64,000 nt of DNA from Flavobacteriales bacterium (lineage in GTDB: Bacteria; Bacteroidota; Bacteroidia; Flavobacteriales; Flavobacteriaceae): assembly GCA_027066365.1 (NCBI GenBank), contig JAMONV010000006.1:67532-131531 (forward strand). The letters run 5' to 3'. Positions 1-64,000 of this stretch are shown one piece after another. Under the pieces are notes generated by a model. The model saw only the letters and a program-made list of their open reading frames with translations. It was not told where the DNA came from and searched no databases. Position numbers and translations under genes: made by a program. How positions within the stretch are numbered: position 1 is the stretch's first letter; each line of letters opens with the position of its first letter.

Positions 1-234
1 ATCCGGAGGAATATTTATAAGATTAAAAAGGTTTATCGGAAATATAATTCGATTCACAAAACGGTTTGATTTTCGACTGTTTTCTGAGAAAGATTTGCGC
101 TTTTCGTGCAACAAAATATTGCCGAATCATTGCAAAAAGTTTATTTTTTTTTGCTCGTTAACATTGTTAAGTGGTTGGTAATGAGCGGATTGTGTTTGAA
201 ATTCGATATTTTTGTCAATTTTAGAAATAGTGTT

Positions 235-262
235 TTGATATAAATAAAAATTTGTATATTTG
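235..262 (+). promoter_or_regulatory. Bacteroidota-type promoter for the first gene
   Basis: A TTG at 235-237 is followed 17 bases later by TATATTTG (255-262). This matches the Bacteroidota primary sigma factor pattern (TTG, about 19 bases, TAnnTTTG). The predicted transcript would start near 268 and carry a leader of roughly 85 bases or more before the first gene. Bases 1-234 hold no gene I can support; they are AT-rich and look like upstream non-coding sequence. Confidence 0.5.
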
Positions 263-354
263 CATCGTAAAGTCTCGCTTGGTGTTATTATATTATGCAA
301 GAATCTGTTCGGCGAGTATTAGTCTAACATAACGGGTATACTATCCCGGATGTA

Positions 355-915
355 GTGAAATGTAATTTAATTACATTTTTACAAAAAGATAGAATTGTCA
401 ATTCAAAAGCCGAACAGATGATAAATTTTAATGCACACATTAAATCCCGGAAATTTTCGACGGATATGCAAGGTATTCATGCTATCCGGTTAATGCATGT
501 ATGGTTATTCGTATATAACATAAAAATGGAAATACATATTAACCTTAATGTTTTATTAGTTATGCAACTTGAGACTTTTTTGGCAATGGCTTATATAGCC
601 AAGTTTCGGAAAGTAATTTCCGAATCGAAACATGAGTATGATTTGCTCATGTTCTTAGCAAAAGTAGGCATATATGAATATGCCGTCATACAAAATTTGG
701 AGAAAATTTTGATGGAAACAGCGCAAGAGGTTGATTTTCAGACCTTTGTGCTGGAATCTTTCTCATTGGCTGAATTTTATAGCAAAAAAATGAGAAAGAA
801 TATCGTAGTATTGGTCAAATACTACGTTGTTCCCGTGTCGGAGGTATGGGAACGATTATACGGCCCTCTGTCCGTTGAGGACCGTCAATTAATCAAATTG
901 TTGGTCACGGACTGA
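355..915 (+). CDS. Unknown protein, paralogue of the next gene
   Basis: I do not recognise this family. The frame opens with GTG at 355; ATG at 418 (residue 22) is an alternative start and I cannot decide between them. No signal peptide or convincing membrane segment is visible. The last 45 residues resemble the end of the protein at 1161-1625: both share a Leu-Val-Lys, a Trp, a Pro-Leu, a Glu-Asp and a leucine-rich tail in the same order. It is a single-gene unit with its own promoter (near 255) and a strong terminator (931). Its position at the head of a polysaccharide locus might suggest a regulatory or accessory role, but nothing in the sequence proves it. Confidence 0.55.
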   Translation: MKCNLITFLQKDRIVNSKAEQMINFNAHIKSRKFSTDMQGIHAIRLMHVWLFVYNIKMEIHINLNVLLVMQLETFLAMAYIAKFRKVISESKHEYDLLMFLAKVGIYEYAVIQNLEKILMETAQEVDFQTFVLESFSLAEFYSKKMRKNIVVLVKYYVVPVSEVWERLYGPLSVEDRQLIKLLVTD

Positions 916-930
916 CAATTTAGCCGTCAA

Positions 931-962
931 GAAAGTCGCTAAAAGGGCGACTTTCTTTTTTC
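931..962 (+). terminator. Rho-independent terminator
   Basis: A perfect 9-base stem (GAAAGTCGC at 931-939 and GCGACTTTC at 947-955) with a 7-base loop is followed directly by a run of T. It ends the single-gene transcript of the unknown gene at 355-915. The remaining bases up to 1160 hold no recognisable gene. Confidence 0.85.
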
Positions 963-1160
963 TTATTTTTTAAGCTTTGTGGTGAGTGAGTGTTTGTGCG
1001 CGCGACATGATTTGCGCGAAGTTTTCCCGGAATGTTCGGCGGCGCATTACGTTTGCGGAATTTAAGGTGATTTTGTGTGTGAAGCATTTTCAAGGCATGA
1101 ATACAATGGAGATTAATCGTTTTGCAACCGGTTACAATGTAAATAGGTGATCAGAATCGA

Positions 1161-1625
1161 ATGGAAATGAAAAGTTATCCGTATCGGTTTTCACCGGACT
1201 ATAATAGGGTTTCTTTAGCCCAACAGGGCAATAGAAAATCGTTTAGGGTAAGTTTTAATCATTTAAACGGAAAGTTTAAATTTATGAGAGAAATTCGTTT
1301 TGCACGAGCTTTGATGCGTCAAATCCGGAGCGATGTTGAAAAAAACGGATATGAAATTATCCTTGATGATGCAAAAAAAGGAGATTATCCGTTTGTGAAG
1401 TATTATTTTATAAGGCATAATATTGAAATTTTCAGGAATTTTATGGATTTTCAATATTTTATCATTAAATTTATGGCTATGGCCAAGAAAGAAAGTGAGC
1501 AATCGGGTCAAAATTTTCTTCCTTTGGTTAAATCGATGATTCGGGTGATTGCGAGGGAATGGGATAAAGTTGTGCCTTTGCGTGGGGAGGATCATGAATT
1601 GCTTAATTGTTTATTGAACTCATGA
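1161..1625 (+). CDS. Unknown protein, paralogue of the upstream gene
   Basis: A 154-residue basic protein of no family I recognise. It starts at ATG 1161; a second Met follows at residue 3. There is no signal peptide, and the middle is rich in Phe, Ile and Tyr without a clear membrane helix. Its C-terminus resembles that of the upstream unknown protein (shared LVK, W, PL, ED and leucine pattern), so the pair probably arose by duplication and diverged strongly. It is followed by its own terminator and so is transcribed separately from the symporter downstream. Function unknown; a small regulator or accessory factor of the polysaccharide locus is only a guess. Confidence 0.6.
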   Translation: MEMKSYPYRFSPDYNRVSLAQQGNRKSFRVSFNHLNGKFKFMREIRFARALMRQIRSDVEKNGYEIILDDAKKGDYPFVKYYFIRHNIEIFRNFMDFQYFIIKFMAMAKKESEQSGQNFLPLVKSMIRVIAREWDKVVPLRGEDHELLNCLLNS

Positions 1626-1638
1626 AGTTGAACGGGGA

Positions 1639-1670
1639 GTCTTCCGGTCAAAAGGACGGGAGGCTTTTTT
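1639..1670 (+). terminator. Rho-independent terminator
   Basis: An inverted repeat with some G-U pairs (GTCTTCCGGTC, AAAA loop, GGACGGGAGGC) is followed by TTTTTT. It separates the small unknown gene from the symporter. Confidence 0.7.
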
Positions 1671-1680
1671 ATTTATTGTT

Positions 1681-1688
1681 TATCTTTG
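1681..1688 (+). promoter_or_regulatory. -7 element for the symporter gene
   Basis: TATCTTTG fits TAnnTTTG and lies 25 bases before ATG 1713. No good TTG is found 19 bases upstream. Its position argues against the in-frame TTG at 1686 as the start codon, because that codon sits inside the promoter element. Confidence 0.45.
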
Positions 1689-1712
1689 TGGCAATTCCAT
1701 GAAAAGACCGTC

Positions 1713-3188
1713 ATGAAGGCTACGACCGTTTTGTTGATTATTGCACTGTATTTTTTAATGTTGATTATAATATCGTTTGTAACTGGAAAGGAGGACACCA
1801 ACGAAGTTTTTTTTAGAGCCAAGCGTCAAGCGCCGTGGTATTTGGTGGCATTCGGGATGATTGGTGCGAGTTTGTCGGGGATTACGTTTATTTCCGTTCC
1901 GGGCTGGGTGGGGACCAAACAATTTTCGTATTTGCAGATGGTTTTGGGTTTTGTGGTGGGATATTTTATTATTGCCGGAGTGTTGTTGCCGTTGTATTAT
2001 AAGATGAATTTAACGTCCATTTATACGTATTTGGAAGAGCGTTTCGGGCGTTCGGGTTATAAGACGGGTTCCGTATTGTTTTTGATTGCACGCACTGCGG
2101 GCGCTTCTTTACGTTTGTTTTTGGTTGCGGGAGTTTTGCAATTACTGATTTTTGACGAATGGGGCGTTCCGTTTTGGCTTACCGTAACGCTGACCATTGT
2201 TTTGATTTGGGTTTATACGGCCAAGGGAGGAATCAAGACGATTATCGTGACCGATACATTACAGACGGCTTTTATGCTCATCGCGTTATTGGTTTCGATT
2301 TATTTGATAGCCGGGCATATGCAATTGTCTTTGGGCGGTGTGGTGGATTTGGTTCGCAGGTCGGACTACAGCCAAGTATTTTTCTTTGATGATTATAACG
2401 ATCCGCGATACTTTTGGAAACAATTTCTGTCCGGTGTTTTTATTGCTATTGCCATGACGGGATTGGACCAAGGAATGATGCAGAAAAATTTGACGGTTAA
2501 GACATTGAAGGATTCGCAAAAAAATATGCGTTGGTTTTCCATAGCTTTGTTTTTGGTGAATGTTTTATTTCTTTCGTTGGGAGTGATTCTGTTGGCCTAT
2601 GCACAATTTCGCGGTTGGGATTTGAAGTCCATGGGAATCGAAGGAGATAAGATTTTTCCTTACATCGCCGTTAAGACGGATTTGGGATTTGCCGCCGCGT
2701 TGTTTTTTGTTTTGGGGTTGATAGCCGCCGCTTATTCCAGTGCCGATTCGTCCATGACGGCCATAACGACTTCGTTCAGTTTAGACATTTTGGATTTAAA
2801 CAAGAGATATCCGCCATCGCGGCGCAAGCGAATACGTAAAATGGTGCATATCGGGGTTTCATTGTTTTTCATTGCCGTTTTGATTTTTTACAGCCAAGTA
2901 ATAAAGGATAAAAGTATTATCGATTCCATATTCAAGTTTGCCGGTTATACCTACGGACCTTTATTAGGATTATTTGCCTTCGGCATTTTTACCAAGCGAA
3001 AAGTTCGAGGTTGGACTATTCCGGTTATTGCGATTTTGTCGCCGGTGTTGACCTACGGTATTTCGTTATTGCCGGATTATATGGGTTGGAAATATCAATT
3101 TGGTTTTGAATTGTTGTTGGTGAATGCCGCCATTACCTTCGCCGGGCTTTGGATTGCGGGATCCGGATTTCAAACACAAAGAAAATGA
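1713..3188 (+). CDS. Sodium:solute symporter (SSS family)
   Basis: A polytopic inner-membrane protein of 491 residues, the usual size for SSS-family Na+/solute symporters. The N-terminal helices carry the typical GASLSGITFISVPG stretch of helix 1, and further on TAKGGIKTIIVTDTLQ and the SSADSSMTAITTSFSLD segment that forms the second sodium-site region. I start it at ATG 1713, because the upstream in-frame TTG overlaps the promoter. Its stop overlaps the start of the GT2 gene (ATGA), so the two are translationally coupled. Substrate is not readable. The SSS family includes sialic-acid transporters, and nonulosonate genes follow, but that link is inference only. Confidence 0.88.
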   Translation: MKATTVLLIIALYFLMLIIISFVTGKEDTNEVFFRAKRQAPWYLVAFGMIGASLSGITFISVPGWVGTKQFSYLQMVLGFVVGYFIIAGVLLPLYYKMNLTSIYTYLEERFGRSGYKTGSVLFLIARTAGASLRLFLVAGVLQLLIFDEWGVPFWLTVTLTIVLIWVYTAKGGIKTIIVTDTLQTAFMLIALLVSIYLIAGHMQLSLGGVVDLVRRSDYSQVFFFDDYNDPRYFWKQFLSGVFIAIAMTGLDQGMMQKNLTVKTLKDSQKNMRWFSIALFLVNVLFLSLGVILLAYAQFRGWDLKSMGIEGDKIFPYIAVKTDLGFAAALFFVLGLIAAAYSSADSSMTAITTSFSLDILDLNKRYPPSRRKRIRKMVHIGVSLFFIAVLIFYSQVIKDKSIIDSIFKFAGYTYGPLLGLFAFGIFTKRKVRGWTIPVIAILSPVLTYGISLLPDYMGWKYQFGFELLLVNAAITFAGLWIAGSGFQTQRK

Positions 3189-4306
3189 AATTGTTTACGG
3201 TAGTGATTTTGCACTACAACGCGCCTGTTTTTTTGGAAGGCGCTTTGGATAGTGTTTGTCGTGCTGCCGAGGGAATGGATGCGGAAGTTATTGTGGCGGA
3301 TAATGCTTCCGCGAATTTTGACACGGTCTATTTTCGACGGCGCTATCCGAAAGTTAAATTCATTTTATTCGACCGGAACTACGGGTTTTCCAAAGGGAAT
3401 AATTTGGCTATTCGGCAGGCACGAGGCGAATATGTTATTTTACTCAATCCGGATGTGTTGGTGCCGGAAAATATTTTCAAGGATTTATTGCGCCGGATTG
3501 AAGATATTCCGGATTTGGGGGTTGCCGGTGTGCGGTTGATCGACGGAACGGGAAGCTTTCTGCCCGAGAGTAAGCGTCGTATTCCGAGTTTACGCGGGGC
3601 AATTGGTAAGTTATTATTTGACGATCATAGGAAAGGTTATTATTACGATAATTTGTTGGGCGTCATTGAGGAGGGGAAGACGTATATTTTACCCGGGGCA
3701 TTTATGCTGTTTCGCCGTGACCGCTTTTGGGAAACCGGAGGCTTCGACGAGCGATATTTCATGTATGGTGAAGATGTGGATTTGTCATATTCGTTTTTGA
3801 AATCCGGTTATACCAATTATTATTTCGGTTCATTGGCGGTCGTTCATTTTAAGGGAGAAAGTACGCCGGATAATTTGCAATACCGGAAATATTTTATTGA
3901 ATCGAACATTAAATTTTACGAAAAATATCATTTTTCGAACGCTTTGTTGTTGAGGCCTTTGTTGAAATTGGGTTCATGGTTATTGCTCGGGAAGAAGCGA
4001 GCCGAGAAGGGGCAAATACCGAATAGATTGACGGGTAGAGAATGTATTAATTATCAGGGGAATCGACCGGAGATTGAGCAAGCGCTGAAAAAGTTATATG
4101 GCCGTGAACTTGTCCGTGGAACGGGTGTTTGCGATTCCGGGATAATCATTTATGATTTGACGGAAAATTCGTTAAAAGAAGCGATAGATAAGATGTGGGG
4201 AAACCGCGGAAAAAATTTACGTTACCGTTTTGTAACGGTTGACGGAAAGTGGTTGTTCGGGAGTGATTCCGCCGCGGGGAAAGGGGAAATTGCCGGGTTG
4301 GAATGA
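3185..4306 (+). CDS. Glycosyltransferase family 2 (rhamnosyltransferase-like)
   Basis: A cytoplasmic GT-A fold enzyme of 373 residues. The N-terminus has VVILHYNAP and the nucleotide-sugar block EVIVADNAS. NYGFSKGNNLAIR and the metal-binding LLNPDV follow, and then GGFDERYFMYGEDVDLSYSF, the hallmark of the WcaE/rhamnosyltransferase type. About 85 extra residues follow the catalytic domain, a tail often seen in Bacteroidota homologues. I chose ATG 3185 because it overlaps the symporter stop. It probably adds one sugar of a surface glycan or O-antigen; donor and acceptor cannot be told from sequence. Confidence 0.9.
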   Translation: MKLFTVVILHYNAPVFLEGALDSVCRAAEGMDAEVIVADNASANFDTVYFRRRYPKVKFILFDRNYGFSKGNNLAIRQARGEYVILLNPDVLVPENIFKDLLRRIEDIPDLGVAGVRLIDGTGSFLPESKRRIPSLRGAIGKLLFDDHRKGYYYDNLLGVIEEGKTYILPGAFMLFRRDRFWETGGFDERYFMYGEDVDLSYSFLKSGYTNYYFGSLAVVHFKGESTPDNLQYRKYFIESNIKFYEKYHFSNALLLRPLLKLGSWLLLGKKRAEKGQIPNRLTGRECINYQGNRPEIEQALKKLYGRELVRGTGVCDSGIIIYDLTENSLKEAIDKMWGNRGKNLRYRFVTVDGKWLFGSDSAAGKGEIAGLE

Positions 4307-4327
4307 ATTGTTTATTCTGTATATTTG
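4298..4327 (+). promoter_or_regulatory. Promoter of the neuC-neuA operon
   Basis: TTG at 4298-4300, exactly 19 bases, then TATATTTG at 4320-4327 is a textbook Bacteroidota promoter. Transcription would begin about 10 bases before ATG 4345, giving a very short leader. The -33 part lies inside the end of the GT2 gene. Confidence 0.7.
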
Positions 4328-4344
4328 TAATATTTTGAAAACTT

Positions 4345-5508
4345 ATGTCAAACCATAAACGAAAAATATGCGTAGTTGTTACGGCCCGTCCATCATACAG
4401 TCGAGTGAAGACGTTATTACAAGCCATCAAAGAACATAAAAAATTGGAACTACAATTGGTGGTTTCCGGTTCGGCGCTTTTGGACAAATACGGCAACGTG
4501 ATCATATATATCGAAGGCGACGGATTTGACATTAAAGAAAAAGTTTATACCATTCTCGAAGGCGAAAATCCCACCACCATGGCTAAATCCACGGGATTGG
4601 CCATTATGGAGCTTTCGGACGTATTCCATAATTTGGATCCCGATGTGGTGGTTACCATAGCCGACCGTTACGAAACAATAGCCACCAGCATCGCCGCCGC
4701 CTATCAAAATATTCCGCTTGCACATATTCAAGGGGGGGAAGTTACGGGAAACATCGACGAAAAAGTGCGACATGCCAACACCAAATTGGCCGATATGCAC
4801 TTTGTAGCCTCCGAAAAAGCCAAGGAGCGCGTGATTAAAATGGGCGAAGATCCCGAATACGTGTTCAATACGGGCTGTCCGTCCATCGACCTTGCCCGCG
4901 AAGTGGCCGAAAATCCCGCATTGGATTTCGATCCCATCGAACGGTATGGTGGTGTGGGCCACGAAATCGATTGGAAAAACGGTTATATGGTAGTAATGCA
5001 GCATCCCGTAACTACCGAATACGACAAGGCACGGCTGCATATTACCGAAACTTTACATGCCGTATATGAGTCAGGTTTGCCCACCTTTTGGTTTTGGCCC
5101 AATCCCGATGCGGGGAGCGACGGTACTTCGGGCGGCATCAGGGCATTTCGCGAAAAATACGATCCGCCAAATATCCGTTTTTTCAAGAACATGGAACCCC
5201 AGGATTTTCTCAAACTCATTGCAAATAGTAAAGTATTGGCAGGTAATTCGAGTGTAGGCATACGTGAAAGCTCGTTCTTGGGCGTGCCGGTGGTCAATAT
5301 CGGCGACCGTCAGGCGGGGCGCGAACGCGGACCGAACGTTACGGACGTGGATTATGACCGGGAGCAAATCCTTCAAGCCATTCGTAAGCAATGGAATCAC
5401 AGTCCTTATCCGTCCGTGCATATTTACGGCGACGGATACGCGGGCGAACGCATTGCCGGCTTGTTGGCTACCATTCCGCTTCGTTATCATAAAAGGTTGC
5501 GATATTAA
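4345..5508 (+). CDS. neuC: UDP-GlcNAc 2-epimerase (hydrolysing), NeuC/LegG type
   Basis: The enzyme hydrolyses UDP-GlcNAc (or UDP-N,N'-diacetylbacillosamine in LegG variants) to UDP and a free ManNAc-type sugar, the first committed step to a nonulosonic acid. The 387 residues match the family length. Visible hallmarks are VVVTARPSYSRVK at the N-terminus, VTIADRYET, the conserved HIQGGEVTGNIDE, and the C-terminal GNSSVGIRESSFLGVPVVNIG uridine-binding stretch, where the shift to hydrolysis versus simple epimerisation is typical of NeuC. It heads a run with a dehydrogenase and neuA, with neuB converging from the other strand. Whether the product is Neu5Ac or legionaminic acid is open; no ptm/leg-specific genes are present in the window. 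Confidence 0.9.
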   Translation: MSNHKRKICVVVTARPSYSRVKTLLQAIKEHKKLELQLVVSGSALLDKYGNVIIYIEGDGFDIKEKVYTILEGENPTTMAKSTGLAIMELSDVFHNLDPDVVVTIADRYETIATSIAAAYQNIPLAHIQGGEVTGNIDEKVRHANTKLADMHFVASEKAKERVIKMGEDPEYVFNTGCPSIDLAREVAENPALDFDPIERYGGVGHEIDWKNGYMVVMQHPVTTEYDKARLHITETLHAVYESGLPTFWFWPNPDAGSDGTSGGIRAFREKYDPPNIRFFKNMEPQDFLKLIANSKVLAGNSSVGIRESSFLGVPVVNIGDRQAGRERGPNVTDVDYDREQILQAIRKQWNHSPYPSVHIYGDGYAGERIAGLLATIPLRYHKRLRY

Positions 5509-5509
5509 T

Positions 5510-6445
5510 ATGAAAAAACTTGCCATTTTGGAAACGGATAATTTTAGTCCCGAAGTCATCCGGCTTTTGAATAATTATTTTCATGTGAATTTGAATAATG
5601 ACCTTTCAGTCAAAAAAGCATTAGAGGAGTACGATATTGTGTGGTTTCGATTGGGACATCAAATAAAGGAAGGCGATTTAAAAGGATCTGTCAAGACTAA
5701 GTATATTGTAACACCGGTAACCGGATTAACTCATATCGATACGGAGGCGGCAGAAAAAAAAGGCATAAGCATCATCAGTTTGAAAGGTGAGTTTGATTTT
5801 TTAAAAGAAGTGAGAGCAACAGCCGAGCATACTATAGGTCTTGCCTTATCTTTATTAAGAAAAATCCCGTTTGCCTTTCAAAGCGTATTGCAGGGAAAAT
5901 GGGACAGAGATTTATTTCGTGGGGCGGAGATTTATAAGAAAACCGTTGGAATAGTAGGGATGGGAAGATTGGGTCAAATTGTGGCGGAATATTTTAATGC
6001 TATGGGAGCTTCGATTATTTATTATGATCGCGATAAAAAAATTAAAATTCCACTTTTCACCCAAGCACCCGGCATGGATTTTTTATTGGAACAAAGCGAT
6101 ATTGTAAGTCTTCATATCAGTTATGAAAAAGAAAATATCGGTTTTTTTTCAGCGAACTATTTTTCAAAAATGAAACCATCGTCATTTTTTATCAATACAT
6201 CAAGAGGTGAATTGATTGATGAAAAGGCTCTTTTAGATGCCCTTATGAATCGGAAAATAGCCGGCGCGGCATTGGACGTAATGTCGAATGAGTTTTCTTT
6301 TAAACGAAATCATCCTTTGATTGAATATGCTCGCCGGCACCATAATTTAATTTTAACGCCCCACATAGGAGGAAATACTTATGAGTCTTTTGAAAAAACA
6401 GAAATGTTTATAGCAAAAAAATTAATTAAGGAAGTTTATGAATAG
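5510..6445 (+). CDS. D-isomer specific 2-hydroxyacid dehydrogenase
   Basis: A 311-residue NAD-dependent dehydrogenase of the D-2-hydroxyacid (phosphoglycerate dehydrogenase-like) family. It has the nucleotide-binding GIVGMGRLGQIVAEYF, the catalytic Arg in FINTSRGELID, the Glu-containing loop and the catalytic His in LTPHIGGNTYESFE. ATG 5510 begins two bases after the neuC stop, and the end overlaps neuA by 8 bases, so it is part of the neu operon. Enzymes of this family recur in nonulosonate loci with an unclear role. It may act on a sugar-acid or 2-oxo acid intermediate, but the substrate cannot be assigned here. Confidence 0.85.
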   Translation: MKKLAILETDNFSPEVIRLLNNYFHVNLNNDLSVKKALEEYDIVWFRLGHQIKEGDLKGSVKTKYIVTPVTGLTHIDTEAAEKKGISIISLKGEFDFLKEVRATAEHTIGLALSLLRKIPFAFQSVLQGKWDRDLFRGAEIYKKTVGIVGMGRLGQIVAEYFNAMGASIIYYDRDKKIKIPLFTQAPGMDFLLEQSDIVSLHISYEKENIGFFSANYFSKMKPSSFFINTSRGELIDEKALLDALMNRKIAGAALDVMSNEFSFKRNHPLIEYARRHHNLILTPHIGGNTYESFEKTEMFIAKKLIKEVYE

Positions 6446-7148
6446 TAATGTTTTGGTAATTATACCTGCGAGAGGAGGTTCCAAAGGAATTCCCGGGAAA
6501 AATTTGGTGAAGATTTACGGAAAAACACTTATAGAATACGCCGCTCAATGTGTAAAGGAAGCCCGTAACCCTTATTTGGATGCCGTATTAAGTAGTGATG
6601 ATGAAAAAATTTTGAACCACGGAAAAGAAATCGGTTTAAACGTATCCAAAAGACCGAAAAAACTGGCCGAAGATCAATCAAATGTGGTAGATACCGTTTT
6701 ATTCACTTTAAATGAATGGGAAAATAAATGGAAAAAAAAATATGATATTATTATTCTTCTTCAACCCACGTCGCCCATTAGAACAGGAAAAGATTTAGAT
6801 AAAATAATCGATATGTTCGGAAATCCCGATATAAATTCGGTAATCAGTGTTGTTCCTTTAAATGAAATGCATCCGGCCAGAATGTATAAAATCAATAATG
6901 ATAAATTGGAGTCTTTTCTCAAAGAATTCGAAACATTACGTCGTCAAGAAATTCCCCCTGCATATTATCGGAATGGATGTTTTTATGCAATACGGAAGAA
7001 TATATTATTAAAAGAAAAAACCTTAATGCCGGAAAATAAAACGCCATATATAATGGAAGCCAAATGGTTATGTAATATTGATGAACCCATGGATTTGGAA
7101 ATAGCGAAAGTTAAAATTAAACTTTGGAAAGCGGAAAAATCAAAATAA
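6438..7148 (+). CDS. neuA: CMP-nonulosonate (sialic acid) synthetase
   Basis: Activates the nonulosonic acid with CTP to give the CMP-sugar donor. The N-terminal nucleotide-binding signature IIPARGGSKGIPGKN is intact. SSDDEKI and LLQPTSPIR follow, and AYYRNGCFYAIRK sits near the sugar-binding site. At 236 residues it is the short form without an extra phosphatase or acetylhydrolase domain. It overlaps the dehydrogenase by 8 bases. Its stop directly abuts the stop of neuB on the other strand, with no room for a separate terminator. Confidence 0.92.
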   Translation: MNSNVLVIIPARGGSKGIPGKNLVKIYGKTLIEYAAQCVKEARNPYLDAVLSSDDEKILNHGKEIGLNVSKRPKKLAEDQSNVVDTVLFTLNEWENKWKKKYDIIILLQPTSPIRTGKDLDKIIDMFGNPDINSVISVVPLNEMHPARMYKINNDKLESFLKEFETLRRQEIPPAYYRNGCFYAIRKNILLKEKTLMPENKTPYIMEAKWLCNIDEPMDLEIAKVKIKLWKAEKSK

Positions 7149-8144
7149 TTATTCCAAATCCTCCTCCCTCAAGAAATCCCATTTTTGTTTGGACGTTTTG
7201 AGTTTTTTGCCGACCACGTCGGTAAAACGATTGGCCGGGATGCCGTAGCCCGAAGGTTTTTTGGCTTCCAAGTCTTTGAATTGTAAAATATGGCCCGCCG
7301 GTAAATTTTTGTTGACCGCCAAGGATTTTTCAAACATGCGTTTGACTTCTTCCGGCACCATCAAGCGGGATTTATCCACGGGATGGGTAAATGTTTTTTC
7401 CAAATTTCTTACGGCTTCCACCAATTGTTTGGTTTCATCGATGGTCAATGACGCCTTGCTGTCCGGCCCGAACATGCGCCGGTCGAAGACCACATGAAAT
7501 TCCAGGATTTCTGCCCCTAACGTTACCGCCGCAATGCCCGTTTCCATCCGCGCCGAATGGTCCGAATAGCCCACCGGTACGCCGTAGCGGGCTTTAAGTT
7601 CGGGAATCACGTTCAGGCCGTAATTTTCCGGTTGCGTGGGATAGGCCGTGGTAGTTTGAAGAATGGAAAAATCCGTGTTTCGCCGGCGGAGGAAGTCCAC
7701 CGTACGGTCCAATTCGTCCCAAGTGCTCATGCCCGATGAAATAATCATCGGCTTGCCCGTACGGGCTATTTTTTCCAGCAATAGAAAATTAGACGTATCT
7801 CCCGAACCCACCTTATAGCGCTTGACGCCCAGCCGTTCCAACAAATCCACAGCCGCATTACTAAAAGGCGTGCTGATAAATTCCAAGCCTTTTTCTTCTG
7901 CGTGGCGTTTAAGACCCGCCCATTGACCGGGCGTAAATTCCATACGTTTCCAATAATCGAAGCGAGTGGGATCTTCGAACGAAAAATTAATGCGGAACGG
8001 CTCGAAGGGCGAACTTTCGGCTTCGGCGATGTGCGTTTGAAACTTGACGGCATCTACGCCCGTTTCGGCCAATGCGTCGATATACGAATGCGCTATGCCC
8101 AGACTTCCGTCATGAGCTTGGGCTATTTCGGCGATGATATACAT
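7149..8144 (-). CDS. neuB: N-acetylneuraminate / nonulosonate synthase
   Basis: Condenses the ManNAc-type sugar with phosphoenolpyruvate. Residues 1-250 form the TIM barrel with IAEIAQAHDGS, AVKFQTH, FISTPFS, KVGSGDTSNFLLLEKIA, MIISSGMST and the VPVGYSDHS and EFHVVFD blocks. A C-terminal SAF (antifreeze-like) domain occupies about residues 270-331 (NKNLPAGHIL, KPSGYGIPA). Unlike the rest of the nonulosonate genes it is on the minus strand, converging on neuA with zero spacing. It has its own promoter that overlaps the divergent glycosyltransferase promoter. Confidence 0.92.
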   Translation of the reverse strand: MYIIAEIAQAHDGSLGIAHSYIDALAETGVDAVKFQTHIAEAESSPFEPFRINFSFEDPTRFDYWKRMEFTPGQWAGLKRHAEEKGLEFISTPFSNAAVDLLERLGVKRYKVGSGDTSNFLLLEKIARTGKPMIISSGMSTWDELDRTVDFLRRRNTDFSILQTTTAYPTQPENYGLNVIPELKARYGVPVGYSDHSARMETGIAAVTLGAEILEFHVVFDRRMFGPDSKASLTIDETKQLVEAVRNLEKTFTHPVDKSRLMVPEEVKRMFEKSLAVNKNLPAGHILQFKDLEAKKPSGYGIPANRFTDVVGKKLKTSKQKWDFLREEDLE

Positions 8145-8155
8145 GTTTTTTTTGT

Positions 8156-8187
8156 CAAAAGTAACTTATATTTGTGGTTGGAACAAA
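8156..8187 (-). promoter_or_regulatory. neuB promoter, overlapping a divergent promoter
   Basis: Read on the minus strand, TTTG (complement of 8184-8187), a 20-base spacer and TACTTTTG (complement of 8156-8163) form a promoter ending about 12 bases before the neuB ATG. On the plus strand TATATTTG at 8167-8174 lies within the same segment and could serve the glycosyltransferase starting at 8236. The two divergent transcripts may therefore compete for polymerase. Confidence 0.5.
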
Positions 8188-8235
8188 TGCAGTCCGATTC
8201 AATGAGGTATTCGGACGGCGTTTCGGAACGAATAT

Positions 8236-9477
8236 ATGAAAAATATTTTGATATTAGCAGAGTCGCTTCGTATTAATGAGACATCATCGGGTATTGTCAG
8301 TTCGACTTTTATTTCAGTATTGGCAAAACGTTATAATGTTTCCGTATTATATGTCAATGATTTTAAGTACCCGGTTACGTGGCTTGAGCGTGTGACATTA
8401 TTTCCTATGGAATATACGTCGAGAAAACAATTTTTTTTTGAAAAAATTCCAAAGATAAGAGGGCTTCCTTCTATATTATACGGAAATAGCATGGAATTTA
8501 GACATAAGGTTAGAATATGGAAGGAGGCGATACGATTTCTTTTAAAAAAAAATAATTATGATTTGATAGTAGCATTAGGGTCGGGGATATCTTTTTTGCC
8601 GCATTGGTCGTTATTGGAAATTAAGTCCGATATTCCGGTCATAATGAATTTTCATGATCCTTATCCGGTATCATGGTATCCACTTCCGTACAGGAAAAAG
8701 CGAAATTGGATTTATATGAAACAGGAACAAGTTACCAAACGCATTGTAAAAAGAGCGGACTGTATTTCTTTTCCTTCGTATTTATTAAGAGATATGATGA
8801 TTACTTATTTGCCTACAATAAAAGAAAAATCGTTTGTTTTTCCTCACATAGGTACACGATTGATAAAGTTACCCGAATCGGAACATGACCATGAGGTGCG
8901 CCTCCCCTTGTCGCCATTTAAAATATTACATGCTGGAACGTTACTGGAGCAAAGAAAGGCGGATTATTTGTTGGAAGCATTTCGGCGCTTACAAAAAGAA
9001 GATAAAGAATTTTTGGTCTCTTCTTCTCTCACATTTATAGGAAAAGTAAATAAAGAAAATTATAAAATAATACAAAATAATAATATTAAAAATGTACATT
9101 TCATTGACAAGAGATTGAGTTATAAAAGGACATTGGAATTATTGCAAGAGGTGGAATTGGCATTGGTTATTGAAGCGGCGGGAGACTTCAGTCCATTTAT
9201 GCCGGGAAAATTGGCGGATATTTTTTATCGGGAAAAGCCGGTATTGGCATTGACCCCGGAAGTTTCGGAAGTAAGAAGGATTTTAGGCGTTAATTATCCT
9301 TATATGGCCGAACCGAATGATGTGGACGGAATATATGATGCTTTAAAGAAAGCTTGGCTTGCATGGAAGAGCGGGAAATTGAATCTGCCTGATGTCGAAA
9401 GGTTACAAAATTATGTATCGCCGGAATCTTTTTTGGAGCGATTTGATAAGATGCTCAGTCATTTAGGTTTGCGATAA
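8236..9477 (+). CDS. Glycosyltransferase, GT4-like (GT-B fold)
   Basis: A 413-residue GT-B protein. The N-terminal half has ILILAESLRI and a NFHDPYPVSWYP acceptor-side segment. The C-terminal half has the donor-binding ILHAGTLLEQRKADYLLEAF followed by IGKVNKENYK and SPFMPGKLADIFYREKPVLAL, the usual Glu/Lys-containing donor region of group 1 transferases. It starts the run with the flippase, four bases ahead of it. The acceptor is unknown. It is a candidate for transferring the nonulosonic acid, though it does not resemble the sialyltransferase families I know (GT42, GT52, GT80). Confidence 0.75.
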   Translation: MKNILILAESLRINETSSGIVSSTFISVLAKRYNVSVLYVNDFKYPVTWLERVTLFPMEYTSRKQFFFEKIPKIRGLPSILYGNSMEFRHKVRIWKEAIRFLLKKNNYDLIVALGSGISFLPHWSLLEIKSDIPVIMNFHDPYPVSWYPLPYRKKRNWIYMKQEQVTKRIVKRADCISFPSYLLRDMMITYLPTIKEKSFVFPHIGTRLIKLPESEHDHEVRLPLSPFKILHAGTLLEQRKADYLLEAFRRLQKEDKEFLVSSSLTFIGKVNKENYKIIQNNNIKNVHFIDKRLSYKRTLELLQEVELALVIEAAGDFSPFMPGKLADIFYREKPVLALTPEVSEVRRILGVNYPYMAEPNDVDGIYDALKKAWLAWKSGKLNLPDVERLQNYVSPESFLERFDKMLSHLGLR

Positions 9478-9481
9478 AGAT

Positions 9482-10939
9482 ATGAAGTCATCACAAACGA
9501 GTTTTTCGGGAGCCGTAATATGGTCATTTTTGGATAATATATCGGGATTTTTTGTCACATTAATTGTTTCGGCCGTATTGGCCAGGCTTATTGCACCTTC
9601 GGAATTCGGATTGCTGGCAATGGTGGGTGTTTTTATCGGATTTCTTTCGGTTTTTAAGAATTTCGGATTGAACAGCTCGTTGATACATAAAAAAAATCCT
9701 ACAAAACAGGAAATCGATAGTATTTTTTGGATAAGTGTTTTCATTACGGCCGGTCTATCTTTAATAATTTTTCTCGGGGCGCCCTATATAGCCCGTTTTT
9801 ATGATAATCCCAGACTGACCGAAATAACTTATGGGTTGGCACTCATATTTTTTTTAGGTTCATTGTCGAGTATTCCGGATGCATTGATAAGGAAGGCGCT
9901 TGATTTCAGAACTTTTTTTCTGCGAAATATTTCCAACAAGCTAATAAGTGGTGCGATCGGGATTTTGTTGGCATTTAAGGATTTCGGGGTTTGGGCTTTG
10001 ATTGCCCAGAATTTTGTTTCTACATTATATATCACTTATATCAGTTTCAGAATGGTTGAATGGCGTCCGTCTTTTTATTTAAATTTTAAAATATTGAAAC
10101 CGCATTTTAATTATGGAATTCCATTAATAGCTTTAAGAATCTTTTACCACTTAACAAATAGTATAGACAGTATATTAATCGGTAAATTTTATGGTCCAAC
10201 CCAACTGGCTTATTATAATAAGGCGTTTTCTTTAATGAAATTACCTTTGGGGAAGATTTCAACTTCGGTTTCGAGAGTTGTGTTTCCGTCTTTTGCTCTG
10301 ATAAACAATCGAAATGAAACGATATGGAAAAAATATCTGAAACTTTTGAGTGTGACGGCATATATTTCATTTCCCCTGATGGCTATAATGTTCTTGATGG
10401 CCGACGAGATCATTTTGACCGTTTTCGGAGATAAATGGCGTGCATCCATTCCGATTTTTAAGGCTTTTGCTTTTGTCGGTGCAATACAAACGTTGACATA
10501 CAGCGGGACTATTTTACAGTCCATCGGTAAAACAAAACTTTTGTTTGTGCTCAACTCCATACTCAAGGGTATAATGATTGTTTTGATAGTGGCCGGATTA
10601 TATTTTTTTAAAATACCGGGTGCTATCACCGGTTATTCATTGGGTATGCTACTGGAATTGATTTTCGGTTCGTATTTCTTGGCAAAGAGTATAGCCCAAA
10701 ACCCATTTGATGTATATAAGAGTATAAGCAAGGAATTCTCGATAACCTTACTTTTCACCTTTATGTTGTATTTTACAATGGAAAAATTCCGGATAGAAAA
10801 TGTGCTTATTAAACTCGTGCTTATCTTTTTCGGTGGTGTATTGCCCTATCTGATTTTGAGTGCAAAGTGGAATTTGGAAGGCTATATTTTCATTCGACAA
10901 AAAACAAAAGATTTGTTATTGAAAAATAAAGGGAAGTAA
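9482..10939 (+). CDS. Polysaccharide flippase, Wzx/MOP family
   Basis: A 485-residue inner-membrane protein with about 12-14 hydrophobic helices, of the PST (polysaccharide transporter) branch of the MOP superfamily. The opening SFSGAVIWSFLDN, the LLAMVGVFIGFLSVFKNFGL stretch and YYNKAFSLMKLPLGKIS are typical. It would flip undecaprenyl-linked glycan repeat units to the periplasm. It lies 4 bases after the glycosyltransferase. No polymerase (Wzy) gene was recognised on this strand; polymerases are found only in the opposing minus-strand operon. Confidence 0.88.
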   Translation: MKSSQTSFSGAVIWSFLDNISGFFVTLIVSAVLARLIAPSEFGLLAMVGVFIGFLSVFKNFGLNSSLIHKKNPTKQEIDSIFWISVFITAGLSLIIFLGAPYIARFYDNPRLTEITYGLALIFFLGSLSSIPDALIRKALDFRTFFLRNISNKLISGAIGILLAFKDFGVWALIAQNFVSTLYITYISFRMVEWRPSFYLNFKILKPHFNYGIPLIALRIFYHLTNSIDSILIGKFYGPTQLAYYNKAFSLMKLPLGKISTSVSRVVFPSFALINNRNETIWKKYLKLLSVTAYISFPLMAIMFLMADEIILTVFGDKWRASIPIFKAFAFVGAIQTLTYSGTILQSIGKTKLLFVLNSILKGIMIVLIVAGLYFFKIPGAITGYSLGMLLELIFGSYFLAKSIAQNPFDVYKSISKEFSITLLFTFMLYFTMEKFRIENVLIKLVLIFFGGVLPYLILSAKWNLEGYIFIRQKTKDLLLKNKGK

Positions 10940-10971
10940 TTATATGCCGAAGTTATTTTATCATTTCCTCG

Positions 10972-10979
10972 TATCTTTG
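10972..10979 (+). promoter_or_regulatory. -7 element upstream of the 463-residue protein
   Basis: TATCTTTG fits TAnnTTTG and ends 4 bases before ATG 10984. This implies an almost leaderless transcript. The -33 region has only a TTA, so the call is tentative. Confidence 0.35.
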
Positions 10980-10983
10980 TCTT

Positions 10984-12375
10984 ATGAAAAAAATTTTCAT
11001 TATTATCCCCGACGGGGTGGGATTGCGTAATTATGCTTTGTCCGGTTTCTATACTAAAGCCCAAAAAAAATTTGACGTCGTTTATTGGAATGCAACTTCA
11101 TTTCCCATAAATAAGCGTTTGGGGTTGCCCGAATTGAAAATGCCGCCTTTTGAAGCGGAATTGTTTTTGGATTTCATCAAAACGCTACGTCAACATGCCG
11201 AGGTGGAATATTACAGCCGTAAATATAAAGCCCCGGCCTATCGTTGGGGGGTTAAACTTCCTGCCGGAAAATCGTGGAAACAGAGATTCAAAAATTTTTT
11301 CATCAAGAGCGGAAAGTATTTGTTCGTTTCGCCCGGAGGTATTCGTTTTTTGCAAACTCAGTTGGAGAAAATCGCACGTTCGGGGAGTTATTATCGAGCG
11401 GTTAAGCAACAATTGGCGGAGCAACGTCCCGATTTGGTATTGAGCACACATCAACGCCCCCTAGCCGGATTAGCCCCCGTTTTAGCCGCCAAGGATTTGG
11501 GAATACCTACCTTGGGATTTATATTTTCTTGGGACAATTTACCCAAGGGAACGCTGAATATTAAAACGGAATACTATGCCGTTTGGAGCGCATATATGAA
11601 AGACGAAATGCTGCGTTATTATCCCGAAATCGATAAGTCGCGCATTCGGGTTACCGGAACACCGCAATTTGAAATGCACTTTGACAAGCGATTATTTTTA
11701 TCTCGCGAAAGTTTTTTTAAACAAATCGACGCGGATCCCTCCGTCAGATGGCTACTTTTTTCGGGAGACGACAAACGAACTTCCCCTTACGATCCGGTCT
11801 TTTTGAAAGATTTGGCCACAGCCGTCAGAAAATACAATGCCAATCATACGCAACAACTGGGAATCTTGCTACGTCCCGTTCCCGTGGATTTTTCGGGCAG
11901 GTATGATGAGGTAATTGCCGGGTTTTCCGATGTCGTCAGGCTTGTTCAGCCGCTTTGGGAGAATTTAACGAAAGGTTGGGCATCGTATTTTCCTACGCGC
12001 GAGGATATGCAAATGCTTCATAATCTGGGCGAACATACCGAGGCGGTTATCAACGTCGGCTCTTCCATGGTATTTGATTTTGTTGCGCATAACAAACCGA
12101 CCGTTTATCTTAATTACAATCCGACCGGAATTGATACGGACAAGTGGTCCGTCGAAAAAATTTACGGTTTGATACATTTCCGTTCCATGCCATCCGGCGA
12201 ATCCGTGCTGTGGATGAATAATCCGGGAGAATGGCCCGAATTATTCGATCGAATTTTAAACGGCGATTACGACTTAACCGAAACTCGACACTGGTTTGAT
12301 AAAATCAATTTGCCGCCGCAAAATCAAGCGTCTTTTCGTATTATTGCATTGATGGAAAAAATTTTGTCACGGTAG
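10984..12375 (+). CDS. Putative GT-B glycosyl- or glycerophosphotransferase-like protein
   Basis: A cytoplasmic protein of 463 residues that I can place only by fold features. It has an N-terminal IFIIIPDGVGLRNYAL, a central DLVLSTHQRPLAGLAPVLAA resembling the N-domain end of GT-B enzymes, GFIFSWDNLPKG, and a C-terminal VINVGSSMVFDFVAHNKPTVYLNYN. That last segment is similar in pattern to the donor site of CDP-glycerol glycerophosphotransferase and capsule transferases (Gly-Ser-Ser, Asp, Lys-Pro). It is 4 bases upstream of the next glycosyltransferase. The substrate is not known; transfer of a CMP-activated sugar would be consistent with the neu genes but is a guess. Confidence 0.55.
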   Translation: MKKIFIIIPDGVGLRNYALSGFYTKAQKKFDVVYWNATSFPINKRLGLPELKMPPFEAELFLDFIKTLRQHAEVEYYSRKYKAPAYRWGVKLPAGKSWKQRFKNFFIKSGKYLFVSPGGIRFLQTQLEKIARSGSYYRAVKQQLAEQRPDLVLSTHQRPLAGLAPVLAAKDLGIPTLGFIFSWDNLPKGTLNIKTEYYAVWSAYMKDEMLRYYPEIDKSRIRVTGTPQFEMHFDKRLFLSRESFFKQIDADPSVRWLLFSGDDKRTSPYDPVFLKDLATAVRKYNANHTQQLGILLRPVPVDFSGRYDEVIAGFSDVVRLVQPLWENLTKGWASYFPTREDMQMLHNLGEHTEAVINVGSSMVFDFVAHNKPTVYLNYNPTGIDTDKWSVEKIYGLIHFRSMPSGESVLWMNNPGEWPELFDRILNGDYDLTETRHWFDKINLPPQNQASFRIIALMEKILSR

Positions 12376-12378
12376 GTT

Positions 12379-13518
12379 ATGCACATTGTTTTTCATACAA
12401 ACGAGTATCCGGGAGAAGGAAGAAGTCACGGGGGCGTTGGAACTTTTGTCAAACATACGGCACATCAATTGGTTAGAAGGGGCATACACGTAACGGTTAT
12501 TGGGCTCAATCATACATTCCGGGATGTGCATGAGCAAGATGGTGAAATAAATGTATTTCGCTTGGGTATATCGCGATGGAAAGCGGGAAAATTTCTCGAT
12601 CACACTCGTCGAATTCTTCACAAATTGGATGAAATTCACCGGCGCCATCCTATCGACATCGTAGAAGGTTCGGAACTGACATTTGCATTTTACCCCCGTA
12701 AGACTCCCTTCAAAAAGGTCATCAGGTTACACGGCGGACATCATTTTTTTGCTTATGAATTGCATCGAAAACCCGCCCGGTGGCGTTCGTTTCAAGAAAA
12801 ACGTTCGTTTCGCAATGCCGATGCTTATATCGCGGTAAGCGATTATGTAGGTCGACGGACCCAAAAATACTTGGGGATGAAGTTTCCCTATCGGGTTATA
12901 TACAATACGATAAATTTTGAGGATTTTCCCGATCCGGATGAGCGGGAAGTGCTGCCGGGACGCTTGTTGTTCGTCGGAACTTTATGCGAGAAAAAAGGTA
13001 TCAAACAATTGGTGCAAGCCATGCCCGAAGTCGTCCGTCAATTTCCGCAAGTCGAATTGCATGTGATTGGTCGCGATTGGTATTTTCCCGGCGGACGTTC
13101 ATATAAGGAACACATAAGGTCGATAATAGATAAGTCGGTGGAGAAAAATATTGTTTTTCGGGGAGTGATGCCGCATGAGAAGGTTTTGGAGGAAATCGCC
13201 CAGGCGGATATATGTGTATACCCTTCGCATATGGAGGCCATGCCGCTGTCGTGGATTGAGGCCTTGGGATTGGGGAAACCGTTTATAGGTGGTGATATAG
13301 GACCCGGATACGAATTGGTTGAACCCGGAAAAACCGGTCTCCTTGCCGATCCGCGCAATCCCGATGATATTGCGGAAAAAATCGTTTGGATGCTAAATCA
13401 TCCCGAAGAAGCCCGCCTTATGGGGCAAAACGCACGAAAAACGATGCTGGAAAAATTCAATCCCGGCAGGATCATCGAGCAAAACATTCGAACCTTTAAC
13501 TCAATTGTAAACACCTAA
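12379..13518 (+). CDS. Glycosyltransferase family 4
   Basis: A 379-residue retaining GT-B transferase. The N-terminal glycine-rich loop is HGGVGTFVKHTAHQLVRRG. The donor domain starts near residue 195 with GRLLFVGTLCEKKGIKQLVQAMP. The catalytic E-x7-E lies in MEAMPLSWIEALGLGKP, followed by GPGYELVEPGKTGLLADP. Only 3 bases separate it from the preceding gene. It probably adds a hexose to the lipid-linked repeat unit; the sugar is not predictable. Confidence 0.9.
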   Translation: MHIVFHTNEYPGEGRSHGGVGTFVKHTAHQLVRRGIHVTVIGLNHTFRDVHEQDGEINVFRLGISRWKAGKFLDHTRRILHKLDEIHRRHPIDIVEGSELTFAFYPRKTPFKKVIRLHGGHHFFAYELHRKPARWRSFQEKRSFRNADAYIAVSDYVGRRTQKYLGMKFPYRVIYNTINFEDFPDPDEREVLPGRLLFVGTLCEKKGIKQLVQAMPEVVRQFPQVELHVIGRDWYFPGGRSYKEHIRSIIDKSVEKNIVFRGVMPHEKVLEEIAQADICVYPSHMEAMPLSWIEALGLGKPFIGGDIGPGYELVEPGKTGLLADPRNPDDIAEKIVWMLNHPEEARLMGQNARKTMLEKFNPGRIIEQNIRTFNSIVNT

Positions 13519-13633
13519 AGTCCGATTCATTTGATTGATGCCGTTTGTCCTTCGATACGGGGAATTTTTGCTATCTTGCAACATATAATGCGCGGTTGAA
13601 ATATATGTTGTGTTATCCCGGAATTGCGATAAA

Positions 13634-14713
13634 ATGAAAACAATCCTACTGGCATTTACCATAAAAAACGGGGCTGTTTCATCCTATTTTACGGAACTGG
13701 CCGCCGAAGCCGTTCGACGAGGTTATCGTGTGGTGATTATTACGGACGGACAAAAACATGCATTGGTCGATACGACATCCAATCCGGTTATCCTTACTTG
13801 GCCGTCACCCAGGCCCACTCGCCTCCGGGATGCTTTATTCCTCTACCGGGTTATCAAGCAATACAAGCCCGTTATAAGCATTTCGATATTCGGGTCTATT
13901 AATTTGGTTACACTTGTTTCGTTTCTGACGGGAGTTTCCCGTCGATGGGCTTGGATTCGTTCATTGAGTAAGCAATTTAAGCAAAAAAAAATCCACAAAT
14001 GGCGAAAAGCCCTTGTTTATCGCATGACAACCCGCCTTATCGTTAATTCGAAAGCCACTCAAAAGGATGCCTTAAAAAATTACGGACTGAACCCCCGGAA
14101 ATTGCAAGTGATCTATAATGCCATATCCCTACCGGCACGTCCGCCGCAACGTAATATTGATACGAACAAAATCACCTATGCCGGACGATTACATCCCTCC
14201 AAGGGAGTGGATGTTTTGCTCAAGGCCTTTGCCCGGGTGGCTGAAACTTGTCCGCGCAAAAAGTTGTATATTTTGGGCGATGGCGAACAGATGAAATATT
14301 TGAAAAAATTGGCCGGAGAACTCGGCATAGCCAACCGGGTTTACTTCCTCGGAAGTGTTTCGCACGAGGAGGTATTGAAACATTTTTCCGAATCGCTATT
14401 TGTGGTGACACCGAGTTATTACGAAGCCTTCGGCTTTGTTATTATCGAAGCCTTTTCGACGGGAACGCCGGTTATTGGCGGCGACGCGGGTGGGCCGTCC
14501 GAAATTATTCGCCATAAGGTGGACGGCTATCTTTTTCCGCCCGGAGATGTAAAAAGCTTGTCCGGTTATATGGAAGATTTGTGCCGGCATCCCCAAAAAG
14601 CCATAAAGATGGGCGAGCAGGCCTTTTTCCGGGCACAAACAACCTTCGAATTAAAAAATGTAATCAGACAGGTGATGGATTTAATTGAAGAGGATTTGAA
14701 AAATCTTTCCTAG
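13634..14713 (+). CDS. Glycosyltransferase family 4
   Basis: A 359-residue GT4 enzyme. ATG 13634 is preferred over an in-frame start at 13610, because homologues begin with a short MKxILL-type strand. Visible blocks are ITYAGRLHPSKGVDVLLKAF (donor domain start), LYILGDGEQMKYLKKLA, and the E-x7-E motif in YYEAFGFVIIEAFSTGTP followed by GGPSEIIRHKVDGYLFPPGD. The 115 bases before it may hold a promoter, but I see no clean TAnnTTTG. Sugar specificity is unknown. Confidence 0.9.
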   Translation: MKTILLAFTIKNGAVSSYFTELAAEAVRRGYRVVIITDGQKHALVDTTSNPVILTWPSPRPTRLRDALFLYRVIKQYKPVISISIFGSINLVTLVSFLTGVSRRWAWIRSLSKQFKQKKIHKWRKALVYRMTTRLIVNSKATQKDALKNYGLNPRKLQVIYNAISLPARPPQRNIDTNKITYAGRLHPSKGVDVLLKAFARVAETCPRKKLYILGDGEQMKYLKKLAGELGIANRVYFLGSVSHEEVLKHFSESLFVVTPSYYEAFGFVIIEAFSTGTPVIGGDAGGPSEIIRHKVDGYLFPPGDVKSLSGYMEDLCRHPQKAIKMGEQAFFRAQTTFELKNVIRQVMDLIEEDLKNLS

Positions 14714-14733
14714 GCAGACAAAGATAACGGCAA

Positions 14734-15999
14734 ATGACCGAAACATCCGACATGGTTCATAAAATAAAAGTTCTTCATATATTTGACAATAATCCCTTTA
14801 TCGAACCGGCTATAAATTTTCTTACGCTCTACCAAGACGGTCAAATCGAGCATATTTTTTTGGTTCTCTATTCGCAAGAAAAGAAAAAGGTCAATGGACA
14901 CGACATCATATACGTAAAAAAGAATGATACGCAACAAATTTTGGAATTGCTTGGTCAACGGGGTATCGATGCGTTGGTTTTTCACGGTTTGAGCAAATAT
15001 AAACGTTCGTTTATTCTTCGTAACAAAAAGGTTCTTCAAAACTACCTGTTGGCTTGGGTAATATTCGGTTACGACTTATATACTTTGCCCTACATTAAAA
15101 ATAAAATATTCGATACTCTGACTTATAAAATCTACAATGCAAAAAATTTGCCCGGAAAGCGAATGTATAATTTAGTAGCAGGTCGAAAATCCATATTTAA
15201 GATGCTTTCGAAAATTCCGTTGGAGCGATTCCCGTGGATATCCGGGCATCTGATTTCATTATCTCGAACGGCATTACGCGATTTGATTCTGGCTCGTGCC
15301 ATCAAACAAATGGATATTATTTCGGGTTTTTTCGATAACGAAGTTAAGTTTATTGACGTTTTTTACGACCATTATTCATATTTGCCTTTTACATACATTC
15401 AAACAGGGGATATAAAGGATTATTTGAAGGATTCCTCCCCCAAGAACGCTGAAAAGTATATTTTGATCGGAAATTCGGATGCGATGACCAATAATCATCT
15501 CGATATACTGGAAAAATTGAAAGGCTTGGATTTGAAAGACAAGAAACTTTTGTTGCCCTTGAATTATTCGCCCGAAAGTCCTTATTCCGAATTTATTTTT
15601 GAACAAGCCAAAAAGCGCTTCGGTAAAAAGGCGAGAATTTTACGAACGTATGTGTCCAAATCGGAATATTTTACATTGCTTCGGCAATGCGAAATAGCTA
15701 TATTCAACCATAAAAGACAACAAGCCGTGTCTAATCTCGTGTTTTTATTCCATAACGGTTCCAAAATATTCTTGAATCCGTCCAATCCCTTATACGAATT
15801 TTACCAAGACAAAGGTTTGATTCTGTATTCCACGGATGATATATCGGACAAGTCGTTGCAAGCATTGACCGAGGAAGAAAAACTTCATAACTCGGACACC
15901 ATCAAAAAATTATACGGTGAAGAGCGAATGAAGGAATTTTTGCGGATTTTTAATGAAGGATTATTCAAATTGGCAATGAAGAAGAAAAATAAAAAATAA
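14734..15999 (+). CDS. TDP-Fuc4N(acyl) transferase, WecF-like (GT56)
   Basis: Resembles WecF, which moves Fuc4NAc from TDP to the lipid-linked intermediate of enterobacterial common antigen. The family blocks are recognisable: LHIFDNNPFI at the N-terminus, ILIGNSDAMTNNHLDILEKL, LPLNYSPESPYSEFI, and IFNHKRQQAVSNLVFLFHNG. The 421 residues slightly exceed the E. coli protein. Start is ATG 14734; Met 7 is an alternative. Directly downstream are WecE, WbqC and a formyltransferase, so the donor is probably TDP-linked 4-amino-4,6-dideoxygalactose carrying an acyl group made in this operon. Confidence 0.75.
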   Translation: MTETSDMVHKIKVLHIFDNNPFIEPAINFLTLYQDGQIEHIFLVLYSQEKKKVNGHDIIYVKKNDTQQILELLGQRGIDALVFHGLSKYKRSFILRNKKVLQNYLLAWVIFGYDLYTLPYIKNKIFDTLTYKIYNAKNLPGKRMYNLVAGRKSIFKMLSKIPLERFPWISGHLISLSRTALRDLILARAIKQMDIISGFFDNEVKFIDVFYDHYSYLPFTYIQTGDIKDYLKDSSPKNAEKYILIGNSDAMTNNHLDILEKLKGLDLKDKKLLLPLNYSPESPYSEFIFEQAKKRFGKKARILRTYVSKSEYFTLLRQCEIAIFNHKRQQAVSNLVFLFHNGSKIFLNPSNPLYEFYQDKGLILYSTDDISDKSLQALTEEEKLHNSDTIKKLYGEERMKEFLRIFNEGLFKLAMKKKNKK

Positions 16000-16012
16000 T
16001 TCCACTGGTTTT

Positions 16013-17155
16013 ATGAAAGATTTAACGCCCAAAATAGCATTCAATATACCTTACTACACGGGAAAAGAAATTCGTTATATTCAAGACGTTTTCGAAAGAA
16101 AATATGTGGCGGGCAATGGTTTCTACTCCAAGAAAGTTCATGATTTTTTTAAGCGAAAATGGGGGTTGAAAAACGTTTTGCTTACCACGTCCGGCACCGA
16201 TGCGCTTGAAATGGCGGCGTTGTTGTTGGATATAAAACCCGGTGATGAAATCATACTGCCTTCTTATACTTTCGTGTCCACCGCTTTGGCATTTGTCAGG
16301 CAAGGAGCCGTTCCGAAATTCGTAGATTCGATGCCGGACCATCCCAACATGGATGTGCAGGCGATCGAACCTTTGATTACAGAAAAAACCAAAGCAATCG
16401 TTGTGGTTCATTATGCCGGTATGGCGGTGGATATGGACACGGTTATGGGGTTGGCAAGAAAAAACAATTTACCTGTAGTGGAAGATGCGGCGCAAGCCAT
16501 CCATTCGTTTTATAAAGATAAGCCGCTGGGAAGTATAGGAGACTTGGGAATTTTTTCCTTTCACGAAACCAAAAATATCCACTGCGGCGAAGGCGGTTTA
16601 TTGATTATTAATAACCGTGATTGGGTTGAAAGGGCGGAGATCGTTTGGGAAAAAGGCACTAACCGTAGCAAGTTTTTTAAAGGCGAAGTTAATAAATATG
16701 AATGGGTGGATTTGGGGTCGTCATTCCTCCCCGATGAAATGAATGCCGCATTTTTGTGGGCGCAATTGGAAGAAGTGGATAATATCCATCGGAAAAGAAT
16801 GAATATCTGGAACCGATATTATGAGGGATTGAAAGATTGGGCGGATGAAAACGGGGTCATTTTACCTCGCATTCCGGAGTATGCTACGCACAATGCGCAT
16901 ATTTTTTATATGATACTCCCCGAACACATCCATAGGGATCAATTTATCGCTTACTTAAAAGAAAACGGAATTCATGCGGTATTTCATTATTTGGCATTGC
17001 ACCGAAGTCCGTTTGGCCAAGCCTATGCAAACCTAAGAGAACCATTTCCCAATACGATAAAATATACCAATCGATTGGTAAGGTTGCCTTTGCATTTGTA
17101 TCTATCAAAAAACGAAATAAATTATATCATTGAAAAAATAAAAAGATTCGGATGA
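16013..17155 (+). CDS. wecE: dTDP-4-amino-4,6-dideoxygalactose transaminase, WecE/RffA type
   Basis: A PLP-dependent DegT/DnrJ/EryC1/StrS aminotransferase of 380 residues that converts TDP-4-keto-6-deoxyglucose to TDP-Fuc4N using glutamate. The PLP lysine is in FSFHETKNIHCGEGG. LLTTSGTDALEMAALLL, VVEDAAQAIHS and, characteristic of WecE rather than other sugar aminotransferases, EKGTNRSKFFKGEVNKYEWV with GSSFLPDEMNAAFL are all present. It follows the transferase by 13 bases and overlaps WbqC by 4. The rmlA/rmlB genes needed for the TDP-sugar precursor are not in the window. Confidence 0.9.
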   Translation: MKDLTPKIAFNIPYYTGKEIRYIQDVFERKYVAGNGFYSKKVHDFFKRKWGLKNVLLTTSGTDALEMAALLLDIKPGDEIILPSYTFVSTALAFVRQGAVPKFVDSMPDHPNMDVQAIEPLITEKTKAIVVVHYAGMAVDMDTVMGLARKNNLPVVEDAAQAIHSFYKDKPLGSIGDLGIFSFHETKNIHCGEGGLLIINNRDWVERAEIVWEKGTNRSKFFKGEVNKYEWVDLGSSFLPDEMNAAFLWAQLEEVDNIHRKRMNIWNRYYEGLKDWADENGVILPRIPEYATHNAHIFYMILPEHIHRDQFIAYLKENGIHAVFHYLALHRSPFGQAYANLREPFPNTIKYTNRLVRLPLHLYLSKNEINYIIEKIKRFG

Positions 17156-17883
17156 CATCCTTAAATTCAAAAAAGAAAGTTGCCGTAATACAACCGAATT
17201 ATATTCCGTGGAAAGGATATTTCGATATCATTAATTCCGTTGACATCTTTGTATTGTATGACGATGTGCAATATACCAGAAGGGACTGGCGAAACAGAAA
17301 TAAAATCAAAACACCGCAAGGCTTGAGCTGGCTTACCGTTCCCGTCAAAGCCAAAGGAACTTATTCTAAGGCCCGCATCAACGAAATATACATCGACGGA
17401 ATGAAATGGAGAGAAAAACACTGGAAAGCCATAAAATTGAATTATGCAAAGGCGAAATTTTTCAATACATATAAGGATTTTTTCGAGCATTTGTATATGG
17501 ATGAATATTTGCCCGGTAAACTTAGTGAAATCAATAAAATTTTTATTGAAAAAATCAATAAAATTTTAAATATTAAAACACCTATTGTTTTTTCGTCGAC
17601 ATTCGAAATAACCGGCTCCAAATCCGAAAGATTATTACAACTGTGCAAAAAATTAGATGCCGGTATATATTTATCCGGACCGTCGGCCAAAGTGTATTTG
17701 GACGAGCAATTGTTTAACGAACATGGTATTAAAGTCGAATGGATGGATTACAACGGTTATCCCGAATATCCTCAATTATATCCGCCGTTCGTTCACGAAG
17801 TTTCCATCATCGATTTGATTCTCAATACCGGACATAATGCCAAAATGTATATGAAGTCATTCGGAAAATATAAATCGATATGA
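17152..17883 (+). CDS. WbqC family protein
   Basis: A 243-residue WbqC-like protein, a family found in O-antigen loci and thought to be a ligase or acyl-transfer type enzyme, biochemically little defined. Typical blocks are VAVIQPNYIPWKGYFDIIN, VLYDDVQYTRRDWRNRN and LTVPVK, then FSSTFEITGSKSERLLQLCK and the C-terminal YPEYPQLYPPF. It overlaps both neighbours by 4 bases (ATGA), so it is strictly coupled to wecE and the formyltransferase. The context points to modification of the amino sugar or glycan, but the reaction is not known. Confidence 0.88.
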   Translation: MTSLNSKKKVAVIQPNYIPWKGYFDIINSVDIFVLYDDVQYTRRDWRNRNKIKTPQGLSWLTVPVKAKGTYSKARINEIYIDGMKWREKHWKAIKLNYAKAKFFNTYKDFFEHLYMDEYLPGKLSEINKIFIEKINKILNIKTPIVFSSTFEITGSKSERLLQLCKKLDAGIYLSGPSAKVYLDEQLFNEHGIKVEWMDYNGYPEYPQLYPPFVHEVSIIDLILNTGHNAKMYMKSFGKYKSI

Positions 17884-18542
17884 AAATAGCTTTTTATGTT
17901 TCGGGTAACGCCTTGCGTTTAAAAAAAATTTTTAGCGTGTGGGAAGATAATCCGAATTGTTTTCCGGAGGCGTTAAATGCAATAAATTTGGTGGTTTCCG
18001 ACAATCACAATCCCGAATTAAAGGAAATTTGCAATACATTCTTCGTTCCCTATTATGAACTGATCGAAAGGAAAAATTTTTCAAATAACCTTTTGAAATT
18101 TCTGACGGATTATGAAATAGATTATCTTTTTCTTTTTGCCGGTAGAATTCTAAGAGGAGAGATATTAAATAAATATCATTACAAAATTATTAACTTTCAT
18201 CCTTCTTTGCTCCCTAGTTATAAGGGACTTAAAGCCATTGATAAAGCCCTGAAACAAAATGATTTGGTAACCGGAAATACAGCCCATTTTATTACCGAAA
18301 ACGTGGATGAAGGCCCCTATATCATGAAATCGTTGCAATCTTTGAGACCTTTTAAAAATTACGATTATTATATGAATGATATGGTTCCTATGTTTTTTCA
18401 AATTTTTTATTGGTTGAACCAAAAGCGTTTGTTTGTGAAAAACAATCGAGTGGAAATTGAAAATGCAACGTATGAATTCGGGCGTTTTATTCCGAATTTG
18501 GAAATTGATCTCAAGCCGTTTGAATTTCTCAGTGCCAAGTAG
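17880..18542 (+). CDS. N-formyltransferase (sugar formyltransferase-like)
   Basis: A compact 220-residue N10-formyltetrahydrofolate-dependent formyltransferase of the PurN/Fmt/ArnA fold. The catalytic Asn and His are in IINFHPSLLPSYKG, and the catalytic Asp is in ENVDEGPYIM. There is no tRNA-binding C-terminal domain, so it is not a methionyl-tRNA formyltransferase. Its 4-base overlap with WbqC and nearness to wecE make an amino sugar the likely substrate, giving an N-formyl group on TDP-Fuc4N or a similar sugar. That is inference from context; the fold and triad are seen directly. Confidence 0.78.
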   Translation: MKIAFYVSGNALRLKKIFSVWEDNPNCFPEALNAINLVVSDNHNPELKEICNTFFVPYYELIERKNFSNNLLKFLTDYEIDYLFLFAGRILRGEILNKYHYKIINFHPSLLPSYKGLKAIDKALKQNDLVTGNTAHFITENVDEGPYIMKSLQSLRPFKNYDYYMNDMVPMFFQIFYWLNQKRLFVKNNRVEIENATYEFGRFIPNLEIDLKPFEFLSAK

Positions 18543-18694
18543 GATGATTTTACCTGTTTATAAGTATTCGTTAAAAAATAACGATACTGCCTTTGTTGAT
18601 AATTTGTTACACGATTGATTCTATCAAGGTTGAGAAGAAATGAAATTTCAGGAAATACCGCACGTTTTTACCTTTCATTTTGGGTAAAATTTAG

Positions 18695-18957
18695 TTATGA
18701 TCCAAAGGCATCCCATAAAGCACCAACAATAGAACTTGATGCAGCCGATATACCTACGGACCGTATAAAACCTGATGCTGTGAGTGGAATTAATGCAGCG
18801 CCGCTTGTTATGACTGTAATGGCAGCGGAAAGAAAGAAGGCAAGAACTCCTGCCCCGCACCTAATGCATCGTCTAACACCACTTTGGCCGCCGGTTGATT
18901 ACTTCCCAAAACATCCAAATACCCCGAATCCACCCAAAATTCTTTGTTTTTTTTCAT
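18695..18957 (-). pseudogene. Frameshifted small Gly/Ala-rich hydrophobic protein
   Basis: On the minus strand ATG 18957 opens a short frame (about 49 codons) that runs out of frame just after DDALGAG. Restoring one base in a run of four C (plus-strand 18853-18856) joins it to a second frame and gives an 87-residue product. That product has a polar N-terminus of about 30 residues and a C-terminal hydrophobic part rich in Gly, Ala, Ser and Ile (LAFFLSAAITVITSGAAL), ending at the TAA complementary to 18695-18697. The layout resembles bacteriocin-like or small membrane peptides, but I recognise no family. It could be a true frameshift, a sequencing error, or chance. The rest of 18543-19068 holds nothing else I can support. 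Confidence 0.35.
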
Positions 18958-19068
18958 AACGCTAATACAAGCATAAAACACTTCACAGTCAATGCCGTAA
19001 TATTATATCACATATAAAACCGTGCCGGTAAATTTCTATACACACTTTTCGGGATATTACCGAAGAAA

Positions 19069-19839
19069 TTATTTGCCGAGGATTTTTGATAATTTCTCCT
19101 TCAAAACCAATGCAATAAATTTCGTGTTCCCTACAAGATAACGTTTCCACATGCGGCGGGGTTCTTGAAGCAAGCGATAAAACCATTCGAGACCGGCTTT
19201 TTGCATCCATTGCGGCGCTCGCTTTATTTTGCCGGACACCACATCAAAGCTTCCTCCGACACCCATAATGAAAGGGATCTTTTTTAAGGTTTTTTTGTGT
19301 TTTTCAAGAAAAATTTCTTTCTTCGGCGAACTGATGGCTACAAACAAAATGTCGGCGTTGCTGTCGGCAATTTGTCGTGCGATTTTTTCTTCTTCGTCTT
19401 CGTTAAAGTAACCGTTTCGATAGCCGGCAATGATTTTTTTTCCATATTGTTCGGCATAAATATCGACTACTTTTTTGACCACTTCTTCTCGTGCGCCGAG
19501 GAAGAAAATTTTATAGCCTTTTTCCTTTGCGCGTTTTACGAGATTTTGCATCAGGTCTATACCGGCCACACGTTCTTTTAGAGGATTTCCCAAGATTTTG
19601 GAAGCCCACACCACCGCTTGACCGTCGGCGTTGATTAAATCGGCGCTGTTGACGGCTTGACGCAATTTTTCATTCGAATGCATGGCAACGATTTTGGCGG
19701 CATTTACCACCACATGGTGTAAAGGTTTTCGTTCTTTTATATGCCGGTCGATGAGGGCTAGCGTTTCCGCCATGGTCAGGTTATGAATTTTGGTGCGGAG
19801 AAATTCTACGGTTGCTATGGATTTTTCGGACATAATCAT
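19069..19839 (-). CDS. WecG/TagA/CpsF family glycosyltransferase (GT26)
   Basis: A 256-residue GT26 transferase of the type that adds N-acetylmannosamine(uronic acid) to lipid-linked GlcNAc. Conserved features are VVVNAAKIVAMH, NADGQAVVWASKIL, IFFLGAREEVV, DILFVAISSPKKEIFLEKH, and GVGGSFDVVSGKIKRAP with the aromatic WMQKAGLEWFYRLLQEP tail. It is the last gene of the minus-strand operon and overlaps the gene before it by 4 bases. Starts at 19839 and 19833 are both possible. The C-terminal amphipathic tail usually mediates membrane binding. Confidence 0.9.
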   Translation of the reverse strand: MIMSEKSIATVEFLRTKIHNLTMAETLALIDRHIKERKPLHHVVVNAAKIVAMHSNEKLRQAVNSADLINADGQAVVWASKILGNPLKERVAGIDLMQNLVKRAKEKGYKIFFLGAREEVVKKVVDIYAEQYGKKIIAGYRNGYFNEDEEEKIARQIADSNADILFVAISSPKKEIFLEKHKKTLKKIPFIMGVGGSFDVVSGKIKRAPQWMQKAGLEWFYRLLQEPRRMWKRYLVGNTKFIALVLKEKLSKILGK

Positions 19840-20996
19840 AGATTTTTTAGTAAGCGGCTAAAACCATAAAAAGTCCATGCTTGGGTCCAGCGCATATAGG
19901 GGATTTTATTGGTATAAAATTTTTTCTTTTGGTAGTAAAAATAGCCGTGCGGCGATTGCATGTATTCGATAACCCAATCGGCAACGGTTTTCGCTAAATT
20001 CAAATGGCGATGCATCAGTCCGGTTTCATCGAGTGTGACAAATAATTGTGAAGGAGCATGCATATCCACCGGAAACACTGAACGGTCGTAGTATTTCGGG
20101 ATGCCTTCCGGCGAAAAAAAATTTTTCAGGTAATATTGCATACCGGCTTCAAAGGCCGGGTTGAAGCCGTTGTCTCCGGAGATTTTGCGATAGATATCGA
20201 TGGCTTCCAAATTGAACCCGGTGTGAAAACTATCCACCCATTGATGATAAGATAACGTTCCGTAGGGCCAAGCGCCGTTGGGTTTTTGGTATTTAACGGA
20301 AAAGCGAATGATTTTTCGTGCTTCGTCAATCAGGTTGGGTTCTCCGGTATAGCGGTATATTAAGCTTAAGGTTTTGGCACCCAGCAATCCGGCGTTGAAA
20401 ACCTGGGTTTTATCGAGCGGCGAATAGGATAGGGTATAATCACCTTCCGGGTCGTAGGTTTTATTTAAATCCTTAAGAATAAAATGTTGTGTGTCGATGG
20501 CGGCTTCGAGGAATTTTTTTTCTTGTGTAATTTCAAAAGCACGCATAAGTGCATGCGCTACGAATGAAGTGGCCACTACGGTGGGGGTTCCCGCGGGTTG
20601 GAAAAAAGCACGTGCTTGCCAATCGAAGGGGTAGCCCCAGCAAGCGCCCGAATAACCCGGGGATTGCATTGCGAGCAACCGGCCGGCCAACCGGTGAATT
20701 CTTTCGGGAATTTCTTCGTTTTTATTGAATGGATATATGAAATAATACCCCGATATAATAAGTGCCAAGCCTTTGGCATTATACACTTTCGGTACGCCGG
20801 TTAAGGGACGTAAATTGACGGGACTTCGCTTAAAGAATTGCAACCAAGCTAATCGCGCCCACTTATTGTTTTTCAGTAGCGGAAGGTTTTGAAAAAATTT
20901 TGAATTCAAGCCGTCGAAAGGATCCCAACCCCGGTAATGTTCTTTTTCAATATAACGGCGCAAACGATCAAGGCTTGTTTGAATTTTTTCTTTCAT
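19836..20996 (-). CDS. Alpha/alpha-toroid protein of polysaccharide loci
   Basis: A 386-residue soluble protein with repeated helix pairs rich in aromatic residues (WDPFDGLNSKFFQNL, GACWGYPFDWQA, KPNGAWPYG, DSFHTGFNLEAI, RWTQAWTFYGFSRLL). This pattern fits an (alpha/alpha) toroid fold such as glucuronyl-epimerase-like or unsaturated-glycan hydrolase proteins. Homologues are sometimes labelled delta-aminolevulinic acid dehydratase, which I think is wrong because no such motif is present. No signal peptide is visible. It overlaps both neighbours by 4 bases, between the two-domain oxidoreductase and WecG. Epimerisation or modification of a sugar residue is plausible but unproven. Confidence 0.6.
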   Translation of the reverse strand: MKEKIQTSLDRLRRYIEKEHYRGWDPFDGLNSKFFQNLPLLKNNKWARLAWLQFFKRSPVNLRPLTGVPKVYNAKGLALIISGYYFIYPFNKNEEIPERIHRLAGRLLAMQSPGYSGACWGYPFDWQARAFFQPAGTPTVVATSFVAHALMRAFEITQEKKFLEAAIDTQHFILKDLNKTYDPEGDYTLSYSPLDKTQVFNAGLLGAKTLSLIYRYTGEPNLIDEARKIIRFSVKYQKPNGAWPYGTLSYHQWVDSFHTGFNLEAIDIYRKISGDNGFNPAFEAGMQYYLKNFFSPEGIPKYYDRSVFPVDMHAPSQLFVTLDETGLMHRHLNLAKTVADWVIEYMQSPHGYFYYQKKKFYTNKIPYMRWTQAWTFYGFSRLLKNL

Positions 20997-23137
20997 ATTT
21001 CCTGTGGCAAACCGGTTTTCAGGCTGTCAAGAATTTTAAAAGTGGTTAAAGTGGTCAGATAAAGCGATTCGAAATCAATGGGGGATGCTTTTCCGTGTTC
21101 TACGGCTTCCAGAAAAGCTTTCACTTCCTGTGCATGGCCTTTTCCTGCCCATTTCAGTTTGGTATGTTTGTTATTTCGATATAAGCTTCCCGATTTGAAA
21201 TCATGGATTTGACCGGTCATATTGCCCGAGAAAATTTCAATATGTTCTTTGGGTAAAGCTTTATCGCCATTGGCGGTATAGACCAAATTTCCCAAAGATC
21301 CGTCGTCGAATCGGAGGGTGACCGTTAGGTTGTCTTCCGGTGTCAATTTTTCATTATTTGTATTGATGCTTGCCGCATAAACGCTTACAGGTCTTGCTTC
21401 GGTGAAAAATTGCATTAAATCGATGAAATGGCAAACTTCGCCAATGATTCGTCCGCCACCTATGTGCGGGTTTTGCGTCCAATGTTCTTTGGGAATAAAA
21501 CCGGCATTGATGCGGATATTGATAACTTTGGGTTCACCGGTGTCTCGGAATATTTCCTTCAGTTTTACTGCAACGGGCGCAAAACGCCGGTTGAAACCTA
21601 CCGTGAGCAATCGATTGGTTTGTTGATAAACTTGCCGTAATTCTTCCAATTCTTCCGGGTTCATGGCAAGCGGTTTTTCCACAAAAACATGTTTGCCCGC
21701 TTTTAAGGCTTCCATGCTGTAGCTTGCATGCGTATTATGCGGAGTGGCGATGAAAACCGTATTAATCGAATTATTTCCGAATATATCTTGCGGATTGGAA
21801 GAAACTTTCGCAAAACCGAATTTTTCGCCGGCATTTTTGGCGGTAATTCCTTTGGATGTTACAACGGTATCGAGCGAGGAACCGTATTTTTTAACATTCG
21901 GGATGAGGTAATTTTGTGCAAAACTTCCGGCGCCGATAAATCCGGTAATGATTTTTCCTTCGGGTTTTGTTTCTTTAATGTGGAATAAACTTTGATGTTT
22001 ATTTTCGTTTTTTTCGTATTTGAGCAGAATTCCCAAGTAGGGTTCTTGTTTTTTGCCCAAAACCAAGTCGTAGGCTTCCACGGCTCGGTCGATGTCGAAA
22101 ATATGTGATATGAGCGGTTTTACATTGATTTTTTTTTGTGCCAAGAGATTGAGAAAGGCTTCCATGTTGCGTTGTTCGGTCCAGCGAACGTAGGCATAGG
22201 GATAATCGATTCCGTTTTCTTCGTATTGCACGTCGTAGCGTCCCGGTCCGTATGAAGTGGACATTTTCAGTTCAAGTTCTTTACGGTAGAAATGGGGATC
22301 GCGCGGGATGTCCGTTTTTACGGCGCCTACGAGCACGATAACACCTTTTTTTCGAGCCAATTGGGTGGCTAAGACGATGGGATCGTTAGTGGGTGTGGCG
22401 GCGGTGATGATGATTTTGTCGAAGCCGTGTCCGGAGGTGAAGTTTTCGGCTAATTTTTCCAAATTGGAATCATTACGCAGGCGTGCGGCATCGGCACCGG
22501 ATTGTATGGCGAGTTCGACGTTTCGCTTCGAAAGATCGATACCGAAAACGCGCATACCGTTGGCTTTGAGCAATTGCACGGTGAGTTGGCCCAGTAGTCC
22601 CAGTCCGATGACGGCTACATTTTCGCCCAATGTAGGGTTGGCTTGTCGAATGCCTTGCATGGCAATGGCGCCTAGGGTTGTGAAGGCGGCTTCGTCGAAA
22701 TCGACGGGACCGGGTATTTTGACGACCAAATTTTGCGGAACACTGACAATTTCGGCATGGGAGGCGTAATCCTGACCGGCACAGGCTACGCGGTCGCCGG
22801 GTTTGAATTTTCCGCCGGTGTCCATGGATGCCAACACGACGCCGGCGGTGCTGTATCCCAAAGCTTTGGGCGAATTCAGTTTGGTCATGACCTTGTTGAG
22901 GGTGGCTTTCAGTCCTTCTTTTTTAAGGTTTTGTAATACTTGAGCTACCAAATCGGGGCGTTGCTTGGCTTTTCCCAACAGTGATGCTTTGCCCACTTTT
23001 ACGGTGCCTCGTTCGGTGCCGGCGCTAATGAGTGAAAAACGGTTTTCCACCAGCACGAATCCTTCGGTGAGTGCGGGCACCGGCACGTTATCGACGTATA
23101 ATTCACCGGTTTTGAAGTTTTGTATGACTTGTTTCAT
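20993..23137 (-). CDS. Two-domain oxidoreductase (MDR plus Gfo/Idh/MocA)
   Basis: A 714-residue fusion of two dehydrogenases. Residues 1 to about 370 are a medium-chain, zinc-alcohol-dehydrogenase-like domain with VAVIGLGLLGQLTVQLL as the NAD-binding turn. From about residue 390 a Gfo/Idh/MocA domain follows, with ITGFIGAGSFAQNYLIP, the catalytic-type HVFVEKPLAM motif and GGGRIIGEVCHFIDL. This fused architecture is common in bacterial polysaccharide loci and is thought to oxidise and reduce the same sugar nucleotide, but its substrate has not been settled to my knowledge. It sits 1 base after the polymerase-transferase fusion. Confidence 0.88.
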   Translation of the reverse strand: MKQVIQNFKTGELYVDNVPVPALTEGFVLVENRFSLISAGTERGTVKVGKASLLGKAKQRPDLVAQVLQNLKKEGLKATLNKVMTKLNSPKALGYSTAGVVLASMDTGGKFKPGDRVACAGQDYASHAEIVSVPQNLVVKIPGPVDFDEAAFTTLGAIAMQGIRQANPTLGENVAVIGLGLLGQLTVQLLKANGMRVFGIDLSKRNVELAIQSGADAARLRNDSNLEKLAENFTSGHGFDKIIITAATPTNDPIVLATQLARKKGVIVLVGAVKTDIPRDPHFYRKELELKMSTSYGPGRYDVQYEENGIDYPYAYVRWTEQRNMEAFLNLLAQKKINVKPLISHIFDIDRAVEAYDLVLGKKQEPYLGILLKYEKNENKHQSLFHIKETKPEGKIITGFIGAGSFAQNYLIPNVKKYGSSLDTVVTSKGITAKNAGEKFGFAKVSSNPQDIFGNNSINTVFIATPHNTHASYSMEALKAGKHVFVEKPLAMNPEELEELRQVYQQTNRLLTVGFNRRFAPVAVKLKEIFRDTGEPKVINIRINAGFIPKEHWTQNPHIGGGRIIGEVCHFIDLMQFFTEARPVSVYAASINTNNEKLTPEDNLTVTLRFDDGSLGNLVYTANGDKALPKEHIEIFSGNMTGQIHDFKSGSLYRNNKHTKLKWAGKGHAQEVKAFLEAVEHGKASPIDFESLYLTTLTTFKILDSLKTGLPQEI

Positions 23138-23138
23138 A

Positions 23139-25325
23139 TCAATCGAATAATAATTTTTTATACAAATTTAATAAGCGTATGTGAAAATCGGGTTTTTTGT
23201 AATTTTTGAATAGTATTTCTTTAGGTGTATTCAATACATAGAAAATTTTTTCTTCCAGATCCGTGAGATTATTTGATTTAAACAAGACAGTTCCCGGGGG
23301 GCGTGTGCCGGCATCAGAGGCAATAGCCGGAATACCTAGATCCAGCGCTTCTTGTAATGATAAAGGCGAACCGTCGTGTAAATTGGTTCTCACTAAAAAG
23401 CTAACATTCGGCAACATGCTCACGAGATCTTGATCGAAAACCAATTTGATGTCATTTTCAAGATGATATTCTTTAATGAGTTTATTTAGATATTTCAAAT
23501 CGCTTTTTTGGCGGCTACCGATCATAAAGATCATTTTGAATTGTTTGCGGTGTTTTTGCAAAAATTGAAAAATCAAGGGAACATTATATACATTTTCCGA
23601 TAAGGAAGCATTGATTTTCCAAATACTGAAAAGAAATCTTGTGCGTTTGCAAGGTGGCAATTTTATTACTTTTGTTTCGACAGGCGGCACATAGGCCGGA
23701 ATAAAAGTATTTTCAATACGGTTTTCTTTTAGGAGATAATGTAATTTTTTCGAAACCGATATCAAATGAAGTCGGGATGTGTTTTTAATGAAATAAAAAA
23801 GTATTTTTTGAAGTTTTGCGGGTGCCAAACGAAGTCTATCCGAATGGATTGTAACAATGATTTGGTGGGAACTATTGATTTTGGAGTATACATAATAATA
23901 GAAAAAATGCCACAAGAAAAATTGGTGAAAATGAATAACCGGATAAGTATTTTGGAAAAGAAATTTAATATACCAGAAAGGGTTTTTACGGGTTGGAATT
24001 ACATTCGTTCCGGAAGATGCATAGTGATTAAAAATGGTGTAGGGAATATTTTCCTTATCCAAGAAATATTGCATGCGCTTGATATGCATCGACATTCCGC
24101 CTAATGGTGGAGGATACGGCCCGAAAACGGCCAGTTTTTTCTTTGTTTTGTTTTTTTTGCCGGTTTGAAATAGAATAAGACCAATAAACAGAGCATAAAT
24201 AACAATTCCGGTGAGCCGTTCCAGAATCGATTCGGTGAGCATGGGAAATAAAATGACAATGACTAGTGTTTGGTCGATGATTGGGTGATGACGGAAAATG
24301 TGTAAAATTATAATGAGCGTTCCAATGCTAAATAAAATCAATCCGGTCAATCCGTTATTCAATAAAAATTCCATCCATTGATTGTGTGCATTGTAGTGAT
24401 TTTTGTAGGCGGAATAAAGTTTTGCCTGTTTATAGCGTTCGAATAATTCATTGCGCGGGGTGCCTGTTCCGAGGCCTGTTAACGGGTGTGTTTGTATGAT
24501 ATTTTTGCCGGAGATTTTCCAGAGTTTGATTCGTTGAGTTATTTGATTTTCGGAAGTGGCTTGCCAGGTTTTAGGTTTAAACCTTTTTTGAAAATAAGGA
24601 GTGGCGAATAATAACACCAAGCCGGCGGTCAAACCGATAATTATAGGAAAACGAAACCGGTAATTTCGCCGGTAAATCAAATATCCTGTTGCTATGGCCA
24701 ATGCCAGAACGGGCATACGACTACTGAGAATATAAAGAATCGAGAGAAGATATAAGATGGCCAGTATGTAGGATTTTTTTTTCGTTTCAATCCATTGGTA
24801 GATGAAATATAGAATAGCAATGGATGTTAGCATTGCATAATAAGTGGTATGTCTTACAAGGATTCGGGCGAATTTGTCATAGAAAAAATAATTTCCCATT
24901 CCCTTATCATAAAGATATATGGCTTTGATTAATCCTGCAAGGGAACCTGCTATTACAGCCAAGGAGGTATATTTCCAAACAAAGAAGAAGGATTGCCGGG
25001 TTATGGGCATCACGGCCAGCACTAATGGAATTACTAATAGAGGTAGTTTGCGCTGCAATTCGGCAAGGCCGGAGGAAAAATTGCCGGAGTAAAATAATCC
25101 GATAAAATTTAACCAGAACGGAAGGCTAATCCACCAAAACCACTTGAAGTTTTGCTTCAGTCTGAGTTTTTTTTCTTGAAAATTTTTAGTAAATAATGTA
25201 ATTACCGCTAAAATAATAACAGAAATGGAAATCAGGCTATACGAAGGAAATGCCAACGCCATTCCACTCATGGCAAGTGACCAGTGAAAAAGGAGTTGAT
25301 GATAATTTTTGAATCGATTAATCAT
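23139..25325 (-). CDS. O-antigen polymerase/ligase fused to a GT4 glycosyltransferase
   Basis: A single 728-residue frame. Residues 1 to about 390 are a polytopic O-antigen ligase/Wzy-type domain with about 11 hydrophobic helices and a periplasmic HNQWMEFLLNNGLTGLILF segment, typical of the Wzy_C signature. After a lysine-rich linker (TGKKNKTKKK) a GT-B domain starts with LAVFGPYPPPLGGMSMHIKR. It continues with IVTIHSDRLR, IFMIGSRQKSDLKYL and HDGSPLSLQEALDLGIP, an Asp-x7-Glu version of the GT4 E-x7-E motif. Linking a periplasmic polymerase or ligase to a cytoplasmic transferase in one chain is unusual. It overlaps the SGNH gene by 8 bases. Confidence 0.8.
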   Translation of the reverse strand: MINRFKNYHQLLFHWSLAMSGMALAFPSYSLISISVIILAVITLFTKNFQEKKLRLKQNFKWFWWISLPFWLNFIGLFYSGNFSSGLAELQRKLPLLVIPLVLAVMPITRQSFFFVWKYTSLAVIAGSLAGLIKAIYLYDKGMGNYFFYDKFARILVRHTTYYAMLTSIAILYFIYQWIETKKKSYILAILYLLSILYILSSRMPVLALAIATGYLIYRRNYRFRFPIIIGLTAGLVLLFATPYFQKRFKPKTWQATSENQITQRIKLWKISGKNIIQTHPLTGLGTGTPRNELFERYKQAKLYSAYKNHYNAHNQWMEFLLNNGLTGLILFSIGTLIIILHIFRHHPIIDQTLVIVILFPMLTESILERLTGIVIYALFIGLILFQTGKKNKTKKKLAVFGPYPPPLGGMSMHIKRMQYFLDKENIPYTIFNHYASSGTNVIPTRKNPFWYIKFLFQNTYPVIHFHQFFLWHFFYYYVYSKINSSHQIIVTIHSDRLRLAPAKLQKILFYFIKNTSRLHLISVSKKLHYLLKENRIENTFIPAYVPPVETKVIKLPPCKRTRFLFSIWKINASLSENVYNVPLIFQFLQKHRKQFKMIFMIGSRQKSDLKYLNKLIKEYHLENDIKLVFDQDLVSMLPNVSFLVRTNLHDGSPLSLQEALDLGIPAIASDAGTRPPGTVLFKSNNLTDLEEKIFYVLNTPKEILFKNYKKPDFHIRLLNLYKKLLFD

Positions 25326-26262
25326 GCATAAGTTTTTTTATTTCGCGGGCGATTTCTTTGTATGCTTGTTTTGTGAGGTAGCGTCCGTCAGGCAAGAAAA
25401 TTTGTTGTTTGTTTTTCCTAAACAATTTGTCAGTACGGATGATTTCTAAATTGGAAGCATGAATTTTTTCCAATGCCCGATTGATTTTCCGGTGGCATTC
25501 GTAGTCTTTGACTCCGGGATTGAGTGGAAAATTTATCCAAAAAATTTTTAAGGGTTTGTGACGGTTAAGGTTACTTGTCATTCGCTCAAAATAGGTTGTC
25601 AAATCTTTGACGCTCAAATACGGCTTACAGAATTCGTCGAGAAAGATAATGTAGTAATCGGCATGGGGGAGTCGAGCGGTTAAACTGTCCCATTGTTGAT
25701 AAGTCAAACGGTAATTTCCTTCCATTGGATAGCCGAAAATATCGGAGTGATTTCCCAAAAACCGGAAACGGGTGTTTTCGGCTAAGAAATGTCTAAAATA
25801 TTTAGCTTGATTGAAATAAATCCATTCATCGCCGAGGGTGATGATAGTTTTTCCGTTGCTTTGTTTGACCGGAATGTGGAATGCTTGTAATTCCATAGTG
25901 TCGGCAAGTTTTTCCGGAACTTGATTAATCCAACGTACGGCATTCAATTGATACCCAAATGAATCGTCGGAAGCATATATAAAGCGAAAAAAGTGTTTTT
26001 TCCGGTTTGAATCGATCAATGCGTAGGTGAAGTCAGGATTAAGTGAAATAGGTTTTTGAATGAAGTGAAAGCGTAGTAGGTCGTATGAAAAACTGTCAAT
26101 ATATATTGTTGCTTTTTGTGGTGTCGGATGAGCTTTGGAAAAATCCAGTTGTAGAAAAACAAATTTTTGTTGCTCTTCCCCGAAAAATAATATGATATAC
26201 CATGCAAAAAGAATGCCTAGCGTATATTTCATTATTTTATGAGAAGGAAATTCGGTTTTCAT
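25318..26262 (-). CDS. Membrane-anchored SGNH-like protein with altered catalytic residues
   Basis: A 314-residue protein with one N-terminal membrane helix (about residues 11-28) and a periplasmic or extracellular domain. From residue 140 it follows the order of SGNH/GDSL hydrolase blocks: ITLGDEW (146 is Glu where the family has Ser), LGNHSDIFG with the block III-type Asn, a YYIIFLDEF strand, and LPDGRYLTKQAY (Tyr 295 where the family has the catalytic His). Both nucleophile and base thus appear to be replaced. It overlaps both neighbours, so it is translated with the polymerases. It could be an inactive glycan-binding or acyl-recognition protein, or the alignment may be misleading. Confidence 0.5.
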   Translation of the reverse strand: MKTEFPSHKIMKYTLGILFAWYIILFFGEEQQKFVFLQLDFSKAHPTPQKATIYIDSFSYDLLRFHFIQKPISLNPDFTYALIDSNRKKHFFRFIYASDDSFGYQLNAVRWINQVPEKLADTMELQAFHIPVKQSNGKTIITLGDEWIYFNQAKYFRHFLAENTRFRFLGNHSDIFGYPMEGNYRLTYQQWDSLTARLPHADYYIIFLDEFCKPYLSVKDLTTYFERMTSNLNRHKPLKIFWINFPLNPGVKDYECHRKINRALEKIHASNLEIIRTDKLFRKNKQQIFLPDGRYLTKQAYKEIAREIKKLMHD

Positions 26263-27505
26263 GAGAGTTGGCGGAAGATTTGAGTTGATTGTATTGATAC
26301 AAAATCGGATAAATCAAAACAAGAGAATACATCATATATTCCAAATTGTTTAATGAAAAAGTAAAAAGCATGTCAAAAAACAATAAAAAATAAATAATTA
26401 TTATTAAAACCGGGACTTTTCGTCTGAATATGGGTGCCGTGAGGAGCAAAAAATAGAAAAAGCTTCCTATGATTCCCAGTTCCACAATGGGATGTGGTAA
26501 ATAGGTGTCGGTTGTGGACAAATTTGCCCAGGCCATTTCATACCAATTGAATCCGCTTTCTTGATAATAAGGAGAATGATATTTGGTGGAGGCCGGACCG
26601 CCAAAAGCACCGATACCGCGACCGAAAAAGTTCAAATGCTTAATTTCGTCAAACATAACGCGGTATGATTCCGTCCGGGCGGTTTTCCCTTCAATAATAT
26701 ATGCTTGTAGGCGATATTCCATGTCTTGTACGAATTTTTTGGTTTGTTCGGGAAAATAGAAAGTGAGAATAATGGCAATCAATACAAGACCTGTTAAAAC
26801 CTTTAGGAGATGTCGTCTAAAAAAATACATGATTATTACCAAAACCGATACCATGGTTTTATATGACAATGCGGAAAGAAATCCCAATACGGATGTTCCT
26901 AGAACGATTTTGCGATATTTCCCTCTGTAAAATGCATATAAAATAAAGAAAGACACGGCATTCATAAAAGCGTAAAATGCAAATTCCGTCACCAAACCCG
27001 TACCTCGTAAAATACCTCCCATGGTGCGCGCATAATAGCGAACGTTGTTAATGCGATAATAATACCACTGATCAACACCTCGTATCCAATTATAGTAATT
27101 GACCAATTGAACAAGGAAATTGAGCACCACAAATATGGCAATAAATTTAATTACCAAGGGTAAATGTTTTCTGATACAATAACCGTAGAACAATGCGGCC
27201 ACCGAAAACATATAACGAATACCGTCTTCAATTCCCGCTTTGATATGAAAACTATGAAAAATGCCGTATATCCAAAAAGGTAAAAACAGTAGAAGTAAAA
27301 TTAACAGATTTCGATCGGTTTTACGGCATGTGATTACGTATATCGACATATATGCAAATGACGATAGTTTCAAGATCGTGCTGACGGAGTGATTTACATT
27401 GATAAATATTGCACCTAAATAGGTCAGAAAGAAAGGAAATAAAATCCCGAAGGATTTTAGTGGTGAAGTGCGAGGGTGTGTTGTGCTACTCTCAACTTTG
27501 AGCAT
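26237..27505 (-). CDS. O-antigen polymerase (Wzy-like)
   Basis: A 422-residue polytopic membrane protein with about 10-12 hydrophobic helices and a large periplasmic loop (about residues 265-335, with GRGIGAFGGPAS and HPIVELGIIGSFFY), as expected of a Wzy-type polymerase. Sequence conservation in this family is low, so the call rests on topology and context. The flippase precedes it with a 14-base overlap and the SGNH-like gene follows with a 26-base overlap. A second polymerase-like domain occurs in the fusion gene downstream, so one may polymerise and the other ligate the glycan. Confidence 0.75.
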   Translation of the reverse strand: MLKVESSTTHPRTSPLKSFGILFPFFLTYLGAIFINVNHSVSTILKLSSFAYMSIYVITCRKTDRNLLILLLLFLPFWIYGIFHSFHIKAGIEDGIRYMFSVAALFYGYCIRKHLPLVIKFIAIFVVLNFLVQLVNYYNWIRGVDQWYYYRINNVRYYARTMGGILRGTGLVTEFAFYAFMNAVSFFILYAFYRGKYRKIVLGTSVLGFLSALSYKTMVSVLVIIMYFFRRHLLKVLTGLVLIAIILTFYFPEQTKKFVQDMEYRLQAYIIEGKTARTESYRVMFDEIKHLNFFGRGIGAFGGPASTKYHSPYYQESGFNWYEMAWANLSTTDTYLPHPIVELGIIGSFFYFLLLTAPIFRRKVPVLIIIIYFLLFFDMLFTFSLNNLEYMMYSLVLIYPILYQYNQLKSSANSHENRISFS

Positions 27506-28760
27506 ATCGGTTTAAAATATATTTTGTAAAAATAAGCAATAATAACGTAGAAACCAGGCTTTGCAAAACAAAAGTCCAGGCAGTACCTTTCACACCGAAA
27601 TGCGAAATTAAATAATAAGCAACCGGGAACACGAATAATATAATTAATCCCGAAATCAAAGCGATGTATTTCATCTTGCCGAGGGTCAGGAAAACGGCGC
27701 CTTTCAGGGCAGCCAAGGCATTGATAAACCAACCGATTAACAACCACCGGAGCAAGGGCATGGCGCTATCATATTTCGATCCGAAAATCAAGCCGAGAAA
27801 CCACGGAAGGAAAATTATCAAAATCATAACGGCCAAGGCGGCAATAAAACCAAACCAATTTTCGAACTTTCTTAGTGTTTTCCGGTATGCAACCGGGTCG
27901 GTGACTTTGGAAGCCAATTTCGGAATGATGAATTGTTGAACACTGCTAGTGAAAATATTCAATCCTTGAACGATAATTAAAGCAAATGAATATTGACCGA
28001 ACAATACCCGATCGGTAATCAAATAATTGGTCATGAGATAACCGCCTTGCAATTTGATTTGATCCACGATTTGAGCCGTGAAAGCGTGTGTGGATAAATG
28101 CTTGAGGTGTTGTTTCAATCGGTCGGGAATGCCCGGATGAATCAGAGCGGAGAGACGTAATTGCAGGTCGTAGGACAGAAACAAAACAATGAGTGTCGTT
28201 GTGATAACGGATGAAAAAATGTATCCTTTCAGGTAGAAAAACCATGTCATGCTCAAAATGATGATGATGGAAAGCAATTTGCTATAAAAAACCAGCAAAC
28301 TAATGCGCTTGAACTCGTGCAGCGCTTGATAGTAGCGAATGAAAAATTGCAATATAACGGCAGGAACGATGATAAGGGCATACCGGCAAAACCAATCATT
28401 CAAGTATTCGTCCATGGAAATCAATCTTGCGAATCCCCATATTTCGGCGATGACAAAAATCAATAAAGAAAAAAGAATGATATAGCGGAGTGCATAATGA
28501 AAAACCTCTTTCATATGTTGGCGATAGCGTTCATCGGGGACAATTTTCAGAATGGCAAAAATCATTCCGCCACTGCCTAATACAATGCCAATGTTCACAT
28601 ACGTTTCAATGGTTTTGATCACACCGACATAATAGGGGGTCATGATTTTGGCAATGAGCAAATGTGCGGCAAACACAATTAATTGCACGGAATAATTGGA
28701 AACAATCAAATGAAAAAATCCTTTTTCCCGGAGTTTTTTGAGTTCGTTAGCGGGGTTCAT
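27492..28760 (-). CDS. Oligosaccharide flippase, Wzx/MOP family
   Basis: First gene of the minus-strand operon, 422 residues from ATG 28760; an in-frame TTG at 28814 would add 18 polar residues. It is a MOP-superfamily membrane protein with about 12 helices. It opens with a cytoplasmic KKLREKGFFHLIVSNYSVQLI and the IAKIMTPYYVGVIKTIETYV segment typical of flippases, and later has GQYSFALIIVQGLNIF and KLASKVTDP. It would translocate the undecaprenyl-linked unit built with WecG. It points away from the mnh operon; the 198 bases between them must hold both promoters. Confidence 0.85.
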   Translation of the reverse strand: MNPANELKKLREKGFFHLIVSNYSVQLIVFAAHLLIAKIMTPYYVGVIKTIETYVNIGIVLGSGGMIFAILKIVPDERYRQHMKEVFHYALRYIILFSLLIFVIAEIWGFARLISMDEYLNDWFCRYALIIVPAVILQFFIRYYQALHEFKRISLLVFYSKLLSIIIILSMTWFFYLKGYIFSSVITTTLIVLFLSYDLQLRLSALIHPGIPDRLKQHLKHLSTHAFTAQIVDQIKLQGGYLMTNYLITDRVLFGQYSFALIIVQGLNIFTSSVQQFIIPKLASKVTDPVAYRKTLRKFENWFGFIAALAVMILIIFLPWFLGLIFGSKYDSAMPLLRWLLIGWFINALAALKGAVFLTLGKMKYIALISGLIILFVFPVAYYLISHFGVKGTAWTFVLQSLVSTLLLLIFTKYILNRYAQS

Positions 28761-28934
28761 CGGGCTTTGATATGTTACGGTTTCAAATTTCCGGTTTTTA
28801 TCCCGAACGGACAAACCGAACGATTATTATCCATTGGAAAATGATTTATGCCGGATGTCATTTTTTGTTTAAACATTCGTTGATTTTAGCGTAAAAATAT
28901 GATTTTTAGCATAAGTTCTCGATGAAGCGGTTTT

Positions 28935-28942
28935 TACATTTG
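28935..28942 (+). promoter_or_regulatory. -7 element for the mnh/mbx-like operon
   Basis: TACATTTG fits TAnnTTTG and ends 16 bases before ATG 28959. A TTC at 28916-28918 is the nearest -33 candidate, with a 16-base spacer, so the promoter is imperfect. It is the only candidate I see for the whole 13-gene operon. Confidence 0.4.
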
Positions 28943-28958
28943 AAACAAATATTTCCGG

Positions 28959-29468
28959 ATGAAAAAACAATCGATAAGATTCAAAAATTACTTTTATACC
29001 TTTACATTATTGTGGCTTTTATGGTATGCATTTACCACCAGCCTTCAACCGGCAGAACTGACCGTTGGAGCCGTATTATCGCTTTTCGTTGCATGGATAA
29101 CGGTGAAATATTTCGATTGTTGCGATCCGATTTTAATTTATCCGGGGCGTATTGTTTATTTTGTCGGATATTTCTTTGTTTTCTTGCGGGCATTGATCAA
29201 AGCCAATTTCGACGTAGCGCGGCGCGTGATTAATCCCAAACTGCCGATTAATCCCGGTATTGTCAAATTCGAGAGCAAACTGCATAACCGTTTTGCCAAA
29301 ATGGTGCTGGCCAACAGTATCACGCTTACGCCGGGTACCTTGACCGTGGACGTTATCGGCAACACGTTTTATATCCACTGGATCGACGTGAAGGGAGGCG
29401 ATCCGGAAACGGCTTACAAGGAAATAGCCGAACCTTTTGAACGCATTTTACTAAAAATATACGGATGA
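28959..29468 (+). CDS. mnhE: MnhE/MrpE-like antiporter subunit (MbxA position)
   Basis: A 169-residue membrane protein of the MrpE/MnhE family, with two or three N-terminal helices and the conserved cytoplasmic block NSITLTPGTLTVDVIGNTFYIHWIDV. In Mrp antiporters and in the MBH/MBX family this subunit belongs to the sodium-translocating module. It overlaps mnhF by 4 bases and heads the operon, the same position as in archaeal mbh and mbx clusters. Confidence 0.92.
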   Translation: MKKQSIRFKNYFYTFTLLWLLWYAFTTSLQPAELTVGAVLSLFVAWITVKYFDCCDPILIYPGRIVYFVGYFFVFLRALIKANFDVARRVINPKLPINPGIVKFESKLHNRFAKMVLANSITLTPGTLTVDVIGNTFYIHWIDVKGGDPETAYKEIAEPFERILLKIYG

Positions 29469-29725
29469 CAGCAATCGTAATCAATATCGCCTTGATGCTT
29501 ATCGGAACCGCCGCCTTCATCGGGCTGTTGCGGTTTGTGAAAGGACCTACCGCCGCCGACCGTGCCGTGGCGTCCGACACACTGTCGGTCATCGGTATAG
29601 CGGGATTGGTACTATTGGCTTATGTATTTCGCCGCTACATTTACACCGACTTGGCGCTGGTGTATGCGGTCCTGGGATTTATCGGAATAATCGTCATTGC
29701 ACGCTTCATAGAGCGGGCATTATAA
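29465..29725 (+). CDS. mnhF: MnhF/MrpF-like antiporter subunit
   Basis: An 86-residue protein with three membrane helices. It has the family block VKGPTAADRAVASDTLS between helices 1 and 2 and a YTDLALVYAVLGFIGIIVIARF end. It is a small subunit of the Mrp-type cation module, second in order as in mbh/mbx/mbs clusters, and it overlaps mnhE by 4 bases. Confidence 0.92.
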   Translation: MTAIVINIALMLIGTAAFIGLLRFVKGPTAADRAVASDTLSVIGIAGLVLLAYVFRRYIYTDLALVYAVLGFIGIIVIARFIERAL

Positions 29726-29735
29726 TATATAAGTT

Positions 29736-30116
29736 ATGGAAACCGTATTACTCATTCTGCACTACGCCGGCCTGTTCCTGATACTGCTGGGAAGCGTGTT
29801 CCTGTTTCTGGGCGCTTTGGGCATTTACAGGATGCCGGATTTGTATAACCGCCTGCAAGCCGGCACCAAGGCAAGTACTTTGGGCGCCATGAGCACCATA
29901 TTGGGCGTGGGCTTGATCCAGCCGTCGTGGTTTATCAAGCTGTTTATTATCGTCATATTCATTGCCTTGGCCAATCCGCTGAGTTCGCATGCACTGGCGC
30001 GAGCGTCCTACAAGGCGGGCGTCAAACCGATTATCACGTCGGATACGGACGAATATGCCGCCGTGGCCGACGAAGCGGGCAGACCGAAAACCGAAAAAAA
30101 CACGCAAACGCTATGA
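29736..30116 (+). CDS. mnhG: MnhG/MrpG-like antiporter subunit
   Basis: A 126-residue membrane protein of the MnhG family with three helices and the typical GALGIYRMPDLYNRLQAGTKAS loop region and LANPLSSHALARASYKAG after helix 3. A polar C-terminal tail of about 25 residues follows. Its stop overlaps the next gene's start (ATGA). It belongs to the cation-translocating module. Confidence 0.92.
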   Translation: METVLLILHYAGLFLILLGSVFLFLGALGIYRMPDLYNRLQAGTKASTLGAMSTILGVGLIQPSWFIKLFIIVIFIALANPLSSHALARASYKAGVKPIITSDTDEYAAVADEAGRPKTEKNTQTL

Positions 30117-30406
30117 TATTCATCGTTTTTTTGGTCATTATGGCCGTCATCCTGATTGCCGCCGCCGTGTATTCGGTGGTGCAAAAGGACTTGCTATACG
30201 CCGTACTGGGAACGGGCGTGGTGAGCCTGGTGCTCTCGGTGTTTTTCTACTTGCTGCAAGCGCCTGACGTGGCCATTACCGAAGCGGCCATAGGCATCGC
30301 CTTAACCACCATTATCTTTATCATCACCATTCGCAACACCACGCGCGACGAAGACAAATACTCCGAAGACTTGATTAACCGCTTTAAACCGGAAGAAGAT
30401 GCTTAA
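30113..30406 (+). CDS. DUF4040 subunit (MbhD/MbxD-like, MrpA C-terminal type)
   Basis: A 97-residue protein with three membrane helices, corresponding to the DUF4040 piece that is part of MrpA in Mrp antiporters and a separate subunit in MBH/MBX complexes. The helix 2-3 region SVFFYLLQAPDVAITEAAIGIA, with its conserved acidic residues, is intact. The start is ATG 30113, overlapping the mnhG stop. It overlaps the next gene by 8 bases. Confidence 0.88.
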   Translation: MIFIVFLVIMAVILIAAAVYSVVQKDLLYAVLGTGVVSLVLSVFFYLLQAPDVAITEAAIGIALTTIIFIITIRNTTRDEDKYSEDLINRFKPEEDA

Positions 30407-31139
30407 AAAAATATTCGTATTGTTTCTGCTCACCGTAACGGGCGTGGCGCTTTGGCAAAGCTTTCGCCATGCGCCTTTCGGCGAAAACCGTGTGGGTGAC
30501 GTGGAAAATCCCGAAACCGTATCGGCCTTTTACCTGAAACATTCGCCGGAGACATTGCACACGGCCAACAGCGTAACGGCCATTGTGGTGAATTTCCGTG
30601 GTTTCGATACCTTGGGCGAAGTAACCGTCTTGTTCCTGGCCGCCACCGGCTTGGCAAGCATACTCTACCGCCGCAAGGAAGACGAGGAGGAAGAAGGCGG
30701 CCACCTGCCGGTGCGTGTCAAACTCAAATCGTCCACCTTGGTGCGCACGGGCGCCAAAATCCTTTTCCCGTTGATTTTGCTCTTGGGCATTTACGTGTTC
30801 GTTCACGGACACCTGACGCCGGGCGGGGGCTTCCAAGGAGGCGCCATTATTGCCACGGGATTTTTGCTCATGTTTATCACCTATAAACGATTTAACGTCA
30901 ATCACAAAATCATGGTTTGGCTGGAAAGCCTGTCGGGATTGGCGTTTGTGTTGATCGGCCTTTACGGGCTGGTGGCTTACGGTTCGTTCCTGCAAAACAT
31001 TCCTTGGACGGGCCGCCTGAACGATTTGATCAGCGGTGGACTTATCCCGTTGATTTACATATTTATCGGTATCAAAGTGGCTACCGAATTGACCAATGTC
31101 CTGGACACCTTGATGAACACCAAACCGCGTAAGAAATGA
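30399..31139 (+). CDS. MbxE-MnhB fusion subunit
   Basis: A 246-residue protein joining two subunits that are separate in archaeal complexes. Residues 1 to about 90 resemble the MbhE/MbxE piece: one helix, then a periplasmic stretch with TANSVTAIVVNFRGFDTLGE, then a second helix. From about residue 108 it is MnhB, with VRTGAKILFPLILLLGIYVFVHGHLTPGGGFQGG. An acidic linker (RRKEDEEEEGG) joins them. The conserved His and Gly-rich block of MnhB is intact. It overlaps mnhC by 4 bases. Confidence 0.85.
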   Translation: MLKKIFVLFLLTVTGVALWQSFRHAPFGENRVGDVENPETVSAFYLKHSPETLHTANSVTAIVVNFRGFDTLGEVTVLFLAATGLASILYRRKEDEEEEGGHLPVRVKLKSSTLVRTGAKILFPLILLLGIYVFVHGHLTPGGGFQGGAIIATGFLLMFITYKRFNVNHKIMVWLESLSGLAFVLIGLYGLVAYGSFLQNIPWTGRLNDLISGGLIPLIYIFIGIKVATELTNVLDTLMNTKPRKK

Positions 31140-31528
31140 ACAGTTTTCAAGAAGTATTTATCCGGTATCGCGAATTGATGGAAATCGCCGTGTACGGCGT
31201 GGCCATTTTGCTGATATTCATCGGCCTGTATGCCGTATTGACCAAAAAACACTTGGTGAAGGTGGTCATCGGGCTGTCCATTATGGATGCAGGCGTCAAC
31301 CTGCTGTTTGTGGGCGTGGGCTACATTACCAACCATACGGCGCCTATCTTTTCGCCGGGCTACGAGGATGCGGCGGACAAAATGGTGGATCCCGTTCCGC
31401 AGGCATTGGTGCTCACGGCCATTGTGATAGGCTTTGCTGTAACGGCCTTGGCTCTTTCGTTGGTTATCCGGTTATATCGTCATCATAAAACCGCAAATAT
31501 CGAACAATTAAACTCATTGCGATGGTAA
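31136..31528 (+). CDS. mnhC: MnhC/NuoK-like subunit
   Basis: A 130-residue protein with three membrane helices, homologous to MrpC and NuoK. Helix 2 carries KKHLVKVVIGLSIMDAGVNLLFVGVGY, and VDPVPQALVLTAIVIGFAVTALALSL is the conserved helix 3 block. It forms part of the ion path linking the antiporter-like pumps. It overlaps neighbours on both sides (ATGA and a 7-base overlap). Confidence 0.92.
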   Translation: MNSFQEVFIRYRELMEIAVYGVAILLIFIGLYAVLTKKHLVKVVIGLSIMDAGVNLLFVGVGYITNHTAPIFSPGYEDAADKMVDPVPQALVLTAIVIGFAVTALALSLVIRLYRHHKTANIEQLNSLRW

Positions 31529-33003
31529 TCAGTCCCGTTCATTATATCGTAGCACCGCTGGCCGCAGCTTTTTTTATTCCGCTGCTCAACAAATTATATG
31601 ACGACGCGGCGCGAGTGGTTCCCGGCATTGTGTTGGGCTATTTGGTGGTAGTGTCGGCCGTGCTGGTGCCGCAAGTGTTGTATAACGGTCCCATTACGGA
31701 AATCATTGCCGGCTGGCGGCCGCCGTTCGGTATCAACCTGGTGATGACGCCTTTTTCGGCCATATTGGCCCTACTGGTGTCGTTTATGGCTTTTGTGATT
31801 TGGCTCTACGGTTTCCGTTTTCGCCGCACCTTGAAAGGCGGCGTGGTGATGTATTACGAAATCCTGCAAATGATGATGACCGCCGGTGCACTGGGAATCA
31901 TCCTGACGGGCGACCTGTTCAACATGTTCGTCTTTGTGGAAATCGCGGGCATTACGGCCATTTCGCTGTCGGCTTTCTACCGTGACCGCGACGGCGCCGA
32001 AGCGGGCTTCAAATATATGTTATTGGGCAGTCTGGCATCGGTGTTCCTGCTTTTGGGTATACTGCTGCTCTACACGCAAACGCATTCGCTCAATATGGCA
32101 CAAATCGCCGAACGCATGCCGGCCGTGGCGCAAGGTGTGAAGATTATAGCGTTGATTTTCCTGCTGGTGTCCCTGGGCATCGAAGCCGAAATGTTTCCGC
32201 TCAACAGCTGGGCGCCGGACGCTTATTCGCAAGCGCCTTCGCCTACGAGTGCGGCCTTTGCGGCGGTGCTGGGCGTGGCGGCCGTGTATGCCTTGGCTCG
32301 TGTGAGCTACACCTTGTTTGATGCGCAATCGGTGAGTATGTTCCTGATGGTCATGGGCTTTCTGACCATGTTTTTTGCCGAAACGGCGGCCATTGCACAA
32401 ACCGACCTGAAACGCATGCTGGCCTATTCGAGCATGGGGCAAATGGGCCTGGTGATGGTGGCGCTGGGCATCGGCAACGAAACGGCTTTGTTCGGGGCAT
32501 TGTTCCTGATTATCAACCATGCCGTTATCAAAGCATTGCTCTTTATGACAGGCAGTTATTTTATTTACAATAACAACTCCAAACGCCTGGTGGCGCTCAA
32601 TGGTATTCACAAGCGCTTGCCGTATGTGTCGTTCCTGTTTTCGCTGGGCGCATTGGCCATCATCGGTTTTCCGCCTTTTTCGGGCTTTTGGAGCAAGTTC
32701 TACATTCTGTCGGGCGCGGCCAAGCGCGAATTGTTGCCGCTCATCATCGGTATTTTGGCCATTACCATTGTGGAAATGACCTATTACCTGCGCGTCATCG
32801 GACGGATTTATTTCGGTAAGGAAGAAACCGAACCGGCATCGCACAAGCCGAGCATCAACGCCTTGGTGGCCATGACGTCCCTGGCGGTGATTATCGTGGT
32901 GTTGGGGCTCTATCCCGGCCTGATTTCCGGTTATCTGCACAAGGCAAGCATGTTCTTGCTGGATAAACAGGCTTATATTCAAAACGTATTAAGTGTAAAA
33001 TAA
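31522..33003 (+). CDS. mnhD: MnhD/NuoN-like antiporter pump subunit
   Basis: A 493-residue polytopic pump subunit of about 14 helices. The conserved helix-5 glutamate is in DLFNMFVFVEIAGITAISL. The helix-7 region is SLGIEAEMFPLNSWAPDAYSQAPSPTSAAFA, and QTDLKRMLAYSSMGQMGLV and GFPPFSGFWSKFYIL are also present. It belongs to the shared antiporter core of Mrp, MBH/MBX and complex I. This is the first of two large pumps in the operon; its stop overlaps the start of the second by one base. Confidence 0.93.
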   Translation: MVISPVHYIVAPLAAAFFIPLLNKLYDDAARVVPGIVLGYLVVVSAVLVPQVLYNGPITEIIAGWRPPFGINLVMTPFSAILALLVSFMAFVIWLYGFRFRRTLKGGVVMYYEILQMMMTAGALGIILTGDLFNMFVFVEIAGITAISLSAFYRDRDGAEAGFKYMLLGSLASVFLLLGILLLYTQTHSLNMAQIAERMPAVAQGVKIIALIFLLVSLGIEAEMFPLNSWAPDAYSQAPSPTSAAFAAVLGVAAVYALARVSYTLFDAQSVSMFLMVMGFLTMFFAETAAIAQTDLKRMLAYSSMGQMGLVMVALGIGNETALFGALFLIINHAVIKALLFMTGSYFIYNNNSKRLVALNGIHKRLPYVSFLFSLGALAIIGFPPFSGFWSKFYILSGAAKRELLPLIIGILAITIVEMTYYLRVIGRIYFGKEETEPASHKPSINALVAMTSLAVIIVVLGLYPGLISGYLHKASMFLLDKQAYIQNVLSVK

Positions 33004-34844
33004 TGGATATCTACGTAGCATTATTGATATTGTTCGGCGGCGCCTTAGTAGCCTTTTTTATCGACGACCTGAACCGGCGATGGACAGGACCGGTGGCTTT
33101 GGCTTTTGCCTTGGCGGCGGCCGTGGCTTTTGCCTTGACGCCTGAGGGCCAACACTTACGCCTGTCGATCCTGGGCTTCGACTTGCATTGGCAACAGGAT
33201 TCGGCGGCGCGCTTTTTCGGATGGATTGTGCTGGGACTGACGGTGCTTGCTTTAATCTATTCGGTCAAATATATGGAAGGCAAGGCGCGTTTGGGCTATT
33301 TTTATGCGGTTTTCCTGATGAGTGCCGGTGGCATGCTGGGCGTGTCGGTGAGCCGCGACCTGATTTCGTTTTTTGTGTTTTGGGAAATCATGACTTGGAC
33401 GTCGTTTCTGCTGGCCATTTATAATGCCTACTACGGCGTGGAAACCAAGGGCATCAAATACATTATTTTCAGTTCCATAGGTGCCTATGCCATGCTGACT
33501 GCCATTGTGATGGCGGGGCATTATTACCACACCTACGATCTAGCCGATCTGTGGCAGGCCGGAGCGTTTTCGTTCCGTAGCTATTGGTATATTCCCGCTT
33601 CCCTGATGCTGGGATTTGCTGTAAAGGCGGCGGTGGTGCCGTTCCACGTTTGGGCGCCGGACGTATATGCCAAAACGCCGATGTCGTTTACCACCGTATT
33701 TTCGGGCGCCATGTCCAAAATGGGCGTCTTGGGCCTGCTTGTGGTGCTTACGGGCCTTTATGCCGGCGGCGGCGACGGTATGTTCTGGTTCCGCTGGATT
33801 TTGGGCTGGCTGGGCGGTATCACGGCGGTGGCGGGCACATTGCAAGCCATTCGCCAAAACGATGCCAAGTATTTGCTGGCCTATTCGTCGGTGGCGCAAT
33901 TGGGCTATATCGTAACGGCCTTGGCCACGGGCACGCGCCTGGGATTGATGGCGGCGCTGTATTTGGCCGTGTTGCATGCGGCTTTTAAGGGCGCGCTGTT
34001 TATGGTGGCGGGCGCGGTGGAAAAACAAGCCGGCACTACGGATTTTCGTGAAATTTCGGGCTTGATCAAACGCATGCCTTGGACCTTCTTTGTGGCGTTG
34101 GTGTCGGTGATTTCGTTGGCGGGCGTGCCGCCGTTGGGCGGTTTTGTGGGCAAATGGTTGCTCTACGAAAGCCTGATTACCGAAACGCACAGTTATTTCC
34201 TGGTGATTGTGATATTTTTCTCGTCTACGGCCGCCTTTTTGTATGCCTACCGCTTCCTGTTCGGGCTGTTCCTGGGACAAGCCGAAGAGGAAATCAAGCA
34301 GGTGAAGGAAGCGTCGTGGTGGATGCTGCTGCCGATGCTGGTTTTGGCGGCGGTGTCGATCGTAACGGGCATGTATCCCGGATTGATATTTAAGCCGGCT
34401 GCCGACGTGCTGGCCGGATGGGGCTTGCCGGTGCCGGATTGGCATATGAGCATCTTGCTGAATAGATGGGGCAATCAAGTGGATTTGGTTACCGTCGGCT
34501 CTACGGTGGGCGTCGTGTTTGTGCTGGTGGCTATTTACATTACGTTGAAAGGCCGCAAGACCACCAAGTGGGTCAGCACGAAGGATATTTCCACGTCGGG
34601 CGAAATTCCGTCGCCGCAAGACAACCTGACCTTCCAACGGGGCTTTTTCAAACCGTTCGAACGGGCTATCGGCCGTCTGTATGATTGGGACGCCAACGGC
34701 ATTTGGGAAGATTTGGGCGCGGCGTTGGAGGCGTTTTTCGGTTTTGTACGTAAAATCTACACGGGGAATGCGCAGACGTATGCGTTGTATGTGATTGTGT
34801 TTTTGGTTGTTTTGTTGATTTTTGCTAGGAGAATATTTGGGTAA
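33003..34844 (+). CDS. NuoL/MnhA-type second pump subunit (MbxH'-like)
   Basis: A 613-residue antiporter-like pump, the second large one. Conserved blocks are FFVFWEIMTWTSFLLAIY (helix-5 Glu), KAAVVPFHVWAPDVYAKTPM, NDAKYLLAYSSVAQLGYI and GVPPLGGFVGKWLLY. The C-terminus adds about 110 residues after the core: a polar stretch with TFQRGFFKPFERAIGRLYDW and a final helix, reminiscent of an extended lateral arm. Two such pumps distinguish MBX/MBS-type from MBH-type complexes, which have one. The gene ends at 34844, right before the first repeat-filled gap. Confidence 0.92.
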   Translation: MDIYVALLILFGGALVAFFIDDLNRRWTGPVALAFALAAAVAFALTPEGQHLRLSILGFDLHWQQDSAARFFGWIVLGLTVLALIYSVKYMEGKARLGYFYAVFLMSAGGMLGVSVSRDLISFFVFWEIMTWTSFLLAIYNAYYGVETKGIKYIIFSSIGAYAMLTAIVMAGHYYHTYDLADLWQAGAFSFRSYWYIPASLMLGFAVKAAVVPFHVWAPDVYAKTPMSFTTVFSGAMSKMGVLGLLVVLTGLYAGGGDGMFWFRWILGWLGGITAVAGTLQAIRQNDAKYLLAYSSVAQLGYIVTALATGTRLGLMAALYLAVLHAAFKGALFMVAGAVEKQAGTTDFREISGLIKRMPWTFFVALVSVISLAGVPPLGGFVGKWLLYESLITETHSYFLVIVIFFSSTAAFLYAYRFLFGLFLGQAEEEIKQVKEASWWMLLPMLVLAAVSIVTGMYPGLIFKPAADVLAGWGLPVPDWHMSILLNRWGNQVDLVTVGSTVGVVFVLVAIYITLKGRKTTKWVSTKDISTSGEIPSPQDNLTFQRGFFKPFERAIGRLYDWDANGIWEDLGAALEAFFGFVRKIYTGNAQTYALYVIVFLVVLLIFARRIFG

Positions 34845-34846
34845 AT

Positions 34847-34939
34847 GTTGTTGAATAGTTGAATAGTTGAATAGTTGAATAGTTGAATAGATGAAGGAAT
34901 GTTGTTGTATAGTTGAAAAGTTGAAAAGTTGAAAAGATG
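34847..34939 (+). repeat. Tandem 8-mer repeat (GTTGAATA / GTTGAAAA)
   Basis: About five units of GTTGAATA, an interruption, then about three of GTTGAAAA fill the start of the gap after the second pump gene. The same word occurs inverted at 35470-35500, beyond the four-helix-bundle gene, so that gene lies between inverted copies. Related units recur near 37172, 38554 and 40091, always in gaps of this operon. Confidence 0.9.
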
Positions 34940-35012
34940 AGGGGGATGGGAAATTGTTTAACTATGATTGAAAAAGTAAAAAGAGAAAATAATAATCAAT
35001 AAAAAAATAAAG

Positions 35013-35405
35013 ATGCCTAATCAAAATAAGCCATATCGCTTTACTTTCGAGAAATTGGATGTATGGTGGAATGCTATTGCATTGGGCAAATTGGTTTATA
35101 AAATTACCAATGATTTTCCCAGGGAAGAAAGATATTCGTTTACCGATCAAGTGCGGCGAAGTGCGGTGTCCGTTTCATCCAATATAGCCGAAGGAAGCGG
35201 CAAGTCAAGTACCAAAGAGCAATCGCGATTTCTCAATATGGCTTATTCCAGTCTAATGGAATTAATGAGCCAACTTATGCTGGCCAAAGAATTGAATTAT
35301 ATTAATGATGAACATCTTATGGAAGTGAGAGAAAAAATTATCCATATTGCCAACCAATTGAACAATTTGAATAAATATTATCAAAATCGAACCAAAACCA
35401 AATAA
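35013..35405 (+). CDS. Four-helix bundle protein (23S rRNA IVS / TIGR02436 family)
   Basis: A 130-residue helical protein of the S23/intervening-sequence four-helix bundle family: FTFEKLDVWWNAIALG at the start, FPREERYSFTDQVRRSAVSVSSNIAEG as signature, then KEQSRFLNMAYSSLMELMSQ. The family is related in fold to the Avd proteins of diversity-generating retroelements, but no reverse transcriptase or template repeat is nearby. The gene is AT-rich, unlike the complex genes around it, and is bounded by the same 8-mer repeat in opposite orientations. It sits in the operon between the second pump and the NuoH-like subunit and looks inserted. Function unknown. Confidence 0.85.
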   Translation: MPNQNKPYRFTFEKLDVWWNAIALGKLVYKITNDFPREERYSFTDQVRRSAVSVSSNIAEGSGKSSTKEQSRFLNMAYSSLMELMSQLMLAKELNYINDEHLMEVREKIIHIANQLNNLNKYYQNRTKTK

Positions 35406-35469
35406 GGATGAAAAAACAAAATCCAAACATACCAATAAACCAGTCGAACAAATTATCAAAAAATAATCT

Positions 35470-35500
35470 GTTCAACTATTCAACTGTTCAACTTTTCAAC
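35470..35500 (-). repeat. Inverted copy of the 8-mer repeat
   Basis: Four units of TTCAACTA/G/T, the reverse complement of the GTTGAATA words at 34847-34939, end 11 bases before ATG 35512 of the NuoH-like gene. With the left copy they frame the four-helix-bundle gene as an inverted pair. Confidence 0.88.
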
Positions 35501-35511
35501 AGAAAAAGACT

Positions 35512-36477
35512 ATGGAAAAAATAGGCATCCAACTAACCGGTATCATTATAACCACCATATTGGCCTTCACGGTAGGTATGTTTTATGGAGGTTTGCGCCG
35601 CAAGATAATCGCACGCGCTCAAAACCGTATCGGGCCGCCGGTGTGGCAGAATTTTTTGGACTTGCTCAAATTGCAGGGCAAAACCACCAACATAACGCAC
35701 GGCGTGATGACGCATTTGGCGCCGGTGTGGGTGGTGGTGGCCGCCGTTACGGCCTTGCTGTTTATTCCCGTGCTGCATGCGGGGCTGTGGTTCGATAATT
35801 TTAACTTCAAAGGCGACCTGATTTTCCTGCTCTACATTATGGTATTCGGTTCGCTGGGCATGGCTTTGGGCGCCGGCGAAACGGGCAATCCCAATTCGGC
35901 CATAGGTGTTTCGCGTGGGTTGTCGCTGCTGGTGGGTTACGAAATCCCGTTCGTACTGTCGCTGGTGGCGGTGATGTTGCAATTCCATACCACGTCGCTC
36001 ACCGACCTGATGCACTACCAACAGGAAACGGGCCGGTGGATCCTGCTGGAAAATCCGTTTGCCTTCCTGGCGGCATTATTTTCGGCCTTGGGTATGTTCC
36101 ATTATTCGCCGTTCGACATTATCGGTGCACCGGCCGAGTTGGCTTCGGGACCGATGTCGGAATTCGGCGGCAAGTATTTGGGAACGCTTATGACGGGCGG
36201 TTCCATTTTCGCCTTTGTCAAGTTGGTATTGCTCACCGACATTTTCCTGGGCGGCGCCGGCCATCCCGGCACATTGACGGGCATCTGGGCCGTGCTGGCG
36301 GGCTTGGGCGAATTGATTGTCAAAACCTTCCTGCTCTACATGATCCCGGTGAGTATAGGCATCGTCATGCCGCGCTTCCGCACCGAGCAGGCGGTAAGGT
36401 TTTTCTGGAAATGGCCGTTGGCATTCGGCATCCTGGCCATTATTTGGGCTTTGTATAAACGAAAATATTTCAGCTAA
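35512..36477 (+). CDS. NuoH-like membrane subunit (MbxM-like)
   Basis: A 321-residue polytopic subunit of the NuoH/HyfC/EchB/MbxM family that links the peripheral arm to the pumps. The family blocks RAQNRIGPPVWQNFLDLLKL, GAGETGNPNSAIGVSRGLSLLVGYEIPF and SPFDIIGAPAELASGPMSEFGGKY (cytoplasmic loops facing the NuoB/NuoD subunits) are intact. It is separated from the second pump by the inserted four-helix-bundle cassette, but followed 17 bases later by the NuoB-like gene, so the original operon order is kept. Confidence 0.92.
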   Translation: MEKIGIQLTGIIITTILAFTVGMFYGGLRRKIIARAQNRIGPPVWQNFLDLLKLQGKTTNITHGVMTHLAPVWVVVAAVTALLFIPVLHAGLWFDNFNFKGDLIFLLYIMVFGSLGMALGAGETGNPNSAIGVSRGLSLLVGYEIPFVLSLVAVMLQFHTTSLTDLMHYQQETGRWILLENPFAFLAALFSALGMFHYSPFDIIGAPAELASGPMSEFGGKYLGTLMTGGSIFAFVKLVLLTDIFLGGAGHPGTLTGIWAVLAGLGELIVKTFLLYMIPVSIGIVMPRFRTEQAVRFFWKWPLAFGILAIIWALYKRKYFS

Positions 36478-36494
36478 TTATAAATCAACACATT

Positions 36495-37142
36495 ATGTCC
36501 GACACCAAAGACATACGCATCATCACGCGACCGACGAAGGAACAAATCGAGCAGGCCAAAATCGACTTTGCGCCGCGCTGTACTTCGGCGGGACGCGTCA
36601 ACGATAAAGAGACGCAAAAGACGGTGGAATTCATCCTGAATTTTGCGCGCAAACATTCCCTGTTTCTGCTGGCTTACGGCACCGGCTGCGGCGCCATTGA
36701 AATTCCGGCCACGCTGACGTCCCGCTACGATGCCGAACGCTTGGGCATCCGGGGCGCCGCCACACCGCGCCAAGCCGACGTGCTGATGATCACGGGCTAT
36801 TTGTCCGTCAAGACCTTGAAGCGCGTCATTCGCGTATATGAACAAATGCAGGATCCCAAATACGTGGTGGCCTTCGGCTCGTGTACCATCAACGGCGGCA
36901 TGTATTTCGACAGTTACAACACCATTAAGGCCTTGGACCGCTACATTCCGGTGGATGTGTATATCGCGGGCTGTATGCCGAGGCCGGAAGCGGTGTTGAA
37001 GGGCTTTGCCAAATTGCAGGAAATGATCCAAAACGGCAACGCCGGCAACGGCGAGTGTTACCGTAAAAACCTGGATTGGTACCGCGCCAATCAACGGAAA
37101 GTGATTAAGAATTGGGATTTTCCGGATGAATACAATTGGTAG
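36495..37142 (+). CDS. NuoB-like iron-sulfur subunit (MbxJ/MbsJ-like)
   Basis: A 215-residue cytoplasmic subunit that carries the cluster next to the active site. Only three conserved cysteines are visible: C65 in YGTGCGAIEI, C130 in FGSCTING and C160 in AGCMPRPEA. Complex I has a Cys pair at the first position and MBH a C-x2-C, so one cluster ligand is missing here. Three-cysteine, site-differentiated coordination is what is described for the sulfur-reducing MBS complex. About 45 residues follow the core domain. The gene ends at the start of the second repeat-filled gap. Confidence 0.9.
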   Translation: MSDTKDIRIITRPTKEQIEQAKIDFAPRCTSAGRVNDKETQKTVEFILNFARKHSLFLLAYGTGCGAIEIPATLTSRYDAERLGIRGAATPRQADVLMITGYLSVKTLKRVIRVYEQMQDPKYVVAFGSCTINGGMYFDSYNTIKALDRYIPVDVYIAGCMPRPEAVLKGFAKLQEMIQNGNAGNGECYRKNLDWYRANQRKVIKNWDFPDEYNW

Positions 37143-37292
37143 GAGAAAGGAGAAAGGGAAAAGGGGAAAGTGTTGTTGAAAAGTTGAAGAGTTGAACAGT
37201 TGAATAGATGGGACGGATGACCGGTGACAGATGACCGATGAAAATGACCGATGACAGGTGACCGATGATTGATGAAAAGTTGAAGAGTGAAT
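37143..37292 (+). repeat. Mixed short-period repeats in the NuoB-NuoC gap
   Basis: Purine-rich GGAGAAA units (37143-37170) are followed by GTTGAAAA/GTTGAACA 8-mers. Then come heptamer units GATGACC/GGTGACC (about 37209-37268), and further GTTGAA words. The composition matches the gaps at 38521 and 40091. No gene is supported in this stretch. Confidence 0.85.
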
Positions 37293-37343
37293 AGAATTAA
37301 AAATGAAAATGAGGAAACATCCAATAAAAATAATAGTTCAAAA

Positions 37344-37982
37344 ATGAGTAAAATTGATTGTACAAATGAAATTCAATTTGATAAAGTCTCTAATGAAGCA
37401 GATTTTAATTGTGCATTGGCAAATTACTTGAAAAATAAATTGGATGATAATTATGAAATAACTATTCAAAAGCCTTTATATTATGTTCAACAAATTAAAT
37501 ATTTAAAACAATCAGATAATAAAAAAGAAGATTATTTGCCTGAATATATAAATGATTATAACAGCTATAAAATTGATATACTTATACAAGAAAAAATTAA
37601 AAGTAAAAGAATTCCACGCGTAGCAATAGAACTTAAATACAATGATATAACAACACATGATTTAATTACATATAGTCATAAGTTAAACCAACATAAACTC
37701 TTGTTTCCTTACCTAAGATATGGGGTGATAATTGCCAATAAAGACAAATTAACACAAAAAATATTTAAACACGGAAAGGACTTTGATTTTATTTTCGCAT
37801 TTTCCATTAAGGAAGAAAACAATAAACAATTACCTATCTTATTAAGTTTAATAAATGATGAAATTAAATATAGTGAGAAACTTGAAAAGCATTTATTTAA
37901 GAGGAATACCAATGCCATATTATTCCATAAACAATTAATTATCACAAAAAACAAGAATTATAAAATGACATGGAAACAATAA
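37344..37982 (+). CDS. AT-rich nuclease-like protein, PD-(D/E)xK pattern
   Basis: A 212-residue protein from ATG 37344; an earlier GTG lies in the repeat. It has a recognisable D...ExK pattern: YKIDILIQ, then about 14 residues later VAIELKYND. This is followed by LRYGVIIANK and DFDFIFAF strands as in restriction-endonuclease-fold proteins. No specific family was recognised. Its base composition is far more AT-rich than the surrounding complex genes (one 60-base line counts 15 G+C), pointing to a foreign origin. Its last codons overlap the NuoC-like start by 13 bases, so it is embedded in the operon between two core subunits. Confidence 0.6.
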   Translation: MSKIDCTNEIQFDKVSNEADFNCALANYLKNKLDDNYEITIQKPLYYVQQIKYLKQSDNKKEDYLPEYINDYNSYKIDILIQEKIKSKRIPRVAIELKYNDITTHDLITYSHKLNQHKLLFPYLRYGVIIANKDKLTQKIFKHGKDFDFIFAFSIKEENNKQLPILLSLINDEIKYSEKLEKHLFKRNTNAILFHKQLIITKNKNYKMTWKQ

Positions 37983-38524
37983 TTACGAAATTAAACGAAA
38001 TATTTAATGTCCGGCCGAAAATATTACGCGACCGCCAAATCACGGTGGAGGTGGATAAAAACCGTGTGTCGAGTATGTTGCTCTACCTGAAAAATCAAAT
38101 GGGATTTATTCATCTGAACCATATTTCATGTGTGGATTGGATCGAGGAAGGGCAATTCGAACTGGTGTATATCGTCTGGCGGCCGGAGGATAAAACCACC
38201 GTGCTGGTCAAAACGCGCATCGACCGCGAAAATCCCGAAATGGAAAATATCGATACCATTTGGGACCAAGCGCATACCTACGAGCGCGAAATCCGTGAAA
38301 TGTTCGGCATCGAATTTCCGGGCCTGAAAGCGCCGCGTGAATTTATCCTGGAAGGCTGGGAAGGTCCGCCGCCGATGCGCCGCGACTTCGACACGCGTAA
38401 ATACGCCATGGAAACCTACGAAACACGTCCCGGACGTGAGGACGCACAAAACGTGCGCGAATATATCACCAAACGCACCGGCGAAAAAGTGCCGGATTTT
38501 GCGAAGAAATACTCGAGGGATTGA
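37970..38524 (+). CDS. NuoC-like subunit (MbxK-like)
   Basis: A 184-residue subunit of the NuoC/30-kDa family that scaffolds the catalytic large subunit. The C-terminal signature DQAHTYEREIREMFGIEFPG is intact, followed by PREFILEGWEGPPPMRRDF, which is the NuoC-type tail contacting NuoD. The start overlaps the end of the inserted nuclease-like gene, so in the present arrangement its translation may depend on that gene. It ends at the repeat region starting at 38521. Confidence 0.9.
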   Translation: METIITKLNEIFNVRPKILRDRQITVEVDKNRVSSMLLYLKNQMGFIHLNHISCVDWIEEGQFELVYIVWRPEDKTTVLVKTRIDRENPEMENIDTIWDQAHTYEREIREMFGIEFPGLKAPREFILEGWEGPPPMRRDFDTRKYAMETYETRPGREDAQNVREYITKRTGEKVPDFAKKYSRD

Positions 38525-38595
38525 CGGATGACCGGTGACCGGTGACGGATGTAAGTTGTTGAAAAGTTGAAGAGTTGAATAGTTGAATAAATAAT
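38521..38595 (+). repeat. Mixed heptamer and 8-mer repeats
   Basis: GATGACCGGTGACC heptamer units are followed by GTTGAAAAGTTGAAGA type 8-mers, beginning at the stop codon of the NuoC-like gene. Orientation is the same as at 37172 and 40091. No inserted gene follows here; instead a palindromic repeat array occupies the gap. Confidence 0.85.
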
Positions 38596-38665
38596 CTGGA
38601 AACGGGAAATTAGATAGAATGAATAATGAACAATTAATAATGAATAATGTGATTGAAGGGATTAT

Positions 38666-38951
38666 GTCATTCCGAGGAAAGCGAAGCGGCAGCTTGTCCC
38701 GAATTTACTTCGGGAAGGAATCTCTTTCTTATGACTATTTTCAAATGAGATTTCTCACGTTCGTTCGAAATGACAGTCTAATGTCATTCCGAGGGAAGCG
38801 ACGCAAGGAGCGGCGAGGAATCTCTATGTTGGACTTTATAGGAATGAGATTCCTCACATTCGTTCGGAATGACAAAATCCTAAATCCTAAATCCCAAATC
38901 CTAAATCCTAAATCCGAATGAATGAGATTTCTCACATTCGTTCGAAATGAC
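38666..38951. repeat. Palindromic GTCATTCCGA repeats with an AAATCCT heptamer block
   Basis: Two full copies (38666-38774 and 38783-38873) begin with GTCATTCCGAGG(G)AAGCGA and end with TTCGTTCG(A/G)AATGAC, so each is bounded by near inverted ends. A right-half copy lies at about 38918-38951. Between them is a heptamer array of AAATCCT/AAATCCC units (38876-38915). This is a class of palindromic intergenic repeat I associate with Bacteroidota chromosomes; it has no coding capacity. The first copy contains an inner CCCGAA/TTCGGG hairpin. Confidence 0.85.
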
Positions 38952-38971
38952 AAACAGGTAAATTAGAAGAC

Positions 38972-40087
38972 ATGATTAAGATAAACAAGAACAAAGAAAC
39001 CACCTTATTCATCGGGCCGCAGCATCCGGGGATAACGGGGAATATGATGGTCAAATTGAAGGTGATCGGCGACACGGTGATGAGTGCCGAAACGCATATC
39101 GGCTACCTGCACCGGGCCTTTGAAAAGCTTATCGAACAACGCAACTGGTTGCAGTCCTTCACCTTGCTTTGCCGCTTCTGTGTGCCGGAGCCGGATCCCA
39201 TGGAGCTGACCTACGCTCGGGCGGTGGAAGCCATCGAAGGACGCGAGGTGCCGCCGCGGGCACAATATATCCGCACTATTGTGGCCGAATTGGCACGTAT
39301 CCAATCCTTCCTGCTGTGGTACGGCGGTCAGGCCGGTTCGGCGGGGCTCTATACGCTGGGGCAATGGACCGTGGGCGACCGCAACTACGTCCTGGACCTG
39401 TTCGAGGACCTGACCGGCGCGCGGATTTACCACATGTATATTTGGCCGGGCGGCGTGCGCCGCGACCTTCCCAAGGGCTGGAAAGACAAGGCGTTGCGCG
39501 TCATGGACTACTTGGAAAAACGCCTGACCGACTACAACCATCTACTCTTTGACAACGCCGTGTTCCAAAAACGGGCGCAAGGCGTGGGCATCATTCCCAA
39601 GGATAAAGCCGTGGAATGGGGCGTTACCGGTCCGCCGCTCAAAGGCACAGGCATCGCACACGACGTGCGCAAGGACGAGCCATACGCCGCTTACGGGGAG
39701 CTGGACTTCGACATTCCCACCCACGAAGGGGGCGACGTCTGGGCACGGGCATTGGTACGCCGCGACGAAATCAAACAATCCATCCGCATCGTGCGGCATG
39801 CATTGGAAAAAATGCCGGGCGGCAGCTACTATAACCGCATTCCCAATCCCATGAAATGGCGCGTGCCGAAAGGCGAAGCATGGGTCAAAACCGAAAGCGT
39901 ACGCGGTGAAATCGGTTTCTACGTGGTCAGCGACGGCAGCGAAAAACCGAGACGCGTCCATCTGCGCGGCGCCGCCTATACCAACGGTATCACCGTACTG
40001 GAAAAAATCCTGCCGGGCGAAAATATCGCCGATGTGTCGTTTATCTTGAATTCATTAGGTGCGTGTCCGCCGGAAATGGAACGGTAG
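38972..40087 (+). CDS. NuoD-like large subunit (MbxL/MbsL-like)
   Basis: The 371-residue large (hydrogenase-homologous) subunit. N-terminal blocks FIGPQHPGITGNMMVKLKV and HIGYLHRAFEKLIEQRNW are as in NuoD and MbxL. Of the four Cys that bind [NiFe] in hydrogenases, C67 and C70 (LLCRFCVPEPDP) and C365 are present, but the last position is Glu (ACPPE, residues 364-368). Hydrogenase activity is therefore not expected. The tail ends 3 residues later without the cleaved extension of hydrogenases. It follows the palindromic repeat region and precedes the third cassette. Confidence 0.9.
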   Translation: MIKINKNKETTLFIGPQHPGITGNMMVKLKVIGDTVMSAETHIGYLHRAFEKLIEQRNWLQSFTLLCRFCVPEPDPMELTYARAVEAIEGREVPPRAQYIRTIVAELARIQSFLLWYGGQAGSAGLYTLGQWTVGDRNYVLDLFEDLTGARIYHMYIWPGGVRRDLPKGWKDKALRVMDYLEKRLTDYNHLLFDNAVFQKRAQGVGIIPKDKAVEWGVTGPPLKGTGIAHDVRKDEPYAAYGELDFDIPTHEGGDVWARALVRRDEIKQSIRIVRHALEKMPGGSYYNRIPNPMKWRVPKGEAWVKTESVRGEIGFYVVSDGSEKPRRVHLRGAAYTNGITVLEKILPGENIADVSFILNSLGACPPEMER

Positions 40088-40090
40088 GAC

Positions 40091-40178
40091 ATGTTGAAAA
40101 GTTGAAAAGTTGAACAGTTGAATAGATGGGACGGATGACCGATGACCGATGAAAATGACGGATGACCGATGACCGATG
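40091..40178 (+). repeat. 8-mer and heptamer repeats left of the second four-helix-bundle gene
   Basis: GTTGAAAA/GTTGAACA units are followed by GATGACC heptamers. The heptamer word returns inverted (GGTCATC) at 40609-40671, after the four-helix-bundle gene, again framing it as an inverted pair. Confidence 0.88.
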
Positions 40179-40205
40179 GGAAATTTATTAAATAGAGTTA
40201 TAAAA

Positions 40206-40709
40206 ATGAATAACGAAAAGGAATACACGGGCGAAACCAAATTCAAATTCGAGCGCTTGCGTGTGTGGCAGGAGAGTATGGATTTTGCAGAAGAAATGCA
40301 TGCTTTGGCCAATGGTTTTCCCGATAATGAAAAATTCAATTTATCATCTCAATTACGCCGCGCAGCGGATAGCATTTCTTTAAATATTGCCGAAGGATCC
40401 ATTTTTCAATCCAATAAAGAACAAAATAAATTCATCGGTTATGCTATACGTTCCTTAGCCGAAACCATTACTTGCTTGCATAAAGCCAAACGAAGAAATT
40501 ATATTGAAGAAGATATTTTTAATCAACATTATAAAACGGCATATAAACTAATGAACATGCTCTTAGCCTTTTCCAATTCATTAAAAAATACCGATAAAAA
40601 ACGATCACCGATCACAGATCATTCATCCCAACAACACACACACCGGTCATCGGTCACCGGTCATCGGTCAAAAACCACCAATCTTCAATCCAAAAACAAT
40701 CAAAAATGA
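40206..40709 (+). CDS. Four-helix bundle protein (TIGR02436 family), second copy
   Basis: A 167-residue protein from ATG 40206; an in-frame ATG at 40176 lies at the repeat edge. The core FKFERLRVWQESMDFAEEM, FPDNEKFNLSSQLRRAADSISLNIAEG and KEQNKFIGYAIRSLAET matches the family signature and the first copy at 35013, though the two are clearly diverged. The last 38 or so residues (with HRSSVTGHRS) are a translation of the flanking inverted heptamer repeat, so the frame has run into the repeat. Its stop overlaps the start of the next gene (ATGA). AT-rich, inserted between core subunits; function unknown. Confidence 0.82.
   Translation: MNNEKEYTGETKFKFERLRVWQESMDFAEEMHALANGFPDNEKFNLSSQLRRAADSISLNIAEGSIFQSNKEQNKFIGYAIRSLAETITCLHKAKRRNYIEEDIFNQHYKTAYKLMNMLLAFSNSLKNTDKKRSPITDHSSQQHTHRSSVTGHRSKTTNLQSKNNQK
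40609..40671 (-). repeat. Inverted heptamer repeat inside the end of the second four-helix-bundle gene
   Basis: Units GATCACC, GGTCATC and GGTCACC, the reverse complement of the GATGACC words at 40120-40178, lie within the 3' end of the coding frame. They complete the inverted pair around the gene. Confidence 0.85.
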
Positions 40710-42526
40710 GCATTATAGATCTTAAAGGCATATTAGTCCCGCTCGGTGCATTAAAGCAAATCGCCAAGGAGCCGCATACTATTCCCTATCCGGATAAGAC
40801 CAAGGAGGTGTCGGACCGGTACCGGGGATTTCATTATAATGATTTGGAATTGTGTATCGGTTGCGGCAACTGTTCCACCATTTGTATGAACGAAGCCATT
40901 GACATGGTGGAAGTGGAAGGCGTGGAAGGGCAGCCGGGCGATAGCGGATTGCGTCCGCGTGTGGATTACGGGCGTTGTTGTTACTGTGCCTTGTGTGTGG
41001 ACGTATGTCCCACCGGTTCGTTGAACATGACTAAGGACTTTATCAAAGTGTCACCGGATCCGTACGACTTCCTGATGATCCCGGGCAAGGATAATCCCGA
41101 AGATAAAGATCTCATCAGCTTTACGGCCGACAAAGATACCAGCCTTAACCTGTTTGACCGCGTGCCGATGCGCGAATTGGAGCCCGAAACGCGTGTCAAG
41201 TCGTTTGCAGAGGTATTTTTGGGCTATACCGAAGAAGAAGCCCGCATTGAAGCGAGCCGTTGTATCAATTGCGGTTTGTGTACGGAAAACTGTCCGGTGC
41301 ATATGCACATTCCCGAATATATCAACGCCATTTCGCGCGGCGACGACGAAGCAGCCATTAAGATTATCTACGACAACAACGACCTGCCGGAAATGTGCGG
41401 TAAGGTGTGTACGCGCCGTTGCGAAAGCATTTGTTCGTTGCAAGTGCGCGGCGAGGCCGTGGCCATCCGCTGGTTGAAACGTTACGCCACCGAACGGGCT
41501 GAAAACGCCGATATGATCCGCAAAATCGTTAATCCCGAAATTCGTGAACCCAACGGTATCAAGGTAGGCATCATCGGAGCCGGTCCCGCCGGATTGACCG
41601 CCGGCTACTACCTGACCTTGAAGGGCTACGACGTTACCATATACGAAGCCAAAAAAGATCCCGGCGGTATGATTATGTACGGCATTCCCAAATACCGCCT
41701 GCCGTACGACAGTATCCAAAAACAGGTGGATTACATGGAGTCCGTGGGCGTAAAAATTCATTTTAACACCGTGGTAGGCAAGGATATTACTTTTGAAGAT
41801 ATTTACAACCAACACGATGCCGTATTCATGGGCATTGGATTACAGAAGGGCTGGAACCTGGGCATCGAAGGCGATGATGCCGAAGGCGTTTGGACCGCCG
41901 TCGATTTCTTGGGCAAAGTGAACGCCGGAGAACCGGTGGACATTGGCAAGAAGGTGGTCGTGGTGGGCGGTGGCGACGTGTCCATGGACAGTTCGCGCGT
42001 AAGCCGCCGCTTGGGCGCTGAAGTGGTGCAACTCTACCGCCGCCGCATCGTGGACATGCCCGCCGACGACGAGGAAATCGAAGGCGCACTGGAAGAAGGC
42101 GTGGAAATCATCGAGAAAGCCATTCCCACGCGTATCATCAAGGACGAAAACGGCCGCCTGAAAGCCATCGAATACGTACGGGCACAACTGGTCAAACCGG
42201 AAGGCGGCGGACGTCCGCGACCGGTGCCTATCGAAGGCAGCGAAACCATTATCGAATGCGACGCCGTGATTGCGGCCATCGGCCAAAAAGCGGATTTCAG
42301 CCTGCTGCCTAAGGAGGTGGAAGAAGCGCTGGAATTTGTACGTGGCAAAATCAAAGTGGACGACAACCGCTTTACGGGCTATCCCAAACTCTGGGCCGGC
42401 GGCGACGCCGTCAAATACGGCAAAGTGGATGCCATTTCGGCCATCGCCGACGGTTTTTATGCGGCGGGAAGTATTGACGAGTATTTCGGGGGAAAGGCAC
42501 CAAAAAGCAGTAAGCATCACGTTTAG
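40706..42526 (+). CDS. Ferredoxin-like subunit fused to an NfnB/GltD-type FAD-NAD(P)H module
   Basis: A 606-residue protein with two parts. Residues 1 to about 115 are the NuoI/MbxN-like polyferredoxin with two 4Fe-4S motifs: C50, C53, C56, C60 and C91, C94, C97, C101 followed by Pro. After a linker, residues about 165-606 match NfnB and the glutamate synthase small subunit. They carry cysteines 186, 189, 192, 196 and 231, 235, 239, 243, the FAD-binding GIIGAGPAGLTAGYYL (about 288), and the NAD(P)H-binding VVVVGGGDVSMDSSRVSRRLGAE (about 417). The C-terminal AGGDAVKYGKVDAISAI closes the FAD site. Fusion to the last complex subunit suggests that NAD(P)H, or electrons from flavin, feed directly into the membrane complex. 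The direction of flow is inferred. Confidence 0.9.
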   Translation: MSIIDLKGILVPLGALKQIAKEPHTIPYPDKTKEVSDRYRGFHYNDLELCIGCGNCSTICMNEAIDMVEVEGVEGQPGDSGLRPRVDYGRCCYCALCVDVCPTGSLNMTKDFIKVSPDPYDFLMIPGKDNPEDKDLISFTADKDTSLNLFDRVPMRELEPETRVKSFAEVFLGYTEEEARIEASRCINCGLCTENCPVHMHIPEYINAISRGDDEAAIKIIYDNNDLPEMCGKVCTRRCESICSLQVRGEAVAIRWLKRYATERAENADMIRKIVNPEIREPNGIKVGIIGAGPAGLTAGYYLTLKGYDVTIYEAKKDPGGMIMYGIPKYRLPYDSIQKQVDYMESVGVKIHFNTVVGKDITFEDIYNQHDAVFMGIGLQKGWNLGIEGDDAEGVWTAVDFLGKVNAGEPVDIGKKVVVVGGGDVSMDSSRVSRRLGAEVVQLYRRRIVDMPADDEEIEGALEEGVEIIEKAIPTRIIKDENGRLKAIEYVRAQLVKPEGGGRPRPVPIEGSETIIECDAVIAAIGQKADFSLLPKEVEEALEFVRGKIKVDDNRFTGYPKLWAGGDAVKYGKVDAISAIADGFYAAGSIDEYFGGKAPKSSKHHV

Positions 42527-42708
42527 GAAGCATTAGCCGGTCCGGCGGGGGATTTTAAATGGAGGCAAAAGAAGTAAACGGAAATTTTCAGGTAAAACTT
42601 CAATTTAGTGTTTCAAAAACGAAATCGAAAAATCAAATAAATATCGAGTTTGGATTTATTTATTGCGCTTATGTCGAAAAAAGGTTTCGGGGTTCGGATT
42701 GAATTATA

Positions 42709-42716
42709 TATATTTG
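42709..42716 (+). promoter_or_regulatory. -7 element for cytochrome b561
   Basis: TATATTTG ends 29 bases before ATG 42746. A TTC at 42686-42688 is the nearest -33 candidate. Bases 42527-42708 hold no other feature I can support, apart from a weak GC-rich hairpin near 42540. Confidence 0.45.
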
Positions 42717-42745
42717 TTTATTGCAAAACATAAAAACCGGACACT

Positions 42746-43267
42746 ATGAAAAATAAAAAATATCCCAAACCACTGATTTTTTTGCATTGGTTTACGTTGA
42801 TTTTATTGGTTATTGAAATTATCTTGGGATTAAGTTTGGAAGACAAAGAATTTTCGCCGAAGGATTTTAATTGGTTTAGAGCGCATGCGCTTTTGGGCGT
42901 TTTGATTATGATTTTAACTTTCATTCGGCTTTATGTTCGTATTAAAAACAAAAATCGTTTGCCCGAGATAGAATTTTACGGTAATATGCATAAAGTAATT
43001 GTGACGGGTGTGCATCACGCACTCTATACCTTATTAATCATTATTCCCGCTGTCGGATTTTATATGGTTTATCAAACCGGAGCATTGCAGTATGATTTGG
43101 GCGGTCCGTTTCCTGAAGGGGCGCAATTGGATGAAAGTTTGCATGAAATTCACGAGTCTTTAGTCTATGTTTTGATTGCTTTGGTGGCCATGCATGTGGC
43201 CGGTGTGATGATGTATAAAATGAAAACCGGAGAGAATTTACTCAGGCGCATGTGTGTAAAGAAATAA
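42746..43267 (+). CDS. Cytochrome b561 (CybB-like)
   Basis: A 173-residue, four-helix membrane dihaem cytochrome of the bacterial b561 type. Candidate haem histidines are in LIFLHWF (helix 1), WFRAHALLG (helix 2), LHEIHESLVY (helix 4 start) and VAMHVAGV (helix 4). Such proteins shuttle electrons with quinones or, in E. coli CybB, oxidise superoxide. It has its own promoter and a terminator-like hairpin at 43304-43334, so it is transcribed alone and not as part of the mbx-like operon. Confidence 0.85.
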   Translation: MKNKKYPKPLIFLHWFTLILLVIEIILGLSLEDKEFSPKDFNWFRAHALLGVLIMILTFIRLYVRIKNKNRLPEIEFYGNMHKVIVTGVHHALYTLLIIIPAVGFYMVYQTGALQYDLGGPFPEGAQLDESLHEIHESLVYVLIALVAMHVAGVMMYKMKTGENLLRRMCVKK

Positions 43268-43303
43268 ATTATTAGTGCTTGAATTACTAGAATAAACGAT
43301 TGC

Positions 43304-43334
43304 TTTCCGGGTAAAGTTGCCGGGAAAATTTTTT
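43304..43334 (+). terminator. Terminator after cytochrome b561
   Basis: TTTCCGG pairs with CCGGGAAA (one bulged G) around a 9-base loop, followed by a T run. From here to 43488 the sequence is AT-rich with no gene. Confidence 0.55.
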
Positions 43335-43488
43335 GAAGATTTTCGAGGTGGTTTGATTATATGTTTAAGAGTGAATACAATATAAAAGTTTTGAATTAGG
43401 CGCTTTGTTAATTCAACCTATTGTAAATAATTGTAAATAAATGATTTTTATTTATGTTTTTTTTGTTCCCGGCAAAAGTAGGGACAGG

Positions 43489-43772
43489 CTTGATACAAAA
43501 GAACCGAAAAATCAAGGCTGATACGCAATGACACGCATCCTTTCGGTGATAAAATGCGTTTTTTTACTTACCCGGCGTCGAAAATGCCCGTTTATAGCAC
43601 TGGCTATTACTTGCGCTTTCTTCTCTTGATTAATCGAAAAATCCTAACATTTTCTCCTTCCAAAATGATACATGTCATTGCGTATTCGATGCTTCCTTGC
43701 GCCCATTCCCGCCAACGGCCGGCCCGCATTTTTGCCTAGCCAACACGCTTATCCGCCTTGACGGCGGATTTA
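43489..43772. repeat. Palindromic intergenic repeat, copy 1, with inverted-repeat insert
   Basis: The repeat begins with CTTGAT...ATCAAGGC and continues with GCTTCCTTGCGCCC. It ends with GGCCGGCCCGCATTTTTGCC and the hairpin ATCCGCC-TTGAC-GGCGGAT, as in the copy at 46128-46338. Between the first two modules it carries a segment bounded by a perfect 13-base inverted repeat, ATACGCAATGACA (43521-43533) and TGTCATTGCGTAT (43673-43685), that is absent from the other copy. No coding function. The gap 43268-43871 holds only this repeat and the terminator. Confidence 0.75.
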
Positions 43773-43871
43773 GGTTTTTCCCTTCTTTGCCCATTTACAT
43801 TGTATACATGATGTTTTTTGCGTATTATTCAAGCGCCTAATTCTATAAAAGTTTAACGACACGAGCTGTTT

Positions 43872-44996
43872 TTATTCGATTTCGTTTTTTTCAAATTCCA
43901 AGTTATTCGTAAAAGCATGATGTCTGATTTGATTTCTGTATGCTTGCAGCGCTTCGGGAGAAGAATCGATACGAAGGTTGATTAATTGGCCGTTGTCTTC
44001 GGTCCAGCTTTCGTTCCAGTAGCTAATGGCGGATATTTTTCCCGAGAAAACATAACCGTTTAGAACGGAGGAAATGGCATTTTGAATCCATTGGGCTTTA
44101 TTGCCACCGGCGGGGTTTTCCAGAATACCGAATTCGAGCACGGCAATGGGTTTTCCCGAAGGGGATATGTTTTCGATTTCATTCCAATTGTTGGAAAGCA
44201 GTGCTTCAAATGATTGCCAAGGTTCGTCATAGGATAAGGAACCGTAAACACTCACACCTATCCAATTGATATAATCGTCGCCGGGATAATAATTGGCCAT
44301 ACGATTCCAAGGTTCTTGGGGGTCGTTTTCCACATTCACATGAAAAAACCAAGTAATATTTAAGGCGCCTTCGTCTCGACAAATGTCGATGATATGACGG
44401 TAAACGTCTCTGAATTTTTCGGGTCCGTCGTATAAACCGGGATCGCCGTAGTCGTTTTGTGTATCTGCGCCGTTCCATTGGCCGTTCCATGGGAACCAGA
44501 AGCCGTTCATTTCCGTTCCGAATTCGGCTAAGAGTGGAAAATCGTATTGCTTGGCTTTACGGGCCCAAGCGCGAATTTGTGCGTCGTAGGTGCCGGATAA
44601 GAAGCGGTCCATGGTGTAGACCGGGTCGGATTGACCTTCGTCGAAGGAGGAACGTGCCATGAGGCGGATAAAGGGTGTTTTGCCGGCATGATGGATTATT
44701 TCCACCGCTTCGGACGGGAAATGAATACCGCCTTCGGAGGGTATCCAATTATTGGAGAAATAAACCCAGCCGATGTTTTTCCCGGCTAAATGTTCAAAGT
44801 GTCGTATGGTGTCGGCACTTACTCGGTCCTCGGTATCGTCAAAATCGGGGTAGGCATTGTGGTAGATTTGCCCGGGTGGTGGAGGCAACAGTTTATAGTA
44901 ATTTGTATTACCGGCAATGGGCCTGGGTTTGCAGGCGGTAAGCGTCATGATGAAAAACGCAAACCGGATTAGCGCTTTGATATAGGTGCTTTTCAT
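43872..44996 (-). CDS. GH26-like lipoprotein (putative mannanase-type glycoside hydrolase)
   Basis: A 374-residue protein from ATG 44996; an in-frame start 51 bases upstream would break the signal peptide. The N-terminus is a lipoprotein signal with lipobox LTAC. The catalytic domain fits clan GH-A, family 26: LLAEFGTEMNGFWFPWNGQW holds the proposed acid/base Glu with the typical Asn-Gly and WFPW, and AVLEFGILE the nucleophile Glu. It would act at the cell surface or periplasm on a beta-mannan or related glycan. It lies 31 bases after queG on the same strand and may be cotranscribed with it. Confidence 0.78.
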   Translation of the reverse strand: MKSTYIKALIRFAFFIMTLTACKPRPIAGNTNYYKLLPPPPGQIYHNAYPDFDDTEDRVSADTIRHFEHLAGKNIGWVYFSNNWIPSEGGIHFPSEAVEIIHHAGKTPFIRLMARSSFDEGQSDPVYTMDRFLSGTYDAQIRAWARKAKQYDFPLLAEFGTEMNGFWFPWNGQWNGADTQNDYGDPGLYDGPEKFRDVYRHIIDICRDEGALNITWFFHVNVENDPQEPWNRMANYYPGDDYINWIGVSVYGSLSYDEPWQSFEALLSNNWNEIENISPSGKPIAVLEFGILENPAGGNKAQWIQNAISSVLNGYVFSGKISAISYWNESWTEDNGQLINLRIDSSPEALQAYRNQIRHHAFTNNLEFEKNEIE

Positions 44997-45027
44997 AGTC
45001 TTATAACGATTTAATTGTTTTATTATT

Positions 45028-45960
45028 TTAATCGGCGTTATTAACAAAGCCGATATTTCGCATTAATCCTTTGAAGCCTGTTCGTTTGACGGCGGATTTG
45101 CGGAATAATTCGTTGAAAACCGGCAAGGTGAGGTTTTCCCAATCTTTTTTGGTCAAACTTAATAAGTCGGGATGTGGGCGGAAGTCGGGTTCGTTGTGCG
45201 GAAGCGGATTACGGTTCCAAGGACAAACATCTTGACAAACATCGCAGCCGAAGATCCAATCATTCATTCGGTTTTCAAATTCCGCGGGAAGAATTTCGTC
45301 TTTCAGTTCGATGGTAAGATAGGAAATGCATTGTGAGGCATTGATTGTGCGATCGGGCAATATGGCTTCGGTGGGGCAAGCGTTGATGCATCGAGTGCAG
45401 CGTCCGCAACGATCGAAAGTGGCGGGTGTGTCATATTCCAATTCCAAATCGGTGAGTATTTCCGCAATGAAATAAAACGATCCTTTTCGGGGTTGCAAAA
45501 GCAATGAGTTTTTTCCTATCCAACCGAGGCCGGCACGTTGTGCCCATTGGCGTTCGAGAACGGGAGCGGAATCGGTGAAGATACGGTATTGGAATTCTCC
45601 GGTTTTTTCTTGTATTTCAGCTACAAGCTTTCGCATTTTGTTTTTCAGTATGAAATGATAATCTTTTCCATAGGCGTATTTGGAGATTTTATAGGTGTCG
45701 TCAGGCTGTGTTTGTTCGGGAAAATAGTTGTGTAGCAAGACGATAATGCTTTTGGTTCCGGGTTCGAGTTTGCGCGGGTCGAGTCGTTTGTCGAAATGGT
45801 TTTCCATGTAGGTCATTTTGCCGTGATAGCCTTTGTCGAGCCAATTTTCGAGTATCGGCGCGTAATCTTCCAGAAATTCGGCTCGGGCAATACCAACAGC
45901 GTCGAAACCGAATTCTATGGCGCGTTTTTTGATAAATGCTGTCAGGGTGACCTTGTTCAT
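45028..45960 (-). CDS. queG: Epoxyqueuosine reductase
   Basis: Catalyses the last step of queuosine tRNA modification, reduction of epoxyqueuosine, using cobalamin and two 4Fe-4S clusters. The 310 residues contain RAGLGWIGKNSLLLQPRKGS, the cluster motifs CGRCTRCINACPTEA and CDVCQDVCPWN, and the intervening CISYLTIE. It lacks the C-terminal HEAT-like extension of the longer QueG forms. A -7 element (TATCTTTG on the minus strand, complement of 45978-45985) lies just upstream, so the leader is short. Confidence 0.93.
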   Translation of the reverse strand: MNKVTLTAFIKKRAIEFGFDAVGIARAEFLEDYAPILENWLDKGYHGKMTYMENHFDKRLDPRKLEPGTKSIIVLLHNYFPEQTQPDDTYKISKYAYGKDYHFILKNKMRKLVAEIQEKTGEFQYRIFTDSAPVLERQWAQRAGLGWIGKNSLLLQPRKGSFYFIAEILTDLELEYDTPATFDRCGRCTRCINACPTEAILPDRTINASQCISYLTIELKDEILPAEFENRMNDWIFGCDVCQDVCPWNRNPLPHNEPDFRPHPDLLSLTKKDWENLTLPVFNELFRKSAVKRTGFKGLMRNIGFVNNAD

Positions 45961-45978
45961 TTTCAGGTTTTATGTTTC

Positions 45979-46017
45979 AAAGATACGGTTTTGGCGGGAA
46001 GTAATTTTTTTATGCGC
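45979..46017. repeat. 39-base direct repeat, copy upstream of queG
   Basis: This stretch matches 46468-46506 at 35 of 39 positions by my count, in the same orientation. It covers the queG promoter region; the other copy lies just upstream of recG. The two copies flank the palindromic repeat at 46128-46338. Confidence 0.8.
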
Positions 46018-46127
46018 CTTTTCCGCGTCGGGACACACGAAATTAATTATGTGTTTGTTGGAAAGATACGTCCGCGTTATGATTCTATAATCATTCCCAA
46101 ACAATAGTATCTTTCTTTTTACTTTTT

Positions 46128-46338
46128 CCTTGATGAAAAAGTAACAAAAAATCAAGGCAAAAATATGCTTCCTTGCGCCCTTTCCTGCCATGAGAAAATC
46201 TACCAAAAGAAGAAATTCCTTCGGAATTAAATGACAAGCACTTTTGGTGATTTTCTAATATGGCAGGAAATTCCCGCCCGCAGCCGGCCCGCATTTTTGC
46301 CGGGCCAACGCGCCTATCCGCCTTGACGGCGGATTTTT
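46128..46338. repeat. Palindromic intergenic repeat, copy 2, with hairpin insert
   Basis: It shares the CCTTGAT/ATCAAGG stem, GCTTCCTTGCGCCC, GGCCCGCATTTTTGCC and the ATCCGCC/GGCGGAT hairpin with the copy at 43489-43772. It lacks that copy's 13-base inverted-repeat insert. Instead it is interrupted after the second module by its own long imperfect hairpin, 46186-46209 pairing with 46241-46266 (TGCCAT, AGAAAATC and ACCAAAAG complement CTTTTGGT, GATTTTCT and ATGGCA). The intergenic stretch 45961-46544 holds nothing else apart from the direct repeats and promoters. Confidence 0.75.
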
Positions 46339-46467
46339 AAAAATCTTATTGTCTATGAAAAGGAAAAAAACAAAAAATTCCGGACACCCGAAATGCATAA
46401 AATCAAAATGAAACTTATTGGATATTAACAATAAAGAAAATATTAATAAAAAAATGCGGAAAACAGG

Positions 46468-46506
46468 AAAGATACGGTTTTGGCGGAAAGTAGTTTTTTC
46501 ATGCGG
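46468..46506. repeat. 39-base direct repeat, copy upstream of recG
   Basis: Second copy of the stretch at 45979-46017. It ends 11 bases before the recG -7 element TACTTTTG (46518-46525), which is 20 bases before the recG ATG. Confidence 0.8.
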
Positions 46507-46544
46507 CAATTTTTCTTTACTTTTGAACGAGAAGAGTTTTTCGG

Positions 46545-48653
46545 ATGGCAACAAGCGACATATTACAAAAGCCGCTTCAATATCTAAAAGGAGTAGGGAA
46601 TAAAAGAGCCGCGTTATTGGCTTCGGAATTGGATTTGCATAGATATAACGATTTGCTTTATTTTTTTCCGAACAGGTATGTGGACCGGACGCGTTTTTAT
46701 TCCGTGAAGGAATTATCCATGGCACCGGCCGAAGTGCAAATCAAAGGACAATTTGTTTCGTTCAGGGAAGAAGGCGGAGGGCGTAAAAAACGTTTGATTG
46801 CCGAATTTGCCGACGAAACCGGCACGGTGGAATTGGTTTGGTTCAAAAATTATAAATGGGTGGAACGAACCTATCGTAAAGGAAAGGATTATGTAATATA
46901 CGGTAGGCTCAATTGGTTTGGTCACCGGGTAAATATTGTGCATCCCGAAGTGGAACAGTTATCGCAATTTCAAATGCACGGTTATTTGGGTTTGGTGCCG
47001 GTATATCCTTCCACCGAGAAATTGGTAAAAAGCGGTATAACGAACAAAGTCATGCGAAAAATCGTATTTAATCTCTTTGAAGAAACAGGCCGCCGGTTTC
47101 CGGAAACTTTACCGTATTATTTGATTGAAAAATTGAATTTTGTTTCCCGTTCAAAAGCATTGTATGATATTCATTTTCCTTCCGGATTACATGATTTATC
47201 ACGGGCGCAATACCGTTTAAAGTTTGAGGAATTGTTTTATTTGCAAATGCAATTGTTATATCACCGGCGGAGCAGAAAAACTAAAATTCGAGGACATACA
47301 TTCGACAAAATCGGGGATTATTTTAATCGTTTTTATCATGAAATATTGCCCTTTCAATTAACCGGTGCACAAAAACGGGTTATCAAGGAGATTCGCAGGG
47401 ATGTGAAAACCGGAGTGCAAATGAACCGTTTGATACAAGGGGATGTAGGTAGCGGAAAAACCATTGTGGCGATGATGAGTATGTTGATGGCTTTGGATAA
47501 CGGATTTCAGGCGGCCATGCTGGCGCCTACGGAAATTCTTGCACAACAGCATTATTTTAATTTGCAAAAATGGGCGGAACCCTTAGGTATTAAAACCGCA
47601 TTGCTAACGGGCTCCACCAAGCAATCCGAAAGGCGGAAAATTTTACCGGAACTGGAAAGCGGAGCAATTCAAATTATTGTAGGAACACATGCTTTGATTG
47701 AAGACCGGGTGAAATTTCATAATTTGGGATTGGCGGTGATTGACGAACAACATCGTTTCGGGGTGGCACAAAGGGCTAAAATGTGGAAAAAAAATATTAT
47801 TCCGCCGCATGTTTTAATCATGACGGCCACGCCGATTCCGCGCACATTGGCAATGACGCATTACGGTGATTTGGACATATCGGTGATCGATGAATTGCCA
47901 CCCGGACGAAAACCGGTGAAAACGGTTCACATGTATGACCGCCAACGGGTTACGGCTTACGATTTTATTCGAAAACAGATTCAACAGGGCCGACAAGCAT
48001 ATATTGTCTATCCTTTGATTGAAGAAAGCGAAGCATTGGATTATGAAAATCTTATGGAAGGTTATGAACGTGTTCGGCAGGCATTTGAACCGGACGGATT
48101 TAAAATAGCAATGGTGCACGGCGCAATGAAACCTGTCGATAAGGAAGCGGTTATGCGGCGTTTTAAGGAAGGGGAAATTCAAATTTTGGTGGCTACCACG
48201 GTTATTGAAGTCGGTGTGGATGTTCCCAACGCCAGTGTGATGCTTATTGAAAGTGCACAACGTTTCGGATTATCTCAATTGCACCAATTGCGCGGACGTG
48301 TGGGGCGTGGTGCCGAATATGCTTACTGTATTTTGATGACCGATAACAAATTGAGCGAAGAAGCTAAAATCCGGATAAAAACCATGGTGGAAACTACCGA
48401 TGGGTTTCGTATTGCGGAAGTGGATCTCAAATTACGAGGACCGGGAAATATAATGGGGACAAAGCAAAGCGGGATTATTCGATTGAAAATCGCCGACTTT
48501 GTGCGTGATGTTCCCTTGATGCAAAGAGCTAGAGCGGAAGCAAATCGAATTTTGGAGGCGGATCCGGAATTGAAGCGGACGGAAAATCAAGTGATTCATA
48601 ATGTGCTGAATCATTTACTTAGGAAATCCCGTTTTTGGAGTTATATCGGATAA
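46545..48653 (+). CDS. recG: ATP-dependent DNA helicase RecG
   Basis: A 702-residue branch-migration helicase that remodels stalled replication forks and Holliday junctions. The N-terminal wedge/OB-fold domain spans about residues 60-160 (RKKRLIAEFADETGTVELVWFK pattern). The helicase core has Walker A in QGDVGSGKTIVA, motif II as DEQH (family-typical variant of DEAD box), TATPIPRTLAM, VATTVIEVGVDVPNA and QLRGRVGRG. The C-terminal wedge-contact tail is present, so it is full length. It is ended by a strong hairpin at 48655. Confidence 0.95.
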   Translation: MATSDILQKPLQYLKGVGNKRAALLASELDLHRYNDLLYFFPNRYVDRTRFYSVKELSMAPAEVQIKGQFVSFREEGGGRKKRLIAEFADETGTVELVWFKNYKWVERTYRKGKDYVIYGRLNWFGHRVNIVHPEVEQLSQFQMHGYLGLVPVYPSTEKLVKSGITNKVMRKIVFNLFEETGRRFPETLPYYLIEKLNFVSRSKALYDIHFPSGLHDLSRAQYRLKFEELFYLQMQLLYHRRSRKTKIRGHTFDKIGDYFNRFYHEILPFQLTGAQKRVIKEIRRDVKTGVQMNRLIQGDVGSGKTIVAMMSMLMALDNGFQAAMLAPTEILAQQHYFNLQKWAEPLGIKTALLTGSTKQSERRKILPELESGAIQIIVGTHALIEDRVKFHNLGLAVIDEQHRFGVAQRAKMWKKNIIPPHVLIMTATPIPRTLAMTHYGDLDISVIDELPPGRKPVKTVHMYDRQRVTAYDFIRKQIQQGRQAYIVYPLIEESEALDYENLMEGYERVRQAFEPDGFKIAMVHGAMKPVDKEAVMRRFKEGEIQILVATTVIEVGVDVPNASVMLIESAQRFGLSQLHQLRGRVGRGAEYAYCILMTDNKLSEEAKIRIKTMVETTDGFRIAEVDLKLRGPGNIMGTKQSGIIRLKIADFVRDVPLMQRARAEANRILEADPELKRTENQVIHNVLNHLLRKSRFWSYIG

Positions 48654-48654
48654 A

Positions 48655-48684
48655 AAACCTTCCAAAAAATACATTGGAAGGTTT
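48655..48684. terminator. Bidirectional terminator between recG and the DUF937 gene
   Basis: An 11-base perfect stem, AAACCTTCCAA (48655-48665) and TTGGAAGGTTT (48674-48684), lies between the convergent recG and DUF937 genes. T- or A-rich bases on both sides suit termination in either direction. Confidence 0.75.
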
Positions 48685-48710
48685 AGAACTATGTGATAGA
48701 TGGAAAAATA

Positions 48711-49307
48711 TTAGAAAAACTTTCTTCCTATATTGAATAAATCGTCGATGATACTTCCGTCGCCGTCGCTATCGAGGAGTTTTTCAATCAAGGATTGATC
48801 TTGACGGGCTTTGGCGGGCGCTTGTCCCAAGAGGTTATCCAAGATTCCGCCCAATCCGGATGCATCGTTGACATTATTTTGCCGAATTTGTTTTCCTAAC
48901 ATTCCCATGACAACCGGAGCGGCCATCTTCAGGATATCTAAAGCTTGAGAAGTGTCAATGCCTGCTTTTTTGCTAACGGCTTGCGCTACAACTTCTTTTT
49001 TTTCACCGAAGACGTGTCCCAGGATTTTTTCGCCGTCTTGAACTACATCGTCATTAACGAATCCGCCCCCGAAGATGTCGCCGAGCTGGTCGAAGATACT
49101 ACCGTCATGTTTGGATTGCAACGCATTGAAAAGACCGGCCGCTTTATCGGGGTCTTGAGCGTTTTTCTTAAGTGCCCCCATGAGCATGGGAATTGCCGCT
49201 TGAACGGCGGATTGCACTTTGGATTCATCGCCGCCTAATTGTGATGCGGCACCTTGAACGATCATTTGACCGAATTGACCTTGCAGTAATTCCATTAAAT
49301 CAGCCAT
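48711..49307 (-). CDS. DUF937 (YidB-like) protein
   Basis: A 198-residue protein of the DUF937 family from ATG 49307; an upstream in-frame start would overlap the BCAT gene. It is helical and rich in Gly, Ala and Asp. The family-type repeats include QMIVQGAASQLGG, AIPMLMGALKKNAQ, the central GEKILGHVFGEKKEVVAQAV and MAAPVVMGMLGKQI, ending in an LLDSDGDGSIIDDLF calcium-loop-like motif (D-x-D-x-D). Function unknown. No secretion signal. It lies downstream of BCAT on the same strand. Confidence 0.85.
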   Translation of the reverse strand: MADLMELLQGQFGQMIVQGAASQLGGDESKVQSAVQAAIPMLMGALKKNAQDPDKAAGLFNALQSKHDGSIFDQLGDIFGGGFVNDDVVQDGEKILGHVFGEKKEVVAQAVSKKAGIDTSQALDILKMAAPVVMGMLGKQIRQNNVNDASGLGGILDNLLGQAPAKARQDQSLIEKLLDSDGDGSIIDDLFNIGRKFF

Positions 49308-49330
49308 AAATATAACTTTTAAAGGGTTTG

Positions 49331-50401
49331 TTAAATAACGGGTACGCGCCAACCGTACGGGTCGGCAGTGCGGTTATATTGAATATCCATCAACATTTTT
49401 TTCAGCCGGTCGGCATAGGAATCGACCGGAGGTTGCAGTTCGTAAAATTCGTTTTTCCAACCTAGTCCTTTGATAGGTAAAACGGTTGCGGCCGTTCCGG
49501 AACCGAAAATTTCTTTCAAGTTACCGGCTTTGGCGGCTTCCACCAATTCATCTACGGTAATTTTACGAACTTCGATGGGAATGCGGTTATCTTTTGCCAG
49601 TTGAATAATACTGTCGCGCGTTACACCGTTAAGAATTTGGTCGTTCACCGGCGCAGTTAGCAAGGTGTCGTTAATGCGAAAGAAAACGTTCATGGTTCCT
49701 GATTCTTCCACCAATTCATGTGTGACGGCATCGGTCCAAATCACTTGCTGGTAACCTTCTTTTTTGGCTTTTTCGGTGGGCATGAATTGCGCGGCGTAAT
49801 TTCCCGCCGCTTTGGCATATCCCGTTCCGCCGGGGCAAGCACGGCTGTATCGCGTTTCAAATTTTACCTTGACTTCACCGCGATAATAAGCCTGAGCGGG
49901 TGACAATATGACCATAAAACGGTAACTTTGTGAGGGTGAAGCGGCGATTTCATTATCCGTTGCAATATAAACCGGACGAATATACAGTGAAGCACCTTCG
50001 CCCTCGGGAATCCATTGCCGGTCTAATGCAACCAGTTGTTTGATGCCTTCCATGAAATATTCTTCGGGAATCAACGGCATGGCCAAGCGTTCGGCCGATT
50101 TGTTCATACGTTCGAAATTTTTGCGTGGGCGAAATAGAAAAACATTTCCTACATTATCTTTAAAGGCTTTCATCCCTTCGAATATAGCCTGACCGTAATG
50201 AAATACTTTGGCGGAAGGTTCATAAGCTAAAGGACCGTAGGGCATGATTTTGGGCTTTTGCCATTGACCGTTCTTGAAATCGGCAACAAGCATATGATCG
50301 GTAAAAACGGTGCCGAAACGAATATCGTGAAGTAATTCGGGTTTAAAGCTGGATTCATTAACGGTTTGAATGTCAACTAGTTCACTTATCTCTCTCGTCA
50401 T
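49331..50401 (-). CDS. ilvE: Branched-chain amino acid aminotransferase
   Basis: A PLP-dependent fold-type IV transaminase for Leu, Ile and Val. The 356 residues from ATG 50401 equal the usual length of the long (eukaryote-like) BCAT subgroup. Conserved blocks are VFHYGQAIFEGMKAF, SLYIRPVYIATD, the PLP-lysine region GYAKAAGNYAAQ, EESGTMNVFF and GSGTAATVLPIKG. In-frame starts at 50419 and further upstream are unlikely, because a perfect promoter (50423-50452, minus strand) would place the transcript start near 50418. Confidence 0.93.
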   Translation of the reverse strand: MTREISELVDIQTVNESSFKPELLHDIRFGTVFTDHMLVADFKNGQWQKPKIMPYGPLAYEPSAKVFHYGQAIFEGMKAFKDNVGNVFLFRPRKNFERMNKSAERLAMPLIPEEYFMEGIKQLVALDRQWIPEGEGASLYIRPVYIATDNEIAASPSQSYRFMVILSPAQAYYRGEVKVKFETRYSRACPGGTGYAKAAGNYAAQFMPTEKAKKEGYQQVIWTDAVTHELVEESGTMNVFFRINDTLLTAPVNDQILNGVTRDSIIQLAKDNRIPIEVRKITVDELVEAAKAGNLKEIFGSGTAATVLPIKGLGWKNEFYELQPPVDSYADRLKKMLMDIQYNRTADPYGWRVPVI

Positions 50402-50422
50402 AATGGCTGTTTTTTGCATAAG

Positions 50423-50452
50423 CAAATATAATGATTTTTTTTGAAAAATCAA
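50423..50452 (-). promoter_or_regulatory. BCAT promoter
   Basis: On the minus strand TTG (complement of 50450-50452), 19 bases, then TATATTTG (complement of 50423-50430) is a perfect Bacteroidota promoter. It fixes the BCAT start to ATG 50401, since 50419 lies at or before the expected first transcribed base. Confidence 0.75.
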
Positions 50453-50550
50453 AAGATAAAGCAAGGAAAATTGTCGAATTGTCAGAAACGATGGGTTTTT
50501 CGAGTTAAAATTAATTAATTTTAAAAAAAAATGGTTTGTCAATAATTAAT

Positions 50551-51168
50551 TTATACTTCTTTAATCTTGTCTTTAATCAATTGATTAAGATTATCGATAT
50601 AATCGAGTAATTCTTTTCTTCCCCGTCCGTTGATTGACGAAGTTACAAAATGTGGCGGGAGCGACTCCCATTTATGTAACATTTCTTTCATAAAATTTTT
50701 GATATTTTTATTCAATTCATTGCTACTTAGTTTATCCGATTTGGTAAAAATAATTGCAAAGGGTATTTTGTTTTTTCCTAACCATTCCATAAATTCCATG
50801 TCGATTTTTTGGGGTTTCAGGCGGCTGTCAATAAGCACAAATGCATTGACCAGGTTTTTGCGATGCAAGAAATAATCCTGAATCATTTTGCCGAATTGCT
50901 TTCGTTTTTGCTTTGAAGTTTTGGCATATCCGTATCCGGGAAGATCGGTCAAATACCAACTGTTGTTGATTTTGAAATGATTAATCAATTGGGTTTTGCC
51001 GGGGGTTGATGAAGTCTTGGCCAGTTTTTTATTATTGGTTAACATGTTAATGAGCGACGATTTACCGACATTGGAGCGTCCGATAAAGGCGTATTCGGGT
51101 AGTGGCTCGCGCGGTGCATCTTTTATGAGGGTACTGCTTTTGATGAATTCGGCCTTTGAGATTTTCAT
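50551..51168 (-). CDS. engB: Ribosome biogenesis GTPase EngB (YsxC/YihA)
   Basis: A 205-residue TRAFAC GTPase involved in large ribosomal subunit assembly. G1 is GRSNVGKSSLIN, the switch I Thr is in KTSSTPGKTQ, G3 is DLPGYGYAK, G4 is TKSD and G5 is in FVTSSINGRG. It is transcribed alone, upstream of BCAT on the same strand. Confidence 0.94.
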   Translation of the reverse strand: MKISKAEFIKSSTLIKDAPREPLPEYAFIGRSNVGKSSLINMLTNNKKLAKTSSTPGKTQLINHFKINNSWYLTDLPGYGYAKTSKQKRKQFGKMIQDYFLHRKNLVNAFVLIDSRLKPQKIDMEFMEWLGKNKIPFAIIFTKSDKLSSNELNKNIKNFMKEMLHKWESLPPHFVTSSINGRGRKELLDYIDNLNQLIKDKIKEV

Positions 51169-51351
51169 TCGGTGGAATTTTTTACGGGCAAAGTTAGAAA
51201 TTTTATTTTGGTATGAATTTTGATAGAATTGAATGGAAAATGTAGATTGTGTTTTTAAGCTTACATTATAATAAAATGATAATAAAAGAAAAAGAAAAAA
51301 TCATTATCAATAATTAAAAAAAACTGTATATTTGCCAGAAAATTTAGCCCT

Positions 51352-52008
51352 ATGAAAAGAATTATTCGACCTGAGCCGATTAATGAAGAAATCAAATTGG
51401 TGCCTTTCAAAACCATTATGAGTAAAACCGATGCCAAGGGGATCATTGAGTATGCCAATGATTATTTTGTGGAAATTTCGGAATATGCCGAATGGGAATT
51501 GATGGGGCAGCCACATAATGTAATCCGTCATCCCGATATGCCCAAGATCATTTTTAAGTTGTTGTGGGACAGGTTAAAAAATAAGCAAAACATTCATGCT
51601 ATCGTAAAAAACCTGAGTAAGTCCGGAAGATATTACTGGGTGGTAACCGATTTTAAATGGAAAGAAGACGAAGCGGGTAATATTATCAATTATTATTCAC
51701 GTCGTAAAGCTATTCCCGAAAAGGTGAAGTTATATATGGATTCGTTTTATGCCAAATTGCGTGCATTGGAAGAAAAAGGCGGGATGGAAGCCAGCGGTGC
51801 GTTTTTGGAAGGTTTCTTTGAGGATATGGGAAAAACATATGATGAATTCATATTGGATTTGTTTGGCTTGAGCGAAGATCAATTGATGGAATATATGCGT
51901 GCCGAAATCAGTGATGAAGAATTGATGAAAGGAAAAGGCAACGTTAGTGCGGAAGAAGCCATTAAGAAAACCACTAAGAAAGGACTTTTCGGCAGGTTAT
52001 TCGGTTAA
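51352..52008 (+). CDS. Stand-alone PAS protein, Aer-like sensor 1
   Basis: A 218-residue cytoplasmic protein with an Aer-type PAS domain in residues 20-130: GIIEYANDYFVEISEYAEWEL followed by GQPHNVIRHPDMPKIIFKLLW, matching the FAD-contacting segment of aerotaxis receptors, with a redox or oxygen signal expected. From about 135 a helical domain of about 50 residues (SFYAKLRALEEKGG, FLEGFFEDMGKTYDEF) recurs in the next two proteins. There is no kinase, HAMP, methyl-accepting or DNA-binding domain. A TATATTTG at 51327-51334 lies just upstream. Confidence 0.78.
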   Translation: MKRIIRPEPINEEIKLVPFKTIMSKTDAKGIIEYANDYFVEISEYAEWELMGQPHNVIRHPDMPKIIFKLLWDRLKNKQNIHAIVKNLSKSGRYYWVVTDFKWKEDEAGNIINYYSRRKAIPEKVKLYMDSFYAKLRALEEKGGMEASGAFLEGFFEDMGKTYDEFILDLFGLSEDQLMEYMRAEISDEELMKGKGNVSAEEAIKKTTKKGLFGRLFG

Positions 52009-52057
52009 TAAAAAAAAATTCTATTTTTGCGCCTGAATAATTTTGAAATTAAATTGT

Positions 52058-52681
52058 ATGAGTGTAGAAAAAACATTAACTCCGGACATTACATTGGTAT
52101 GCAAGCTTAGCAAGGACGGCATCATTAATTATGTAAACAAGAGTTATACGGATATTACGGGATTTTCGGAATCGGAATTAATCGGGCAAAGTCATCAGAA
52201 GATTCAACATCCCGAACTGCCTCAAGTACTGCAAGAGATTGTTTGGGATATGATTCATCAAGATAAGCATACTTATTTTATTTCTAAAAATATTACCAAA
52301 AACGGTGAGTATTTTTGGACGGTTGCCGATATTAATCCCAGGTTGCATGAAGGGAGGAAAACGGCAATTTTTATCAGGCGTAAGTTTTTGCCTTATGATA
52401 TTAAGGTTGAATTTGAGAAACTTTTTAAAGTGCTTCATGAAATAGAAGATCAAGGAGGCGGGATTAAGGTTGCAAAAAAATATTTGGCCGGTTGGTTGGA
52501 AGACCGAAATAGCACTTTTAGCGATTATATTGCATCCAAATTCGGCGGTGAGAAAAACCTAAAAGAGTATATGACTTCGGAAGTAAGCGATGAAGAACTT
52601 TTCAAAATTGATTTGAACGAAATGAAAATCGATGAAATTTTGAAAACCTTGAAAAAGAAAAAACGATTCGGATTATTTTAA
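52058..52681 (+). CDS. Stand-alone PAS protein, Aer-like sensor 2
   Basis: Paralogue of the preceding gene, 207 residues from ATG 52058. The PAS domain has GIINYVNKSYTDITGFSESELIGQ and HQKIQHPELPQVLQEIVW, where the Arg of the HP motif in the first copy is Gln. The C-terminal helical domain is conserved (LFKVLHEIEDQGGGIKVA, YLAGWLEDRNSTFSDYI). It has its own -7 element, TATTTTTG (52022-52029), so the copies can be expressed separately. Confidence 0.75.
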   Translation: MSVEKTLTPDITLVCKLSKDGIINYVNKSYTDITGFSESELIGQSHQKIQHPELPQVLQEIVWDMIHQDKHTYFISKNITKNGEYFWTVADINPRLHEGRKTAIFIRRKFLPYDIKVEFEKLFKVLHEIEDQGGGIKVAKKYLAGWLEDRNSTFSDYIASKFGGEKNLKEYMTSEVSDEELFKIDLNEMKIDEILKTLKKKKRFGLF

Positions 52682-52719
52682 TTCGAAATTCATATCGAAT
52701 GATTTGTTAATTTAATTCT

Positions 52720-53256
52720 ATGAATATGCAAAATTGTCGAAACTTAAACGTTTTGGATTACTTAAAATTACGAGTTGATTCCGAAGGAAGAATACTATAT
52801 GCCGATAGTAAATTTCAAGAAGTTACGGGGTATAATGTGGGTGATTTGATATTGGAACCGGTTAGCATGATTTTTAATGATGATGCGAAGGAAATTATTT
52901 TTGAAATTTTCTTTAGAAAATTGTTGCAGAACGATACGATTTTTTTGGTCGGTCAGTTGAAGGCTAAAGACGGTACCTGTTCGTGGGCGCTTATTCGGGT
53001 CACGGCATATACCGACGAAAAAAATAATAAAAAATATTTGTTTGAAATCAAAATGTTGCCGTTGAGTTCGGTGCCGGATGTGGATTATTTGTTTTCCAAG
53101 TTAATTGAAATAAAGAAAAATGCCGGCTTGGAATATGCCGTGAAATATTTTGAAGGTTATTTGGAAGAGCAAGGAGTAGATATTAATAACTATATTTTTA
53201 AGCTTTTGGACACTTCACCCAAAAAATTGAATAAATATTTCGAGATTAAAGGTTAG
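52720..53256 (+). CDS. Stand-alone PAS protein, diverged copy 3
   Basis: A third, shorter paralogue of 178 residues. The PAS start is kept (RVDSEGRILYADSKFQEVTGYNVGDLI pattern), but the HPDMP-type flavin motif is gone (here VSMIFNDDAKEIIF). The C-terminal domain keeps SKLIEIKKNAGLEYAVKYFEGYLEEQG and YIFKLLDTSPKKLNKYF. It may have lost flavin binding and act as a partner of the other two. Confidence 0.7.
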   Translation: MNMQNCRNLNVLDYLKLRVDSEGRILYADSKFQEVTGYNVGDLILEPVSMIFNDDAKEIIFEIFFRKLLQNDTIFLVGQLKAKDGTCSWALIRVTAYTDEKNNKKYLFEIKMLPLSSVPDVDYLFSKLIEIKKNAGLEYAVKYFEGYLEEQGVDINNYIFKLLDTSPKKLNKYFEIKG

Positions 53257-53404
53257 GATATTCCGTTTTGATAATGAGAAACCGTCCGCAAGGCAGGAAG
53301 GTTTTTTATTGGAAAAGGCCAATAATTAAAAGAGGAAAATTAAAAGGAGAACGGCAAACGGTTTATTTTATTGAAAGCGTTATTGGCTTCATCATTAATC
53401 GATT

Positions 53405-53516
53405 CAACGGTTTAATACCGTACCGGATTTTCTGGTTTCGTTCTTCGCACTGCAAGAAAATCACGGGTGGGACGAGGCTTTACCCCGTGGTTCCACGGTT
53501 TAACGGTTTAACAGAA
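53405..53516. repeat. ACGGTTTA words and hairpin between convergent genes
   Basis: The 298 bases after the third PAS gene hold no gene. They contain a CACGGG/CCCGTG hairpin (53462-53489) and ACGGTTTA units, tandem at about 53495-53512 with a single related word near 53405. These may act as terminator and belong to the same class of short-period words as those in the mbx-like operon. Confidence 0.45.
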
Positions 53517-53554
53517 AGAAAATGCTTTCAGCAGATTTTAAGAAGAATTATCGC

Positions 53555-53905
53555 TCAATATTCAAATCCATTTTTTTGAAGTCCAAAATCCTTATAATTT
53601 TCTTTAATTTTATTGAGCGGAACAAACTGCCCGCCAATGCCAAGAAATTTATCTTTTCCCAGGGTATAAACAGAAAACAGGTAATAATTGTCGCGTGTTG
53701 CGGCTTTTGAAATAAATTTGGTCAGTCCCGCGGCACCTTTGATTAAATCCGTAAAAGGGTTATCTTTTCCCAAATCTTTCCCGATTTCCTTTTGAATTTC
53801 TTTTTCCACACGTTTTTGAATCCAGTCGCCGAAATCGTCATGATCGGGGTTGGTGACTACGAGCAAGAATGCAATGATGCCTAAGGCGATTAAAACTTTT
53901 TTCAT
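53555..53905 (-). CDS. Small exported or membrane-anchored protein (DUF4359-like)
   Basis: A 116-residue protein with an N-terminal hydrophobic segment (KVLIALGIIAFLLVVTNP), then a charged helical stretch and a C-terminal LFSVYTLGKDKFLGIGGQFVPL that resembles DUF4359-type small proteins. Its start overlaps the end of the E2 gene by 4 bases, so it is cotranscribed with it. The link to the dehydrogenase is positional only; function unknown. Confidence 0.7.
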   Translation of the reverse strand: MKKVLIALGIIAFLLVVTNPDHDDFGDWIQKRVEKEIQKEIGKDLGKDNPFTDLIKGAAGLTKFISKAATRDNYYLFSVYTLGKDKFLGIGGQFVPLNKIKENYKDFGLQKNGFEY

Positions 53906-55233
53906 AGGCTCATATTTTCGTCGAAGTTTTCAAGATATTCGCCGAAGCGTTTTACGAATAGTCCGCCGAGCATTCCGTCCACCACGCGATGATCATAGGA
54001 ATGAGACAAAATCATTTTATGACGGATGCCGATAAAATCACCGTCGGGAGTTTCGATAACGGCCGGCACTTTACGAATGGCGCCTACGGCCATAATAGCG
54101 ACTTGCGGTTGGGGAATAATTGGTGTTCCGGCTATATTGCCGAAAGTTCCGATATTGGTAATACTGTATGTTCCGCCCAGGATTTCGTCGGGTTGAAGTT
54201 TGTTTTCGCGGGCACGACGCGCCAAGTCGTTAATTTTTTTGGTCAGCCCGGTGAGGTTGAATTGATCCGCGTTTTTGATCACGGGAACGATTAAGTTGCC
54301 GTTCGGTAGAGCCACTGCCATGCCGATATTGATGTTTTTCTTTTTGATAATTTTATCGCCGTCCACTTGCACATTGATCATGGGGTAGTCTTTTATGGTT
54401 TTCACAAGATAATAGACGAAAACCGGCATGAAAGTGATTTTTTCGCCTTCGCGGCGCAAGAATTCTTCCTTAATGCGGTTTCGCCAACGAACGATTTTGG
54501 TCATATCTACTTCCACGAAGGATTGCACATGCGGCGATGTATGTTTGGATCTGACCATGTGTTCGGCGATGAGTTTTCGCATGCGGTCCATTTCGATGAT
54601 TTCATCGCCGGGTTCGATGATGATACCTTTGTTGGCCGGTGTGTATCCGGCTGCGGATTTACCTTGAATGACAGGAACTGACGGTGAAGCCGGTTTTGCT
54701 ACGGGTTGGGGTTGGGTGGCTGATACGGTTTCTCCGCTTTTTCTTTTTTTTACGTAGGCAAGGATATCGTCTTTGGTTACACGGCCGTCACGACCCGTTC
54801 CGGGGATTGAATCCAATTCCGCTTGTGAAATGCCTTCCACTTTGGCAATATTACGCACCAGCGGTGAATAGAAACGGTTGTTTGAGGCGGATTGCCATTC
54901 GGGATTTTCCACCACGGTTGTTTTTTCTTTTGCCGAAGGCTCTTCTATTGCAGGCACAAATGGAACGTCTTCTTCGGCATCTTCCACTTCGACTTCCGTT
55001 TCGATGATAGCCACAGGTTCCCCGATTTTAATCACATCACCTTCTTTGAACAGTTTTTCTTTAAGTGTACCGCTTACTTCGGAAGGCACTTCGGAATCCA
55101 CTTTGTCGGTGGCAACTTCAAATACACCTTCGTCTTCTTCGATTTTATCACCGGTTTCTTTGAGCCATGCGGTCAGGGTTGCTTCAATAACACCTTCGCC
55201 CATGTGCGGCAAACGGAGTTTATATAAAGGCAT
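53902..55233 (-). CDS. 2-oxoacid dehydrogenase E2 (dihydrolipoamide acyltransferase)
   Basis: The 443-residue E2 core of a branched-chain or related 2-oxoacid dehydrogenase complex. There is one lipoyl domain (residues 1-80) with the lipoylated Lys in EVATDKVDSEVPS. A flexible acidic linker leads to the E3/E1-binding domain SPLVRNIAKVEGISQAELDSI (about 122-160). The catalytic domain from about 215 ends in HSYDHRVVDGMLGG with the active-site His and Asp. No E1 or E3 genes are adjacent, so partners must be elsewhere. Specificity (branched-chain, pyruvate or oxoglutarate) cannot be fixed. The gap 55234-55480 holds nothing I recognise. Confidence 0.88.
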   Translation of the reverse strand: MPLYKLRLPHMGEGVIEATLTAWLKETGDKIEEDEGVFEVATDKVDSEVPSEVSGTLKEKLFKEGDVIKIGEPVAIIETEVEVEDAEEDVPFVPAIEEPSAKEKTTVVENPEWQSASNNRFYSPLVRNIAKVEGISQAELDSIPGTGRDGRVTKDDILAYVKKRKSGETVSATQPQPVAKPASPSVPVIQGKSAAGYTPANKGIIIEPGDEIIEMDRMRKLIAEHMVRSKHTSPHVQSFVEVDMTKIVRWRNRIKEEFLRREGEKITFMPVFVYYLVKTIKDYPMINVQVDGDKIIKKKNINIGMAVALPNGNLIVPVIKNADQFNLTGLTKKINDLARRARENKLQPDEILGGTYSITNIGTFGNIAGTPIIPQPQVAIMAVGAIRKVPAVIETPDGDFIGIRHKMILSHSYDHRVVDGMLGGLFVKRFGEYLENFDENMSL

Positions 55234-55480
55234 GATCGTATCTGTTTTTTGCGAAAATAAGGAATTTCAAGCAAAAATATATGATTTTGATTGGATTTTT
55301 TTGGTTTTAAGACTTACTTGTTGCGATGATTTTCATTGTGAAAGCCGTACCGGGAACAGAAGGTTATTTCGTAATATCCGAGGGGACGCATTTAAACGAA
55401 AAATGCGCCCCGGCACGATAATCAGCGTGGTAAATTCGGAAATTTTCCTGAATTTTCGGTTGGGTTGTTTCGGTTAGGAT

Positions 55481-56755
55481 TTATTCGGCATAAATCGGTT
55501 TGTCTTGCATAAATGTTTTTACTTTCTCGGCGATTATTTCGAGCCGGTTTTCGTTCTTGGCATTCCGGATAGCTTCATCGATGAGTTCAGCGATGAGGAG
55601 CATGTCGTTTTCTTTTAATCCGCGTGTGGTTACCGCCGGCGTTCCGATACGAATTCCCGAGGTAACAAACGGTGATTTGTCGTCGAAGGGTACCATGTTT
55701 TTATTAACGGTAATACCGGCTTTGCCGAGTGCTTTTTCGGCGTCTCTGCCGGTAATGTTTTTGTTGCGCAAGTCGATGAGCATCATGTGGTTATCAGTTC
55801 CGCCGGAGATGATGTGATAGCCTTTTTCCACGAGCGCTTTAGCCAAGGTTTTGGCATTTTTAATGATTTGCGCTGCATATTTTTCGAAACCGGTCGAAAG
55901 TGCTTCACCGAAGGCTACGGCTTTGGCGGCAATCACATGTTCGAGGGGGCCGCCTTGCATGCCGGGAAATACGGCCGAGTCGATTACTTGGGATATCATT
56001 TTGATTTTTCCTTTGGGTGTTTTGATGCCCATCGGATTTTCAAAGTCTTTTCCGATAAGAATCATTCCGCCGCGGGGGCCGCGTAGGGTTTTGTGCGTGG
56101 TTGTTGTGACGATATGTGCGTAGAGGACGGGTGATGATAGTAAACCTTTGGCAATCAATCCGGCGGGATGTGAAATGTCCGCCACCAAGAATGCTCCTAC
56201 GTTATCTGCTATTTGACGGAAACGTTTAAAATCCATATCACGGGAATAGGATGAGGCTCCGGCTATGATTATTTTCGGTTTTTCGCGTTCGGCGATTTCG
56301 GCCAGGCGTTCATAGTCGATTAATCCGGTGTCTTTATCCACGGAATAAAAAGCGGTTTGATAGAGTTTGCCGGAAAAATTAACCGGCGAACCGTGGGTTA
56401 AATGTCCGCCATGTGCCAAATCGAATCCGAGGATTTTATCACCGGGTTTGATGAGTGCGAAATACACGGCGGCATTGGCTTGTGATCCGCTGTGGGGTTG
56501 TACGTTTGCGTGTTCGGCGCCGAAAAGTTTCTTGGCGCGGTCGATGGCCAATTGTTCCGTTTGATCCACTACTTCACAACCGCCGTAATAACGTTTGCGC
56601 GGATAGCCTTCGGCATATTTGTTGGTCAAAACCGAGCCCATGGCTTCCAGCACTTGCCGGCTTACATAATTTTCGGAGGCAATCAATTCCATTCCTTCGC
56701 GCTGGCGCCGGATTTCGGCATTTATCAGGTCAAAAATCTGTCGGTCTCTTTGCAT
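55481..56755 (-). CDS. glyA: Serine hydroxymethyltransferase
   Basis: Interconverts serine and glycine with tetrahydrofolate; a PLP enzyme of 424 residues, the usual length. [37 protein letters not shown], the PLP-lysine motif [14 protein letters not shown] and [15 protein letters not shown] are all present. It is first of the group on this strand to be followed by the E2 region and sits 5 bases after the alpha/beta hydrolase gene. Confidence 0.96.
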
Positions 56756-56760
56756 AAATT

Positions 56761-57558
56761 TTATTTTAATTGTTTCAAAAATTCTTCGATGTGGGCGCTC
56801 ATTTGTGCCGGACTTTCCAGGTAACTCATATGTCCGCCATCCATGACGCGGAAATACAATCCGTTTTTCGCTTCGCTAGCCTTTTGTTCAAAAGTTTTAA
56901 AGTCAATCAGCGGATCGTCCCGGCTGATTATCCATGCGGCAGGTATTTCGTTTTGGTTGAACAGGATATTGGAACGATCTTTCCGGCTAATCATTCCAAG
57001 CAATGCACCGGTTATACCTTCGGTGGACATTCGGGTGGAGTCTGTAATAAGTCCGGTGATTTCGCTATGGAATTTTTCTCTGTTATACGGAGCGAAAAAC
57101 GACGGAATGGCCGTAGCTAAAAATTGGTTTTTGTTTTGTTTGGCCACACGAATGCCTTGCCTGCGCGATTCGATTTTTTCCGGTCCGTCGGCAAAGGGGT
57201 GGGAATTGAGCAAAACAATCGCTTCGGTTTTTTCGGGAAAAAGTTCGGCGAATGCCAAAGCGATATATCCGCCCATGCTGTGTCCTATTAATATGGCTTT
57301 TTCGATTCCTTGCCGCTGGAGCAATAATTTGAGCATGCCGGCTTGTTCTTCCATGGAAAGCACTTCGCCCGTGGGTTCGCTTTTGCCATGTCCCAATAAA
57401 TCGGGGAGGATGAAATCGTAATCGTTTTTTAAGGCTTTAGATAAACCTTTCCACATATTCGCATTTTCGGTGAATCCGTGAACGGCCAAAACGGTTTTGC
57501 CGTGAATATTGCCTTTGCGTTTGAAGTGAACGAGTGCGTTTTTATACTGAAAATACAT
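56761..57558 (-). CDS. Alpha/beta-fold hydrolase
   Basis: A 265-residue alpha/beta hydrolase. The oxyanion region is [10 protein letters not shown], the nucleophile elbow is [14 protein letters not shown], and the other triad members are likely Asp in [11 protein letters not shown] and His in [10 protein letters not shown]. No signal peptide, so cytoplasmic. Substrate unknown; neighbours glyA and ribE on the same strand, 5-6 bases apart, suggest cotranscription rather than a shared pathway. Confidence 0.88.
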
Positions 57559-57564
57559 AGGGCT

Positions 57565-58164
57565 TTATTTTAAATAATTCCGGGTTAATTGTTCGATATA
57601 TTTTCCGATCAAGTCAAATTCGATGTTTACCGTGTCGCCGGGTTTCAAGGTGTGGAAATTGGTATGTTCCATGGTGAAAGGAATAATCGCTACATCAAAG
57701 GTTTTATTCGTAATGTTGAAAACGGTCAGGCTGACACCGTTTACGGCACAAGATCCCTTTTCGATAAGCGGATGTTCGGGTTTGTCTTCGAAGCGAAAAG
57801 TGAAAATATGACTTCCGTTTTCTTGGCGTATCCGGTCGACGAAAGCGGTTTGGTCTACGTGTCCTTGCACGATATGTCCGTCGAGGCGAGCATTGGCTTG
57901 AAGTGCCCGTTCGAGGTTGATTTTATCGCCGGGTTTGAGTTGTCCCAAATTGCTTCGTCGCAAGGTTTCGTCGATGGCGGTAACGGTGTAGGTTTTATTC
58001 TTAAAATCCAGATCGACGACGGTGAGGCAGACGCCGTTATGCGCTAAGCTTTGGTCTATTTTCAGTTCGTCAAAGAACGGTGCTTCGATGATGAAATGCT
58101 TGTTACTTCCTTCTGGTCGGACGTTTTTGAGGGTGCCCATGGCTTCGATGATTCCGGTAAACAT
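57565..58164 (-). CDS. ribE: Riboflavin synthase, alpha chain
   Basis: Dismutates two 6,7-dimethyl-8-ribityllumazine molecules to riboflavin. The 199 residues show the two lumazine-binding repeats: MFTGIIEAMGTL with NGVCLTVVDL and GHIVQGHVDQ in the first, VNGVSLTVFNI and FTMEHTNFHTLKPGDTVNIEFD in the second. First gene of the minus-strand group ribE, hydrolase, glyA; diverges from pdxA across 68 bases that must hold both promoters. Confidence 0.95.
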   Translation of the reverse strand: MFTGIIEAMGTLKNVRPEGSNKHFIIEAPFFDELKIDQSLAHNGVCLTVVDLDFKNKTYTVTAIDETLRRSNLGQLKPGDKINLERALQANARLDGHIVQGHVDQTAFVDRIRQENGSHIFTFRFEDKPEHPLIEKGSCAVNGVSLTVFNITNKTFDVAIIPFTMEHTNFHTLKPGDTVNIEFDLIGKYIEQLTRNYLK

Positions 58165-58232
58165 GTTCGTTGTGCTTTTAAAGAATTTTATCCGTAAATT
58201 TACAAATCGATTTGAAATAAATTTTTGACCTT

Positions 58233-59363
58233 ATGCATAAAAAGAAAGATTTAAAGGTTAGAGTAGGGATTAGCGTAGGAGATGTGAACGGAATCGGTCC
58301 CGAGTTAATATTAAAAACTTTTTCGGATACACGTATGTTTGAGACGATGACACCGGTGGTTTTCGCATCTACGCGCGTATTGTCCTATTATCGTAAAGCT
58401 TTGAATTTGGATATTCAATTTATGGGGATAATGCATTTGAAAATGATGGCTCCCAAGCGATTAAACGTATTGAATTTATGGCGTGAAGTGGTGAATATCG
58501 AAATGGGAAAACCGACGGAAACGGCGGGGAAATATGCGGTGGATTCATTTGTTAAAGCCGTTGAATCATTGAAGAAAGGCGAAATAGATGTATTGGTTAC
58601 GGCTCCTATAAACAAACAAACGGTGCAAACGGACGATTTCGATTTTCCGGGCCATACCGATTATTTGGCGCAAGAACTCGACGGTTATCCGTTGATGTTT
58701 ATGGTTTCGGACGAATTAAAAGTGGGGTTGGTGACGGATCATTTGCCGTTGAAGTATGTGGCTACGCAAATCACCGAAGAAAAAATCAAGCGAAAAGTGA
58801 AGGCGATGCACGATTCGTTGGTGCGGGATTTTGCTATGGATAAACCGAAAATTGCGGTTTTGGGATTGAATCCTCACTGCGGAGACGGCGGATTAATAGG
58901 AAAAGAAGATGTTACAATTATCGAACCGGCGATTTTAGCCTTGAAAGAAGAAGGATATTATGTTTTCGGACCTTATAGCGCCGACGGATTTTTCAGGGGA
59001 AACAAGTACAAAGAATTTGATGCCGTCTTGGCAATGTATCACGATCAGGGATTGATACCGTTCAAAATTTTAAGTAAGGGAAAAGGTGTGAATTATACGG
59101 CAGGCTTGGAGAAGATTCGCACTTCTCCGGATCATGGCGTGGCTTATGAAATAACCGGAAAAGGTGTGGCCGATCCTTCATCGTTTCGCGAAGCGGTTTA
59201 TGCAGCCGTGGATATTTTTAAACGGCGAAGCGAATATGAAGAACTCATAGCCAATCGCTTGGAAAAACAAGAAGAAGTTAAGTTACCGGATATTCATTCT
59301 GAAATTTCGGAACAAGTACAACGAGAAGAAACACAAAATCCCGGGGAAGATGAGTCTGAATAA
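58233..59363 (+). CDS. pdxA: 4-hydroxythreonine-4-phosphate dehydrogenase
   Basis: NAD-dependent step of DXP-dependent pyridoxal phosphate synthesis. The 376 residues contain GISVGDVNGIGPELILK, VTAPINKQTV, the metal-binding His in FPGHTDYLAQEL and YHDQGLIPFK, and GLEKIRTSPDHGVAYEI. About 40 acidic C-terminal residues extend past the usual end. It overlaps the next small membrane gene by 14 bases. Confidence 0.95.
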   Translation: MHKKKDLKVRVGISVGDVNGIGPELILKTFSDTRMFETMTPVVFASTRVLSYYRKALNLDIQFMGIMHLKMMAPKRLNVLNLWREVVNIEMGKPTETAGKYAVDSFVKAVESLKKGEIDVLVTAPINKQTVQTDDFDFPGHTDYLAQELDGYPLMFMVSDELKVGLVTDHLPLKYVATQITEEKIKRKVKAMHDSLVRDFAMDKPKIAVLGLNPHCGDGGLIGKEDVTIIEPAILALKEEGYYVFGPYSADGFFRGNKYKEFDAVLAMYHDQGLIPFKILSKGKGVNYTAGLEKIRTSPDHGVAYEITGKGVADPSSFREAVYAAVDIFKRRSEYEELIANRLEKQEEVKLPDIHSEISEQVQREETQNPGEDESE

Positions 59364-59688
59364 TATCCGTTTTAATGTTCAGGATGTATTTTTTTTCATT
59401 GCCTTATTTCTTTTTGGAATGCTGATTTCGGTCATTGTCTATTATTATTTCATGAAAAAACGCTCGTTTCCGTATTCGTTAAAAACGGTAATGATTGCGG
59501 GTGGAATGACGGCGTCTTTGGGTAATGAATTATTGAAAATATCCGGTATTTTCGCTTTTCCTCTTCCCGAAGTTTGGATGTTTTATTTAAAAACAGTCTT
59601 ACAAACGGTATTTATTACGGTTTTATTTTTTTATGCATGGATGGAAATAACGAAAAATTTATCCGATAGTCGAGGAGAAAAAAATTGA
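59350..59688 (+). CDS. Small membrane protein of unknown function
   Basis: A 112-residue protein with three hydrophobic segments (about residues 13-33, 46-62 and 78-98) and no family I recognise. The start at ATG 59350 overlaps pdxA by 14 bases, and ppk begins 8 bases after it, so it is in one operon with both. Role unknown. Confidence 0.65.
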   Translation: MSLNNIRFNVQDVFFFIALFLFGMLISVIVYYYFMKKRSFPYSLKTVMIAGGMTASLGNELLKISGIFAFPLPEVWMFYLKTVLQTVFITVLFFYAWMEITKNLSDSRGEKN

Positions 59689-59696
59689 ATTGAAAT

Positions 59697-61751
59697 ATGC
59701 GTATTCAAAAATATATTAACCGGGAAATCAGTTGGTTATCGTTCAATGAAAGGGTTTTACAGGAAGCATCGGATCCGAAGGTTCCGCTTTTGGAAAGGCT
59801 CCGGTTTGTAGGGATTTTTTCCAATAATATGGACGAGTTTTTTAAGGTTCGTTATGCCAAAATTCAGCGGATTAGCATGGGGAAAATTCCGGGAAAATCA
59901 AGGCACGAAATTCGCGAAGCAAAGCGGTTGCTTAAGCAAATTACGGACATAGCTATTAAACAGCAGGAAAAAATGCGTCGTGTGCGCCGGCAAATTATTG
60001 AAGAATTGCGTAATCACGATGTGAATATTATCGACGAGAGTAAATTGGATGTTCAACAAGGCGAATTTGTCCGTGATTTTTTTCTGGAAAAAGTGAGTCC
60101 GCGCTTGTTTACCATTATTTTAAACGATTTGCCGGAATTTCCCATTATCAAAGATTCGTCGGTTTATCTATCGGTGAAAATGTCGAAGCAAGGAGAGGAA
60201 AATATTTATGCGCTGGTGGAAATTCCTTCGGAGGAATTGGGACGTTTCGTTGTTTTGCCCGAGAAAGAAGGTAAGCATTATATCATCTTATTGGAAGACG
60301 TTATCCGGTATAATTTGGATGAGATTTTTAATTTGTTTGAATACGATCAAATCGAGGCGCATATCATAAAAATATCGAGGGATGCCCAATTTGACGAAGA
60401 TACGGACCAAACGAAAAGTATACTTGAAAAGGTGTCGTTTTATTTGCGTCAACGTCAAAAAGGCGAACCGGTCAGGTTGATTTATGACCGTTCCATTGCC
60501 GGCGATACGCTTAAATTTCTAATGGCGAAAATGGGTATTGACGAATACGACAGTTTGATTCCGGGGGGGCGGATTCACAACCATCGCGATTTTATGGATT
60601 TTCCGAATTTGGGAAAAAAAGAATTGCTCTATAAGCGCATTGATCCGCTGCCGATCAAGGATTTTTCGTTGAAAGGAAGTATACTGCGGCAAATAGCCGA
60701 AAAAGACCGGTTGCTCTATGCCCCGTATCATAATTATAAATACGTTATTAAATTCCTTCGCGAGGCCGCCTTGGATCCGCATGTGAAGGAAATTAAAATC
60801 ACCATTTACCGTTTGGCTAAAAATTCTCAGATTGCCAATTCGTTAATCAATGCGGCTAAAAACGGGAAAAAAGTGACGGTTCAAATCGAGTTACGTGCCC
60901 GGTTTGACGAGGCGAATAATATCAAATATGCCGAGATGTTTAAACAGGAAGGTATAGATTTGATTTTCGGTTTTCCCGATATGAAAGTGCACAGCAAAGT
61001 GTGTGTGATTCACCGGGAGGAATACGGACGGTTGAAGCGCTACGGATTTATCAGCACCGGAAATTTCAACGAAAAAACCGCTAAAATTTATACGGATTAC
61101 ACTTTGTTTACGGCCAATCAGGAGATTTTGGAAGATGTGGATAAGGTTTTCGATTTTTTCCGTATCAATTACCGTATTCCACGATATAAACACATTTTGG
61201 TGTCGCCACATTATATGCGAAGAAAATTCAACGCATTGGTTAACGAGCAAATTAAGCGTGCCAAAACGGGAAAAAAATCTTTGATTCGCTTGAAAATGAA
61301 CAGCTTGTCCGATCGTCGAATGATTGATAAATTGTATGAAGCTTCGCAAGCGGGTGTGCCCGTGCGGTTGATTATTCGCGGAATTAACCGGTTGATTCCC
61401 GGCATTGAAGGGATGAGTGAAAATATTGAAGCGATCAGCATTGTCGATAAGTTTTTGGAACATCCGCGGGTGTTTATTTTCGGCCCGGAGAGTGAAGAAA
61501 AAGTATTTACGGGTTCCGCTGATTGGATGCCGCGCAATTTGGACCGGCGGGTGGAAGTCATAACACCTGTATATGATCCCGGGGTCAAACGGGAAATGAT
61601 CGATACGTTCGAAATTTCATGGAGCGATAACGAAAAAGCAAGGATTTTTAATGCGGCACAGGATAATCAATACCGCCCGGTAAAGGGAAAACCCGTTCGT
61701 TCGCAGTTTGCCATTTACGATTATTATTTGAATAAGCTTAAAGAAGCATAG
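59697..61751 (+). CDS. ppk: Polyphosphate kinase 1
   Basis: Reversibly polymerises the gamma-phosphate of ATP into polyphosphate. The 684 residues match PPK1: an N domain with NREISWLSFNERVLQEA and FSNNMDEFFKVRYA, then PYHNYKYVIKFLREAALDP, IYRLAKNSQIANSLINAAKNGKKV in part, and the autophosphorylated His in MKVHSKVCVIHR. The second phospholipase-D-like half ends with FGPESEEKVFTGSADWMPRNLDRRVEV. Followed 4 bases later by the UbiA-like gene. Confidence 0.95.
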   Translation: MRIQKYINREISWLSFNERVLQEASDPKVPLLERLRFVGIFSNNMDEFFKVRYAKIQRISMGKIPGKSRHEIREAKRLLKQITDIAIKQQEKMRRVRRQIIEELRNHDVNIIDESKLDVQQGEFVRDFFLEKVSPRLFTIILNDLPEFPIIKDSSVYLSVKMSKQGEENIYALVEIPSEELGRFVVLPEKEGKHYIILLEDVIRYNLDEIFNLFEYDQIEAHIIKISRDAQFDEDTDQTKSILEKVSFYLRQRQKGEPVRLIYDRSIAGDTLKFLMAKMGIDEYDSLIPGGRIHNHRDFMDFPNLGKKELLYKRIDPLPIKDFSLKGSILRQIAEKDRLLYAPYHNYKYVIKFLREAALDPHVKEIKITIYRLAKNSQIANSLINAAKNGKKVTVQIELRARFDEANNIKYAEMFKQEGIDLIFGFPDMKVHSKVCVIHREEYGRLKRYGFISTGNFNEKTAKIYTDYTLFTANQEILEDVDKVFDFFRINYRIPRYKHILVSPHYMRRKFNALVNEQIKRAKTGKKSLIRLKMNSLSDRRMIDKLYEASQAGVPVRLIIRGINRLIPGIEGMSENIEAISIVDKFLEHPRVFIFGPESEEKVFTGSADWMPRNLDRRVEVITPVYDPGVKREMIDTFEISWSDNEKARIFNAAQDNQYRPVKGKPVRSQFAIYDYYLNKLKEA

Positions 61752-61755
61752 CTAA

Positions 61756-62592
61756 ATGCTTGGATCGATTGCGCGGTATTTGTTCCGGCTTTGGGTATTG
61801 TTCCAATTTCATGTTAGTTTGGCTTTGGTGTCGTTTTATGCTTTGATAACATGGTCCGCGGCAATGGATTTTTCCGTCTCATATGCTTGTTTTTTGTTTG
61901 TTTCGGGTTTTACCGGATATCATTTAATCCGTCTCGTAAATTTGAAACATAACCGGGCATTTATCAGGGAATTTTATCGTAAAAATGCCGGGTTGTTGCT
62001 TGTTTTATTGGCCGTTTCCTCGATTTGTTGGTTTTATGAAGTAAAGGTTTCGGCCTCTTCCATGGAATATCGCTTGCTTTTGCCTTTTGCCATAGCCTTG
62101 CTATACAGTCCCGGAAAGTTTTTGCCGTATATACGTTTGCGCGAAATCGGGTTTTTAAAAATCCTTTTGGTTGCCACTGTTTGGGCATTATTGATTACAT
62201 GGGTTCCGTGGGGTTCGCGGTTCATAACGTGGCTTTGGTTTCCGCCGGTATTTTTTATGGTGATTATGTTGATTATTCCGTTTGATATTCGGGATTTGTC
62301 CATGGATCCCGAAGCGCTTCGCACATTGCCGCAAGTTTTTCGCGAAAAAACTTTTTGGATAGCTTTTTTGCTGGGAATGATCTTGATTCTTTATCTTTTG
62401 TCGCTTTATTCGTGCGACCGGACGGATGCGCTTTCTTTGACGGTTTGGGCGACCGGTGCCTTGCTCACACTGCTGGCCATCAAATTTGCGCCGCGATTTA
62501 GCGGGGATTATTATTTTCCGGCTTTTTGGGTGGAAGGTATTCCCGTATTTATGGCCGGAATGTATATGGCTTTATCATGGTTGACTAATTAA
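61756..62592 (+). CDS. UbiA-like membrane protein
   Basis: A 278-residue polytopic protein with about 8-9 helices. The segment LIIPFDIRDLSMDPEALRTLP resembles the second Asp-rich motif of UbiA prenyltransferases (DxxDxxxD). The first motif, expected near residues 55-70, is not acidic (GYHLIRLVNLKHN), so prenyltransferase activity is doubtful. It is coupled to ppk (4-base spacing). Homologous hypothetical proteins next to ppk occur in Bacteroidota as far as I recall; function unknown. Confidence 0.6.
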   Translation: MLGSIARYLFRLWVLFQFHVSLALVSFYALITWSAAMDFSVSYACFLFVSGFTGYHLIRLVNLKHNRAFIREFYRKNAGLLLVLLAVSSICWFYEVKVSASSMEYRLLLPFAIALLYSPGKFLPYIRLREIGFLKILLVATVWALLITWVPWGSRFITWLWFPPVFFMVIMLIIPFDIRDLSMDPEALRTLPQVFREKTFWIAFLLGMILILYLLSLYSCDRTDALSLTVWATGALLTLLAIKFAPRFSGDYYFPAFWVEGIPVFMAGMYMALSWLTN

Positions 62593-62604
62593 TTTCCAAA
62601 CATT

Positions 62605-64000
62605 TTATTTTCCTTTCAGCGCCTTGATGGTTTCTTTGTAAAACGTTAGAATTTCATTGCGGTTAGAACCTTGATTTTGTTTTTGATTTTTGATGGCTTT
62701 TTGTAGCATAAAAATAGCCACATTTTTTAGTCCGTATTGTTGGTATTTTTCTCCTAATTCTTTGATTTTCAATGCGTAAATTCGGTTGGCTTCCAAATTG
62801 TCGGAGGTAGTGATCCAATCCACCGCCTTTTCGATGTTTGTGCGGTTGGAGAGATCGGTAAAACTTTCAATTAAGTTTGAGAATAAATGTTCGGCCACAA
62901 ACGGCATTTCTTCATTGATACGGTTTTCAACATAGAATTTGGAGAGTGGTTTGGCTAATTTTTCTTTTTCCGCTGCAGACAAACCGGAAACAATACGTGT
63001 TATTTTTTTTGGATCTGTTTTGGATAATGCTTCAAATGCCGCCTTGCGAATCGCCGGTGAAGGATTATGTAATAAGCGTTCGTAGAGTTCAATGTATTTT
63101 TTCTTTTTGGTTTCGCCTAATTTTTTGACGGCTGCTGCGCTCACCTTTGTTTTGGGGTCATACAAGGCTTTGTCTAGCAATTTTTTTTCCAATTTTCGAT
63201 TGAAATAATTGGCGGTTACGTTTAAATTTTCGATTGCTTTGATGCGTAATTTATAGAACGGATCATCGATGGCGGAAATGATAACTTTGACGGCCTTCGG
63301 ATCTTCCGTATTTTCGACGGCTTTGTCCAATCCCAGTCTGCGGTCGCCGTAATTCCGGGCGTGGAAAAATTGGTAATAATAGGTTTCTTTTGAGCGGTGA
63401 TCGTTGATTTTTGCCAACAGGATGTGATCGGCGTCTACATTGATAAGCGCAGGTCTTGTTTGGTATGAGAATTCAAAGGTTTCGATTGAGTCTTTGACTT
63501 TCACTTGATAGCGAGTTCTTTTTTCATTTTCATATATGTCGATATCTAGTGGAAATTCCCAAATTTTTTCGGTTTTTTGAGTGATTTTTACTTGGGCTTT
63601 CCCTTTTTGATCGTCAAATTCGTATTGAATATCCAAATGGGGACTACCGCTTCCGTAGAACCATTGTTGGAAAAAGCGTGTTAAATCTTTGCCCGAAGTG
63701 GCTTCCATAGCCAGACGCAATTTGGCCGCTTCGCCGGTTTCATACATGTTTTCGGTCAAATAACGTTTCATGCCGGCAAAGAAGGCTTCGTCACCGACAA
63801 GGTGGCGCAGCATGTGCAGAATCAATCCGCCTTTTTGATAGGAAACCATGTCGAAGACGTTGTCGGGGTTACGGTAATGGTAGCGCACCAGATTTTTTTT
63901 GCTGTTTCCCGGGATCATGAAATACATTTTTTTCTTTTGCCATCGAATGTCGTCGGCTTTGTCTTTTCCTTCGTCATATTCTTCCCATAAGCTTTCGGAA
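62605..64000 (-). CDS. M1 family aminopeptidase, partial (N-terminus off the right edge)
   Basis: C-terminal part of a zinc metallopeptidase of family M1. The frame is open to the right edge of the window; the visible protein begins SESLWEEYDEGKD and continues through FDMVSYQKGGLILHMLRHLVGDEAFF, the conserved segment after the catalytic site. The HExxH zinc motif lies beyond 64000 and cannot be checked. The C-terminal 200 residues contain HEAT-like helical repeats (KIEN, TKVSAAAVKKLGE, SPAIRKAAFEALSK). Converges on the UbiA-like gene with 12 bases between stops. Confidence 0.85.
   Translation of the reverse strand, partial: SESLWEEYDEGKDKADDIRWQKKKMYFMIPGNSKKNLVRYHYRNPDNVFDMVSYQKGGLILHMLRHLVGDEAFFAGMKRYLTENMYETGEAAKLRLAMEATSGKDLTRFFQQWFYGSGSPHLDIQYEFDDQKGKAQVKITQKTEKIWEFPLDIDIYENEKRTRYQVKVKDSIETFEFSYQTRPALINVDADHILLAKINDHRSKETYYYQFFHARNYGDRRLGLDKAVENTEDPKAVKVIISAIDDPFYKLRIKAIENLNVTANYFNRKLEKKLLDKALYDPKTKVSAAAVKKLGETKKKKYIELYERLLHNPSPAIRKAAFEALSKTDPKKITRIVSGLSAAEKEKLAKPLSKFYVENRINEEMPFVAEHLFSNLIESFTDLSNRTNIEKAVDWITTSDNLEANRIYALKIKELGEKYQQYGLKNVAIFMLQKAIKNQKQNQGSNRNEILTFYKETIKALKGK

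What the first reader, a model, noticed from the sequence alone, without database searches (positions are those of the whole stretch)
28959..42526. MBX/MBS-type membrane oxidoreductase operon in a Bacteroidota genome
Thirteen consecutive subunit genes follow the order of archaeal mbx/mbs clusters: MnhE, F, G, DUF4040, MbxE-MnhB, MnhC, MnhD, second NuoL-type pump, NuoH, NuoB, NuoC, NuoD and a polyferredoxin. Two large pump subunits point to MBX/MBS rather than the one-pump hydrogenase MBH, and no quinone-site or NuoEFG dehydrogenase genes are attached. Established knowledge: in Thermococcales, MBS reduces sulfane sulfur (polysulfide) with ferredoxin while pumping ions. Inference: this bacterium may couple sulfur or disulfide reduction, or ferredoxin/NAD(P)H redox exchange, to a sodium or proton gradient.
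Basis: partly seen in the sequence, partly recalled or inferred. Interest (0 to 1): 0.85.

Follow-up and report, generated by a model that had tools for sequence, protein, structure and literature searches.

The report
NADPH-linked sulfur-reducing ion pump
A hydrothermal-vent bacterium carries a relative of an archaeal membrane machine that probably uses NAD(P)H electrons to cut sulfur chains while pumping ions, a version built from known parts but not yet tested in the laboratory.

Summary
The operon is real. Genes matching all 13 subunits of the Pyrococcus furiosus sulfane reductase MBS lie at 28959-42526, in order, interrupted by three unrelated small ORFs. The redox core is MBS-type, not quinone- or hydrogen-reducing: the NuoB-like subunit keeps three cluster cysteines and lacks the fourth, both quinone residues are replaced in the NuoD-like subunit, and the core groups with P. 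furiosus MBS apart from complex I.

The "polyferredoxin" is wrong. The last gene is an MbsN-type 2[4Fe-4S] domain fused to an NfnL/GltD-like FAD, NAD(P)H dehydrogenase, with 16 ligand cysteines invariant in the 59 fused proteins aligned. The likely donor is NAD(P)H.

The fused form occurs in several phyla, next to Rex or ArsR regulators in some. One pump (MbsH) lacks a charged-axis histidine in 35 of 35 fused rows but in 0 of 8 unfused ones, as expected for a weaker donor, though few independent events underlie this.

Bacterial MBX (Thermotoga, Endoriftia) and an NADPH-dehydrogenase-linked archaeal MBX are in print, so this is a new variant of a known kind. Polysulfide reduction is inferred. 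Side finding: 23S-IVP genes, many in hairpin units, sit between the operon's genes.

The parts
28959..29468 (+). MnhE / MbsA
   Evidence: PF01899 E 2.9e-41
29465..29725 (+). MrpF / MbsB
   Evidence: PF04066 E 3.6e-16
29736..30116 (+). MnhG / MbsC
   Evidence: PF03334 E 2.3e-25
30116..30406 (+). MbhD / MbsD
   Evidence: PF13244 E 3.4e-19
30399..31139 (+). MbhE-MnhB fusion / MbsE
   Evidence: PF20501 + PF04039
31136..31528 (+). MnhC / MbsG
   Evidence: PF00420 E 3.1e-30
31522..33003 (+). MnhD / MbsH pump 1; axis residues K250->V and H330->L (P. furiosus numbering)
   Evidence: PF00361; best PDB chain 6u8y_H; axis
33003..34844 (+). MbsH' pump 2; K217, K248, K399, E128 kept, H336->L
   Evidence: best PDB chain 6u8y_X; axis
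35013..35405 (+). 23S_rRNA_IVP gene inside an inverted-repeat unit (not a subunit)
   Evidence: PF05635 E 7.3e-36; terminal stem
35512..36477 (+). NuoH / MbsM membrane anchor
   Evidence: PF00146; best PDB chain 6u8y_M
36495..37142 (+). NuoB / MbsJ, three cluster cysteines C65, C130, C160, no fourth
   Evidence: best PDB chain 6u8y_J 218 bits; motif
37287..37982 (+). unassigned 231-aa ORF in the B/C gap (not a subunit)
   Evidence: no Pfam or NCBIfam family
37970..38524 (+). NuoC / MbsK
   Evidence: PF00329 E 3.3e-27
38972..40087 (+). NuoD / MbsL; C67xxC70 and C365, no quinone His/Tyr
   Evidence: best PDB chain 6u8y_L 362 bits; residues
40176..40709 (+). second 23S_rRNA_IVP gene (not a subunit)
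   Evidence: PF05635 E 1.3e-31
40706..42526 (+). fusion: MbsN-type 2[4Fe-4S] domain (about 1-126) + NfnL/GltD-type 2[4Fe-4S]-FAD-NAD(P)H dehydrogenase (about 150-600)

Best explanation
A bacterial membrane-bound sulfane reductase (MBS type) whose electron-input subunit has been fused to a pyridine-nucleotide dehydrogenase. Proposed path: NAD(P)H -> FAD -> two [4Fe-4S] of the GltD/NfnL-like part -> two [4Fe-4S] of the MbsN part -> the three-cysteine cluster of the NuoB/MbsJ subunit at the MbsL/MbsM chamber. There, polysulfide or an organic per/disulfide is split, and the reaction drives the antiporter-like pumps and the Mrp Na+/H+ module. Shown here from sequence: subunit set and order, the three-cysteine motif, loss of quinone residues, the fused dehydrogenase with conserved ligands, and the clade with P. 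furiosus MBS. Inferred: NAD(P)H as physiological donor, sulfane sulfur as acceptor, direction of flow, coupling, and weakened pumping by MbsH.
For: MBS core: best PDB hits are 6u8y (NuoD 362 bits against 260 for complex I and 147 for MBH; NuoB 218 against 135 for chloroplast NDH and 116 for MBH). The position of MbsJ C25 is Gly in 59 of 59 bacterial rows; 58 of 59 carry the single-Cys GTGCG motif (L048 has GTGCC). Quinone His and Tyr positions are T and V in 59 of 59, but H and Y in the genome's own complex I and in chloroplast NDH. MBS paper: the p-cluster has three Cys ligands, C25 is dispensable, Nqo4 H38/Y87 are absent (PMC7684303, parts 1-4 of 7 read). Tree: 59 bacterial rows 100/99, with P. 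furiosus MBS on their side and complex I apart 100/100. Donor: the C-terminal part matches NfnL (5jca_L), GltD and DPD in sequence and predicted fold; 16 ligand Cys invariant in 59 distinct fused rows (70 with repeat fetches). Regulation: Rex directly upstream in 6 of 6 Fermentibacterota loci with a 5' flank; an ArsR regulator upstream in 4 of 4 Acidobacteriota/Planctomycetota/Krumholzibacteriota loci and downstream in one Spirochaetales locus (several of these were themselves the queries). Host: no PF00374 match, four POR-family matches, a PhsA/NrfCD-like operon with weak sulfide:quinone reductase and rhodanese matches nearby. T. maritima mbxA rises 4.36-fold with sulfur (PMC9431562, passages).
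Against: No biochemistry on any fused form was found. MbsH axis residues K250 and H330 are replaced here, and MbsM E104 and E193 are absent in all bacterial rows aligned, so coupling may differ. The pump contrast is not uniform: MbsH' H336 is His in only 3 of 8 unfused Chromatiaceae but in 11 of 16 filled fused rows outside the Bacteroidota branch. MbsL keeps three of the four [NiFe]-ligand cysteines rather than two, so the chamber chemistry need not be identical. The host also has complex I and two COX1 matches, so sulfur may not be its main acceptor. Reverse flow is possible. The locus set was collected with the fused protein, which biases it towards fused forms, and the 70 rows were filtered on a ferredoxin CxxCxxCxxxC motif, so the invariance of those Cys is partly by selection. 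The ferredoxin part of the AF2 model is low confidence. The tree used LG+G4, and treekit warned that long outgroup branches meet.
Confidence: 0.62

Rival explanations
1. The same complex runs in reverse: ion motive force drives electrons from sulfide, persulfide or polysulfide uphill to NAD(P)+, supplying reductant in a sulfidic vent.
For: The host has COX1-type oxidase matches and complex I and a weak sulfide:quinone reductase match, so it could build a gradient. In Endoriftia the putative Mrp-Mbx is listed among complexes of unknown function/direction and shares first neighbours with the rTCA cycle (PMC11636981, passages).
Against: T. maritima mbxA is induced by sulfur (PMC9431562); the host has four POR-family matches, typical of enzymes that supply reduced ferredoxin.
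Confidence: 0.15
2. Ferredoxin:NAD(P)+ oxidoreductase pump: electrons go between ferredoxin and NAD(P)+ through the fused subunit, and the NuoD/NuoB core is only a coupling element (the original MBX proposal).
For: Stated for MBX in PMC6349859 and PMC3035292 (passages); the fused subunit is NfnL-like.
Against: In MBS the chemistry is at the p-cluster in the chamber (PMC7684303), and that site is the conserved part here. A linear Fd-NAD(P) path would bypass it.
Confidence: 0.12
3. A quinone- or proton-reducing complex (Nuo-like or a [NiFe] hydrogenase).
For: Overall homology: PF00346, PF01058 and PF00146 are shared with complex I.
Against: Quinone His/Tyr replaced in 59 of 59 rows and at least one [NiFe] ligand Cys missing (the C-terminal motif is CPPE in the window); no PF00374 match in the protein or in the genome; a separate complex I exists.
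Confidence: 0.05

Closest known systems
Pyrococcus furiosus MBS (MBX), PDB 6u8y
   Same: Matches to all 13 subunits, two antiporter-like subunits, fused MbsE, three-cysteine p-cluster motif, no quinone residues
   Different: MbsN is fused to an NAD(P)H dehydrogenase; MbsL keeps CxxC + C instead of two Cys; MbsH lacks K250 and H330; MbsM lacks E104 and E193
Thermotoga maritima MBX
   Same: 13-subunit bacterial MBX, mbxA induced by sulfur (PMC9431562); mbx operon described as transferred from Thermococcales (PMC2246101)
   Different: Described there as ferredoxin-dependent. Whether its last subunit is the same fusion was not checked on its sequence; T. maritima rings with the PRK13984 model and one of the 14 controls, not named, exceeds its cut-off
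Dehydrogenase-linked MBX of Desulfurococcaceae
   Same: A sudA (NfnL-like) gene in an MBX-like operon, with NADPH oxidation by protons or sulfur already proposed in 2010 (PMC3035292, passages)
   Different: Separate gene in archaea, antiporter genes present only in Staphylothermus marinus of the three named; related there to a formate-hydrogenlyase-type complex
Chromatiaceae MBS-like operons
   Same: Same core clade, three-cysteine motif
   Different: MbsN domain of 130-144 aa alone, not fused; MbsH K250 and H330 kept in 8 of 8
NfnL / GltD / dihydropyrimidine dehydrogenase
   Same: NAD(P)H-FAD-2[4Fe-4S] module; structural match of the model
   Different: Here wired to a membrane sulfane-reductase core; no NfnS-type partner among the operon's Pfam annotations

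Membership tests
MBS (membrane-bound sulfane reductase) | 13-subunit set MbsA-E, G, H, H', J-N with two antiporter-like subunits | tested here: met
MBS (membrane-bound sulfane reductase) | Proximal [4Fe-4S] held by three cysteines of MbsJ | tested here: met
   Sequence motif only: C65, C130, C160 present, no fourth Cys at the C25 place; metal coordination itself not testable
MBS (membrane-bound sulfane reductase) | Loss of complex I quinone residues (Nqo4 H38, Y87) | tested here: met
   T22 and V71 in 59 of 59 bacterial rows
MBS (membrane-bound sulfane reductase) | Two residual [NiFe]-ligand cysteines in MbsL | tested here: inconclusive
   Both equivalents are present (C70, C365), plus a third (C67); 57, 57 and 56 of 59 rows keep C67, C70, C365
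MBS (membrane-bound sulfane reductase) | Charged axis E138/K250/H330 in MbsH | tested here: not met
   E kept, K250->V, H330->L in the window
MBS (membrane-bound sulfane reductase) | Stand-alone MbsN taking electrons from ferredoxin | tested here: not met
   MbsN domain is fused to an NfnL/GltD-type dehydrogenase
MBS (membrane-bound sulfane reductase) | Polysulfide reduction coupled to Na+ pumping | not testable with these tools
   needs biochemistry
Complex I (Nuo) | Tandem CC in NuoB and quinone His/Tyr in NuoD | tested here: not met
   the genome's own complex I (L084) has them
[NiFe] hydrogenase group 4 (MBH/Ech) | Four [NiFe]-ligand cysteines (two CxxC) | tested here: not met
   only three in the window; no PF00374 match
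Nfn bifurcating transhydrogenase | NfnS partner subunit | tested here: inconclusive
   none among the operon genes by Pfam; the rest of the genome was not searched for it

The most novel reading that the evidence does not exclude
A 'low-gear' class of sulfane reductase. When the donor changed from ferredoxin to the less reducing NAD(P)H, one of the two proton pumps (MbsH) was disengaged by loss of its charged-axis residues, so that fewer ions are moved per electron pair. Donor module and pump number would thus have been matched by evolution within one complex family, spread over many bacterial phyla.
Probability: 0.28. Interest if true: 0.78.

Novelty: new variant of a known kind. Interest (0 to 1): 0.6.

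Why it matters
How many ions a complex-I-type machine pumps for a given redox drop is an open question, and the MBS authors asked what would happen if one MBS pump were added or inactivated (PMC7684303). These bacteria may already contain that experiment: the same core with unfused (presumably ferredoxin-type) input and K250/H330 intact in MbsH, or with NAD(P)H-type input and that axis broken. It also points to an energy-conserving NAD(P)H:sulfur route in bacteria that carry complex I and terminal oxidases, not only in hyperthermophilic fermenters.

Tried and rejected
Polyferredoxin reading of the last gene: rejected. Hydrogenase and quinone readings: rejected on residues and, for complex I, the tree. 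cytb561 gene at 42746-43267 as a part: rejected, because as a query it matched only the window's own loci among all held. Electron bifurcation by the NfnL-like part: considered, left as unlikely because no NfnS partner is annotated in the operon; the genome was not searched for one. AF2 of the fusion gave a confident dehydrogenase half but a poor ferredoxin half, so cluster distances were not measured. Search in other phyla with MbsL to remove the sampling bias: not possible. Within Bacteroidota the MbsL search found the same two genomes as the fusion search. Counts of pump residues differ slightly: one search split single-ORF pumps by BLAST hits and mis-sorted some contig-edge rows (among its other-phyla rows it shows one K at 250 and one H at 330), so one search is used for MbsH. 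One search's list of 'single ORF' pumps includes L012, L031 and L032, which look like contig-edge artefacts. Rows dropped before the tree: repeat fetches and fragments, and loci without both NuoB and NuoD at sufficient length. Paper searches (10 of 10) showed me no account of the bacterial fusion, but the library lacks most subscription papers; the reviews by Schut and colleagues were not read. Papers: PMC7684303 parts 1-4 of 7; passages only of PMC6349859, PMC9431562, PMC8415708, PMC11636981, PMC2246101, PMC10553843, PMC3035292, PMC10373932, PMC3534657, PMC11270868; other papers were seen in search listings only.
Full report
Observation. The 13.6-kb stretch at 28959-42526 (+) encodes, in order, MnhE, MrpF, MnhG, MbhD, MbhE-MnhB, MnhC, MnhD, a second pump, NuoH, NuoB, NuoC, NuoD and a 606-aa last protein. 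Three further ORFs lie in the gaps: two 23S_rRNA_IVP genes and an unassigned 231-aa ORF. The window is part of contig C6 of a 2.03-Mb, 99% complete genome. The nearest named loci are Flavobacteriales MAGs. The operon is rare in the phylum: 2 of 395 Bacteroidota genomes, the own genome being one of them, match the fused protein at E <= 1e-100, and the same 2 of 395 match NuoD at E <= 1e-95. In a search of 40 genomes (own plus 39 relatives), 4 of the 8 other same-genus genomes and one genome of another family in the order (G418) have a full-length match to the fusion family; several of these genomes are drafts of 80-96% completeness.

What the core is. For NuoD, NuoB, NuoH and both pumps the best solved structure is P. 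furiosus MBS, 6u8y. The NuoB-like subunit has cluster cysteines 65, 130 and 160. Of 59 bacterial rows, 58 show the single-Cys GTGCG motif, one (L048) has GTGCC, and all 59 have Gly where MbsJ has C25. The MBS structure paper reports a proximal cluster held by three cysteines, a dispensable C25 and the absence of Nqo4 H38 and Y87 (PMC7684303, parts 1-4 of 7 read). Here these two positions are T and V in 59 of 59 rows, while the genome's own complex I on contig C18 has H and Y. The NuoD-like subunit keeps three of the four [NiFe]-ligand cysteines (C67, C70, C365 in 57, 57 and 56 of 59 rows), one more than P. furiosus MBS. A NuoD+NuoB tree of 62 rows puts the 59 bacterial rows together (100/99), with P. 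furiosus MBS on their side and two complex I rows apart (100/100). It used LG+G4, treekit warned of long outgroup branches that meet, and no hydrogenase was included.

The donor. The first 126 residues or so of the last protein match MbsN/NuoI, and 150-600 match NfnL, GltD and DPD by sequence and by predicted fold. NCBIfam PRK13984 aligns end to end but below its curated cut-off (648 of 946 bits). Sixteen ligand cysteines are invariant in 70 rows, 59 of them distinct, and in a chosen 43 of these. These rows had been kept for a length of 560-700 aa and a CxxCxxCxxxC motif in the first part, which left out L056 and L062, so the first eight are partly invariant by selection; the eight of the GltD part were not selected for. 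The FAD and NAD(P) glycine motifs are also invariant. The YRRR stretch after the second motif suggests NADPH; this is recalled family knowledge, not a test. The Rossmann half of the AF2 model is confident (pLDDT mostly above 90), the ferredoxin half is not. By record title the 58 fused relatives come from Bacteroidota, Fermentibacterota, Acidobacteriota (with Aminicenantes), Krumholzibacteriota, Planctomycetota, Cloacimonadota, Fibrobacterota, Spirochaetota, Pseudomonadota, and two records labelled Chlorobiota that sit inside the Bacteroidota branch. In eight Chromatiaceae loci of the tree, and in L079 (Spirochaetales, not in the tree), the MbsN part stands alone.

Regulators. Rex lies directly upstream of MnhE in 6 of 6 Fermentibacterota loci that have a 5' flank (L044, the query, and L046, L047, L049, L052, L073). 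An ArsR-family gene lies directly upstream in 4 of 4 loci from Acidobacteriota, Planctomycetota and Krumholzibacteriota (L040, L041 and L057 were queries; L038 was not), and downstream in one Spirochaetales locus (L053, a query). With these queries none was found in the Bacteroidota or Chromatiaceae loci, nor in L048 or L103; other regulator families were not looked for. Rex senses NADH/NAD+ (established knowledge), which fits a pyridine-nucleotide-linked enzyme.

Pumps. In the MBS paper MbsH E138, K250, H330 and MbsH' E128, K248, H336 form the charged axis. In one search (43 rows plus P. furiosus) the H330 position is not His in 35 of 35 fused-type rows and is His in 8 of 8 Chromatiaceae. K250 is kept in 12 of 35 fused rows (non-flavobacterial Bacteroidota) and in 8 of 8 Chromatiaceae. 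The window has V and L. MbsH' keeps E128, K217, K248 and K399 in every filled row, but its H336 runs against the simple picture: His in 0 of 21 filled Bacteroidota rows (L in the window), 3 of 8 Chromatiaceae and 11 of 16 filled other fused rows. MbsM E104 and E193 are absent in all bacterial rows, fused or not. The MbsH contrast rests on very few independent events: the fused rows form two groups around the Chromatiaceae. The MBS paper gives 41 kJ/mol per 2 e- for MBS with two pumps, and 12 for MBH with one. My own estimate with recalled potentials (NAD(P)H -320 mV, ferredoxin about -480 mV) is about 10 kJ/mol for NAD(P)H to the same acceptor, i.e. in the MBH range.

Host. The genome has no PF00374 match, four POR-family matches, two COX1 matches, and one molybdopterin enzyme, PhsA-like, with NrfC/NrfD-like partners and weak rhodanese and sulfide:quinone reductase matches nearby; all of these NCBIfam matches are below the curated cut-offs. 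On C18 a run of ORFs has the order and sizes of nuoA-N; NuoA, B, C, D and antiporter-type and NuoI-like matches were seen, the others were not profiled, and no NuoEFG was identified in the 20 kb read. So sulfane sulfur is probably part of its metabolism, but it is not a strict fermenter.

Prior work. Bacterial MBX is known in Thermotoga maritima, where mbxA rises 4.36-fold with sulfur (PMC9431562, passages) and the operon is described as archaeal in origin (PMC2246101, passages), and in Endoriftia (PMC11636981, passages). A 'dehydrogenase-linked MBX' with a sudA homologue, proposed to oxidise NADPH with protons or sulfur, was described for Desulfurococcaceae in 2010 (PMC3035292, passages). What I did not find in the held library is the fused subunit in these bacteria, the Rex/ArsR link, or the pump-axis contrast (searches; none of them asked for Rex or ArsR by name).

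Judgement. MBS-type core: near certain from sequence. NAD(P)H link: very likely. Polysulfide or per/disulfide reduction as physiological direction: likely, untested. Weakened MbsH: a correlation worth testing.

Side observation. The IVP genes in the gaps resemble intervening sequences of rRNA placed in an mRNA. The own genome has three IVP matches, two of them in this operon and a third, partial with a stop, near a contig end. Of 17 IVP hits (two window IVPs as queries) in 1.42 Mb of loci, which are mostly centred on the operon, all 17 lie in its gaps. In L003 there is one in each of four gaps, while L005, L006 and L016 have redox-arm gaps of 60 bases or less and none. The window's first unit folds with a stem of 34 pairs closing around the IVP ORF (z -6.9, 0 of 20 shuffles as good). 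Of 16 units tested (L011 was not), the own left and right flanks pair better than the left with any foreign right flank in 9, rank second in 4 and rank 5th, 6th and 9th in 3; against mononucleotide shuffles 9 of 16 have z below -3, and the window's second unit has z -0.4. Cleavage by RNase III, known for rRNA intervening sequences (recalled), is a guess here. A library search on such proteins returned one paper, on rRNA insertions of CPR bacteria.

Noticed in passing
34845-35511 and 40088-40705; L003, L008, L009, L011, L013, L014, L015, L035, L104: 23S_rRNA_IVP genes sit in the gaps between the redox-arm genes of this operon, at different gaps in different relatives; 17 of 17 IVP hits in the fetched loci are inside the operon. 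Many are flanked by complementary stretches (own flanks pair best in 9 of 16), and the first window unit folds with a stem of 34 pairs closing around the ORF. Looks like rRNA-type intervening sequences inserted in an mRNA.
   Followed up: partly
34850-40670: Short tandem repeats of 7-8 bases (GTTGAATA, GACCGAT and their reverse complements) are concentrated in the expanded gaps of this operon.
   Followed up: partly
37287-37982: 231-aa ORF in the NuoB/NuoC gap without any Pfam or NCBIfam match; by eye it resembles a PD-(D/E)XK-type nuclease.
   Followed up: no
L038, L040, L041, L044, L046-L049, L052-L055, L057, L066, L073, L103: In the tree branch outside Bacteroidota and Chromatiaceae (with L103, from a genome of the window's order) the first antiporter ORF is 978-1166 codons long, stop to stop, in 16 of 16 loci, and both pump matches fall within one ORF: the two pumps appear fused into one protein.
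   Followed up: partly
L103 and L104 (genome G418): One genome of the same order carries two fused-type MBS operons (L104 read only from MnhG on) from two distant branches of the tree, suggesting lateral transfer.
   Followed up: partly
L048, L053, L066: A subgroup (Ectothiorhodospiraceae, another gammaproteobacterium, Spirochaetales) has Tyr in place of the C-terminal MbsL cysteine, and Ala in place of C70 in L048 and L066; possibly a different substrate.
   Followed up: no
L113 (G000:C29:1-14000): Sulfur locus of the same genome: PhsA-like molybdopterin enzyme, NrfC/NrfD-like subunits, weak rhodanese and sulfide:quinone reductase matches, all below curated cut-offs; two ORFs without an NCBIfam match look YeeE-like by eye.
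   Followed up: partly
30001-34000, 38001-40000: G+C of 0.52-0.53 in parts of the operon against 0.36-0.47 in the other 2-kb windows.
   Followed up: no
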